Assembly (NCBI RefSeq): GCF_964340395.1
Contig: NC_135568.1
Span: 9,532,776 to 9,596,775, forward strand
Direction of reading: 5' to 3'
From: Glandiceps talaboti
Lineage: Eukaryota > Hemichordata > Enteropneusta > Spengelidae
DNA length: 64,000 bases
Positions 1 through 64,000 of the stretch are shown one piece after another (the stretch's first letter is position 1; each line of letters begins with the position of its first letter). Made by a program: the position numbers and the translations under genes. The notes below the pieces were generated by a model that was not told where the DNA came from, did no database searches, and saw only the letters and a program-made list of their open reading frames with translations.

Positions 1-3000
1 GTTTGCCACATTTCACCATCTCTTCACCATCGACAGCAGTCTCCTTAATGTGAACTAGGATTGTGAACACTGCATGGGATCGGCTATGAAAAACAAAATA
101 AAGCCAAAAACAATCAAGGTGGTACTCTTGGCAGTAATTGTTGGATTACAGTGGAAACAGGGTTGGTGTAGAGTTTCACTGATGGGACATGTTTTTATTT
201 GTATGTAAGTGGTCATATGGATGAGGATTGGGTATTTAGTTTTGATTTTTAATTTATAAAACAATTTTATTATGACGTCCTACTTCAAAAATCAATGTGA
301 AACAACATAGACCAAGTCTGTGTTTGTAACTCAATACAGTGCAAAAAGCTAAAATAAATCTGTAAAATGTTTTGTAATTATATGTACAATAACAAACATT
401 TTACACATTTATTAGTCCTTCACAATTTATTACAAATACAGACTTTGCATGTATTGTTTCACATTGATTTTTTCAAGTAGGGAGCCATGATAAAGTTGTT
501 TTATGAATTAAAAATTCCCCAAAAATACCCATTTCTCATTCATATGGCCACTTTATAGGCAGAGATGGCCATCCATGTGGTCATCGATTCAAACCTTGAT
601 GTCCTAGTGTTGAGTAACTACAAGAAATGATTAGTAAAGGCTTTTCAGTATGAGCTCAGACCACCAAACTATTGTTTGGTCGTCTAAGATATGACTAACA
701 AACAAGGCCCATCTCGATCATGTTTTGTCCAAAATTGCATCTACCATGTATAAATATCAACTTTCTGTAACAACACTCGCATTCCCGCGTCTGACCACTT
801 ATACCAAATTTATTACCAAAAATAACCAGCTGTTCATTGTTGTCATGGATTTTCATAGAGGAATTGATGCATTGTTCACTGTGTGTATTCAAGTTTGACA
901 ATAATGCCCACAAAGTTAGGGGGCCTTTTATAACCCTGTCTCGCCTTTAAAGAATCTTACCTGGATTGATCATTCATCTTAGTGGCTGCAGTTTGCCGTT
1001 TTTTCCAGCCAGCTTCTAGTATCTGGAACACTTCATTCTTATCATGGACAGGTCGTTCTTCAAGACCAGATATCACAACAGAGCCCTACAATTCACAAAG
1101 GGTAGAATCATAAAATAATACAAGCGTGAATAAAGAAAAACAAAAGATTGCATATTTTTGAGACTGGCAGTGCTATTCAAATATCACAAAACCATACAAT
1201 TTGGCGGGTAGAATACTTTATAAAAACAATAATTATGAATGAAAACAAAAGATTTTATATTTTGGCCACTAGGAGTGCTATTCCAAAGCTAAGGAAGTGA
1301 GTGTCGCAATAGTGGAGTACTGAATATCTCCTTTGAGATATGCCATTTGCAAGTGTCTCAAGCCTAAATTTGATGCATCTTTAAAACTACTAGAAACTTT
1401 TCACTGAAAGTATGCCCAAGGAGACGACTATGAAAATTAGGAAATGCAGGGCCAAAATGTAGAAGCTAAATAGTCATGAGAAACTTTTCAGATGGGTGAC
1501 GGTTAGTCTAGTTCCTATACAGTATCGCTATGATTCAGTCTAGTCAAGGCCATGATGAAACATGTTAATTATGGTTCAACCTCATAGTGAGCAAAACGCG
1601 AAACAGCACATGTCACTAGTAATAACAGACTGTCGTCACCACTCATTTAACATTTATTTGGTACAGCTGTTTTGACGATGTCCAATTTTCAACCAGGACT
1701 CCACCGCCAGTCCATTTAAACTAAATCATGTGGGGATGCAACAACAAAATCATGTTTATATGAACGCTGTAGAAGGGAGCACAAGAATGTGTGCTGGTTG
1801 AGGGACTTTGACCAGGCTGTGGTTAGGGTTAGAAACCACAGTTGGTATCCAGATTAGGTGACGGTGTACTTTAGAAAAAAATCCAGTTCTAGAAAATACA
1901 AGGTCCAAAGTTCAAATACCTTTTTAGCAGCATCTTCATACATTCGTAATCTGGCATCATTGCCACCAAGCAAGTCAAACAACTCTTCCTGGTAGATCTC
2001 CAGGAAAGACACTCGGACAGAGAACTCCACTTCCATGCCTTGGAGAGTCTGGAATAGTTGATGGAGGGCTCTGGGAATGATACCAGCTAGGGGGTCCTAT
2101 GATGAGAAAAAAAACAAAAATGGTAGAACTCAAGAAATCTTTATAGTCATTCAGAGAGCTCCAAGTTCCAAACTCAGATTTCAGGCTGCTCTAATCATGT
2201 ATTATTTCGATCAGACAACCGACGATAAATTTACTGGAAATTGTTTTTTTATTTCTCCCCATATCTCAAGATTGAGAAGTGCTACATTCATTTGGGTTGC
2301 ATACAATGATAGCTCAGATGGTTGGTAGTCATTTCCCCCCAAAAAGTTAATTTTGTAATTTTTTCTTGCTTTATCGTGGACTATAACCTTAAGTGACACA
2401 AGCTGACTTTATAAGTTTTTTTTTTAACCCAAGCGAAAAAAATTTAAAAAGACAATTTGTATTCTGCCATTTTTAGAATTGTTGATTGCATAGTAGGGAG
2501 TTCCTATACATTTTTAGGACTCCCCAAACGAGTCTGAGAAAACAAGATTCCAACTCGCCCATGCAGGAAGTAGCTAGTGCATGCTGGGGAATACTTCATG
2601 TCCAACATTGTAGGCTAAATGATTTAAGTACTTTTGTGACAAGTTATCACTTCTCAAGTGAGTGATACATTCAAATTACAACAAACAGGCCTTGTAAGCC
2701 CATTTTTTATGACTTGGTAGAAATGTACTGTGAAACTCCCGGGGTGGGGTATTTGAAACATGATTTTCCCAGACCATTGTCTGGGTAGTTTCGTAGAAGA
2801 GTCCCCAGCAATGAGAGTCTGGGTAACCGAGACTACATAATACCAGGTTGAGTTCAGGTAAATTTCGGGGTAATATGTAATAATAATAATAATAATAATA
2901 TTGGGTTCTTATATAGCGCTTTCCCACTCTGTGCTCAAAGCGCTTTACAATTATTATCCCTGGCTCAGATCAGAACGGCACAATGGCCCTTAAGTCTTCC

Positions 3001-6000
3001 TCAACTCCCCGGGGAGCATACAATCCATTGCAGCCGTTTAAGTGCATAGGATTAAAGCCTTCACATTGCAACCTACATCCTACCAGGTCCCCAGTTATAC
3101 AGCTGGGTTGACTGAGGCACAGTCGTGGTTCAAATCTTGCCCAAGGACTTTAGCCACTCAGAAACAAACAGCAGGCAGCGACGGGGCTCGTATCTGCAAC
3201 CTGTAGATTCCAAGCCGGTCACACTAACCATTCACCCATCATGACTCCACATGTACACAATGACACTTCAATTCATAATCATAATTTAACAGGTCGAACA
3301 AGCTAGGAATGACAGGTAAAGTCAAAAGGAAAATTTGAACCATATGTTTTTAATAAAGTTCCAAAATTTCAGCAACAATAACTTTCACTCCGAAATGTTC
3401 TGATAGGGTCACCATCGGTGACATGACATTTTTTTCCAATCCTACCACAGAGGGCATCAATTTTATTTATTACTTCACCAATTTAAGTACTGCCACCCTT
3501 ATGAAGAGTGACGTAAAAGTTGACTACAACTACTGAGCAATCAAAGTCCATGCTTAGCTTGTTGGCGCTGTAAATCTGATATATATAGTAGTGTTGTTAC
3601 CTCATCCCATTCTACTTGAAGATCCTGCGTTCTCTCTCCCTCCATAGTGAATGTTTTTCCAGTACCTGTCTGTCCATAACTGAAAAAAAAAGAATGAAAA
3701 TGTGAACTTGTAGGTCGGTCCTTTTTCAGTTTGATGCAGTCTCACACATGTTAGGGTTTGAAATGTATTAATTAAATAAATGGTCAATCTGAACCACGTT
3801 TTAGATAACTTTGATGGTCCACAGCTAGATGCCCATGATAAATTTTTTAGTCGCTCAAGGCTTTCAATGTCACAATTCATTTTATCAACCATGTTTGCCT
3901 TCACGTCTATACAGTATATACATGTACTAGCATTGTTAAATTAAACACAGATTCTTAGCCATAATTTGTGATATCAAACTTTCCCAAAATAAAATATCCA
4001 AGGATAAACTTACGCAAATATTGTACAGTTATAGCCCTGCAGGACTTCATCAATGGTAGGCACAACTACTGATTTGTATACATCGATCTGTTTTGCATCT
4101 GGACCGAACACCTGAAGAAAAATATTATGTCATGCAGATGTTACAACAGTAGAGGGCGCTATATTCTCTACTCCCAGTCGCATTGTGGAAAGGCTCATTT
4201 CGAGTAGGGAGAGATGCTGATGATCACACACTATTTCTTTTTATCAGGGATGAAAAAAGAAAAGTAAACTAGTGTTGAAGGTGCCAAACAGGCTGTCTCC
4301 TTATCTCACTGTCAAACTACCACAAATTTGCTCACTGACACCAGGACTTGAATTTATTAATGTATGTCTTTGCCAATCTTGGTGGCCTACCAATTTTCTA
4401 AATTGATGGGCCAGTGACAGAAACCAGGATTCCCAATATTCCTGAACAGAATCAGAGAACCCTGAATGGCACATATTTGTTACACCAAATTTTTCTGTTT
4501 TCTGTCAACCCTCGCACACTCCAGGACCACGATGGGCCAAGGTAACTTTAATCTATAAATTATCATCCATGGTAGTCCCATTACTAGAATTGGTAGAAGT
4601 ATGACTACGATTAATGAATTTCTAGCACTGGACACGCACGACCCCAGTGAATGTACAACATACACGCACACTACATAATCAGTCTGCACTGACTAATGTG
4701 TAGGACTTCAAGACAAAGATTAGTCTGAAAGTTACAGTGATGGGTTCACTTATGTAACCACTGGATACTCAGCTGAAGCATATTACATAGGTTGAAACAA
4801 GGAGACAGATCTTTCGCAAAGACGCATGTGTGCATTTCTCTACTTTGCATTCTGTTGTCTGCTTGGGCCATGATGTGTACCTGCGAGCAATTTTATGGTA
4901 GTTTGAGAGTGTGATAAGGAAACCTGCAATATCAGTTGTAATTGTTCACCACTGTTATATGGCAAACCACAGAATCCCCCTTTCTCTGTGTTTGTACAAC
5001 TGCCGACATCAGACCATGGACGAACAGAACCTGTTACAAACATGGAAAGTAAACAACCGAATTTGATCAACAACACTTGGCACAGCATGTTGGAAGTACA
5101 GACACTTGTATTACAATTTACATTCCATCATTCGATATGAACAGTTGGATGGCCACTTTACATAATAGTGCACGTTCACAAACAGATTCAGTTCCCCTGG
5201 CATTTCATGTACACATAAAGACCCTAAAATTGTTCATATCAAAGCATGGTGTGTAATACAAGTCTCTGTACTTCCAACATGCTGTGCTAAGTGTTATTAA
5301 TCCAATTCATTTGTTTACTTTCCCGTTTGTAACCTAACAGGTTCCATTTGTCTACGGTCCGATGTAAGCAGTTGTATGTTGCTGAGGTTTCCAAAGATTG
5401 ACAAACTTTAACAAAACCAATGTGTAACTTGTATGAATGAAATGCAAGTTCAATGGACAAAATCTTTCTAGACATTTCGGCACCTAACCAGAATTCGGCA
5501 CCACTACCCAAGATGTTTCAGCACCACTATGGGCTAAGACAGATCAGCATTACTTAAATGTCTGATAATGTGGTCCTTCTTCATAATTAATCTATCCCTA
5601 ACCCCAACCATCTTTGGAACAGTGCTGAAATCATTAATGTATTGGGTAGCGGTGCAAAAACTTTAGGGGTAAGGCTGAAACAGTCAGGTACCGAAACAAC
5701 AGTAATCGCAGTGTTAGCTAAATCCAAAGCAGCTGTCTTGAGTATGACAAAATAAATCTGACTCTGTACACAAGTCAGAGTTTACACAGACTAGAGTAGG
5801 CTAGAATCAAGGTAAAACATGTCAAGGTTTTGGTTAGACCTGACTGTGAATTGATTTGCTGCCATTTTAGAGATGTATGAAGTAACATCAGTACTTACTT
5901 TGTCAAAACAGAAGGTCTTCTTTGAAGATTTTCCTGCTAAGTCAACACCAACACTTATTTCCTTTTTTTGTTCACTTACTGTCACCACCGAATGGGAGTG

Positions 6001-7235
6001 CTGTTTTCTTTCCAGTTCACTTATTGGCCTATAGAAAGAATCATAATTCATGTGATATTCTAAAAGTTAAAACAACATCTGTCCACCTTCTGACATTTGA
6101 CAAAATCATAATCACATCACATGGACAACAGTGATCTGATTTAAAATCAGTCCGGCTTGCAGAAGGAGTAAGTCTGGACTTGATTTTGTCAGTGGGTTAA
6201 GGGTGTTTTATAGGGACATTGTCAGAATTGTACTCCATTGCTCTTGCCTGCTGAGAATAAGGGACTCAAGTCTCACAGGGTTTGAAATTAACCTTTTTCT
6301 TTGGTACTCCAAGTGGGCTACCAATTTTAGAAAGTGGTAGCCCAAGGATGGTGACCAATACTATATAGTCCTATATTCCTGAACTGAAAACAGAGTTCTT
6401 CTATTTGAAATATATGTGTTATTAAAATACTGTATGTCTGTAAATCTTCCATCCTTTAAATCACTCCATAATCATTATGGTAACCTGGGCAAACTACCAC
6501 TGCAGTATATACCAGCACAATCTGATGTCTTTAATTACCTCTTATTTCATTTTGTGTCATTCGTTTTGCTCCGAGTGATTGCGGGAAGGTGGCAATCACC
6601 CGGAGCAAAAAAACTGACACAAAACGATAGAAATACTAGAGGTAAATAAAGACATCTAGCTGCTTTCACTACATCAGATTATGGTAGCAATTATCATGGT
6701 AGCCCCATGACAAGAATTAGTAGTCTGTGGACACGGGACTACATGTAACTAAGTTGTAATGTTAATTTCGAGCCCTGTTCTGACAGACCCTTACAAGAAA
6801 GGGAATTGTCAGAATCGAATCGACTAGTCTAATGATCTTGTTATCTTACACCCGATCATGGATGTACTATTAGGGGAGATACATCCATGGTCCGATAGAA
6901 TGTTGTTGCATTCATTACTTTTACTAGTACCACAGTGAAGACGATCTACTCCGGTGAAAAGGTCAAGATAAACGTATGGAATTTCTCCCTGAAATGCGCT
7001 GATACTTAAATTAAATTCAACATTTTTAGCGTCTTGAGTTTATAAACCCCAGAACTATTCTAAGATAGCTTAAAAACAATATGAAAAGCCAATAACTCAA
7101 ATTCAAAACTAACACTACAATATTATTGCGCAGCTTTGTCATTTACACTTACCGACATCGAACGGCAACTTGAACGTTCGTTTCTCGTGGCTTTTCAGAC
7201 TTCGATAGTTTTCCTGGCTTGTGTAGAGACGTCAT
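1..7235 (-). CDS. KIF11: Kinesin-5 motor (KIF11/Eg5), 5' part, 7 coding exons, continues off left edge
   Basis: Plus-end-directed BimC kinesin that cross-links and slides spindle microtubules in mitosis. Coding exons on the minus strand, in order: 7153-7235 (ATG at 7235), 5899-6028, 4014-4111, 3601-3679, 1920-2096, 961-1085, 1-83. All have GT-AG borders and matching phases. Together they give about 258 residues, covering roughly the first two thirds of the motor domain. Seen: start of the motor strand ([11 protein letters not shown], ~20-29), the ATP P-loop [10 protein letters not shown] (~104-113), loop 5 ([20 protein letters not shown]), the [12 protein letters not shown] helix region, and switch I ending SSRSHAVF. 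Loop 5 keeps the Trp and the EDPLAGIIP stretch typical of Eg5, which separates it from other kinesins. Human KIF11 is about 1,056 aa, so switch II, the stalk and the BimC box lie beyond position 1. No frameshift is seen. Confidence 0.95.
84..960. repeat. KIF11 intron with an inverted repeat element (~200-570)
   Basis: The stretch at ~205-345 recurs in inverted orientation at ~380-560; both arms share the segment around TTTATAAAACA and AATCAATGTGAAACAA. A diverged direct copy of the same arm lies at ~22,370-22,540. This fits a small non-autonomous foldback or MITE-like element. No coding sequence is seen in the rest of the intron. Confidence 0.55.
2878..3130. repeat. AAT-repeat-linked dispersed element (SINE-like), copy 1
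   Basis: An (AAT)n tract at ~2878-2900 is followed by a block containing TATATAGCGCTTTCCCACT and a Cys-poor GC-rich tail. The same arrangement recurs at 61,526-61,700, including ACGCTTTACAATTATTATCC. Two copies each joined to an AAT microsatellite imply a dispersed short element, probably SINE-like. Its boundaries are uncertain, and it lies in a KIF11 intron. Confidence 0.6.
3601..3679 (-). CDS. KIF11: KIF11 exon 4: P-loop and loop 5
   Basis: The exon follows a polypyrimidine tract and AG. It encodes [15 protein letters not shown] (nucleotide-binding P-loop) and the start of loop 5, whose human counterpart is the binding pocket of allosteric Eg5 inhibitors. It splices to exon 5 at the [10 protein letters not shown] junction. 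Confidence 0.93.
4980..5390. repeat. Palindromic foldback element in KIF11 intron
   Basis: The left arm (~4990-5115) and right arm (~5250-5385) are diverged inverted copies. Both contain CACAGCATGTTGGAAGTACA or its complement, and they extend outward through an AACCTGTTA block. The spacer is about 135 bp and holds no ORF of note. Likely a MITE-like insertion. Confidence 0.65.
6522..6657. repeat. Near-complete hairpin element
   Basis: The two halves (6522-6588 and 6592-6657) are inverted copies that begin and end with GATGTCTTTA and its complement and meet at a small loop around 6590. Structure and size suit a MITE. It lies in the first KIF11 intron. Confidence 0.7.
7153..7235 (-). CDS. KIF11: KIF11 coding exon 1 (start codon exon)
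   Basis: The ATG at 7235-7233 begins a Lys/Ser-rich leader of about 20 residues ([16 protein letters not shown]), then the first motor strand. The exon ends in TGT CG before donor GTAAGTG, and the first base of the next exon completes an Arg codon. The short basic leader before the motor is typical of Eg5 proteins, which supports this start. Confidence 0.88.
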
Positions 7236-8029
7236 TATACTTCTGGAACTACTTACGATTGTCAAATTCGCCAAAACAATAACAGTTTCTAGATAATTTT
7301 TTCAAGTACACAACACAACGTGTACACAAAAAAAGTATGCTCCAGTCAACAGTATACACTGCACTTTGAAAATGGTGTCAACTGACCAATCGTCCAATCA
7401 AAATTAAGAATAGAGGGCGCTATATTTTAGAATAGAATACTAGTACCTCACATTCCGACCGCTTAGGGCGGACTTCAATATACATATTTCACATCCAGTC
7501 ACGAGTCACCCCCAGTGCAGTCGGCACACAACAGGCCGGCAGCGGCCCCGGGCTTACACCATACCACATCGATATAGGGAGTGGTGGCACCGTGGTACAG
7601 TTATTTAATATACAAGTCAAGATGACATTACAACAACGAAGAAGGTCCAGTCGTTGGACATTACATTAGTGGAAACAACGACTGCGTTTCTCACTATACA
7701 TCCATGGTTTCAGCTACATATCGGTATTCACGTGGTGATGTAGTCCTGCTTGCATACGGAGGAATTCGGGACTCGATTCTGACAATTGTCCTTAGAGTCA
7801 AGTCAGTAATACAGACTCGTGCACCGTCATGGAAGCAGGACTAGTGGTGATGGAACCCAGGATGTATTTTGTTTTGTTTTCATTCCCCATGCATGTTCAC
7901 AGCAAATTTGAGTCCTGCTTGCTGTAATTTAGATGCCAAAGTGATACATCGGGTCTTTATTAAGATTCAAACCCATTGAATAGCCTATAGACTGCTTGCA
8001 GATGGCACTGTGAACTGGGGGGGGGGGGG

Positions 8030-8395
8030 CTGCTCTATATGTACCGCCCTTTGGGATGTGTTTTCTAGTCCTTTGTTCTGAAATAGGATATGTTTTATTT
8101 CGAGCTGTAGAGTCTAAAACGGGCCCACTTTGCATTATTTTCGATTTGTGGTCCATTGTCATTTTTAACCAAATCATAACTGCCCCAAAATGTTGCCTCC
8201 TAAAGAAAATGTATTTGGGTCTAAACTTTCATCTCTTAAAAACCTATAATGGTCTAAATAGGGGTATTCATTTTTGGTCTAAAGTGGAGCCTGGGGTTTC
8301 GGCACTGACCACACAACCCTACCAAAGCTGGCGACTTGTGTCGCCCAGGACCCCTCCCCATTTGAAACCCTAATACAGGTTGACCTAACCCTTAT
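8030..8395 (+). repeat. Dispersed repeat family X, copy 1
   Basis: This segment contains AGTCTAAAACGGGCCC, TTTGCATTATTTTCGATTT and AATGTATTTGGGTCTAAACT. It recurs in the same orientation at ~13,590-13,975 and inverted at ~43,430-43,850. Two of the three copies abut a long G or C homopolymer (8018-8029 and ~43,832-43,852). Likely a transposable-element remnant; it has no coding capacity. Confidence 0.65.
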
Positions 8396-8702
8396 TCTAA
8401 AACACGATCTGAATGACACTCACCTATCCCATACATACATACATACATACATACATACATACATACATACATACATACAATTACGAAAGTAGTAAACGCT
8501 GATTAAAATCTTGTCTCGATCATTTATTCCGTGTTTCAGGGTTTCCACTTTCAAGGCTTTTACCTCGGATATGCAAATCCTGTGCGAGTTCTTGTACAAT
8601 CATCGTCATGTCACGTTTTTGGTTTACAGAGCGCCATCAACGACGAACTTTCAGTCTAGTAGATTTCATCAAGATTACATCTCTACCTATAAGGATTATT
8701 GC

Positions 8703-8708
8703 TTTATT
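8703..8708 (-). promoter_or_regulatory. Poly(A) signal AATAAA of the HNMT-like gene
   Basis: AATAAA on the minus strand lies about 50 nt past the TAG stop at 8758-8760, a normal spacing for a short 3' UTR. Confidence 0.55.
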
Positions 8709-8757
8709 CTACAATTACGTGTTGAAAATGTTGCCATATGATGTAAGCGCACCGGAA

Positions 8758-10791
8758 CTACTCTTTTAAAATGATCAAATCTTCCTCATCAGCACCAAAA
8801 AGGATATCATCACCAGACTGGTGACAGTGCTCATTGAATACCTGCATAATATCATCATAGACGTGTTTTGGAACGGTCTTCCTAAAATCGAGAATCTGAG
8901 TGATACAATCAAGGATGTCGTTACCATCCGCAGAATCTTCTTTGAAGCACTCAGTGACAACGATATTCTTCTTTCTGTACTTGGTCTCAATTTTCATGTT
9001 TGGGATACGCTCTTCCAGATTTTTGCGCACGGCAGTCACACCTATGAAGTGAAACTTCTTGTCATAGTAATACTCTCCAATTTTTTCGAGGGTTTTCTCC
9101 CATGGACCTAATCAAAAGAAAGCGAATAATGGCAATATACTGTGAATAAATATAGTTACAATTACCCAGCCTCATCGCTAATGGCTCGTTTAAATGGTGG
9201 GGTGGCTGAAGTCTGAGAGTCACGGTCTGGGTAACCGATCAAGACTATGAAATTAGGAATCTGAGTCGAGTAAAGTAAAATAAGCACGTGTACAACACTG
9301 CCACAACGTTAACATACCGGGATGGTTGAGTTAGGAGATCTTAGTCTTAATTCGACCCGACAGAGAGTTACATGGATTTACATGTATTGACAGAATGTTA
9401 TATGCGTTCCTTATTTTTATAATTACCTTTCAGCATTACAATAAGCAATAATCCACCTCTCTCCAAAACTTGATACAGATCATATAAAGATTTGTGTGGA
9501 TCAGTGAAATAGTATGGACACTGTATCGCATGGATTATGTGGAAGAACTCTTTCGTATCGGCGCTGTTTCTTTTCTCCAGATATTCCTCAATTGTTGAGA
9601 GATTAAACTCGATATTCACATTCTGCCATTGACCCTGGGTTGTCTTAGATGTTTCCCGGTCTTTGAATTTCTGGAGTTCATCTTTGTCCGGTTCGACAAC
9701 AACATAGGAAATTTTTGGGAACTTTTTTGATAATACATCAATGATTATCTCATCAACCCAACCTGTTGATACAAATATCGTTGGTTAAAGAGGAACACCA
9801 GGAAATAAAGGCAATCGTACATTTTTTTTGCCGGAGGGTCATTTCATGATGTCGTATATACCAGATAATTCTTTGCCCGATTGCTAGGAAAACGGCAAAT
9901 TGAGTCTTATTTCACCTGTGTTCATTTTTCTGTGACTGCCCAGCAATGACTCATGCAGATTTAGTGTTGCCTAAAGGGAGTTAACCTACATGCATATGTA
10001 TGTGATGAACATTAAATACTCATTTACGATTCTCAACATTACCACAAGCTTTAGATAAATTGTCTTGAATATTTATTATTCACAGTATAATACAATTTTC
10101 AATTTGGTATCTTGACCTCCTTTATGAACCGGAACAAATAAACTTTTATACCCTTAAGCAAAACTCTGGTTTGGAATGAGTGAATTAAGTACAAAATCCT
10201 CCTTGTCAGAAAGACAATTATAGAACAATGATAAATGAGTCTGATACGACTACGAACCTACTATATATATATATATATATTACAGTGACAAAACGAAATA
10301 AAAAGTTCAACATTCTACCCAACTTATTAGACCATGCGAGAATCAAATAGCAATCAGCAGCCTCCTTTGTGTTTTCTTTGTTTAAAGGTCTGTCTGTCTG
10401 TCTGTCTGTCTGTATGTATGTATGTATGTATGTACATACATATGTATTTCTAATCTATGTAGCTGTATGTCTATTGCTGTCTCTCTTTCGTTGCCTCTGT
10501 CGCTGCCCTGTGTCTCTGTTTTCTCTTACGCTCATTCTCTATGAGTTGCAATTGATAGATGGATGGAAATTGCAGTATTTAATAGGATTAAACCTAATGC
10601 TTACCATTCGCTGTACCAATAGCCAGTACACGAAGTTCAGAAACATTACTAGCATCAAAGCCTTGAAATGTTCCAATCATATGCTGTTTACGTTCTTCAT
10701 CCATGATTTCAAACCCATTGTTCACTATCGCAGTGTACTTCTTGAAATACACGTCAGGGTAGTGGATAAGACTTTTAATTTCAACAGCCAT
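8758..10791 (-). CDS. Histamine N-methyltransferase-like protein, complete, 3 coding exons
   Basis: Predicted cytosolic SAM-dependent methyltransferase of the HNMT family (in vertebrates it methylates the ring nitrogen of histamine; substrate here unproven). Exons: 10605-10791 (ATG at 10791), 9427-9762, 8758-9107 (stop TAG). Both introns are phase 1 with GT-AG ends. The product is about 290 aa, the usual HNMT length (human 292). Seen: SAM motif I region LRVLAIGTANGW (~54-64), a following VVVEPDKDE acidic strand end, then FFHIIHAIQCPYYFTDP, which parallels the human FIHMIQMLYYVKD stretch, and GGLLLIVMLKG (motif III-like). The C-terminal half matches HNMT in layout (GPWEKTLEKIG, then an acidic ILDCITQILDF block). 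An acceptor-like AG just upstream of the ATG (~10808) suggests a non-coding 5' exon. Alternative: a related small-molecule methyltransferase. Confidence 0.85.
9427..9762 (-). CDS. HNMT-like exon 2: SAM-binding core
   Basis: This exon completes the glycine-rich SAM loop begun at the end of exon 1 (GTANG|W) and carries the rest of the Rossmann core: GWVDEIIIDVLSKKFPKISY, VVVEPDKDE, and the PYYFTDPHKSLYDLYQVL helix region. Phase 1 at both ends. Confidence 0.85.
10380..10445. repeat. (CTGT)n/(ATGT)n microsatellite
   Basis: Compound tetranucleotide run in the first intron of the HNMT-like gene, just downstream of its exon 1. A short AT run sits at ~10,262-10,280. Confidence 0.9.
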
Positions 10792-10841
10792 ATTACTCCT
10801 TTCTATAAAAACACAAGAAAGTAAAATATGTTACAGCTCCC

Positions 10842-10982
<141 letters not shown>

Positions 10983-11505
10983 AATCCACCTACAACTAAT
11001 ATTGCGAATGCCAAATTTATAAATTTTAAACCGTACAAAACATCATCGTTGTAACAGGTTAATTGGACTAATTCTTCTTCGTAATACTAGTACATAGATT
11101 AAAGCGAATTCAAATTCAAATTCAAAGTCGAACGTAGGTCGTAGTTCATAATGGAGGGTCCATTGTCTTTGATTGAATGCCGACAATAGGACTAGGTATA
11201 TAGTTGTAAATGGGTTGTCTATTGTCCACTATAATGAACTATAGATACACCTCATTATCTCAGTTTTCCGTAGTGGCTATAGGTGCTAATAGCCAGTCAT
11301 GACTAGGAGTAAAATAACACTGTTTCAATCGACAGCGTCCCTAAGCCTTATAGTTACGTTTCATGAAGGAGGGAAATCGTTAAAAATTCACCCACGGAAC
11401 GGTCGTCACGCGATAGTAAACATTAATTCATACACATGATTTGATAATGAAGATACAGTATCAATTTAAAATTATTGCCACCGAGTATGCAATGTTCGTG
11501 TACTA

Positions 11506-11594
11506 AGTGTATTTGTATTTGTATTTGTATTTGTATTTGCATTTGTATTTGTATTTGTATTTGTATTTGTATTTGTATTTGTATTTGTATTTGT
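11506..11594. repeat. (TTTGTA)n hexanucleotide array
   Basis: About 14 near-perfect hexamer units with one TTTGCA variant. Intergenic. Confidence 0.92.
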
Positions 11595-12424
11595 GTCGCC
11601 TGGACTTTTGTGAGTTATATACTACATATCCTTGACGACCAATAAATAAATTATAATAATATTTTTTCTGCAGAAGGATATTTGTTTGACCGCATAGTGA
11701 TAGGCAACTCGTACAGCATTACGTCATTACTTACAGAGCCAACGCGCACTTTGATTGGGTGATACAGTCAACAGAGAGATGTGTATGTGATACTACGCTG
11801 GACAAGTGGTTTTAATTTCTACAACCCAGTATTTTGGACAATAATTAACTTGATTCGAGTAGTCGCAGGTGACATATATGTATGTTATTTGCCCAATATC
11901 TTTCCACATCATGACAGTGATGACATTTTGCAAACAAGTAATACAACTGTTCGTGACAATAAACACCGGCATGTTTGCAGGGTATGAAAGGCATTACGTT
12001 ATAATTTTAAAACGGGAACCGTTCGCCGGATTCACAGAAAGTGCTACCTAACGGATTGCTAACGGGTTGTATCTTGAAGGCGCTGCGGCTCTACAATATC
12101 CTCAGGTAAAATATCGCACTTTTTAAAGTCGCGGTTGTTGTCCTCATCGGTCTGCCATAGTTGGGCTTTCGACCAATCAAAATGCAAGAGGGTAACAGGT
12201 ACGTGCTACGCATAAGCCTAAATGTTTCTGGTTCGCGGTTCACGGCTTGCTCGCATGTTCGTGAGCAACTCTCACGTGATGAAGCAGCACACAGATCCAG
12301 GGCAAAATCCCAGGGACTATTATAATATACCAGCGGTGTAGGATTACCCTCAGACACGTCTACCATAAGTGTAATAATGGCGGATGTATGCCGCCCATAT
12401 CGTCTACTAATAAACGTTAATCAA

Positions 12425-13040
12425 AGAAAGAAGATTACATTCATTTGAGACAAAGGTTATATTTTTAGTTGCACAATAAATCACTATCGCCCTAGGTAAT
12501 ACCAAGGATTGTCTGTGGAGGGACATGTCATCGAGTAGACAAACTTTCATAAACAATGGCCCGGAAGTATATAAATGTCTATTATAATTGTTGTCATTGC
12601 TTCGTTATCGTGAATCTTTTGTGATGAATATTTGGGATGTGGATGATAAAACCTTTCAATGAATGTGACGAATAATTACCTCATTAACAGGCACTATTTT
12701 AAGTACAGATAATTGAAGTTAAGTATAGTACACAGGTGTGTCCACATGCATATACCTGATTATGTAAAGATTGACTAATTGAGTAATTGCTTCAAACATA
12801 CAACATAAACATAAATATGGTCCAAGATTGTAGCAAGACTGATTTAGAATTACCTAATTATTATAATTAAGGATGTGTATCACTTACCATAAACTTTTCT
12901 CCAATTCAATCAGTAGATCTCTCCATGTAACCAGTCTCCTGTCCCTGTCCCTGCTTTATAACGAGTCTTGATATCAAATGGTTTAAAGGGCTATTGAGTC
13001 GTGATCTCTCACCCTTGTATAGGTGGTGTTTTGAAAGGGG
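12425..13040. repeat. Diverged duplicated segment, copy 1 (partner at ~14,155-14,475)
   Basis: Shared landmarks in the same order are ATTCATTTGAGAC / ATTCATTGAGAC, AATATCGCCCTA or ATCGCCCTAGG, CCATGTAACCAGTCTCCTGT and GTGATCTCTCACCCTTGTAT, with the inner part shortened in the second copy. Likely an old tandem segmental duplication. No ORF is conserved between the copies. Confidence 0.55.
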
Positions 13041-13589
13041 CTCTTATTACAAATAAACTGGGTCGCTCAACTTGAAATCTCACAAAAGCAGTCCCTTGAA
13101 AGTACCAAGATAGCAAGTCAGAAAGAGGACATTTCCCAGGGTTCAATTCGTTCCCGTCCATGCAGAGCCCCATGACATTACTGATGTATGTCGACTTTTA
13201 GAAAAAAACGATTTCATTTCTCCTGTTAGGAAAGGCGTGTGATGTAAATTTTTGATGCAAACAATTATTAATCATATGCTTTACAGGAGGAATGAAGCTG
13301 ACTCATGGGACATGATGGTCACTCATTGGACATCCAGCCGGAAAGGCGGGAGGACTTCGAAAATTCTTGGATTCATTTCGGGGAGAGGGGGGGGGGGCTT
13401 GAATGTTTTTGAGAGCGCAGAGGGGGCTGCCAAAAAATTTGACCAACATAATTTCTCTCCCCCCCCCTTCCCGCCTGCCGTAAATTCTGACCCAAGCATA
13501 AGCGGAAACAACGACTGCATCTTTCACGACTGTCCGTGACGTTTCAGGCTATATGATATCGGTGTTCACGTGCTGGAACCCAGGATGTA

Positions 13590-13975
13590 TCCCTTTGGTC
13601 TAAATAGAGCCTGTTTTTTTTTCGAGCTGAAGAGTCTAAAACGGGCCCCACTTTGCATTATTTTCGATTTTGCTTCGATAGTCTAAAATGTCGTCCATTA
13701 TCCTTAACCAAATCATAACTGCATGTAATTTCCCCAAAACGTTACCTCCTAAGGAAAATGTATTTGGGTCTAAACTTTCATCTTTTAAAAACCTGTATAA
13801 TGGGGTATTGGTTTTTGGTCAAAGTGGCTCTGAAATTTAAATGGGGCCTGGGGTTTCCAGCACTGGCCACAACCCCCTACCAAAGCTGGCCACTAAGTAC
13901 CGTCACCCCGACCCCCTCCTCCTTTAAAACCCAAAATAGGTTGACCTACCCCTTATTCTAAAACACGGTGACCCT
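13590..13975 (+). repeat. Dispersed repeat family X, copy 2
   Basis: Same family as 8030-8395, with collinear blocks (AAACGGGCCC, GCATTATTTTCGATTT, GTATTTGGGTCTAAACTTTC, CCAAAGCTGGC). Followed by a CA microsatellite at ~13,987-14,063. Confidence 0.65.
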
Positions 13976-14028
13976 CCCCGTTCGCGTACACATATACACA
14001 CACACACACACACATACATGCATTCATA

Positions 14029-14069
<41 letters not shown>

Positions 14070-14154
14070 AGAACGGTGAATGTATGCTGCCAAATGGCTT
14101 ACTATGAGCAGTATATTTTTCCTATACGCTCATAATGATCTCTGGGAATCAAGG

Positions 14155-14475
14155 AATGAAGATTAAATTCATTGAGACATCTAAGGATTTTTTTAGTTGG
14201 ACGATAAATCAATATCGCCCTACACACTACCACAGACTGTCCAGTGTGTCCACATGTAACTGATTTATATGTAAAGGTTGAATAATTTAGCATTTGCAAC
14301 ATAAACATCAACATGGCCCAATCAGTAGATCTCTCCACGTAATCAGTCTCCTCCTGTCTCTCTCCCTCCTTTGATAACGGGTCCAAGAATCATAAATGAT
14401 TTAAAGGGTTATAGGTCAATTGGTCGTGATCCCTCACCTTTGTGTAGGTGGTGTTTTGAATGGGCCTCCTCAATA
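14155..14475. repeat. Diverged duplicated segment, copy 2
   Basis: Partner of 12,425-13,040. It ends with GATCCCTCACCTTTGTGTAG followed by GTGGTGTTTTGAA, as in copy 1. Confidence 0.5.
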
Positions 14476-14479
14476 TGTA

Positions 14480-15974
14480 CACATACAGACACAGACACAT
14501 AGACACACACACACGGGTGTGCACAAACACTCAGACTTCATCATCCCTCTTTGTTCCACTAAAAAAATAAACAAAATCCTTACAAATAAATGATGTCTGG
14601 GTGTGTGTAAACACATAATGTTTCATGACTCAAACCCACAGCTATCTTCATTTCTCCTGTGAAACATCCTTGATGAATTTATGATAGTTCCAGCCACTCT
14701 TTAAAAACAGCAAAACACACTTTAAACAAAGACAAACCATACTTGAAGTAAAAGATTGAATTTTAATATTTCTAAATCCCTAAAATATTGATAAAATTTA
14801 GTACAAAATACTCTAATTCTAGAAAAGGTCTCAAATTTGTAGATATGAAAATTGATAATATTCTTATTATAAAAATCATCATATTTATCAAAAATATCAC
14901 AATCAGATATCATTTTTATTTTTTGTGACATCACGTCACTTAGGCATTCATTTTACTATGTGTGCTACAGAATAACAATGAACAAACAAATTACATGATT
15001 AAAGTACTACTAAGTGATGACACTTTTAAGTGACTGCTTTTAAAAAATCAAAACATGTACATGTACATATAACTGCAATTATCCTAACAAAATTTGATTT
15101 GTTTGCTGTAAGCACTAAAATTGATAACATTTACTGGACATATTCCAGCGTCTGACGTGACCTCTGTGACTAGTTTGTCCAAAAATAAAACAAGTTTAAA
15201 AAAAGGAAAATTCCATCACATTGAAATATATACTAAAAACACCAGTTTAAAATAACTATTTCTTAAACACATTACATATTTACATACATTTGCACGACAA
15301 TCTAAATTTCATTTATTTTATAAGTTGTCAAGTATTCTGACCTTACATGACAGTGCTGTTATGCGTGACAATCAATGTAACATACTCTGCGTATTTGCAC
15401 ATGAGGTTGTGAGTTTTCTACAGCTGTACCTTCATGAGCAAATGACTGGAAGTGCAGCAGAAAACACTGTAAAACCCAATTTTAAAATAACTGAGTATCC
15501 ATGGTAACGTTTTGGGTTTAAAATACTATTACATAGCTTTAACCGAAACAACAAATTTCATAAAATATAACTGTTTTCACATTTCCTTATGGTCACTTTA
15601 ACACTCACATACAGATATACACAGTGTAGTACCAATGGTATGCATGTGCCGTGGTGCAAATTACTGCTAGGTTTATAATGAAATTCATAACATACAATAT
15701 TGCTGTATTCACATAATTTTAGCTCAGTATACATGTAACATGGAACACGCACATGTCCATTTGCTTATACAGGTATGTACTAATATTTGCATACAGGTAT
15801 GTACTTATATTTGCATACAGGTATGTAAAAATATTTTCGGTACTGGAGCACAGTTTAGACTGAAAGATCTGTCATTATTTCTGCTTATGTAACCACTCAT
15901 AATTATACTACATGCAGTTATAGCTAGTGCACAATGAGTGAGAGTTGCGTGAATTCCATAAAACTTCATTTTAA
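14480..15974. other. Intergenic, AT-rich; 3' flank of the death-fold kinase gene
   Basis: No coding exon recognised. AATAAA on the minus strand at 15,312-15,317, about 660 nt past the kinase-gene stop, is the nearest canonical poly(A) signal I see and could end its 3' UTR. A short triplication of TACAGGTATGTA lies around 15,770-15,830. Confidence 0.4.
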
Positions 15975-16754
15975 CTACACCACGTCTTCGTCAAAATACG
16001 GGTTCAGGCTGTCTCTGATTGTCCAGTTTAAGGCTGGGTCTGCATTGACATGATTGTCTGATTTCCTCTGACTGTCCAGTATGACCTTATAGGTGCACAG
16101 GAACAGTTCGGGATACTGGAGAAACACATCCGAACTTGGATTACTTCTAAGAACAGCAATCTGTGTAGTAAAAATATGGATGTTAGAATTATGTAGATTA
16201 GTTAGATTAATAATGTGACATGTGTTGTCTTATCTTACGGTATATCAAACCCATGATAGACACAAAATTTCAGTTATAAATCATGGGGTGAGGGGGGGGG
16301 GGCATTTCTGTATAAAATGATTTGGGAGGTGCCATTGAGCCCTCGAAACCCAACCTGTTGTCATACCACACACCCCAAAAATGGAGACCCTTCTCAGACC
16401 AACTGTATTGTTCAAAATAGATACTATACGGGTCAACGATACATGCAGATGACAGACTGTGATCACTAATACCCATCACTAACACCCACGAGTAAACCAT
16501 GAAGTGTGGAAGAGCATGATTGCCAATGCGAATCTGGAGTACAGTACTTAGAGACATACATATACCTTCATTAACCAGTGAAAATTAGGTATGTGCAAAA
16601 TAGCTTATTTCTCCTCCCAATGAAATCAAAGCCCTATACATACATGTAGTATTCAACCTTTTGGGGTTTCTTAAAACTTTTACCCACCCAGTCATGGCAG
16701 TCTATCTTGTCTGTTTCTTCAAGTAATTTCTTCCTAACTGCATTGTCGGAGTCC
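15975..16754 (-). CDS. Exons 12-13: truncated KEN-like C-terminal tail
   Basis: Exon 12 (16688-16754) encodes DSDNAVRKKLLEETDKIDCH and ends ..DW before donor GTGGGT. Exon 13 (15975-16160) starts IAVLRSNPSSDVFLQYPELF followed by LCTYKVI and ends at TAG (15,975-15,977). DW corresponds to the start of the KEN core (human IRE1 KMDW) and FLQYPELFLCTYKVI to its last helix (FTSRFPHLLAHTYRAM). The roughly 50-residue middle, which holds the family's LLR-x-x-RNKxHHY-type ribonuclease residues, is absent, and I find no exon for it in 16,161-16,687. The phase-0 join of exons 12 and 13 is open. Either the RNase is lost or the missing exon is not in this sequence. Confidence 0.65.
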
Positions 16755-19700
16755 CTGAAAACAGACAGTGAGAATATTTTCACCAGATGAAGATACTATA
16801 TCTAGCACAACTCTAACAAAATAATAAGACTAAAACATATGCAGTGATAAATGTAAAATGTGAACAATAATTTACTCTCAAACCAGAAAGACTATTAAGT
16901 TTCAATTAGTAGACATTAGGATTTTTGCATCTCAAACAACGATTTTTGCTTCGAATTATATAAACAAAATACAGACACTACCCTGGTACAACTAAAACAT
17001 CGAGGGATTGCCAAACGACTGTACGTATCATACACATTTTATGTTCCCTAAGAACAATTTAGATAGATAAGAAACTGGCTTAACACAGATCACTCAATAC
17101 AAATATAAACAACATCATCCAACCCCTACTGATACACAGACACACACACATCGTCCTTGGAACAAACAAACTATTGAAAGTCATCACATTGCAGGCTTAG
17201 ATTTGACACATACCGTATATGTGTATTAATTCAAAGTTACAAGTGATATGTGTGTACACATACAGTGCCTGCTTGTTGGCAGGAATGTGGTGTTGTTTAT
17301 ATTTGTAATGAGTGGTCTGTGGGAAGCCTGTTTCTTATCTCTCTAAATTGTTCTTAGGGAACATAAAATGTGCATGATACGCATAGTCGTTCGGCGATCC
17401 CTCACTGTTTTACCTGTAATAGCACACACACACATGAAACATAATTACATTTTATTTCATTGTGAACTCCAGTAAACAGTGCAGCTGTGTTTGAATCTTC
17501 CTTGTTTCACCTGACAGTTATGTTGCTTTGTGTTCACAGTGAGATAAAATGTGTTATTTTATATGCTTGCTTGCTATCACTATTGGCATTTTGTTTTATG
17601 TAATTCATTAAAAAAATTAATTATGTGGGACATAAAAAACATTGTGCTACCTATTTGCAACTCTGTAGTCACTCTGGTTTGGTAGTAACATTACTGTATT
17701 GGATCTGGATAAATAATTGGCATCGCCTCCTTAGGAGTATCACGCCAATGGGGGTCAAAGGTTAAGATATGAATACTACTGATTTAACTTAGTGAATTCT
17801 AAGTCTTGTCTTGAATGAATATGTTGAAGGCAATTCAATGACAGAAGAGGGTCGTGCATTCAGGTCAAGTCTGGTGAAAAATGAGTTCTTGAAAATTTCA
17901 GTTTTTTGAATCAACGTGTTTATATCTAGCTGGATGGAGTCGTGTACTCTTAGTTGGTGCGGTGACACACAGTTCACCTTTTCTGATTTTGTATAGATTT
18001 GTACGCTTTTCTACACCTTTGTAGGCCACTCAAGATTTTCAAGCATAGTTGTTACACTGCTATGTCGATTATAGTCACCACAAACGAATCTGGCTGCAGA
18101 CCGTTGTACTTTCTCCAGCTTTGTTCTGTTCTGTATATTGTACATGTACCGATAGTAGACTCAACTAGTTCTTTATTCCACAAAGTTTGCATGTACTGCA
18201 TGAAGTAATTAATAAAGTATTTCTTTTATAATGAATACAGCAACTTACCCTTTCTCTGATTCCTCTGCTACTGCATTAAGGAAAGCACTGCATCTTGTAG
18301 GTTCCCAAAAATAAGGATGTCTGGAAATACCAGTGAAAAGAATCATATTGAAAAAATATATAAGTAGCAATTAAGTAAAATTTTCCATCCATGACCAGTC
18401 ATAAGGATAATACTGCTGAGTTGTAAACCATATTTACATGAAAATGCATGAGCTGATAACATTATTGAGAAAAGGAACACAAAATAATGATCATTTTATC
18501 ATCTATTGTCATTATAAAGACCATCTAAGAATTATTTGTTCATAAATTTCTCATCATGTAATATTTTGGGGAAAAATATATTTGATATTCAAATTAATCC
18601 AATGCAAAATGGTGGGAATTCTGAGAAGAATGGTTTCTTTGCAAAGTTTGAAGAAAGATCTAGGTATCTCATGGTTTTTATGATTTGATTGGGTAGCTGG
18701 GTAAGTCTATGATAATCTAATTCACCCTGTATTTGAGTGCGTGTGTGTGTGTGTGTGTGTGCACAGTATGTGTCTCTGTATGTATGTATGTATGTCTGTA
18801 TGTATGTATGTATGTATGTATGTATGTATGTATGTATGTACGTACGTACATACGTATGTATGTACGTACGTACGTACGTACGTACGTACGCATGCATGCA
18901 TGCATTTATGTATGTATTTTTTTTTTATTTATTAATCTTTCATATACATGTACAGACACCATTTCAGTGCATTAGCACTGTTCTCCCAATGGAACCTGTT
19001 GAACCGGAGTATGTATAATAACACTATACAAATGAATAAGGCATCTTTTGTCTAATAATATATAAAAATACAAAGTGATGTTGTACCTAAGTACTTGATT
19101 GATAGACGGTCTATGTTGTCGTTCCATTTGTAGCATCCATGTTAACATGTGACATGCTCTCTTATCTTTCACTTTTTTCATGTTCTTTAATAACCCGTTA
19201 GAAATGTTGCTCGCTAATTGCAAAGGCCTTTCCATATTTCCAAATGGATGAAAACCACCAGATAGTATGTAAGCTGCTATCATCCCTGCAACCTATTGGC
19301 ATACAAAATTGAACATAGTCAAGATATTTTATGCCATAGGAAAGCCAAGTTGAATGTATTAGAACAAAGAATATGAAATTTACTCCCTACATCACAGCAA
19401 CATTCTTCTATATCATTCGTTCTCTGTGCTACTCAAAATGACAGAATCTCTGTTAGCCAGCAAATGCGATTTGGAGCACTTCCTTATCACTGTTCTGTGT
19501 TTGCTGCCAATATTTACGACTGATAATGTAGGCCCCAGATAACACCACACTGACGGCCCGACGTCGGCAAAATTGGGTCGGTGTGTCAACGTTTTCCCGA
19601 CGTCGGCAGAAGGTCGGCACATGCATGACGTTGATAATTGAAAGCATATAAAATGTGTTGTGTTGTCATTTTTCAATACTTGCCGTACTTGGGAAGCATC

Positions 19701-22700
19701 AATGAGGCTTTATTTCACAAGAATAACGACTAAAACAACCGTGTTAACTTGCCGAATGCCACCGTCGGGCCAACGTTGGCTGAACCATGCAACATACCCT
19801 GCGACTTGGTGCTCACGTGATTGTCACGATATGAATGTGTGAATATTGGGTCGGTGTGTCAACGTTTTCCCGACGTCGGCACATGCATGACGTTGATAAT
19901 TGAAAGCATATAAAATGCGTTGTGTTGTCATTTTTCAATACTTGCCGTACTTGGGAAGCATCAATGAGGCTTTATTTCACAAGAATAACGACTAAAACAA
20001 TCGTTTTAACTTGCCGAATGCCACCGTCAGCTCAACTATATCATGGAGCTACAAACCTGCGCTGTCGACTGGGTGATCACGTGATTGTTACGATGCGAAT
20101 GTATAGCACGCCCTCAAGATAAGAAGTGTCTTCTGGTTGACTGCCGCCAACTCGTCATCTCGTTTACTAAGCGTTTTAGGATTTGTTTTCATCTTGGTGA
20201 GTATATTTATCTTACATAATTACTGTCAAAATGACCATGAATATGTTTTATTGTCTAGATTGTTAAATAAGACGACAGAAATTGCGAAACATGGTATGTA
20301 TAGTTCAACGTGCACATTTGATAGCATGGGCGCGAGAATGATCGCACTGTGATCAGTAGCGTACAATACACAATATTAATGCCTTTTTCATAAATATTTT
20401 CAATTATCACGAAACAAAAACATACCAAATAGTAATACCAATACAATAAACTAAATTTCTATGTGATTGGGTAAGGTATAACTTCATGCGTTCGTCTTAC
20501 AGAGCCGATTGTATGTGATCCCGCTGTCTCGGAACGCGTATTGGGGTCACCATGGAAATGGACACGAAATAACCGTGTCTTTTCCATTCACCCTCCTCGT
20601 GTTTAAATTTTGTTTCCGCGCGATCCTTTAGGTCATACAAATGTAACATTGTTGCCATCATTTGCACCAGATTGTGAGCTGCAATTCTATACTCGGAACA
20701 ATAACATAACATGGCATTTTCGATGTGAAGGCATGGACGTTTGCACCTGAACGACTGGTGTTCAGAAAAATGTATGTTTTTTGCACTTGTGAAGTTTTTG
20801 TACTTGAAGTATATGTATGATTGGTGGTATAAATATGTGTAATGGAACAATTTATGTTGTATATTTTGCATACCTGTGTGTGGGCAGTATGGGGTCAAGT
20901 AATCATTGAGTGTGGTTGTTGTTAAAACTATAAGGGGACAATCATTATTTATTAGTATGGTGGATCCTGTATTTATTTTATTTTATTTGGAGGGGTAGGG
21001 GAGAGGTTGGTTTTTTTTTCCACAAAAAGGCTATCCTCCAAATGCCATGATATATATGGGAAGGTTCCATAAACCACCGGTCACTTTAGTGTGATAAATC
21101 AAGAGATTTGCTGGGTTTTCTCTGGGTTTTAAAATTTATTAGTAAAACAGCAAACTCTGTAAAAATATGCCAACATTTGACATTTTCTTTTATATTCTTA
21201 TGTAAAATTTACTAATGCTGAAAATTGAATATTAGTAAATTCCAGTTTTTAATAATTAATTTACTAATTAAGAATTATATCCATTATGATGACTGAATAT
21301 CCACAGGGAGGGAGTAATGTTCCTCCAATGTTCTTCTAGACTAATAGTCCTGTGATCTCTTTCCAAAAGTTGTGCTCTTCATATTGCTCTTGATTAGATT
21401 TTCCATTTCAAGTCTTGGATAAATGACTGAACTCATGGGTTCTTAATTACACACACCATGGTTTCTTCTCCGACATCATATCAGTGCAACTGTGCTTAAA
21501 ACTCTTCAGTGGATTTTCTCTCTTTCTCATTTTGCTTCTTCAACTGCAGTAAAGGAAATGATTGGTTAAAACTTAAAAATCTTTAAAGGTTATTTTACTT
21601 CTGTTGAAGGCCAAAGAATATCCATAAGAATACAAATATTTTAAAGATGCATCTGACTTGTGTTGTTGTGTTATAACGTTACGGATAGCTTTGAGCTTCC
21701 TCCACATGATGTTTGACTCTTGAAGGGTATGTTATTAAATAAATTGATAGGACATGTATTTAGAGCCAGTGCTGATATCTCAATATGCTAACTACATTAA
21801 CACTAAATGATTGGTAAGAAGGGGAGGGATGATACTCTCTTCAGATTATTGAAGTATTGAAATATTCATGTGAAAAATGGGATTACTCAGTTTCATAGAT
21901 GTACTGGTTCATTTCATTATATACATATATATAAATATATATATATAGTTTTGGTAGTACTGGTACTCTTTCTTGGTTGTAACTCGGAGTTTCACGCATA
22001 GTGCGATCATCAGACAACACTATCATCACGCACTATGCGTGAAACTCCGAGTTACAACCAAGAAAGAGTTCCAGTACTACCAAAACTATTGCGCTCTGCC
22101 ACTGCGGTATAGAGCACTGTCTTAGCAGATATATAAGCTATATAAGTTACAGCATCTCTACAAATAAATGGTGTTTGTAGTGATACGTAAGATTTCATAT
22201 GTATGAGCATTGAAGTAATACTGCCATGTTAGGAGCAAAGGTAAAAATGACAATTGATGAACTGCTTCAATTCATTAATTTATTGCAATAAAGTTTTGTA
22301 GCACTGTAAGTAATCCTGGATTGATTTCAATTCTAACTCAAGAATATCATTTGAAACCCCAAGTCTTCATAATGAATATTCAAATAAATGGTCAATTAAT
22401 TAAAAGTGGCCATATGAATGAGGACCGGGCATTTATATTGGATTTTTCATTTATAAAACATTTTTATCATTGCTTCCTATTTGGAAAATCAATGCAAAAC
22501 AATTTGACTAAGTCTGTGTTTGTAACTCAGTGACTGCAAAAATTACAAAAAATGAATGGTGTAAAAAGTTTGTTATTGAACATTACAACAATTGCATCAA
22601 ATGTATTGATCAACCAGATGAGTATCTGATAATGGATAAAATTTACAAGTGTGATTTCGATATGGTCATACTAAAAGATTTGTTTTCAGCAAACAACCTA

Positions 22701-25700
22701 ATTGTTTATCTAATATTTACATGAGGATCTCAAGTCAGCTGGGACTCATGGAAAAACGGGTTCATTACAGCATCAAGAAAGATACCAGTAACAGCTGTTC
22801 TGTCTGTCTTCTCAACTATAAAATGCATATTTAGTATTTTACACCTTTTCTTTTGTTTCTCTTGTACAGTCAAGTTGCAAGGACAAAAGATGCACTGAAG
22901 TAATAAGTATCTCATTGTCTATTCAGGCAATGTGTGACAACATCTATCTAAAGATAAACATAGACAATAGCTAGTAGACCTCTCCACTGTTTTTGGGATA
23001 AATTACCATGGTCTATTCAAAATATCCTGAAACAACACATGGCAATGCCAAGATCTTAATAAACATTTGTAACATCACAGACATACTGGGGTCACATATG
23101 GAAAGTTTGGAATCAGTTCTACCACCAAGTATTTAGTCACTATTGAAGAAATGCATGGATTTGCTGCATATATTAAAGAGTTTGAAAAGTTTCAAAAAAC
23201 AGTACTTGAACTAGAAATATAGCCCTAGCACAATCTGCCACATGTCAAGAATAATGATAAAAATTGTCACTCTTACCTTTGTTGTTCCAGTGAACTTGAT
23301 TTTGACCAAAAGTTGATCAGATCATGGAAGTAATATCAGCCATGGTCAAACAGAGAAACCACTATTGTGGAACCATCAGTAGACGTAGACATGAGATCAT
23401 CTTCGGTTAAAATTACACCAAAAATGGCAGAAAAGAGATCTCCTTTGCAAAGGCTGCTATAGCTAGGTAACTTGCTACATGCCAATGTGAAAATAAGTGA
23501 AAACTTGGCTAAAACTATGTATCAATGTGTGGCACCGTACTTTTACCAGTTGTTGTATGTGGTACAACTTCAGCAGAATTATGCTAAAGTTGACCTCTGG
23601 CCTTTCCACTCTTTCAACCAATAAGCATGCATGCTCATTGTTATGTAGTATACAAAACAGTGACACAATATTATATGTGTTTTGTGTTTGTACAAAGTAT
23701 GCACACTGCCCAGTGATACAGATGTACACATGTAGCAAGAACCAAACAAGGTCTGAGTTGCAGAGTCGGCACATACATAGTGCATATGACAATCAGAGTT
23801 TTTACACAAAAATATTATTGTTCCTAAAAAGAAAGGTAAATTTCATTTTGGTCAATCCCATCTCAAATTAACAAAAACAGTTACATTTTTTTATCTTACA
23901 TCATTATTTTTACCTACAAATAGGTGCATCGGCATAAAAATAATGATAATTTGTGTTTAGATAAAAAATGTACTCTGTGGATATTCCTGAAATTTCCCAA
24001 TGATAGTTGAATTTAATAGTCTTTGTGCTGACAATTTTGTACCCTGTTTTACCCAATATAAACTGAGTTTGGGATTTATAGATCCAAAAAAGACACGCTG
24101 TATCTCAGACTAGTGGTTTATAGTGGTTTGAGAGTGTATGTAGTCACTTCCTCTGTCTGTTGATTAATGTAATATGGATTCAGGCTACTGGGCTATATTT
24201 TCTGGATCTGCAATTTGACATTGCAGTTTGTTTTTGTGTGTGATGGATTCAGGCTACCGCTAGTACCAGGCTATATTTTCTGGATCTGCAATTTGACATT
24301 GCAGTTTGTTTTTGTGTGTGATATATATTTGATTCAGTTACATGCATCTGTTCTACAAGCAAGACAAATTTCCTGCAATAATTGCACATACATTGAAACA
24401 TTAATTTTCAGACACTGGTTCCAAAATATATAGATCTCGCGCTATTATGTTGTACCATATTTATGAGGTACTGGTATAAATTCATCCTGGGTTTATTGTA
24501 AATGCTGCATGATTCAAACTTTCTGCATAACCATTCTATACTAGTATGTGTTCCTCACAACTCCACCAAGTTCAGTCAGAGAGGAAAAGTTTGTTTTCTC
24601 CTAGGCAACATTACATTTTAAATCTACAGAATTCCTGTACTCCATACATGTCTATTGTATAGTCATGGGAACAGTTAGTAACTTAGTCATGAGAACATTG
24701 ATAGATGTATATACATTGTGTATTCCACTAGATAACTCTAATTATGCCCTTTATTAACTGTCAAAATGTTGACTAAGTTCATGGAAGTATAACCCTTCTT
24801 TTATGCTCAGTGTTTGAGATGTGCAGGATTAGCAGTCCGCTACTGGAGCTAATAGTAAAGTTTGTGCACAGGGGACAGCGAGCATGTAATCGATTGATTG
24901 ATTGATTATTTGGTCGAATGATTGATTGATTATTTTTTCCTTCTCTCCCTGGCTACTTTTCTCTCTTTCAACTAGTATATGATACTAGTTTATGCATGAT
25001 TGATTGTTTGTATAGGGTGTTATCCGCCAAAAGATTAGGCATAATGAACATTTTCACTGTAACCAATCATGGGATTAGGGGTGTTTTAATTTAGATAAGA
25101 AGAGAACAATTGACAAGGTGTCTTTATTTATATAGTAAAGATACAGTTGAAAGAGAGAAAAGTAGGCATATAGACAGTGTAGCCGACACGAAAATAGGGT
25201 ACACGAAAAAAAGAAAAAAATCATGGGGGGGGGGGGGTATGATGAACTTACTGCGTGGGCTGTAAGGTAGGGGGTGGCCCATTCCAAGTTATCAACTTAC
25301 TTCTGGAGTTACCAAGTTAGGGCTTGGCATCTAAGGTAGGGGTGCCATGGCCTATTCCAAGTTACCAACTTACTTAGTTACCAAGTTAGGGTTTGATCTC
25401 TAAGGTAGAAGGTGGCCCATTCCAAGTTACCAACTTACTTAGTTACCAAGTTAGGGTTTGATCTCTAATCTAAGGTAGAAGGTGGCCCATTCCAAGTTAC
25501 CAACTTACTTAGTTACCAAGTTAGGGTTTGATCTCTAAGGTAGAAGGTGGCCCATTCCAAGTTACCAACTTACTTAGTTACCAAGTTAGGGTTTGATCTC
25601 TAATCTAAGGTAGAAGGTGGCCCATTCCAAATTAAGTTACCAACTTACTTAGTTACCAAGTTAGGCCTTGGGCTAGAAGGCAGTAACTTGTTCTGATTGA

Positions 25701-28700
25701 CCCATTCAATGTTTCAGAAGTAGTTCTGCTGAGCACAGTCCCTCTGTATAGAGACTGTGTGCTGAGAGACAACATGGGTGATACAGGTTCATAACTCCAC
25801 ATTAGGGAGTTGGAACTTGGTAGACTTGCATATGATTTGCATGTCATTATCGGCTACACCATCTGTAGCCCGAAAAGTAGCCAGGGATAGAAGGAAAAAA
25901 CAATCAATCAATCATTCGACCAAATAATGAATCAATCGATCGATCGATCGATTACATGCTCGCTATGGCCCCTGTGGTTTGTGCAGTGGCTGATAACCCA
26001 ACTCTTTGCCTGTGTTTGCTGTTGAAGTATTATCAGTAATGGATAGTGTAAGACCTTGAAGGAATTATACTGTCAGTATAATTCCTCCAAGGTAAGACAA
26101 AAGCCATGGTCACATTGGTTTATCTTTGTTATTCATTCTTATCCGACGCAGTCGTCCTTTTTCCAACTGACAACACAGTTGATGTTGTGCCAAGATCCTG
26201 GCTTTATGGCAAGGACCTCAAACAGTGTTGGTGGCCACCACACAAAGGCCTGAAGTTTACCAATATGATCATGAACTTGGAACCCTCCCAACCAGGCTGG
26301 GAAAGCTATGACGTGCAGCTCTTAAAAGAAACAGGTTGGTGTGTGTTATAAGTAGTTGCAGTATTTTATTGAAATTTGGAACATTTAGAGTTAGAGGTAA
26401 AGGATGTATTACTAGCTATGTATTTAATCATCTGAAGGACAGCAGTAACTAACTGTTTATTCTCAAGTTGATGGTGTCTTCTGTGCTCCCTCTGACAATG
26501 ACTGGACCATCCCAAGATTATTCTGTCATTTTATCTGTTAGAAGTTATCTTTAAATCAATAATGTGAGAAAACATTAAAACCCTAAAAATTAGGAAAGAG
26601 ACATATCTTAATTGGTGTGGAGATTTTACTCTTAGACTGATAATATACATTTATGAAATATATTCCTGAAGTACCCTTTTTGTGACTTCTTTGAGACATG
26701 ATATGTATCTTTCCTGTCAATATAGAGAGCTTTGAGCGGGCACGCAAGGCCTGTAAAAAGGCAGAAGATGGCCTCAGTGACCTTGCCACCTCTGAAGAGG
26801 ACCAATGACGGAGGTATAGAGCTGTAAAGCCAACTTTATGTATTGTACAAAAAATGTCAATCATGAATTTTTAGCTGGGCCTTATCACAAACATAGGAAT
26901 CTTAGGCAGTCTACAACTTATCTTATAACACAAGATGTCATCCTATCCAGACCTCATGATCATATCTAATATGCATTGCTATTGGTCAATGACACACCAC
27001 GTGATCAGAATCATATCGCGCTGTTCCACGATCAATGACGTACCAGTCAAAAAGTATGTGGTAATGTTCCCCAAGGGAAACATGACCATCGGTTGTTGCC
27101 TGGTAACAACGTCATCTCATGCGTGTGCATGCAGACGACATTTGCATAGCCCAACAATTGTTTGTAAACAATGGCTTTCTTGTCTGCAGCCGCAACCAGT
27201 ATTGGCAGCGAAACTTCTGATTCTTGTTTGGTGTGTTATAAAACACATGTCGACTGACATTATTAATGCAACGTTGTATGTTTGTTCCCCTCAGGACTAG
27301 CCAGTCACACCAAAACAGTCTTGTTTCCCCTTGGGCTATGCCCTCGGAGGAAACGAGACTGTTTTGGTGTGACTGGCTAGTCCTGAGGGAACAAACGTAC
27401 CGTATTGCTCTCAGTGTCAGTCAACCAACATGTGTACATTGTTACAGTATTATTAGGTGATGCCCATAGGGGAAAACAAAATGATGCACAGGTTGAGCAT
27501 CATATACAATAATTGAAATGAAGTGTTGACTAGGGCCATGTCAATTTGATTTCTTTGTTGAATCATAGATCCAGTAAATAAAAGAGATCGATGCAAGCAT
27601 GAAAAAAAAATCCTTGAAAAATTTCCTCTACACATTTCTACTAATGAAAAGTTGGGTTGGCCTTTTTTTAAAATCAAATACATAGGCATCCTGCACCACA
27701 AGACCTCATCTTATCCAGATTTCGCAAGCCTAGTGAATGATAATTTACTTTTCACATACAAAACTTTTGTTTCAACAGGCGTAAATGACCAAAGCATTTT
27801 CCCAGTGATCACGACTCCAGTGACGGGGGTGACGATGAAGACGGTAGGAAAGACTTGGAGGAAAGAAAAAAACAAAAGCTGTTCAAGGTGTCAGGAAACA
27901 AGTAAAATCAACCCAGTATTTGCACACCTATTTATATATAATCCCATGATATCCAAGTTAGTGTTACGTCATAATTCTACGATTAGGATGGGCGGACTGA
28001 TATAAACTCGAGCAGTAGGCGAGAATTTATAAAAGTCTGCCCATCCTACGAGTAGAATTATGACGTAACACTAACGTGGGTACCATGGGATTATATATTT
28101 ATCTCATAAACAAAGCGATAAATATAACAATATTTTTTTGAAACTAGATCACAAATTATAATTGGGATGTTTTATCGAACTATATTTGTGTCAGCGAAAA
28201 AACAAAAACATTATGAGGTCATATGCAAATTAGTGTGATGACCTGACCGTCTCGCGCTGATACAGCTGCTCACTTTTCGTTTGGTCTCCGACTTCCGATG
28301 TTTTGATTACAAACAAATCATCGCAAGTACGTCACAAGAAAATTTCTTGAGATATTTACATTGATAGTTCGTAGAATCATTACTCTCGGTCTAAATTATT
28401 AGATATTGACATCTAAACGACAGCGCATATCAGAACTTTACAGTGCAGTGCTGTCACTGCGTCAGCTGGGTTCCGTACCGTCAACTGAATCCGGCAGCCG
28501 AAACGAATGTCATATGCACTTCTAGACTCAATAAAATTTTATAACATTGATAATGTTCTACCCAATCTAAATAAAATATTGCCGACATGCCACTTTTTGC
28601 AAGAAAAACATAAACTACACTGTACCGGCAGTGATTTGAGTACATGTATTACGAAATATCCCGGCGAAATATATGCACTCTCAAAGTAGTTCCTGTAGAA

Positions 28701-31700
28701 CAGGGGGTATACGGGTGTTTCTTTTTGTCCTGTATTACGTCACACTGTGGAGAATATGGCTGTATTTATGAAATAATTAAAAAAATACCATGTATTCAAT
28801 GACCTGTTTAACAGAGTTCGACCTTCTTGAGTGTAAAAAGCGTAAGAATAAAAGAAAGAGAGAGAACAACCTTGCTTGTGGTTGTCCGACGGCCACCATT
28901 ACGTTGGAATGAGGGTGCTATGACTTTGGAATGTTAGGTCGGGTCAAACGCAAAAACCTTTCATGAATGTAAGTCGAGTCGTAACATTTTTTGGCTTATC
29001 AGGCTAATCCTTATGTCGGCCCTGGGCCACTTTTGGATTTGAGTGTGAACGTAGTCGTACTCTGGGTTTTTGTTTTTTACTTATACCTCGTTCACACTCA
29101 AAACCAAAGTGGCCCAGGGCCGAAATAAGGATTAATCTGTTAAGCCAAAACAAATCACGGCTTGGAGTTAGTTCGGGTTCATACACGAAAGGTGGTAAGG
29201 CTTTTGATCCAAAGCCAAAGTGCTCTCACTCCACTCAAACCATCAAACAAGCCATATTCTCTCTCTTTCTACCATTCCTACATTTGTTGCTCAAGAAGGT
29301 TGAACTTTGTAAACCAGGGCCATTTTAATAAACTTAGAAACTCAAGTGAAGAAAATAATGAACAAATTATACAGAATAGATCAAGACGACCAGGGAGAAC
29401 AGTCGAAAAGAACACATACTTAATATCGATGTTCATGAAAGTGCCCTTTGGAGTGGACAACACCGTAGGGTATGGTAGGAAGGGGTTACTTTAGGGACGT
29501 AGAAATTGAATGATACAGAATGGGTTGTGTGTGCGTATTCAGTGCTTCTATGCTGAAGTCAAACACCGAGGACGTCCTAAAGTCGGTTGAACCATTCACA
29601 TTCAAAATAGTTTATGTCGGCTTATCTTTTACCCCAGCCCTAAACCCCCCCGGGCCCCCCCCCCCCTCTTGTCTGGGACTAAATGAAGTATATATATTTA
29701 TATATATATATATATATATATATTGTCTTGCATTTTTTGAATAAATGAATGGACCTCTTTATCACCGTACTGCTATAAAAATAAATATATAAATCAACAA
29801 ATAAATGAAAAAAAATTATATACTGGGGTATTTCCAACATAAAACTTAACCCTGCAATGTTATGATAACATGGTTAAAGTCTTCTGCTACTTATGTTTCC
29901 TGTACACTCTTTCAATTATATATTCCAGGTACGCCATCTCAGTACCTTGGGAGGTGTTTCTTCCAAGGATGTGGTGGAGAGGATAATGGTGGCCATGTTC
30001 TCTCAATCATTATCCACGATCTACAACTGGCTGGGAAAAGGGAAACTAAAAAATCATGCCCTTTCACAACTGAGTATTGCAACAATTATCAAAGGTAATT
30101 TCTCAATTAAGATTTTGCATGTATCCTAACAGAGGGATAATGTCTCTGCAAGGCGAATTCTGTATTATTATTTATTTTTCAGTGCTGCTCACATTGATAT
30201 TCAGTTTTACTTTATTAGTTTATTAACCAAGGTAATGAAATGAGTATACCAGAGTAATGCAGTACATTATAAATAATCCTAATTAACCCCAGGATTGTAA
30301 GAGGCACAAGTGATGGACTTCTATATTCTCTCATGGTGCCAAATAATTTGACAAAAGCTTTTAGAGTGATATTCATAAAAATTATACCATCCAAATTATG
30401 ATATGTCTCAAAAAAGTGGCACTAGCCAGGGATCAAAGAAATAAAAAAAAAAAAAAAATCAGTAATGAATCGAAATCTCATGCAACATTTGCCATTCCAG
30501 ATGCAGCCAAACAGTCTAATGTAAAGGAGGCTGACTGTGAGGCAGCCATCAAGAACTGGCTGAAGTATGCCAGCGACCGGGATGGGGGTTGAAAAAAGAG
30601 GGCAGAAAAGCAAAAAGGTACAATTATAGTGTCATATCAAATATTCATGACCTCAGTGAACTAAATCAAGATCACAGATGTCAGCCTGACTTCAAAATAC
30701 TCATTTCTTTATGGTGCATATATATTTTTCCAATCAGTTGACTTGTTACTTTGTAAGTTGTAACTGTGAAAGAGGAAGTGTGTTGAAACCAGCCTCCAAA
30801 ATGTTGTCCCTGCTTTCAGGAAATTCATGTTTTACTATTGAAACTATAATTGAAGGTCTCGTGAAGTGTTTGACATAGAAACATTTAATTTTTACCTTGT
30901 CAGCCATGAAGATATGCTGTAACAGTTAAAAATATTGGTAATAATTTTATCTTTTTTCAGTATCTGGCAGTTTACATGTATAAATGACTTAATTTTGACT
31001 CACATGCTGGAGTCTGAGAAAACACCTATGATTTAAAATCAACAAAACATGACTGCCTAAAATTTTACTTCTTTATTTGCAGAAAGAGATAGAGAGCAAG
31101 CAAGGAAGTTCAAGGCTCTTAACCTGAACCTTGACTCAAGTGATGATGAACAAGAGTGATTTTTAGCACAACTGAACTGAGGTTCAGTAGTGCTATAGGG
31201 ATGGCAAAGTGTCTGTCTGTCTGTATGTGTGTGTGTGTGTGTAAACAACTTAAAGTCAAAAACTGCTGGACCGATGGCTTTGATATTTGGTGGTCATGTT
31301 ACTTCTGGTATCTAGTTGGGAAATTGTTCAAATGAAAATGATAGTATCACAGATATGGGTTTTGGGTCAAAAAATGTGATTTTTGGTCAAAAAACTTAAA
31401 CTCCAAAACTACAAGGCAGATTGGCATGAAATTTGGTGGGGACATTCTTAGGGGTGAGTAAATTAAGATTTGTTCATGACATGATGATTCCCTCAGTAAT
31501 ATGCAAATTAGGGCTAAAAATGTGTCTTTTTGGTCAAAACGCTATAATTCCAAAACTACTCAGCAGATTGGGCTGAAATTTAACAGGGATGCATCTGTGG
31601 GTGTATAGACAAAGAAATACTAAGCATACTATGATTTCATGAGTGATATGCAAATTAGGTGGAAAAATGTTCATTTTTGGTCAAAAACTTATATCTCAAA

Positions 31701-34700
31701 AAGAACTTGGTCAATGAGACTGAAACTTGGGGAGATGTTTCTGAAAGTGTTATTCTTGCAGATTTTCTTCAAAAACATTTGGACAAAATCAAAATGATTG
31801 CATCACATATGTGCATTTTGCATCAACAAATGTGATTCTGGGTTTGAAACTCATGCAAAATGAAAAGTTATAGTTTTATAGATGCAATAAAATCATTAAA
31901 ATCTTTTATGGGCTACTTCACATGTCAATGTCAATTGCATGAAGATTACCCTCTGTTTAAGGTTGCTTGGAAACACTGTTTTAAAAATACTCTCTATGAT
32001 TAAACAGGTTCATTCTGTGCTACATACATAATACAGTCTTTGGGGTCAAGAAAGTGTGATTCACCAAATGAACATGTATACCTAGCATGCTCACCATGCG
32101 AATAAATATTTTCAAAACAGTACATTGTACAGTTGTGCTACAACACCATTGGTGGTATTTTTAGCTTTCAAAGTTGGTGTGAGGAGACATTGTCCATAGG
32201 GCAACCATTTTATTATAAATTCTGCCATGTCTACAGCCTTTATTACTTTGAACTCTGTTAGCAAGATGTCATACATTCCACACACAATTACATTTAAGAT
32301 AAGTTTTAGATATTTCCAAATATTCAAAAAAAGAAAAGAAAAAAAAAGCGGGAACTGTGTAATATCATTACTTGTACACTAGCAATAAATATTTGATAAA
32401 ATCCAATATTTTGTGTCTTGTTTAGTGTATTTGAATCACATTCAGCCCTGTATGGAATCTCTGATAGATCTGTGGGCAGCTTGCCATTATGCAGTGAAGC
32501 ACCATTGGGCCAACAGTGGCCCAACGTTGGGCCAACCTTACCACCAATTAGCAATGTTGGGCCAACGTTGTGCCTACCTATTTCTTGCCACTGTTGGGCC
32601 AACGTTGTGCCAACCTATTTCTTGCCACCAGTGAACCAACGTTGGGCCGACGGACAAAACGACGTTGGGCCAACCTCAGTTCCTGACGTTGGCCCAACTG
32701 ATCTACTTTCGTTGGGCCAACGTTGGCCCACCACAGGTGTGCTATCTGGGGCTTACATACCACAGAGTTCACAGTATGTAAAGACTAAGTCGCACTACTT
32801 GTGGCCATTCTTGAGAAACATGCATGTAAGAAAGTTTTATTTGAATCCACTCCTAGTCAAAATTTCATGAACTTCATTGTAATTAAAAATAGCTGGATTA
32901 TTTCACAGTGTGATGTTCATATTATTTCTCCTTGATGATCACTGTAACCAAAGCACAATTCCAAGTGTAACGTCATTTGAAGGAGTAAATCATTTCAGGC
33001 AGGGGACCTCAATGTTTTATTAATTGTTGCAAAAAGTTCTAGAGATGCAAACAATTGAAATTTATCCAACCAAGTGAATAGGTAAATCAAGATTAGGCAA
33101 TCAGGTTTTTTTATCTACCAAAGTTAACAGAAAAATCGTGAAATTGTTTTTCTTGATCTCTCATGTCAAAAGATCCGATATCGGTGAAAATTGGAATAAT
33201 ATTCTGATTCTGTGAGTAACAATACTTCATGTTTAACATGTGTTAAGCACCCTAAAACATTAATTATTGCTGAAACATTAGCTTGTGTTGATGAAACAAT
33301 AAAGATATCTAACCTGTATGTCAGTTCGATGGCTGTACTCTACGGCTGATTGCTTTCTTTTGTCAGTCTCGAACCTTGAGTCCTGCTCATTATCTTCTTC
33401 ATCCTCTTCCTCGTCATCAAACATTGGTACTAAAACTTCTCTAGCTTGCCAACAAATGGTTCCTGTAGATAATACATTGAAACGTTAAAGGCAAAGTCCA
33501 GTCAGACTTATTTCAACTTTCAGTACACTTGCATTTATTACTGCGATCAACTTAAAGGAAAATTCCAGTCCGACTTATTTCTATCTTTTTAGTACACTTG
33601 TATTGATTACTGCTATCAACTCAAAGGAAAAGTCCAGTCAGACTTATTTCTACCTTTAGTACACTTGTATTGATTACTACTATCAACATAAAGGAAAAGT
33701 CCAGTCAGACTCATTTCTAACTAAAGTACACTTGTACTGATTACTGCTATCAACTTACATATGATTGTGGGTGATAAAATAGCACCTCAGTAACTTATTC
33801 AGCTTTGAAATTTTGAGGGAAAAAAGACCTACTGCACTTGACGTATACATCCAATTGCGGAGGTGTTGCAAAGGTTTGTGGGGAGGGGGGGTAGATTCTG
33901 GTGATGACATCATGAACACACTAATCTCTTGTTGTGAAACTCTTCATAATAAAGTCACCTTCACAGAGGTCAACAGGTGTTATTTTCCAAATGTTTGGAG
34001 ATCATTTCACAAGTTGCAAAAGTGTGCCATTTGTCTTTTCACAATAAAGGTTTACTTGTCAAGCACTTAGATATAATTTTCACACATTTTTTAAAGTGGA
34101 TATGTTTTAATGTGTTGCAATTATTGAGATTCAAAATAGATGACTTTGTATATGTTAGTTTTTTCAAATAAAAAAAAACATAGTTGAGTGATTTTATCAA
34201 TTAAGAAAGTCAAAATATTCACTTCTCATCCATAGGGCAATTTATTTTATAGCTAAAATCATGTAGGCTTGGCCCACTGTTTCACTCATGGAACATTACA
34301 TTTTTGAAAAAAAAAAAAGGTAGACACATGTCGACTCTAGACTAACAAATAACAAAGACACAATAAACAGCAGGATCCTTTTCCCAATACCCATACTGAG
34401 CTGTGATATGCATTGCTATTCTTTCAAAGTGTGGTTAAATGGGCTTCTCATGAAGCATTAGCACATGGACTTGATGATTTTAATGGCTGCAATTGTTTAT
34501 TTGCTAACTGTTAATCAACATTTAAACTTGACTGCTTCTACAATGTGCACGGCACCTATGTAATTGTTTCTTTTGAATTAAAAGTTGTCCGAGGGTAATA
34601 ACTGTCATGTTGCATGAGTGAAACACCAAGCCTACATCAGTTTAGCTGGAAGCAATTTGTGATCGAAACATAAAATGACATACCTTGAGCACCTGTTAAG

Positions 34701-37700
34701 AAAGTACTCTGATTGTGGGCAATGGAACGACTGATTCCAAAATCAGCTAATTTTGCAACACCATTACAGTCAATCAGTATGTTTTCAGGCTACAAGAACA
34801 GGACCAAAAAGACACATTAGTGAAGTTTGTTGTCTCTCAGTAATCATCTAAAGGGTAAATGTTGTATTGCCTATAAAGTAATCTTGTGTAATTAACATCA
34901 AATACATACCTCATTAGGTTTCTTTCTACAAGTCATTGCTGAAGACATAGTTCCAAATACTTAAGTATTTAGTAACTAAATGTAATTATTATTGAAAATT
35001 TCTCCTCTCAGAGTCAAAACATTTCTCAAATTTTCACTGACATCTCGTCAGCATCATCAGGGGAAAATTCATTCTCCCACTAAATGTGATGTTAATTGGT
35101 GTCGTACAATTCACTTAACGTTCATGACATCATCAGAAATGTCTACTCACAATATAAATATCCATTGAGGCAACTGTGGTTTCTTTGTCTATGAAAAGAT
35201 AGAAGTTGCTAACGGGTAACATCTACTGTAGTTCAAAGCAAATATGCCGTGCTTTGTCTATCACTGCTGCAATGACGCATATGACACACATAATAAAATA
35301 CACTAGCTGTCAAGAATCCCTACCTTGAGATCTCTGTGTATAATCCTTGGGTCACAGTTGTGGAGAGTTCTCAGTCCTCTAAATAGAGCTAACACCAACG
35401 ACTTTGACTTTTCATCCAGGTTGGTTTTGTCTGTCTTTAGTTCACCGATGTATGTACCTAATGTCTTCTCACATAGTTCCATTATGATGTACACATACTC
35501 ACTATGTTCAACTACATCCTACAACCAAAATAAGAAATACAATATTGATAATTCTTATAACTTTCAACTTCATGCTTTTTGAATATTTTGAAGCTTCTTT
35601 TATGACAAACATGAATTACTAGCTTTGTTGATGGTTTTTAAGGATTAGAATTAACATTAGAATTATCATTTTGGAGAGAAACACAGTTGTTGGGAAGAGA
35701 GCTGTACAAAAAGTTGGCACAGAACAACATTGTATGTAATCGTAAGGCGCCACTGATAAGATAACTTTAAAGGGAAACACCACTCCAGCAAATACAGACA
35801 TTTTGATAAACAATGGCTTCTGGAGAATCATTTTACATCACCTACAATTACTTGCAATTTCAGAGAAACATCAAGTTGACCTTGTGCCTTTATAGGGTAT
35901 CGTTGCTGTGAGCTATTGCATCATGGGAGTCAGCAGAAATAACATAAGTCATTGTTGCACATTGAATATTCATGACTCCTGAGTGCTCACTCCCTATAGT
36001 GTAAAACATCTCTCATGAATAGTCAATGTGCAACCATGAATATACATTTATATCCAGTGTTGTAATTCCTCTCCTTTATAATTTACAATAATTATGAATA
36101 CAACTTACATGATATTTCACAATATTATCAGACGCAAGAGAAGGGTTATTGACGATTTCTAGTTCTTTGTGGATGAAAGGTGATGTTTTGTCACTTTTGA
36201 AGATTCTTTTAACAGCCACTTCTTGTCCACTTGACAAGTCAATACCAAGCAACACCTTGGTTCCTTCACATCTGAAAATGTACAAATGTTAAAAGAATTC
36301 TAAGAATTTATCTATGAAAGTGATTCCATTTTCATGCTAAATTTGCTGCAAATACAGTAAACTGTAAACTGAAAAGGGCTTAACCAAATACTGTTGTAGG
36401 TTATCTGCTCACAGTAATTTGGTACACAGACTTAGTATTCCAGGAGACTTCCCTGTATGGCTTGACATGTACTGCTTTATTATGACAGATATTGTCAAAC
36501 CGAATAGCCAAGTATGTTGTCTAGAATCATGACTGTGCATCTGTTTTGGATACATTGAAGGCGTTGATAAGTATACAAAGTAATGCCACTATTGTGAATC
36601 TACAACATAGTGTAGAAGCAACGAAGGACATAAAGTGAATGGCAAAACCTGTCCTTGTGGTTCACTGCATATATTGCTGTAAAAGAGAGTTTTATTGTGG
36701 TTGTGACTCACTGCATAGATCTCTGTAAAAAGAGTTTTTATTGTGGATGTGGCTCACTGCATATATTGCTGTAAACAGATTGGCAGTCTCTGTGATACTA
36801 CCAAACTAAGGAGACTACAGAGTTTCAATGAGGCTACACAATGCTTTTTGTTCTTGTTCATAAGGACAACACATTGGCAGTCTCTGTGATACTACCAAAC
36901 AAGGGACACTACAGAGTTTCAATGAGGCTCCACAATGTTTTTTGTTCTTGTTCGTTAAGGACAACACATTGGCAGTCTCTGTGGTACTACCAAACTAAGG
37001 AGACTACCGAGTTTCACAATGACTTTTTTATATCTCGCATAAGGTTTAAAGTTAAACATTACATACAACAAAATACTGACAACAAATGTTGTGTGATCCA
37101 TTAAAAACATTGTGCAACCTAACAGAAACTCTATACCCTCTCTATTTTAAATTGGTAGAATGTACAGTATAGAGAGAGCATACATTATGTACACGTAAAT
37201 AATCATTGAATGTCACTAATTTCACAAATTCTAACAGCAGCACACTCTTACCCAGTAGCTATACTATATTCATCATCAGTTTCACATAATCTGATGTTTC
37301 CAACTTGTCTACATTGGTCGTCTGGTAAGGCCATCAAATTTGTCAACTTTTCACGCCAGACTCCATGCCTTGACTTCCAACTTGGAGAACTGAGGGATGC
37401 CTACATAAGACATACATGTGGAGGAATAAAGTGTGTTGATTTAGTACAAGTATTGTACTAAAACTCCAAAGGCTAACTCTGTACACAGACACATAGTACA
37501 ACACAGATATGTATTTCATACATATGTACATACATACATACATACATGCATACATATGGGCATGCACGCACGCACACACACACACATGTATATGTAAGTC
37601 ATGTATGTTGTAGACTAATTCATACCTAACAATTGTGATGTGAAGATATACATATCAATTAATTCAAATAACAACATAAACAAGTCCTCAAATTTACAGT

Positions 37701-40700
37701 ACTGATTTTTTCAATCATGAATAACTCAATTATTTTTCAGTTCTTTTAAATCTCATGCCAGATATACCATTTGCATGTGTTGTCATTTCCAAATGACGTA
37801 CTGTCTACATGTTGGTATGGTATATGTCTACTAACTTGATAGGATTAGTGATTGACCACATGTACTTACAGGTGTTTCACCCGAAGTGTTCCCTGACTCA
37901 CCAGGTGTACTGGGTAACTGATTGGGTAGTACAGGTACTGGACCAATGTCCATATGGTCTTCTGGTGCCACTGTATGTACATCTTCCATGTTGCCATCTA
38001 CTTCACAGTCAATGTCCATAGGAACCTCAACATTGTCGCTTTCTACAGGGAAATTTCATTTCTGTATCTGGCATTGAAAACTTTTGTATGCTCAATAAAT
38101 AGAATATGCAATAAGAAATCATTTGTATTTTTCATTGGCCAGTACTGCAACGTATATAATCTCTACATATTTTTTCCCCAAATGAAAGTATCACTCTTGT
38201 GATTTGACTCATATGTGTTGATAAGAATAGATTGGCTTTAAACTTAAAGCCATGTTCTCATGACCTGGCCAACACTACAATGTATCACAGAAGGGGTATT
38301 CTGACCCACATATTTGTTTGTTTTTGGGTTGAAGCAATATTTTTCAAGAACAAAAAGTTTAAAAGATAAAATAAAATAAAATAAATTTCCACTCTACCTA
38401 CCCTATTTTCTGAGGCCATGTTATCGGAAACACACAATTATTTTTTTTCCGGCTACGTACAATGTCAGTTTCTAATACTAGCAATGATTGGAGCCAATTA
38501 ACAGAATTAGCTATCTGATTGAAGAGTCTGGGTGAATATTAACCTAGAATCAGACCTGTGGGGATTTTTGGCGCTTACCTTTCCCCTACCATGCCTGACA
38601 TTTTGCTAGCAGCCACTTACTTTAATGAATGTTAGGCCAGAAATCAATAGTCTCCCCACCTGATTAGAATGAACTTGGAGGGTTCAGTTGTACAATGCCG
38701 GTAATTACCATATTCAATGGGGGGAGGGGGGGTTGAATGTTACTGCAAGAAATCATAATCTAATTTTAGGTTTGAACAAGTCATTGAAAATGACATAGTC
38801 CCCGCTATGATTGGGTTTTAAGGAACTGGCAGTTTATGTTGTCATTTTCAAACCTGGTTAATGTTGTGTGGCCTCATATGGTTGTTTTTGATATGACTAC
38901 TCTGATCACACAACAACACTTGTGAACCTAAATCAAACAGATATGTTGTGTCTGTTCATTGGACATGGAACATCACTACTCATGTTGTGTCTCCTTGTTG
39001 GACATGGGACATGCCTACTCTTCGAGATGATGTCATGGAATAAACCATTCAACAATAGAGGATGTGTCGGGGGGGGGGGGGGACCAGGGGACCCGTTCAA
39101 GCATGTCTGAGCTATGGCTTTGGACATAACAGCTACTCGAAAAATATCAGGCGTGGTAGGAGAAAGGTGAGAGGCAAAAATCCCAATATGACTGGATTCT
39201 TGGCTATTGACAGAACTGCTTCATTCTGAAGAATGTTCTCAAGTCAGAGAGCCAAGTCTCAAGGCCTTCCAGGTTGCTTCTTACCTCTTGATGCATAGCG
39301 AACAGCACACAAGCGTACAAGATCATCTTGAGACTGCTTCAATTGTGCATGGGTGTCCAAATCTCTTCTGAGATTACTTGCTATTGTGAAAGCTGTGTTA
39401 ATTTTGTCTTTAATTAGTTTCTGCAAGATGCGTTTCATCCACTCCTCACTGTCAGCCTCCGTGCTTTCTGATGTGACCGCTGTATCAACAGTACAATGGA
39501 AATGATAGTCATCATCTGGGAATAGACTTGTAAGGAAGTGTGCAATCCCGGAACAACTTGGCACCAGTACTGGAAATCCTGCCTGAATTGCAAAGTATGC
39601 TGCAAAATTGAAAGGATTTTGCTTCTCAGGGGCCACAAGTAACACACTCTGTTGCATCCAAGTTTCCATGTCATTAACACAAAATGATTTTGCTATGTTT
39701 ATTTGAAGATCTCCAGACTCTGCTTTGTTTTCAAGATATCTTTTGAAGTTTTCCCCTATTGCTGTATTAACGCCGTACAGATTCCATACCGGAAGAATCT
39801 TTTCAAACGTATCCGTAAACTTCTTGATGACCTTTCCGATAGCAACTGCAATGACGTCATATTGGGGAAAATCATCTTCGGTTTGCACATTACAAATGGT
39901 AAGAATCTGTCGTTTACCAAATTGAGGGGATGGAGTCATGTCTGTGAATGGCTTAATTGGGGGTGGATAGTAACACACATGTTCTGGTCTTTGGTGTTCT
40001 GGAATACCACCAAATTTCGTAATAAAATGATGATAAACGTATGGACCAACGGAAAAGACGACATCGGCAGCTTTGGCAAAGTCTAAGATTTGCCTCTCAT
40101 AATCGTTATTTCCTAAATGTTCTGGAATGTCATGAATGAAGAATACCATCAGTGATTCAGGTGCGATGTCCTTCTTAATATGCAAACCAATAGCAGCCAG
40201 TCTTCCATCTTCCTCCATCGTTATGTGTCCGACCACAACATCAAGAATACCTTTCAGTTTCTGCAAATATGGATAGTTGCTGGTGTGAGAGGTTATCCAA
40301 TCAAGTGTTGGCGTTTTGTTGATCAGTTGGTCTATTTGACTTTTGTCAGCATATATAATTTTAACACCTGTGTCATCATGAACAAAATCCTCATCAGACA
40401 CTCCCAGTGCTGTTATGTAGATCGACAAACCAGCGTGTGTCAGTTCCGATGCGACTATTTTGTTGATGACTTGAAGTCTGTTGACATCGTCAGACCATTT
40501 ACTGTTCACAATTAAACCAGCTGGACCTTGAATGGAATAAATATTTTATTTAAAATGTAGTTTCATACAACATATATACTGGTACATGTACTATGGACAT
40601 TGTGTTATCAGCTTACTAAGAAAAATACAAACTTCTGTTGTTGTACATGTATGTGATAGATTAGCCAAAAGTGGGTGACAGCATTGCCTTGGTTACATAG

Positions 40701-43171
40701 ATATAATCACCATGTAATAAAGAATATATAAACGCTGAATGGGTTGAATGTGCAAGGAAAACTTGCCATCAGAAATGACACACTATTGTGAATGTATTAT
40801 CCTAAGTACCTGCAGTAGAATTCTACCAACTGGGAGTAATAATGACTATTCAATTTCTTATTCACATCATAACTTCTGCTCCAAGTGCTATACATGCATT
40901 ACTGTAGGCATGCATGAGAATAAGTCAACCTCCTTGTTCTATTTTGACCCTCTAGTATGTGGTGACAGTGTTTTTGCTAATGGCGGTTAGTAGGTAAAAT
41001 CTACCAGGGTTCCCATGTCATTTTACCTGAGTTCCCAAACAAAATTAGTACCATAGACTCTATGGGCAAACACTGCCATTTTTACCCCTTTCTCCCTTTT
41101 TGTTACCAGGGTTCCCAAACTGTAGCAAAAACACTGGGTGAAATGATATTGCAGACAGTGACAATTAAATCAATGTAAATTACTATATCACTACTTTGGC
41201 GTGTAAAACTGTAGAGCAACTATTTCTGATTTTCAAATAATTTATAGAACATCATATGTCAAATTACAACATTGCCCATCATTAACATGATTAAGTGCCT
41301 TCAATATGGATATTAATTTAATACAGTCTTACCATCTTCTTGAGCTGCTGGTGTTTGTATTTGAACTTTGTCCTTTGCTTCTCCTCGTTGTGTTTGTTGA
41401 TTTTGATGTTGCTGCTGCTGCTGGTGCTGTGGAGCTGTCTGCAGTGCAAGTGCATGAGCCTTGTTTGCATTTTGAAACTTCAACTGAACTTCTTCCTTGA
41501 GTTTTACATATGAATATTCGATATTGAAACCTATCTTAAAGCGAAGTTTAACTTGTTCTGCTAATTCAAGTAGCTTGGCTTTTGTGAGAAGATCATAGAG
41601 ACTATCGTCCTTATATTTGGATAGATGGCCGGCTTCTTTTAACACCATGAACAGATCGTAGGCATTCTTGTCTTTCATCAATTCATTTCTGACTCGTTTT
41701 GGAATGCTTGGATAAGGCAGTGCAGCAGATAATTGAATCAATTTTGCACACTCATCTGTAAGAACAAATTATAAGAAAGAGTAAACGTCATGTATGATTC
41801 GTATATAGTATTGGATTGAATGCGTTGTGAACTACAGGGAAATTCAAGTTGCCTTGGCACTTAACTCATGGGACGCAATGTTTTTTGTATAAACATACAT
41901 GTAGATGCATTTCAATTCTCGCTACCTGCAATACAATTCTACACATCACTGTGGAGTCAAATGGAATGAAGTCGCACGACAACGCGTTCTAATGTCGACA
42001 ACTACACTTCCGGTCGGCTATGCTAATACATAGGAATGTTTCTTTCCCATTTTCAGTTGTAGACATCTCTTGTAATTTTGCTCTGGAAAGATACTGTACA
42101 TATTTAAATTTCCCACCTCCATAATTATATGAGCTTAAAACTTGCGTTTATCTTATTTGTTACAAATTAAACTGTTTGGAAGAAACATTCACGTGTATTG
42201 ACATAGGCGACCAGAAGTGTAGGTGTTGACAAATGCAAGCGCGGTCGCGAGACTGCGTTCCATTTGACTCCTTAGCGATGCATAGAATTGTATTGCAGAT
42301 AGCGAGAATTCCACATTAACAATAACAAAGACACCACACACAGTACAGCATTATCCCATATCCCTCTTCAGGTCAGGTCCATGTAAAAGACAATGGCTGT
42401 GGCAGGATTAGGGTTAATTAATGTGTAATGTTTTCATTAGAAACCTGTTTTTACTGCACTGTGAAAGAATAGCAATGTTTATCACTGTTCAATGTGATCG
42501 GGCAATGGATCCTGCTGTGTTTGTCGTTTCTCTGTGATTGTCAGTCTAGAGTTGAAATATGTCTACCTCTGTGTCAAACATGTAATGTTCCATGAGTGAA
42601 ACACCAAGCCTACATCATTTTAGCTATATGAACAGCAGAAACATGCTTCTGGTGAAAAGGTAACAATTGGACGTTCCTACTGATAATCAGCATGGTTACT
42701 TGTTTGCTTCTACATTCCACTTTGCACAGCACCTGTATAAATTGTTTATTCTGCATTTGTAATTGTCTAGGTGTTGCAAAAAATGTCACTTCACATGAGT
42801 TGAAGTGAGACAACTTCATTTTTACCTTAAAATAGGGAACTTACAATCCAGACCAAGCATATACTCTGCAGATGCAAAGGACTATGGGATTATGGTTATT
42901 CCCTTCAGTGTGAAACATTTCTCATGAATATTCATTGTGCAAACAAGATTATATTATTTCTGACCCCTACCATGCAATGGCCCACAGCAAAGATGCCATA
43001 TAAATCACATGATCAACTTGATGTGTGTGTGTGGGGGGGGGGGGGGGGGGTTATTTTTTTGTGCAAAAAACCCTACAAGTTGAGTATAACAGGATTGAAA
43101 TGGTTATTACCTTTGCCAATATCATCTGCCAAGTCCATCAAGTATGGTACAAATGGGTTGAATTCTTCCAT
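15975..43171 (-). CDS. DED - GT4-like glycosyltransferase - IRE1/RNase L-type kinase - KEN-tail fusion, 13 coding exons
   Basis: I do not recognise a named orthologue. Exons, minus strand in order: 43111-43171, 41333-41755, 39285-40526, 37870-38042, 37252-37400, 36109-36271, 35324-35518, 34684-34789, 33314-33462, 19087-19292, 18249-18320, 16688-16754, 15975-16160. Every junction is GT-AG, every phase agrees, and the sum is 3,192 nt = 1,063 aa plus TAG. Domains: death effector domain ~1-85; Gln-rich coil ~110-160; GT-B fold ~162-560; acidic/Pro linker ~575-635; kinase ~675-980 with intact catalytic residues; KEN-like tail ~1003-1040. No signal peptide or membrane segment is seen, so the protein is probably cytosolic, unlike IRE1. 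By family knowledge the death fold would recruit partners and the kinase might act as switch or pseudo-RNase activator; this is inference. Main risk: two neighbouring genes could have been joined, although the phases argue otherwise. Confidence 0.82.
17000..17405. repeat. Inverted-repeat (MITE-like) element in kinase-gene intron
   Basis: The left arm (~17,003-17,115) and right arm (~17,290-17,404) are inverted copies sharing TGTTCCCTAAGAACAATTTA and ATATAAACAACA and their complements. The element sits between kinase-gene exons 11 and 12. Confidence 0.7.
18249..19292 (-). CDS. Exons 10-11: kinase C-lobe and KEN entry
   Basis: Exon 10 (19087-19292) follows a 14-kb intron and continues the C-lobe: VAGMIAAYILSGGFHPFGN, equivalent to the IRE1 SAGCVFYYVISEGSHPFG strand-helix, then TWMLQMERQHRPSINQVL with the alpha-I Arg of RPS. 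Exon 11 (18249-18320) encodes HPYFWEPTRCSAFLNAVAEE. HPxFW at the kinase end followed by a helix is the signature junction of IRE1 and RNase L kinases to their KEN domain. Confidence 0.85.
18738..18925. repeat. Compound microsatellite (GT)n-(TATG)n-(TACG)n
   Basis: Long alternating tetranucleotide run. ORFs across it (Tyr-Val-Cys-Met or His-Thr-Tyr repeats) are artefacts. Lies in the intron between exons 10 and 11. Confidence 0.95.
19545..20112. repeat. Tandem duplication (~262 bp x 2) with CGACGTCGG palindromes
   Basis: The block from the GTCGGTGTGTCAACGTTTTC motif through a GCATCAATGAGGCTTTATTT segment occurs at ~19,576-19,837 and again at ~19,850-20,112. Related CCAACGTTGG palindromes occur inside it and at 32,500-32,740. 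Likely mobile-element-derived satellite. Located in the 14-kb intron. Confidence 0.7.
20497..20898 (-). other. Unassigned open frame (133 codons) ending at a splice-donor-like site
   Basis: The frame holds AAHNLVQMMATMLHLYDLKD and then a charged stretch (KFKHEEGEWKRHGY). It stops just inside a GTAAGA site at ~20,499-20,503, in a locally GC-richer patch. It looks more protein-like than other frames in this intron, but I recognise no family. Its donor phase does not fit kinase-gene exon 10, so it is not an obvious alternative first exon. It may be a transposon-derived exon or chance. Confidence 0.2.
21950..22090. repeat. Palindromic pair of Penelope-type terminal repeats
   Basis: Inverted arms (~21,951-22,008 and ~22,023-22,087) share TTTTGGTAGTACTGG, CTTTCTTGGTTGTAACTCGG and TTTCACGCATAGTGCG or complements. 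The same sequence flanks the Penelope-like fragment at 59.3-59.45 kb, so this is a solo terminal-repeat pair. A TA-rich tract precedes it. Confidence 0.7.
21976..22018 (-). ncRNA. Candidate type I hammerhead ribozyme, copy 1
   Basis: On the minus strand: helix I GTTGT, core CTGATGA, hairpin II CGCA-CTA-TGCG with a flanking U-U mismatch, core GAAA, short helix III ACT-CCG-AGT, cleavage position after GUU, then ACAAC closing helix I with five pairs. Hammerheads of this minimal type are known in Penelope-like retroelements. The opposite palindrome arm lacks the CTGATGA core. Confidence 0.7.
24174..24323. repeat. ~76-bp tandem duplication
   Basis: The unit containing GGATTCAGGCTAC and TTTTCTGGATCTGCAATTTG occurs twice in direct orientation. 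Intronic. Confidence 0.85.
24862..25985. mobile_element. Foldback element with long terminal inverted repeats and internal tandem array
   Basis: The left terminus (~24,862-24,962: GCGAGCATGTAATCG, GATTGATT tracts, TCTCCCTGGCTACTTTTC) is inverted at ~25,872-25,985 (AAAAGTAGCCAGGGA, tracts of AATCAATC, CGATTACATGCTCGCT). The inside (~25,290-25,660) holds four to five direct copies of a unit with GGCCCATTCCAAGTTACCAA and TTAGTTACCAAGTTAGGGTT. There is no transposase ORF. This suggests a non-autonomous DNA element of foldback type. Confidence 0.75.
27273..27402. repeat. Hairpin (MITE-like) element
   Basis: Arms of about 60 bp begin TTTGTTCCC-TCAGGACTAG and end with its complement; both contain GTCACACCAAAACAGTC. 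Lies between DUF4806 exons B and C. Confidence 0.8.
27933..28102. repeat. Hairpin (MITE-like) element
   Basis: Inverted arms of about 70 bp with termini TATATAATCCCATG. The inner part contains GTGTTACGTCATAATTCTAC on both sides. Confidence 0.8.
28986..29152. repeat. Hairpin (MITE-like) element
   Basis: Inverted arms with TTTTGGCTTA termini and a shared GGCCCTGGGCCACTTT block. Third foldback element within 2 kb. Confidence 0.8.
29929..30617 (+). pseudogene. DUF4806 domain exons D-E
   Basis: Exon D follows TTCCAG and encodes VRHLSTLGGVSSKDVVERIM then a W-L-G-K-G-K turn (LSTIYNWLGKGKLKNHALSQ). Exon E starts DAAKQSNVKEADCEAAIKNW, the last DUF4806 helix. TGA at 30,590-30,592 interrupts the frame, which otherwise stays open through KKRAEKQK to the donor at 30,618. 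Confidence 0.7.
31250..31860. repeat. Degenerate ~100-bp tandem repeats
   Basis: Four to five diverged units share TTTTTGGTCAAAAA, CTCCAAAACTAC, GCAGATTGG-x-TGAAATTT and ATATGCAAATTAGG. They start shortly after the DUF4806 stop codon and a GT microsatellite (~31,224-31,242). No coding meaning seen. Confidence 0.7.
32500..32745. repeat. GTTGGGCCAAC palindrome cluster
   Basis: At least seven occurrences of GTTGGGCCAACGTTG-like self-complementary blocks, irregularly spaced. Related CCGACGTCGG and CCAACGTTGG blocks occur at 19.5-20.1 kb. Frames across them are open by chance. Intronic. Confidence 0.8.
33314..36271 (-). CDS. Exons 6-9: protein kinase N-lobe, catalytic loop and activation segment
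   Basis: Exon 6 (36109-36271): Gly loop G-CEGTKVLLG, then VAVKRIF with the ATP-binding Lys ~704 and a KELEIV alpha-C Glu. Exon 7 (35324-35518): hinge IIMELCEKTLGTYI and catalytic RIIHRDLK (~795-802). Exon 8 (34684-34789): PENILIDCNG and DFG in KLADFGIS (~818-820). Exon 9 (33314-33462): GTICWQAREVL (APE replaced by ARE), then an acidic insert (MFDDEEEDEEDNEQDS) before SHRTDIQ. The ELC-x-x-TL-x-x-Y hinge, HRDLKP-x-NIL and G-T-x-x-W activation segment end match the IRE1/RNase L kinase family. K, E, HRD and DFG residues are all present, so an active kinase is expected. Confidence 0.85.
33480..33760. repeat. ~65-bp tandem array, ~4 units
   Basis: The unit contains AAAGTCCAGTCAGACTTATT, AGTACACTTGTATTGATTAC and TATCAAC. 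Lies directly beside kinase-gene exon 9, in intron 8. Confidence 0.88.
34210..34670. repeat. Inverted-repeat element; second member at ~42,360-42,640
   Basis: TAGGCTTGG...TTTCACTCATGGAACATTAC near 34,265 is inverted at 34,610-34,645 (TGAGTGAAACACCAAGCCTA). Shared inner sequence (TAACAAAGACACAATAAACA) appears inverted near 42,500 in intron 1 of the same gene. MITE-like family with two copies. Confidence 0.6.
36640..37020. repeat. Two adjacent tandem arrays
   Basis: First, about three units of ~60 bp around CTCACTGCATATATTGCTGT (~36,655-36,778). Then about three units of ~94 bp starting ATTGGCAGTCTCTG (36,779, ~36,872, ~36,967). Intron 5 of the kinase gene. Confidence 0.82.
37252..38042 (-). 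CDS. Exons 4-5: acidic Pro-rich linker and kinase pre-lobe
   Basis: Exon 4 (37870-38042) encodes an unstructured, acidic, Pro/Ser-rich linker (for example MDIDCEVDGNMEDVH and GPVPVLPNQLPSTPGESG) with no known domain. Exon 5 (37252-37400) encodes a basic helix-like part (WKSRHGVWREKLTNLM) and then IRLCETDDEYSIAT, the first strand of the kinase N-lobe. The last codon (GG|A) is split with exon 6 and makes the first glycine of the nucleotide loop. Confidence 0.72.
38285..38465 (+). repeat. Dispersed repeat Y fragment
   Basis: Contains TATCACAGAAGGGGTATTCT, GAAGCAATATTTTTCAA, CTACCTACCCTATT and TTATCGGAAACACAC. The same series lies inside both copies of the 2-kb duplication (47.5-47.7 and 49.97-50.15 kb). 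Transposable-element remnant. Confidence 0.7.
39285..40526 (-). CDS. Exon 3: GT-B / GT4-like glycosyltransferase domain
   Basis: One 1,242-nt exon encodes both Rossmann lobes (protein residues ~162-575). N-lobe: LIVNSKWSDDVNRLQVINKI, DVVVGHITMEEDGRLAAIG (~257-275), FFIHDIPEHLG (~291-300), AKAADVVFSVGP (~313-323). C-lobe: RQILTICNVQTEDDF (~367-381) and the donor-binding segment AAYFAIQAGFPVLVPSCSG (~470-488). This follows GT4-like domains that several invertebrates fuse to death-fold or TPR modules, whose C-lobe reads E-x-FGLxxLEA-x-x-x-GxPVLV. Here both Glu positions of the E-x7-E motif are lost (QNPFNFAAYF), so sugar transfer is doubtful. The exon ends AGAG|GTAAGA. Unspliced, the frame stops after eight residues at 39,259. 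Confidence 0.8.
41333..43171 (-). CDS. Exons 1-2: death effector domain and Gln-rich linker
   Basis: Exon 1 (43111-43171) starts at ATG 43171 in a good context (AACCATGG) and encodes MEEFNPFVPYLMDLADDIGK. Exon 2 (41333-41755) opens in matching phase with DECAKLIQLS. Together they give the six-helix DED pattern: hydrophobic H1 (FVPYLMDLADDI), H2 (CAKLIQLSAAL), charged H3/H4 (AYDLFMVLKEAGHLS), and H5/H6 (SLYDLLTKAKLLELAEQVK). The RxDL motif of H6 is replaced by KLLEL, so DED is favoured but another death-fold class is possible. A Gln/His-rich low-complexity stretch follows (CAGCAGCAA codons near 41,410), then a Lys/Gln linker. Intron 1 contains a 19-bp G run (43,032-43,050). Confidence 0.78.
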
Positions 43172-43429
43172 GGTTGCAAACAGCGTCTACGATTCTGGAG
43201 GACGTGCTACATCCAATTCAGGCTACCTTGTAACTTTTTAAGATTTTCCCATCATTCGTCACCAGTACATACACTCCAACACTACTACAGTTTGTTATCT
43301 GAAAGAAAGTTACTTTGATATATTTTATGATATCAAGATGTTAGTTTTTAAATTTTGAGTTAATCATTTACAGTGGTAACAAGGTGGGTGAGGCGTTTCA
43401 CATCTTTATCACTTGTGCTGTACCCTCCA

Positions 43430-43852
43430 GCTAAGCTTCATGCAGCAGACCCGGGGGTGGTATACCAGTGGCCAGCTCTGGTAGGAGTGTCTGGCATTGC
43501 GCTGGAAACCCCAGGACCCATTTTATACTCACTTCGACCAGAAATCAATACCTCATTTTAGACCATTTCAGATTTTTAAAAGATTAAAGTTAAGCCCTAT
43601 TAATGCACTTTCCTCAGGAGGCAACATTTTGGGGCAATTAATGGCAGTTATGATTTAGTAAAGGACCGGGCCATGGACCACATTTTAGACCAAGCGAAAT
43701 CGAAAATAATGCAAAGTGGACCCCATTTTAGACTCTTCAGCTCGATAAAAAACAGACCCCTTAGACTAAAAGACTAGAAAACACACCCCAAAGGGCGGCA
43801 CATATAACGTATACTCAAATAAGGCGGGTAGCCCCCCCCCCCCCCCCCCCCC
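43430..43852 (-). repeat. Dispersed repeat family X, copy 3, with C-homopolymer
   Basis: Inverted relative to copies at 8.03 and 13.6 kb. AATCGAAAATAATGCAAAGT and GGGCCATGG-type blocks appear in reverse order, ending in a ~21-bp C run at ~43,832-43,852. Confidence 0.65.
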
Positions 43853-44549
43853 AGGGAGCTGATGGAAATTGCTTGTATTGTATGTTGCTCAATTGTGGGT
43901 CTTGTATTTTACATGGTCTTTTCATGAAGTGTGCCGTACCATACTCTCAATCTAGTAGATTCATATGTTGAATATAATAGGGTGTAAATGTGTCATTTAT
44001 TGTAATTGCCGTCTGTCTAGGGATGACCTCAGTATTGACCTCTTTGGTATGACATCATCGTTTAGTATGTTAATGTAAGCGTAAGCCCTGTACTGCGCAT
44101 GTGCATGAATTTACTTTTCATTGTAAACTTTCAATATAATACACTCGGATTGATTGATTGTCAAAGCATTATATAGACAGTCCGGGGGAAACGCCACTGT
44201 CTATACTTGAAGTGCTATCAGAAACGGTAAAAACCGTAAACTTGCACTTCGAGAACTCCTGGGGTGAACGGAGACGTGATCGTGACCGTATTAGAGTTCT
44301 AGTTGAAGAACACATATTTCCAGTGCTAGTAAATTCAAGCACCCACAGTTAACAACTTGTCATCGTAATGATATATGGCGTCGTTCTGCTTGCAGACGGA
44401 TAGTCTAGTTCCTATACAGTATCGTTACGATTTATACCTTCACACTCACACTGTTGGCATCCGGACTAGTAGCCCTGCTTGCAGACGGTGCACGCGTTTC
44501 GCTCAACACCTTACTCCGTATACAAGCAGGACTACCACTGCCAGACGTA

Positions 44550-44690
44550 GTTGCAATTTTGAGGGGTTTTTTTGTCTGTTTTGGCGACTTTTTAAGTATT
44601 GGTGTTTAACCCGCACCTAAGGTACGGTTCAAGTAAACACCAAAACTTAAAAAGTCGCCAAAACAGACGAAAAACCCTCAAAATCGCAGC
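44550..44690. repeat. Hairpin element
   Basis: Inverted arms of ~60 bp; both contain AAACAGAC and GGCGACTTTTTAAG or complement. A tail of AGTCCTGCTTGCA-type motifs recurs around it and at ~7,740 and ~7,835. Confidence 0.75.
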
Positions 44691-45054
44691 AAAACGCTAC
44701 AATTATTACAGCTATAACAGACGGAGCTAGCATGATGTGAGTGAGTGTGGACTTGGGTCTGACTTCTCTGAAGTGGGCCGGAGTCCCGATTTCTACCGTC
44801 TGAAGGCAGGACTAGGATTGTAAGTCAACATCATATAACAAAAATCTCACCTTATATCAGTAAATTCCTCGGCTGTGTACATGTATTTTGACCTTCGTTG
44901 TTTGAAAAACGTACAAAACTTCCACACGCTACCTGACGCTACCTGGCTCTAGCGTCTTTTCGGGGAATACCCCTCATCAGCTGACAGGTCATGTGACCAC
45001 GCTAAGAAACGATCTCGCGCACGCGCACCGCGTAAACTGACTGTACATATCACA

Positions 45055-45525
45055 GGGCACCCAGGAACGTGTGACAAACAAAACAGAACAAAATAAAACA
45101 AAATAAATAAATAAACTATCAAATAAATGACAAATTAACAAGCAAACGAACGAACGACAAGTAAAGGGACAAATAAAATAATTAAATAAACCAGCAAATA
45201 AACAGATACTCGTGGGGGTATACCTAGATACGTTTTTGTATAGTGATGGGTACAAAAAACGTATCTAGGTATATCTGTTTATTTGCTGGTTTATTTAATT
45301 ATTTTATTTATCCCTATACTTGTCGTTCATTTGCTTGTTAATTTGTCATTTATTTGACAGTTTATTTATTTATTTGTCTGTTTGTCTCTTTGTTTGTTTG
45401 TTTGTTTGTTTGTTTGTTTGTTTGTTTGTTTGTCTGTCTATCTGTCTGTCTGTCTGTTTGTTTTGTTTTGTTTTGTTTTGCTTTTTTTTGTGTTTTTTTG
45501 TTTTGTTTGTCACACGGTTCCTGGA
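45055..45525. repeat. ~470-bp palindrome
   Basis: Arms (~45,055-45,235 and ~45,255-45,525) are inverted copies built from AAATAAAC and TTTG tetranucleotide-rich sequence. The centre is AACGTATCTAGGTATA and complement. The right arm is expanded by a (TTTG)n run at ~45,385-45,435. Confidence 0.75.
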
Positions 45526-46142
45526 ACCACTAATCTATTCTTTATAGTGGTCTGAGAGAAACCCAAATCCATGCATGAAATTTGGTGGACACATGGTGGT
45601 GCCAAATCCGAACTCTCGCGAGATACAGGCGCTTAATATTTCTTAGATTGTTGTTTTCCTTGTCTATAGGCTATGCTAACAACGTTTTGACTTGAATCTA
45701 TTTATGAAAAGAACACGTTTTTATCTTCGAGTACTTTAAGAGTGTATCATGACATATTGATACATTCGTAGTAGCAGGATTCGTGGGGTATTCTTTTATA
45801 AAATATTGTGTTATTTCCGTAAAAGTAGGGAGACTCTTCAAGTCAAAAAGCTGTTATATTTTAGCTTGTAGACAAGGAAAACAACAATTCAAGTAATATT
45901 AAGCGCCCCTATGCTCCCGGTATATAGAAACTAGAACTCCGCAAGGTCCATCTAAATGGCCACTAGAGTATCTCGTCAGAATCACCACAGGCACTTGTGA
46001 GCTAATACTTCTATTCTAGGATATCCATAATACAAAATAATGACGTTATTATAGGTATTTACGAATATTTACTCTAGTCCGATGCAGACGCCAGTGACGG
46101 TATTTTTTGAATATCATCAAAGATAGCCGACTATTTTACAAA

Positions 46143-46950
46143 GAGTAACACTGATGAAATAAAGCACTTTCTCTAGGTGCTACACTCGTTTATAGCATCC
46201 ATATCAAGTGTAAAAGTATACTGTTTCAATTGGTTTATTTACAAGCCTAGCTTGTGGCCTTTCTCATGTGGTCCATTACCAAATGAAACAGTATACTTTT
46301 ACACTTGATATGGATGCTATAAATGATTGTGGTACATACACAAAACGCTTTACTTTGGTGTTATGGGTTGTACTTGATATAGATGCTATAAACGATTGTA
46401 GTACATACACAAAACGCTTTACTTTGGTATTATGGGTTGTACTTGATATGGATGCTATAAATGATTATGGTACATACAGAAAATGGTTTACTTTGGTGTT
46501 ATGGGTTGTAGAAATAGTTGTATAACAGCCCTCAGGGTAAAAGACATCTGAGTGTTTTCAAAGCTGGGCAATAAGTGTATAATTCATTCTCACCACGGTC
46601 TATGGTTGCAGTCAAGAAAGAAATGATGTGAAAAGTAATGAAACAATAATATAGTTGTTCCTTAAAATATGTATTTCTATACAATGTATCACAATTGTTT
46701 ATAGCATCCATATCAAGTACAACCCATAACACCCAGGTACAGCATTGCTGTATATACCACAATCGTTTCAATATAGCATCCATATCAAGTGTACACATTT
46801 ACTGTTTCATTTATTAATTGACCACATTAGAAAGGGAACATGCTAAGCTTGTAAATAAACAAATTGAAACAGTATACTTTTACACTTGATATGAATGCTA
46901 TAACTGAGTGTATGTTATAGAGAAAGTGCTTTACTTCATCAGTGTTACTC
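46143..46950. mobile_element. Element with ~100-bp terminal inverted repeats and internal ~70-bp tandem array
   Basis: The left end (46,143-46,246, from AGTAACACTGATGAA through TAAAAGTATACTGTTTCAAT) is inverted at 46,846-46,950. Internal units of ~69-70 bp (ACTTGATATGGATGCTATAA...) start at ~46,302, 46,372 and 46,441, with an inverted one near 46,700. The right end repeats at 49,308-49,412. No transposase seen; a non-autonomous DNA element is likely. Confidence 0.6.
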
Positions 46951-48873
46951 GTAGTATATCAGTACCAATGTCTACGCTAGCTGTTCCAAACACAGTACAT
47001 GTATACGTGCATCATGACGGCTTGGTTTACACCTTTCCATGTTCACTTCCTTTGTTCCATTTCAACAACGGTATGTTTTTCTACCTTTCAAAGGACACTT
47101 CCTTTGTTCCGTTTCCATATTTTTCAACATCTTTCAAGGCAACCTGTTCATTCCATTTTAACATATATATTTTAGCACCTTCCCTTAGCTCCTTCCTTTG
47201 TCCCATTTTAACATCTATATCTATACATTTTCCACCATTTAATGTATAGTTCCTTTGTCCCATTTTCATATTTTTAAAAGTACTTTTCAATGCCAACTTC
47301 TTTGTTCCAATTTTAATTAACATATTAACATATATATTTTTAACACATTTCCATGGCAACTTACTTTGTTCCATTTCAACATCTATATTTTTTCCACCTT
47401 TCAATGACCACTTCCAAATTTTCCACACCTTCCTTTGTCTTCCTGACCTGCATGCACGTCTGTTTTCTTTCCCCAGCGATGTTTGAACATATTTCATCAA
47501 ACTATCACAGAAGGGGTATTCTGACCAATATTTCGTTTGGTCTTGGGTCGAAGCAATATTTTTCAAAAATTAAAAAAAAATTAAAAAGATAAAGTAAAAT
47601 AATATAAAATCCCGCCCTACCTACCCTATTCTCTGAGACCTTGTTATCGGAAACACACGTATTATTTTTTTGGCCTTAGCATATTGTCTATCCGTAGCTT
47701 ACAATCTAGTCTTGTTTTCGGACGGAGGAAGACTGGACTGGACTTGATTGTGTGTGCATGCGCATTACATAGCTTGCCTGTATCTTATACATGTATAGAT
47801 AGATGTTTAAAACTCGGGCCGCCCACCCCGTTTGAAAATATGAACTCTCTGATAATTCTGTACTGTATTAAAGGCAAAGTGGTCAAGACTGTCACTAAAA
47901 TTATAAAAGATTCAAACACGCCCACAAGCATTCAAAATATGACTTTCTCCTGAGTGGCCACCGCCCCCGAGTACGTACCACACATGCACAAACGATTCGT
48001 TACAAAATTCTTCTAATGATAAAGTGATATCGCAACAAGGGAAACCATACAAGTTTTCTTCCAGACGAGTTGCTAAAGTCATTAAATGACAAAATGAAAC
48101 CCATTAACTTTCGTAATTCTTTACAATTTGTTAATAAACCTTCTTCAAATTTTCATCGAAATCTAACAAGTAACTTAAATGAACCTCGGCTTTTTGAGTG
48201 GTACACAGTGCTACTTATATGCAAACGAATCGGAGCGTGCTTCCATATGCTCGGAACAAATCGAATCAATTAGTGTATTATGGGACCAACACATATATCG
48301 TGGTAGTGCATGTCCTGATACGCTTTCTTGAAGTTTCCCATGGGTATTCTAATAGCTAGTGTATTTATTCGAGATGAAATACGTTTACTTTGTTGCTAAA
48401 TACGTCGTTCAAAAGGCGACATTTAGCGAGTATGAGTGGGCTAAAATATGCCATGCGTCCCCTGGATGCCGTCGACGCGTCACGGCGGTATTGTAATGCT
48501 TCTTGTCGGCAAATGATAAACAATCAGATAAATAAAAGTCATTGAACGTGAAACACCCGACATTACAAGTGTTTGTGTATATCTAGTCTAGTCGTTTTTA
48601 TTTATTTTGCCATAATTTGGGGGACATAATATTTTTGCATTTATACCCACAGACACTGACAATTAGTCAGATAGTGTGAGTAAATACCAGTAAATGTTGG
48701 TTAATAAGACAAGAACAGTGTAGTTTTTGTTTACTGATGTCTATTACAACCATCAGCAATGATTTTTTTCACAACGCTGTTGAGTTTTATTCACCTGTTG
48801 ACGACGCTCGTCATAGCCTGTGTGCTAACGATGTCCCTCACAAAATCGCGTGGTCTAAGTGGGACCGGAAACA
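46803..48873. repeat. 2-kb direct duplication, copy A
   Basis: Nearly identical to 49,266-51,253, with small indels. It contains an internal degenerate minisatellite (TTCCTTTGTTCCATTTTAAC-like units, ~47,050-47,400), a repeat Y fragment and an AT-rich 3' half. ORFs in the minisatellite are repeat-driven. Identity ends abruptly at CTAAGTGGGACCG. Confidence 0.88.
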
Positions 48874-48943
48874 CCTGAAAACTCTCGAAGTATATCCGAA
48901 GGGAACTGACTGAAAAAAGATCATTTTAAGGTGTTTGCAGACG

Positions 48944-48979
<36 letters not shown>

Positions 48980-49265
48980 TAAAACCAGAATGCGTTTCAC
49001 AAACATGTCGTCTAGCAAGATAGCAATAGTGAATGTGAGCATTTTGAATCACCTTTCTAAATGTGTATTCACAGCTAGCATATAGATAACCTTTTTTGTA
49101 GTTTAAGATACTTGTACAACTCATAACACCAAAGTAAAGCGTTTTCCGTATGTACTACATTTGTTTAGAGCATCCATATCAAGTACAACCCATAACACTA
49201 AAGTTAAGTGTTTTCTGTGTGTACTACAATCATTTATAGCATTTATATCTGTAAAAGTATACTGT

Positions 49266-51253
49266 TTCATTTATTAATTGACCACATTAGAAAGGAAACA
49301 TGCTAAGCTTGTAAATAAACCAATTGAAACAATATACTTTTACACTCAATGTGAATGCTATACCTGAGTGTATGTTATAGAGAAAGTGCTTTACTTCATC
49401 AGTGTTACTCGTAGTATATCAGTACCAATGTCTACGCTAGCTGTTCCTAATACAGTACATGTTTACGTGCATCATGACGGCTTGGTTTACACCTTTCCAT
49501 GTTCACTTCCTTTGTTCCATTTCAACAACGGTATGTTTTTCTACCTTTCCGAAGGACACTTCCTTTGTTCCGTTTCCATATTTTTCAACATCTTTCAAGG
49601 CAACTTGTTCATTCCATTTTAACATATATATTTTAGCACCTTCCCTTAGCTCCTTCCTTTGTTCCATTTTAACATCTATATCTATACATTTTCCACCATT
49701 TAATGTTCAGTTCCTTTGTCCCATTTTCATATTTTTAAAAGTACTTTTCAATGCCAACCTCTTTGTTCCAATTTTAATTAACATATTAACATATATATTT
49801 TTAACACATTTCCATGGCAACTTACTTTGTTCCATTTCAACATCTATATTTTTTCCACCTTTCAATGACCACTTCCAAATTTTGCACACCTTCGTTTGTC
49901 TTCCCGACCTGCATGCACGTCTCTTTTCTTTCCCCAGCGATGTTTGTACATATTTCATCAAACTATCACAGAAGGGGTATTCTGACCAATATTTCGTTTG
50001 GTCTTGGGTCGAAGCAATATTTTTCCAAAACAAAAACAATTAAACAGATAGTAAAGTAATAGAAAATCCCGCCCTACCTACCCTATTCTCTGAGACCATG
50101 TCATCGGAAACACACTATTATTTTTTTGGGCCTTAGCATATTGTCTATCCGTAGCTTACAAGCTAGTCTTGTTTTCGGACGGAGGAAGTCTGGATTGGAC
50201 TTGATTCTGTGTGCATGCGCATTACACAGCTTGCCGGTATCTTATATATAGATGTTTAGAACTCTGGCCACCCACCCCTTTTGAAAATTTGAATTACTCT
50301 GTATTGTATTAAGACAAAGTGGTCAAGACTGTCACTAAAATTATAAAAGATTCAAACAAGCCCACAAGCATTCAAAATATGACTTTCTCCCGAGTGGCCA
50401 CCGCCCCCGAGTACGTACACCACACATGCACAAACGATTCGTTACAAAATTCTTCTAACGATAAAGTGATATCTCGACAAGGGAAACCATTAACTTTCGT
50501 AATTCTTTACAATTTGTTAATAAACCTTCTTCAAATTTTCATCGAAATCTAACAAGTAACTTAAATGAACCTCGGCTTTTTGAGTGGTACACAGTGGTAT
50601 TTACATGCAAACGAATCGGAGCGTGCTTTCATATGCTTGGAGCAAATCGAATCAGTTAGTGTATTATGGGACCAACACATATATCGTGGTAGTGCATGTC
50701 CTGATACGCTTTCTTGAAGTTTCCCATGGGTATTCTAATAGCTAATGTATTCATTCGAGATGAAATACGTTTACTTTGTTGCTAAATACGTCGTTCAAAA
50801 GGCGACATTTAGCGAGTATGAGTGGGCTAAAATATGCCATGCGTCCCCTGGATGCCGTCGACGCGTCACGGCGGTATTGTAATGTTTCTTGTCGGCAAAT
50901 GATAAACAATCAGATAAATAAAAGTCATTGAATGTGAAACACCCGACATTACAAGTGTTTGTGTATATCTAGTCTAGTCGTTTTTATTTATTTTGCCATA
51001 ATTTGGGGGACATAATATTTTTGCATTTATACCCACAGACACTGACAATTAGTCAGATAGTGTGAGTAAATACCAGTAAATGTTGGTTAATAAGACAAGA
51101 ACAGTGTAGTTTTTGTTTACTGATGTCTATTACAACCATCAGCAATGATTTTTTTCACAACGCTGTTGAGTTTTATTCACCTGTTGACGACGCTCGTCAT
51201 AGCCTGTGTGCTAACGATGTCCCTCACAAAATCGCGTGGTCTAAGTGGGACCG
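49266..51253. repeat. 2-kb direct duplication, copy B
   Basis: Same order of landmarks as copy A, including the CGTCGACGCGTCACGGCGG patch and the CAACGCTGTTGAGTTTTATT segment near the right end. The spacer between copies contains a ~35-bp A run (48,942-48,975). Confidence 0.88.
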
Positions 51254-54200
51254 TACATGGTAGATTGCAAGAGTACTAGTGGGTGATAGTGTATCGTCGT
51301 AAACCACACCTTCTTTTACGGCAGGCACACTTTACGCTGTCGACTATCACCAGTACTGTACGTCATTAGGCCAGAAAAAATAAAAAACTGTTCAACCTAC
51401 CCATATATATTTTTTGGTGATGGCCAATATATCCTTATGCGGGCTTCGCATGTCAATAAAATGCACATTTTGTTTCACAATTAAGGATATTTCTTCATAT
51501 TTCCTGAATAGTACATGTAACAATATACATTTGAGTCTATTCCAAATCATATAATATCTTATACAGTGGTTTACTTGGCGCTGATGACTAAGCATGAATT
51601 GAGATTGTTGCAAATCCAATGTGCACTAAAAGGTTTACGACCATGGGAGTGGGCTGAGCAGTCATTGGGTCATCAAAAGTATGAAAGTCTTGAAATGTTT
51701 CGCTCTTAATTCGGAATTGTTTGGAACCAAATTAAACTTCAGGAGAAATCATTTACCAAGTGCACATCCGCAAAATATCTTTTAGCTTTACCGCAACAAA
51801 ATACACTTCCAGATAATATGTAATACATAGCATAATTGTTTCAATTCTGGTATTTTATTACCATATTCAAGCATTGTAAGACAGTCAATTAAAATTATGT
51901 CTATGGTTTGATATTTTATACCTCTAAATGGCCTCCTACACTCTTATTTTCAATTCTTTTTCACCTTTGGAGTTGTCGCCTCCCAACCAGTAGTAATCAA
52001 GGTGATAATTGTCTTTCTCCTAAGACAAGAAGATGGAAGGTGGCTGGCTAAGTACCTCCATGTAAAGGTTATAGCTAATTAGAGACATCTCCTTATGCAT
52101 GTGAAATCCACATCCTGTGTAAAGTAATCTCGTTCGGAGTATTATTGTAGTTGGCTATCACTATTATTTTAATGCATCATTGTACCATATAATTGTATAT
52201 CTCCACTGTAGTGTAGGTGACTGAATGGGTGGCTAAAATAATGCTTGAGTTTCATTTGGTGGGGCTTAACATTTTTTGAGAAGAGAGGGTGAGAGAAGCT
52301 ACAACATTTGTTTAATCGTAAATTGTGTACATTTCCTAACTGTAGCTATGCAGACAAATTGCAAGAGATAGTATCAAGGTGACTGAATAAACTTGACCTG
52401 AAATATTTTGCTATCATTATATATGGTTTGTTTAATTTTACCCTCGTCAAGCATTGAGAAAAAATGAAAATGAACCTACCTACCCAATGTGATGGGTTAG
52501 GTTGCCCGTTGACCAGCGTTTTTATTTTTTCTGGCCTTACATATGATATTTAATTAATAAAATAGATATTATGTAAACTGCATGCAAATTTATGTAAATT
52601 ACCCACCTTTCTAAATTTTAAATGCATGATTGCACAAGACAAAGTTCTGCCCCCCCCCCCCCCCGGCAATTTGGTCAGGCTACGGCCTTGGGCTCGAGTA
52701 TGAACCATTGTATTGCACAAGGATTATTTCCACTCGTGTATTGTGGAGTGCTGTAACAAGTGGATACAATTTGACCACACTGACACTGGTAGACTTCCAT
52801 TAGGGATTCAAATGTGAATGTTGTAATTCTAGAACAGCTGAAAAATGCTTCGATTTCATATGTCGGCTGAGAGGGCGCACATACCGCACTGCAATGAAAA
52901 ACAGGGTCGGATTTTTAATACCAACATCGCAGAACTTTTGTCCCTTAGTTATCATTCATGATGACTTGCCAGCCTCAACATGTGTGGCTTGATTATGTAA
53001 CAAGGTAGGTACCAAGTAGAATGAATATGTAGACTTGCTGTACAATATATTGTCATTTTTATTTCCCGGGAAATACCTTGATGCATGGGAGGGGGGGTAG
53101 GGGGGGGGGACAGACAGACATGTCAGGGGCGATAACTATATTTCTGCCCACAGTCCAACTCAAAGCATGCTTGCGATGGATAGATGGCGGATCAACGGTG
53201 CGTGAATTCTTAAAATGGATGGGTTTTTTAATTAAATTATTGACATGTTTTAGATTTTTGGTGAGGTGGGGGGGGGGGTGAAGGTCACTGTTTCAAACTC
53301 AATTATATGAGACAGGAATTGAAACTTCATCACTTTCATAAAATTCCTTTGATTTCTGCCATGAAATTGTATGAACTTCATTTTATCCGAGTCATCGTTC
53401 TAATGGCTGTATCGTGTATGGCAATTCGATGATTATAAGATTTTTACTCAGCCGACTGAGGGCGTTAAACGTAAAGACGGTATGACTAATGTAGCATAAC
53501 GCATGGCCGAGGTCGAAGTTAGACGTATCAGATTAGAACATACATCAATAAGAGAAAGACAAACACTTCATGGTATACACACATGAATGATGTGCACGTG
53601 TATTTTGACGACTTCAAAATTATCGGCTGTCTTCAGAGGCACATTGTTTGGATATCTCTTGTGTACGTCCCTGTTTCGCGAAAACAAAACCGCAGCAACC
53701 CGTGGCGATATCAGTGGTTTGAGGCTAAATGCAGTGTGTGTTAGAGAACGGAAATTAAAACGAAAGACAATTTCAATGCGTTTTATATTTACTTGTCTGC
53801 TCGAAGCTGAGATTTGTGAGGTTTTTCTAGATCTTAACTATGAATATTTGTATGTAATAAAGATTGCTGCCCGTCTCGTTTAATACTCTCCCTTTTTTCA
53901 GTTAATTAAATTATCTACTAGGCAAAGATAAATTGTGGGGACAGCACACATTCATATATGGATCTGCTGCGCACTAGGTCATATAGGGTCCACTTAAAAC
54001 AAATATTTTTGCAAAGACAAATTACACAACGGTGTAGCATTCTGCATATGGATATTTTTTGTCTGAAAATAAAGAAACAAACATGTAACGGCCAGCTTGG
54101 TTGACAAGGACTCTACAAGATTAAGTTTCAGAGGTGATTCGGTTACATCTTCTTTTCACTGATAGAACGATTTTATCTGTTATTTGATCTCCCCTGTTCT

Positions 54201-54378
54201 TATATGTAACTGTCTTAATTTTCCTCTGTGATGTTCATCTTTATCAATACCTAGGCAACTGGTAGCAGAACCAAAGGTAGGTTATATATCTGAACAATCT
54301 CACTGCTATTATTGGTATAAATGAATTTTCTGACAGCTACACCTGCGATAATCATGCGCATACGAATGCATACGAGCG

Positions 54379-54379
<1 letters not shown>

Positions 54380-54457
<78 letters not shown>
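54380..54457. repeat. (CA)n microsatellite
   Basis: Almost perfect CA dinucleotide run of about 75 bp. Confidence 0.97.
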
Positions 54458-54460
<3 letters not shown>

Positions 54461-54527
54461 GAACTACATCAACATTTTGAAATAATCTTTTTAAGATGGT
54501 AATCGTAAACATGTGGGCATAGTACGC

Positions 54528-54712
54528 TTAAAATCAATCTGATTAAAATCATATGACCTTCGCGATACATGTTTACGTTTTCGTCAGGCAATCAAGACGA
54601 AAACGTAAACATGTATTACGAAGGTCAATTCAAGCAAAAATACCGAAGTAAAATAACAATGAACGATTAGCCGACATCTACATCGATTTTAATCAGATTG
54701 GCTTAAAATCAA
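54528..54712. repeat. Hairpin (MITE-like) element
   Basis: Inverted arms: TTAAAATCAATCTGATTAAA outside, then ATGACCTTCG and CATGTTTACGTTTTCGTC near the centre, with the complement on the other side. Confidence 0.78.
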
Positions 54713-55034
54713 CTCTTTGAACATTGTATGTGTTAAAAAGTAAACATTGCCTAGTGGTTCTAAGCCCTATAGTATAGGTGTGAACTATTTCCTTGCAATT
54801 AGATATCGCCATTTTACAACCGCGGGAAATATATTAATACAAGGTCCATCATGGAGTATCATTAAATCCAGAAACATCAAAGCTGAACACAATAACTCAC
54901 CTAGTTCACCTAACTTGTGGAAGATTTGTAATTCAGATTGTGGTTGTGTAATAATGATATGAGTTCCAATACATCGTTCCATATTAGGTTAGAGGATGTT
55001 GCATCATGGGATATGTGAGACTCGGGAGGGTTTT

Positions 55035-56235
55035 TTGTACCTACAAGGTAGGTGTGAATACAAAGACTGTTAAACCACAGGGTAGGTGTCAATATCGAGG
55101 GTGTTGTACTATAGTTAAGGGGAGAATATGGAGGAATATGTACAATACAGTATGAGTCAATATTTAAAAAAATTGCTCTCAAAAGATTAAGAGTGAATAT
55201 GGAAAGAGTTGTACCATAGTGTAGGTGTGAATATGGAGGGTGTTGTGCCCATAGGGTAGATAGGAATATGAAGGGTGTTGTACCCATAGGTTAGGTGTGA
55301 ATATGAAGGGTGCTGTACCCATAGGTTAGGTGTGAATATGAAGGGTGTTGTACCCATATTATAGGCGTGAATGTGGAGGGTGTTGTACCCATAGGTTAGG
55401 TGTGAATATGGAGGGTGTTATACCCTTAGGGTAGATAGGAATATGAAGGGTGTTGTACCCATAGGTTAGGTGTGAATATGAAGGGTGTTGTACCCATAGG
55501 TTAGGTGTGCATATGAAGGGTGTTGTACCCATATTATAGGTGTGAATATGGTGGGTGTTGTACCCATAGGTTAGGTGTGAATATGGAGGGTGTTGTACCC
55601 ATAGCTTAGGTGTGAATATGAAGGGTGCTGTACCCATATGTTAGGTGTGAATATGAAGGATGTTGTACCACAGTGTAGGTGTGAATCTGGAGGGTGTTGT
55701 ACCCATAGGTTAGGTGTGAATATGAAGGGTATTGTACCATAGTGTAGGTGTGAATATGGATGGCATATTGTCCCCTTTGGGCAGATATGAATATGAAGGG
55801 TGTTGTACCATAGTGTAGGTGTGAATATGGAGGGTGTTGTACCCTTAGGGTAGATATGAATATGAAGGGTGTTGTACCCATATGTTAGGTGTGAATATGA
55901 AGGGTGTTGTACCATAGTGTAGGTGTGAATATGGAGGGTGTTGTACCCATAGGTTGGGTGTGAATATGAAGGGTGTTGTACCATAGTGTAGGTGTGAATA
56001 TGGATGGCATATTGTCCCCTTTGGGCAGATATGAATATGAAGGGTGTTGTACCATAGTGTAGGTGTGAATATGGAGGGTGTTGTACCCTTAGGGTAGATA
56101 GGAATATGAAGGATGTTGTACCCTTAGGGCAGATATGGATATGAAGGGTGTTGTACCCATATGTTAGGTGTGAATATGGAGGGTGTTGTACCCATAGGGT
56201 AGGCGTGAATATGAAGGGTGTTGTACCCATAGAGC
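55035..56235. repeat. 35-bp minisatellite, ~34 units
   Basis: Tandem units with consensus core GGTGTGAATATGAAGGGTGT followed by TGTACCCATAGGTTA. Variants at GAAGGG/GGAGGG, CCATAGG/CATAGTG and occasional longer units with a GGCAGATATGAATATGAAGG block. Edges are more diverged. The minus strand stays open for 233 codons across it, because a 35-bp period cycles through all three frames without stops. Confidence 0.95.
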
Positions 56236-59212
56236 TGATGTAAAATAATAGAGAGTGTAGTTGTATTCCCATGTTTGTGAACTAGAATTGTAATCATTAT
56301 GTTGATGGTTACCTGTGCAATATGAGAAGGCAACTGCTTAACCTTTAGCTAAGCTAATGCATCAACTGATAGATTATACGCCTCGTCGTGATATGCATAT
56401 TTCTTTCCATTGGCAAATGAGAAACCAACTCATTAACCTTTAGCCGCTAACCGTAAGGATCAAATTGATTCACGTGAACTTTTTCCCTGGGATCGCAAAA
56501 TTGGTTATTTCTAAAGCAGCGAGGATCATACAATGATACAACAGTAATTTTACAAATACAATTTAGGGAGCCTTCAGTAATTACAAGTGGGGAGGGTCAG
56601 GGAATTGGCCGATGGGTCAGATTTTACAAGTTGGTCTTGAGGCGGCCATATTAAAAAAATTAAGTTAGATAGAGTTACCTTTCATTATGAATAATTTCAT
56701 TAGCTAAATTTGCACTGCTTTGTTATGGCAGTCATTCATTGACACCACAGCTACATCTAACCACTGCCACCATTGTATCAGAACATATCAGTGAAAGTGC
56801 TTATTTACCATGTGATGAATCGGTGATTGTAAGTTGTAGTTTAGGAGAAGTGTTGGCATCACAGGAGTGAAGGGAGAATAGTGTTATAAGATATTGGAGT
56901 TGGAGTGGGGACGTTGATCGTGATCCAGACAATGTCAGCAACTGGAGCACCAGTTAGTATTGAGGAGTCTCAACGGCATTTAATGCTATTTTTTAGATGA
57001 ACCTGGGAAAGGGTCATGTTTTAGAGAAAGGAAATTGGGGAAGAGCTAGGATTTGCAATTGGAAAAAGGAAATGGGGAGTTTCAGATTTTATGTGACAGA
57101 CGACACTTGAACCCCCACCTGTAATTGCTGAAGGTTCCCTTATACAGCAATACACCTATGTATTGCTTTGAATGACGATGTTGTAAATTTGATAAAATGA
57201 GGTACATGGAGTTTTACTACCAAACTAGAGAGACTTTAGACTTTCAGTAGGCAGCACAATATCTTTACGTCTGACAACATTTTTTGTTACGAATTACATT
57301 TAAAAAATATAAACACTGATAGGGCGCACCCACATAAAATGGTAACATTTATCTTGTTATGAACACACATATAAACAGTTTTGTTTCTTTATTTATCTAC
57401 ATTGTTTCATCCGACAGTAGGTTTGATTTGCGCTGACCTTGTTATAAAATAATAAATGTATCATTAATATACTTGCGTGCTAGCTATGTGTATTCTGTTT
57501 ATGTAGTTGTTAACAAAAGGCGTTGTGTGAGATGTAAAATACGTCGTGCCGACGAACTGAAAATCTAGCGTCTCTCTAGTTTTCTAGTACTTCCATAGCA
57601 AGCGCTAAATATTGCCAACTTTATACTTTCAAAAAAAAAACATATGTTCACACGCTACTGAAGGGGTGAATGTCGTAAATACGGAGTGACAAACCCAGTC
57701 TTGCTAAAGGAGTTTTGAATCGTTAGCACTGATAGTTCCTTTACCGCTATAAATGGAAAACAATTTATCGAGGTTGCCCCTTTGTAAAATATTTACGTCT
57801 TGTTTAATGGATCGTTCTTAATGGACAGGTGCAATTCAAGTAAATACCTACATTAGATATTTAAATGATGTCGACTTTGAAGAGTTTCCGGAATACCAAC
57901 GGATATGTAACTACAAACGACACTTTATTTAATATTATAACTCTTCGTATGAGTTTTTTTTTTGGATATCAAATAAAAGGCCATACGTTAACTAGAAATG
58001 ACAAGACCGTGTATGTGTTTTGTATTTTTTTTTTTTGAAAGAGGGAAAATATTGATGAATAATACGTAATTATAACATAGTTAATTGGTATACAAAAGAC
58101 CGCAGTCTCTCTGACCACATCTCGTTGTGCATACGCAACGACTACTATCAAGATGTGAAGATGCCAGTTAGTCTTAATTATTTTAGTATGCTTTGTATAT
58201 ACTTTGATTTGTTCCATCCAGTATATGTTTTAGTAGTTACAGGCTGCAAACCACAGTATGTGTCGAATTCTGAAACATATTGAAACAGATAATATTGTAT
58301 TTTCAAGAGTTACATACATCCCTACTAAAAGATTGACTACAACTTAACAGTATTGGCGAGGTCAATAAATAGTTCTTTTTATCAACCGCTGCTGTTAACG
58401 TTAATACCCACGGTTGAGTAATAGTAAAGTTCATTCACACCCATCCAACTGCACATGCAATGGGATAGCTTCCCCAGCAGACTGTATTGTCGACGTGGCA
58501 AGTGCTCACTGCCTAGAGCCTAGAACCTGCGAACTTGGTACTGACAATTCTGTAATTTTGGCCACGTCTCATTATATGCATGGGAAGTTAATCCATGACG
58601 ACAAATCAGCACAAGATAAGTTTATCATGTGTTGATAGTCGAGGTTACTTGTACAAAGCGCACGTTTTCGTATACAGCCAACTAGGTCATACCTCACAGT
58701 CGACAAATATCAGTGTCGTGTGACTTAGTCGTATGGATTAGGCAACGTGTACAACCAATGAACCTCTAACGATGAGTTTCTATAGCTGAGTTAGCAGGCT
58801 GTGTGGGCAGAACGTAATACTTGTCAGGTCGATCCCCTCCTCCCCATTATTTATAGATGATAGTATATTTAGTCATTTTGCTATACATATTAAATCTTCA
58901 CCAAAACTTGCCACTAGGGTTGTTGAGAAGTGTCTACGTGTTTGAGAGGATTCTTTTTACAGTCATGTATGCCAACGAAGAGAGAAATAGTCTTATAACC
59001 AGTCTTCACTTTATAGAGAAGGGTGTTATTTTCGCTTATATATGAGTGATTAACATGACGGTTGTTATCGACACTGTCCTTCTTTTATCTTTTTTTTTTT
59101 ATAAAAAGCCGCAATGACTCCCTTTAACTTAGAAAATGGACATTTCCCTGTTAAAGATATGAACTCGATTTCCAAGCAAGGGTGTTATCATATCCTCATG
59201 CAACTCGATGAA

Positions 59213-59316
<104 letters not shown>

Positions 59317-59403
59317 CTCGGTGAGTATCAATCTGCTAAGACAGTGCTCTATACCGCAGTGGCAGAGCGTAATAGTTTTGGTAGTACTGGAACTCTTTCT
59401 TGG

Positions 59404-59444
59404 GTGTAACTCGGAGTTTCACGCATATTGCGATCATCAGACAC
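59404..59444 (-). ncRNA. Candidate type I hammerhead ribozyme, copy 2
   Basis: Minus strand: GTGT, CTGATGA, hairpin CGCA-ATA-TGCG, GAAA, ACT-CCG-AGT, then U and ACAC. Helix I has four pairs. Compared with copy 1, its fourth pair changes from U-A to G-C on both strands, a compensatory change. The U-U mismatch next to helix II is shared with copy 1 and may weaken activity. Confidence 0.72.
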
Positions 59445-59806
59445 TCTGAGGCCTACTCTCTGGGTGTGCTGTATATATAGAGTGTAGGCAATAGAAATAC
59501 CATCACCATTGTCTGTGTCGGTGGGTAGGTGTTGTATGTGTGGAGGTGTTGGTTGTTATTGTGTGGGTTATTGGGTGCGGACAAGTAAGTGTTGGCGGGT
59601 TGTTATATGTTGGGCTTTGATGTTCCGTTAGTTAACGGGTTTAGTTTAGGTGATAGATGCTCTATTGAAGTTGGACAAATAAAACTTATTCTCGTGTCGG
59701 CATTTGGATATCAACTCAGTTCTTTTGTTTAGTGTGGAGCTTTTGTCTGCTTTAATAATAGTTAGTTTGGAAACTGAAAAGAAACAATGAGCCTTTTTCC
59801 GTATCC

Positions 59807-59998
59807 TGGTCCATCAGCAAGAAAGCCCGAGCATACACCAATAAAACAAAGCGGTGCAACCTGTGTTTAACCGAAAAACTAACTATTATTAAAGCAGACA
59901 AAAGCTCCACACTAAACAAAAGAACTGAGTTGATATCCAAATGCCGACACGAGAATAAGTTTTATTTGTCCAACTTCAATAGAGCATCTATCACCTAA
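59807..59998 (+). pseudogene. Penelope-like element GIY-YIG endonuclease C-terminus (fragment)
   Basis: The frame encodes WSISKKARAYTNKTKRCNLC, LTEKL, then TLNKRTELISKCRHENKFYL and stops at TAA. The CNLC...CRHxNKF pattern is the zinc-binding end of Penelope endonucleases. Only the last ~63 codons are present, since the palindrome centre cuts off everything upstream. Confidence 0.75.
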
Positions 59999-60199
59999 AC
60001 TAAACCCGTTAACTAACGGAACATCAAAGCCCAACATATAACAACCCGCCAACACTTACTTGTCCGCACCCAATAACCCACACAATAACAACCAACACCT
60101 CCACACATACAACACCTACCCACCGACACAGACAATGGTGATGGTATTTCTATTGCCTACACTCTATATATACAGCACACCCAGAGAGTAGGCCTCAGA

Positions 60200-60278
<79 letters not shown>

Positions 60279-61521
60279 AGAAGGTCTAGAGTCCTTTCTG
60301 AATGCGTTATTCATATGGAATTATTGGTGTCAGTGTTATGTCAGATATGTCACAATTATCTGTGTCATGTACTTAGCACGTTGCATATTATATGGCCCTA
60401 CAATCATGCGAACAAATTTCATTTCCAATAGGAAGTAGACACTCTCTTTCTACTTCTGATCATGTGTGGCATTTAAAGTATGTTATTACTCTTGTTCTTT
60501 TCCTTCCGATGACTAGCCTTTGAAAAGTGAAATAATCGATGAATCATATATATGCATCGTGCTAACTTGTTCCATTTTCATATCACAAAATGTTGTAAGG
60601 TAAACACCATTAGATAAATTGTACGTGACCCATACATGTACGAGATATTTTTTCACGTTAATTCTTCTATATGGTTATCATTTCATTCTTCTTTATTGTT
60701 GGGGATGCAAGAAATCGACGGCTCAGTGGTTTTTAATTTAGAATGACTGTGTAGGGTGGTTCAATTCGATGGTTGTTTCGTCATGTAAAGGCTTAATTTC
60801 AGTTTCTTAATAAGCTTCGTGACTTTGTCAAAGGTTATTACTGTATCATATGAACCCAAGGGAATCGTCGATAGAGTCCTTTGTACTGTCACAATGACTA
60901 CTGATACAATATTCCTGTCTAAGAAGAAGTGTACGTGTTATACCTGTGCACTTATTATTCATTGAATAATGCTACACCCACCCTATGTACTTTTCATGTC
61001 TAACCTCAATATTGCACTCTTGTATGAACTTTCCATTGTTAACGACACACATTGATAGCACATCTGTGCATAAGTTTTAATGAACTCCTTTGAAGGACCG
61101 GCCACGCTGTTAGGCTTGAAGTGTACAAGATATACGACTTGCAATTAAGAACCTTAAACGTTTGCAAGAACTATGCCTAGGAGAAGTCAATCAAATTCTC
61201 AGGTAAAACCAAGGACAAAATTAGGGGTCATAGTACAAGTAAATCTTTGAAATAGTTGGCATAGCAAAATTAAGTCATTTAGATTCCGATATGGTTGCCG
61301 AATACTTTTATAAATCCACAGGAAATAATTATAATAATATTGCAGATATGTTAAAGAGATGTTGAAACTCGAAAATTCTTTTACATATTTCAAAGGACTG
61401 GGAGTAAGCTTTCAAATGACAAAGTTTTGAGAGAACGGAAAAACTCTGGAAAATTTGGCATCGAGGCGCATTTTGCCCTAATATATATCATTTACTTGAT
61501 TGACATTGGTACCAGATGCGG

Positions 61522-61525
<4 letters not shown>

Positions 61526-61579
<54 letters not shown>

Positions 61580-61720
61580 TTGGTTTTTATATAGCGCTTT
61601 CCCACTTTGTGCTCAAAACGCTTTACAATTATTATCCCTGGCACGGATCTATAGCGACACAACTACCCTGTATGCTCCCCCAACGTCCCTGGGAAGCATT
61701 CTACCTTACATAAGGAAGCT
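61526..61720. repeat. AAT-repeat-linked dispersed element (SINE-like), copy 2
   Basis: (AAT)n of about 53 bp, then TATATAGCGCTTTCCCACTT and ACGCTTTACAATTATTATCC, as in copy 1 at 2,878-3,130, shorter at its 3' side. Confidence 0.65.
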
Positions 61721-64000
61721 GGCCATTCCGAGAGAACAGTCATCAAATACAAATATGGTATCGTCGACAGCTCAAGAATCCCAAGTTTTCACATGCTTTG
61801 CATTTATACAACATCCTCAAATGTGTTCGTTCTTTAACATACATGAGACAACTGAACAACCTGAATTATAGTGCAATAACAATATCTTTAGGAATCTACA
61901 ATAGAAACTTTTAATCGACCAATAAACCAAATAAATGACGAAAAGTCACATCAACAAATTGTGTATCAGTCTTCGTAATACATTTAAAGTGTACATTAAT
62001 AAATCATTTTTTTTTTAGATTTTGAGAGATTGCCAAACTAAATAAAACTATTCAGCTTCCGTTGTTGAAATGACTTGTTGGAACATCAAATAATACATTG
62101 CAATGTTTTCAAAGACGAACGAGCTATGAATGACATTTGATACAATGACAAATATATGCCTCCACAGTGAAGAAACATTCACGTTATTTTAAATTGTAGT
62201 ACCATGAAATGTACGATATATTGGTACGATGCTGGCGTAGAGTGTTTGGTTTTTATAATACTAGAAGCTTATCCAGTCTTTGTATGTTACTCCCGATTTT
62301 GTATTTCTAATGATACCCAATTTTTTTTGACATAGGTAGAATTGAATGCTTGACACAATAAATCATTTTCATGGGATTTCAAATATTTTACATTTGGCAC
62401 TGCACTACATTTTGAAATACAACGGAAATACATCTATGTACACAGTGATCCATGAGATGATCAAACTCTCTGTTTCGTCATGCATACAAAGATTTGTAAC
62501 GTATTTGTTCACAAATGTCTATCACCCCTTAAATATTACCTACTAAAAATATATGTAGTCAGCATCTGTGGTATATTATAAGCAAACAGGCTTCGCAGTG
62601 GTGTCTGGTGGTCTAGATACATGAATATACTGCGCTGGAAACGTAAATATTCCTTGAGAATCTTAATGGGCAGTGTCGTCGACTGTTTTGATTAATTAAT
62701 TAATTGATTAACTAATTAATTGATTAATTAATTAATTAATTAATGTATTTTTTAAACTTAATGGCCATGCTTTTGTCATTTGAAGAAACTTATTATACAT
62801 GTAGAATTGCTTGTTATTATTAATTGTTTATATTACGTAACGGAAACCTAGAAATAGTGTGGTATACAGTGATATATCTATTTTCATAAGGCCTATTGAG
62901 CTAGCTAGTTTACGGCTACTCTACCGAGTAAAGTTTCTTGTTTTGAGGACATTCGAATAGTTGGGTGCCATAAAAGGATTTGAAAGATATCCCTTCAAAC
63001 TTGTCAAATCAAATGTAATTGCCAACCAATGTCTTGTGTGTTATTGTTTTTCCATGTTTGTGATGGAAGAATAACACCGTGTGATGGAAGAATAACAATA
63101 GGTGGAGAAATCAGCAATTTCATTATATTACCTTCAAATATATTCTATTGGCAGCATCAATGTACATTGTATACCATTAGGCATTACAGAAAATAGTAGA
63201 GTTAATAAAATCGGTTCCTCAATACAAGAAATTTTATTCTGGGATTTATGTAATTGTATGGACTCTTTGGAATTGTAAATGATATAAATTGAATTATGAA
63301 TGCATACCGTTTTCTAGTTTAGGGCAATTACTGCTTGTAGTTTGCAAATAAATAAACCAAATGTCTTGTTCTCATGCGTTAGCTTTGTGCGGATTTCACA
63401 CTAAATGTTTACGTTTTAACTTATTTTTCAAAACTAATTTAAAAAGTGTACATTTGTGGAAAATAAATGTCTTCTTAGTCTTCCTAAAGTTGCAAGATCA
63501 GTCGAGAATGAGAGTTTCAAGTTCCGATTGGCTTATCTTGTCGTCATCTGAAAAGAAAAATGAACATAAAATTGTTACTTCATCTGGGCAGGATAAGAAG
63601 CCAAAATGTCACATATACTTATACTTAGGGAAGATATGGCAAAACTGTATCTTTTTAAAATAGCATTTATGCAGTATACTTTAGAAACCTTTACTTTTTA
63701 TCGTACACTCTTAGACATTGCAGCCTTGTGTTGAGATCATTCTCTTAGTATGTTGTCGACAAGACAGAATTTTTATCAGTAAACCAGGGATGAAACTGAG
63801 AATCTGGCAGTGAGAATATGGAACAGGGTGCTATTGAAATTGTAACAATTGCCTGCTATAAGTAGCAACTTACTATACCCCCTCCCCCTAATGATGGCAC
63901 AAGAATTTTTTTGTCGCCTCATATATTACACGAAAAGAAGGTGATTGTTTAAATATCAGTAACTTGCTACATGTGTCGGATATTGTATTTAGCTATCAGG

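Follow-up and report, generated by a model that had tools for sequence, protein, structure and literature searches.

The kinase of IRE1 (ERN1) is activated by dimerisation and trans-autophosphorylation, and in the RIP kinases the combination of a kinase with a death-fold adaptor forms a cell-death switch. To our knowledge, IRE1-type kinases beyond IRE1 and RNase L have scarcely been described. Glycosyltransferase-type GT4 domains are known from another setting: the text of PMC8195603 reports them in metazoan immune proteins, with more than 500 in Acropora digitifera, places them with death-fold and TRADD-N domains (GT4-TRADD-N in cnidarians, cephalochordates and hemichordates), and mentions S/T/Y kinases on TRADD-N proteins. 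Here we describe a gene of the hemichordate Glandiceps talaboti that very probably joins a death effector domain (DED), a GT4 domain and an IRE1-like kinase in one chain.

The gene lies on the minus strand, from 43171 to 15975, of the window, the 64,000-nucleotide stretch of DNA that was analysed (C22:9532776-9596775 of a 590-Mb, 47-contig genome); positions below are those of the window, and all exons and introns are on the minus strand. A sequence-only reading of this DNA had proposed a chain of 13 exons and 1,063 residues. We rebuilt this model and confirmed it: all 12 junctions are GT-AG, the phases agree from exon to exon and there is no internal stop. Exon 1 (43111-43171) contains the start codon (context ACCATGG, preceded by an in-frame stop) and the first part of the DED (MEEFNPFVPYLMDLADDIGK), and ends at the donor AAG/GTAATA. 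The rest of the DED and a Q-rich linker are encoded by exon 2 (41333-41755), for which counterparts in two paralogues (P4 and P5, below) could be aligned. Exon 3 (39285-40526) encodes the GT4 domain, of the GT-B fold, and exon 4 (37870-38042) an acidic linker with the motif PMDID. The kinase and what follows it occupy the remaining exons. As the earlier reading had claimed, there is no clear membrane span in the protein (best 19-residue hydropathy mean 1.4), and no ankyrin family was among its Pfam matches.

Several other features of the window and genome were noted. On the minus strand, a fragment in intron 11 (about 18000-18130; KVQRSAARFVCGDY) looks, by eye, like the end of a non-LTR reverse transcriptase; frames at 1857-2096 and 3544-3741 look like kinesin motor exons, and those at 8761-9111 and 9401-9784 like a histamine N-methyltransferase-like methyltransferase, both by eye. 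On the plus strand, similar frames about 2.4 kb apart (46908-48910 and 49368-51260) appear by eye to be a tandem duplication. Contig C40 (L071) carries three identical-scoring COX1 copies; because these are 15,435 bp apart, the contig is probably an assembly artefact made up of three mitochondrial genomes placed head to tail. COX1 has ATA at conserved isoleucines and no AAA codons, and the mitochondrial order is ND2-COX1-COX2 with tRNA-Ser between COX1 and COX2 (genes named by eye), features that point to a hemichordate.

The gene is not alone in its genome. A search with the kinase part, which scored 98 of its 210 first-look candidates, found homologous kinase exons at five places on contig C18. 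When the genome was searched with the GT4 exon, the five best matches after the window gene itself were GT4 exons of C18 (55, 45, 43, 42 and 40% identical), and these lie 1-5 kb upstream of exactly the five C18 kinases, on the same strand. We refer to the five paralogues as P1 (3.826-3.843 Mb), P2 (21.423-21.433 Mb), P3 (21.452-21.440 Mb), P4 (21.545-21.534 Mb) and P5 (21.564-21.5515 Mb). Since all five share the GT4-then-kinase order, a chance fusion is unlikely, and the unusual architecture first proposed for the window gene alone is borne out. Of 46 exon starts, 39 had an AG exactly where the phase required it, and 32 of 42 exon ends had a GT likewise, in a test that allowed only offsets in multiples of three and in which AG and GT each make up about 6% of positions; one of the misses, exon 5 of P4, carries a GC donor there. 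The six kinase-bearing genes formed one clade (support 100/96) in a tree built from 33 GT4 exons, three of them sister exons added to the aligned set, which indicates a single origin. A pattern search for relatives elsewhere, in a collection of genome contigs, gave 24 matches, none of them confirmed. Tandem copies of the terminal exon follow downstream at steps of 159 bp: P5 (L062) has four, P2 (L065) has three, and P1 (L064) has a second, diverged copy.

The kinase was recognised by Pfam (Pkinase, residues 687-960, 1.4e-36). With the C-terminal 430 residues as query, the 16 best matches in the PDB were all IRE1 (best 1.4e-28, 103 bits); RNase L came after them (6.8e-15, 57.9 bits). The module starts in exon 5 (37252-37400; VGNIRLCETDDEYSIATG), which aligns with VGKISFCPKD of IRE1, and continues through exon 6 (36109-36271; Gly-rich loop, VAVK lysine and alpha-C), exon 7 (35324-35518; hinge to HRD, as IIHRDLK), exon 8 (34684-34789; PENIL and DFG), exon 9 (33314-33462; activation segment GTICWQAREVL and an acidic insert) and exon 10 (19087-19292; C-lobe). 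In the activation segment of the window gene the APE of IRE1 is replaced by ARE. All six family genes retain the VAVK lysine and DFG, and five retain HRD, P4 having HKD; judged by these motifs, the kinase appears to be the sole module that keeps its catalytic residues. Profile searches of the 1,063-residue product divide the earlier domain calls: Pkinase and the GT4 family were matched, the DED scored below its cut-off, and Ribonuc_2-5A had no match. The IRE1/RNase L-type kinase of the earlier reading is closest to IRE1, and a working KEN nuclease was not confirmed.

A second IRE1-like kinase, for which the 16 best PDB matches were likewise all IRE1, occurs in a dispersed element of the same genome (for example L059 at C18:1025153, L060 at C5:27023729 and L061 at C4:31791871). 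Nine matches on eight contigs share a 207-residue frame, three copies compared were 98.5-99.9% identical over about 3.47 kb, and on C5 an open reading frame of at least 849 residues lies about 2.6 kb downstream. This second kinase looks as if it is carried by a mobile element.

The GT4-like glycosyltransferase domain of the sequence-only reading corresponds to the Pfam family GT4-conflict (PF20706), matched at residues 166-554 of the window protein (6.8e-25; 9.6e-26 for exon 3) with 88-91 bits against a curated cut-off of 26. The domain is abundant in this genome, with at least 101 matches to that of the window gene (E up to 1e-5, the window gene included), or at least 57 by the Pfam model. 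The only PADLOC match of the GT4 domain was a weak one, to LmuC (3.1e-4). We compared active-site positions in an alignment of 30 rows. Six of the rows are the kinase genes; the other 24 are kinase-less and come from the 30 GT4 loci that scored best by Pfam (L010, L014, L019, L025, L027 and L030 being omitted), a choice among the best scorers that biases them towards kept motifs. Both glycines of the N-terminal loop (GG) were present in none of the six kinase genes versus 22 of the 24 other exons, the GR arginine and the PFG glycine each in none versus all 24, and the LKG lysine in one versus 19. In E-x7-E, no kinase gene had kept the second glutamate, versus 22 of the others, and an acid at the first glutamate was found in five of the six kinase genes (N in the window gene) and in all 24 others. 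These residues serve catalysis in GT4 enzymes, and the GT4 domain of the kinase genes is probably catalytically dead.

Loss of the active site is not confined to genes with a kinase. The two exceptions among the 24, L029 and L031, have no kinase match nearby, which extends the loss beyond the kinase genes. In the three sister exons of the tree (C22:8.695 Mb, C17:5.932 Mb and 5.924 Mb) the second glutamate is absent by eye, and all of the 95 kinase matches lie elsewhere. Since these kinase-less sisters already lack the second glutamate, the order of events suggested by the sequences is that loss of the active site preceded gain of the kinase. As the active-site residues are lost, sensing or scaffolding would fit the domain better than catalysis.

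The call of a death effector domain is probable. Pfam placed a DED at residues 11-89 of the window protein with 0.0012 in the full protein and 4.6e-5 for the N-terminus alone, both below the Pfam cut-off; the match is weak, at 24 bits against a cut-off of 35.9. The DED exon of P5, however, scored 36.7 bits, above that cut-off, and thereby supports the call in the window gene. A three-row DED profile matched only FAS death domains in the PDB, weakly (E 0.4-0.76). The DED exon is present in the window gene, P4 and P5, and was not found in the approximately 2 kb of upstream sequence searched in P1-P3. The genome has at least 150 DED matches, and four kinase-less GT4 exons, like that of P5, have a Pfam DED at most 3.3 kb upstream on the same strand.

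Taken together, the modules are consistent with a cytosolic sensor kinase linked to the death fold, in which a DED, an apparently dead GT-B domain and a kinase with intact motifs are combined; we judge this account to be probable, if by a modest degree. In such a protein the DED would couple to other death-fold proteins, while the GT-B module would either serve as an oligomerisation platform or bind a ligand, which might be a nucleotide-sugar, a glycan or a protein from a pathogen. Two IRE1-like kinases, paired by assembly of the DEDs or by the bound ligand, would then trans-autophosphorylate as IRE1 does. The output would be phosphorylation and DED-driven complexes, not RNA cleavage. We infer the sensing, the activation by dimerisation, the DED partners and the immune role from the nature of the modules, and any ligand named here is pure conjecture. 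The cytosolic immune or cell-death kinase envisaged in the earlier reading would still be the best account of the gene. It is unlikely that the protein is instead a cFLIP-like decoy or inhibitor whose DED and kinase titrate death-fold complexes; two of the three originally enzymatic parts do look inactive, as such a role would suggest, but the kinase motifs are retained.

An RNase L-type output, which the sequence-only reading had implied, would need the kinase to drive a working KEN nuclease, as in an effector of the RNase L/IRE1 type, with a diverged catalytic exon having been overlooked. We consider this improbable. In its favour, both ends of the KEN module are present, and their sequences (HPYFW..DW and YPELFLCTY) resemble IRE1. 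Indeed, IRE1 alignments with the window protein extend through HPYFW, reaching DW at most: exon 11 (18249-18320) encodes the end of the kinase and the first KEN residues (RHPYFWEP.., aligned with HPFFW of IRE1), and exon 12 (16688-16754) the first part of KEN, aligned with IRE1 to DW and ending in phase 0. Exon 13 (15975-16160) resumes with a probable last KEN helix (YPELFLCTYKVI), weakly like that of IRE1 (SRFPKLLLHTYNVIM versus QYPELFLCTYKVIL), followed by a conserved tail, NWTIRDxxxPxFxEDV, and the stop. Between DW and the last helix, about 45 residues were not found, the KEN stretch with the catalytic R and H; these two residues are given as the nuclease motif of KEN/HEPN domains in the text of PMC3710099. 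In the animal's own IRE1-type gene the corresponding 45 or so residues are spread over two exons (by eye).

The catalytic exons of KEN should fall within intron 12 (16161-16687), but none was found: patterns of the KEN catalytic motif (RNxxxH) had no match over the whole window, enumeration of open GT-AG exons with a phase-1 start in the intron found no KEN exon, and neither did a three-frame reading of the exon 12-13 interval in the window gene, P1, P2, P4 and P5. A profile built from the animal's own and human KEN found three own IRE1-type KEN exons (6.3e-27, 6.6e-22 and 3.5e-13), whereas in the six family genes its scores stayed at noise level (the exon 12-13 interval being covered in all except P3). 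Since the family's recognised KEN pieces also gave only noise with this profile (E above 2), it excludes a conserved catalytic exon and not a diverged one, which leaves some room for a working nuclease. The stronger test, given this insensitivity, is a translated cross-comparison of the exon 12-13 interval of the same five genes. It recovered the 22-residue exon 12 (pairs from 2.5e-7 to about 0.01), the start of exon 13 (P2/P5) and a short P4/P2 match within exon 12 (0.037), and no second common exon before exon 13, save for one pair between the window gene and P2 (E 0.02; SLSTVLQIRIGNHALPHF / NVSTLFIMLINEYLLPHF; 16565-16490, minus strand, inside intron 12). When spliced in as a candidate KEN exon, this pair did not improve the Pfam KEN match, and the similarity is probably due to chance.

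A fragment of P5 weakly matched PF06479 (0.083), which could be read in favour of a nuclease. With hhalign, a C-terminal profile of the family aligned with the animal's own KEN at the last helix only (probability 14.9%), and a C-terminal profile of the five genes gave 18 weak PDB matches (E 0.14-0.53), 16 of them IRE1 and two taken as chance. Against an overlooked exon, the window gene, P1, P2, P4 and P5 share the codon at which exon 12 ends, each with a phase-0 donor, and in these five genes that donor and the acceptor of exon 13 are already in phase. An RNase L-type output is not supported, since none of the five genes yielded the catalytic segment of KEN. The simplest reading of these sequences is that the ends of KEN were kept and its catalytic core was lost before the family duplicated.

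It is very unlikely that the locus comprises two adjacent genes, one for DED-GT4 and one for the kinase, that were duplicated together. We checked the read-through of exon 3, the point at which the earlier reading had seen a possible end of the transcript: the phase-1 donor of the window gene sits 23 nt before the first in-frame stop. Similar phase-1 donors are found 5-23 nt before the first stop of the GT4 exon in P1, P2, P3 (weak) and P5, and P4 has a phase-0 donor. The nearness of these stops in five genes could point to a gene that ends there, as could the linker exons, which are poorly conserved. Linkers of fitting phase with an xMDxx motif are, however, proposed in the window gene, P1, P2 and P3. 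For P1, P2 and P3 the choice was made by eye, from 3, 11 and 14 candidates, and the donor of the P3 linker is weak; the GT4 exon of P4 itself contains such a linker, and P5 yielded no fitting exon that carries the motif. In P4 the gap between GT4 and kinase is only about 1 kb. From the donors at the end of the GT4 exon and the phases of the linkers, the locus is very probably a single gene, as originally proposed.

A decaying pseudogene would account for the shortened KEN and for intron 9 (19293-33313), which measures 14 kb in the window gene and about 0.5-1.4 kb in P1 to P4, but is highly improbable in view of the 1,063 open codons with GT-AG junctions and of dN/dS ratios well under 1. By the Nei-Gojobori method these ratios were 0.15-0.43 for GT4 (15 pairs). 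The kinase gave 0.18-0.29 in 13 of its 15 pairs, the remaining two being dS-saturated and many of the others having high dS. Both sets indicate that the family is under purifying selection. Least credible of all is that GT4 is a working glycosyltransferase effector regulated by the kinase: the text of PMC8195603 does propose GT4 as an effector modifying invader molecules, and the acid at the first glutamate is left in five of six genes, but all six have other residues in place of the second glutamate, the GG loop and the GR arginine, and the second glutamate is also gone, by eye, in the three kinase-less sisters.

Beyond the death-fold-linked sensor kinase that we favour, a broader proposal can be put forward only tentatively, and we think it rather doubtful: the family may represent an undescribed class of animal cytosolic immune kinases, in which a GT4 domain lost catalysis and became a sensor, captured an IRE1-type kinase and then dropped the RNase core, so that the dimerisation switch, which in IRE1 leads to RNA cleavage, came to serve DED-based death-fold signalling instead. 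A stepwise path within one genome is suggested, from GT4 to GT4 without its active site and then to the same domain with a kinase. The family, with its IRE1-like kinase kept and the RNase core apparently lost, makes it possible to test whether the IRE1 kinase switch can signal without its nuclease, and whether a dead glycosyltransferase can be an intracellular immune sensor.

The described systems each share part of this design. The RIP kinases also combine a kinase with a death-fold adaptor, but belong to another kinase family, use Death or CARD domains rather than DED, and have no GT domain. IRE1 aligns with the window protein over the kinase and the start of KEN and supplied the 16 best PDB matches; in contrast to IRE1, the window protein has a DED and GT4 in front, shows neither a lumenal sensor nor a clear transmembrane span, and, together with P1, P2, P4 and P5, yielded no KEN catalytic segment (RNxxxH region). 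A complete IRE1-type KEN is encoded elsewhere in this genome, by a gene on C6 of which the KEN exons were examined. RNase L likewise has a kinase followed by KEN and is cytosolic, as the window protein would be; the latter differs in having no recognised ankyrin repeats, in a kinase nearer IRE1 and, as far as its sequence tells, in the lack of a KEN catalytic core. The Acropora Glycos_transf_1 proteins with NACHT, LRR, TPR or ankyrin described in the text of PMC12314368 are similar as expanded GT-domain genes in NLR-like architectures, whereas the word kinase is absent from that text. No account of a DED-GT4-IRE1-like kinase fusion came up in full-text searches of the literature. The view that these modules were unknown together is nevertheless not supported for the first two, because a DED precedes four kinase-less GT4 exons in this genome and GT4 with death-fold or TRADD-N domains is published (text of PMC8195603). 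The metazoan GT4 conflict proteins of that work resemble the present family in joining GT4 with death-fold domains and in lineage-specific expansion, and by analogy the GT4 and DED expansions of this genome resemble those published immune families; IRE1 and KEN are absent from its text. The new part is thus the IRE1-like kinase, carried on a GT4 domain whose active site appears to have been lost.
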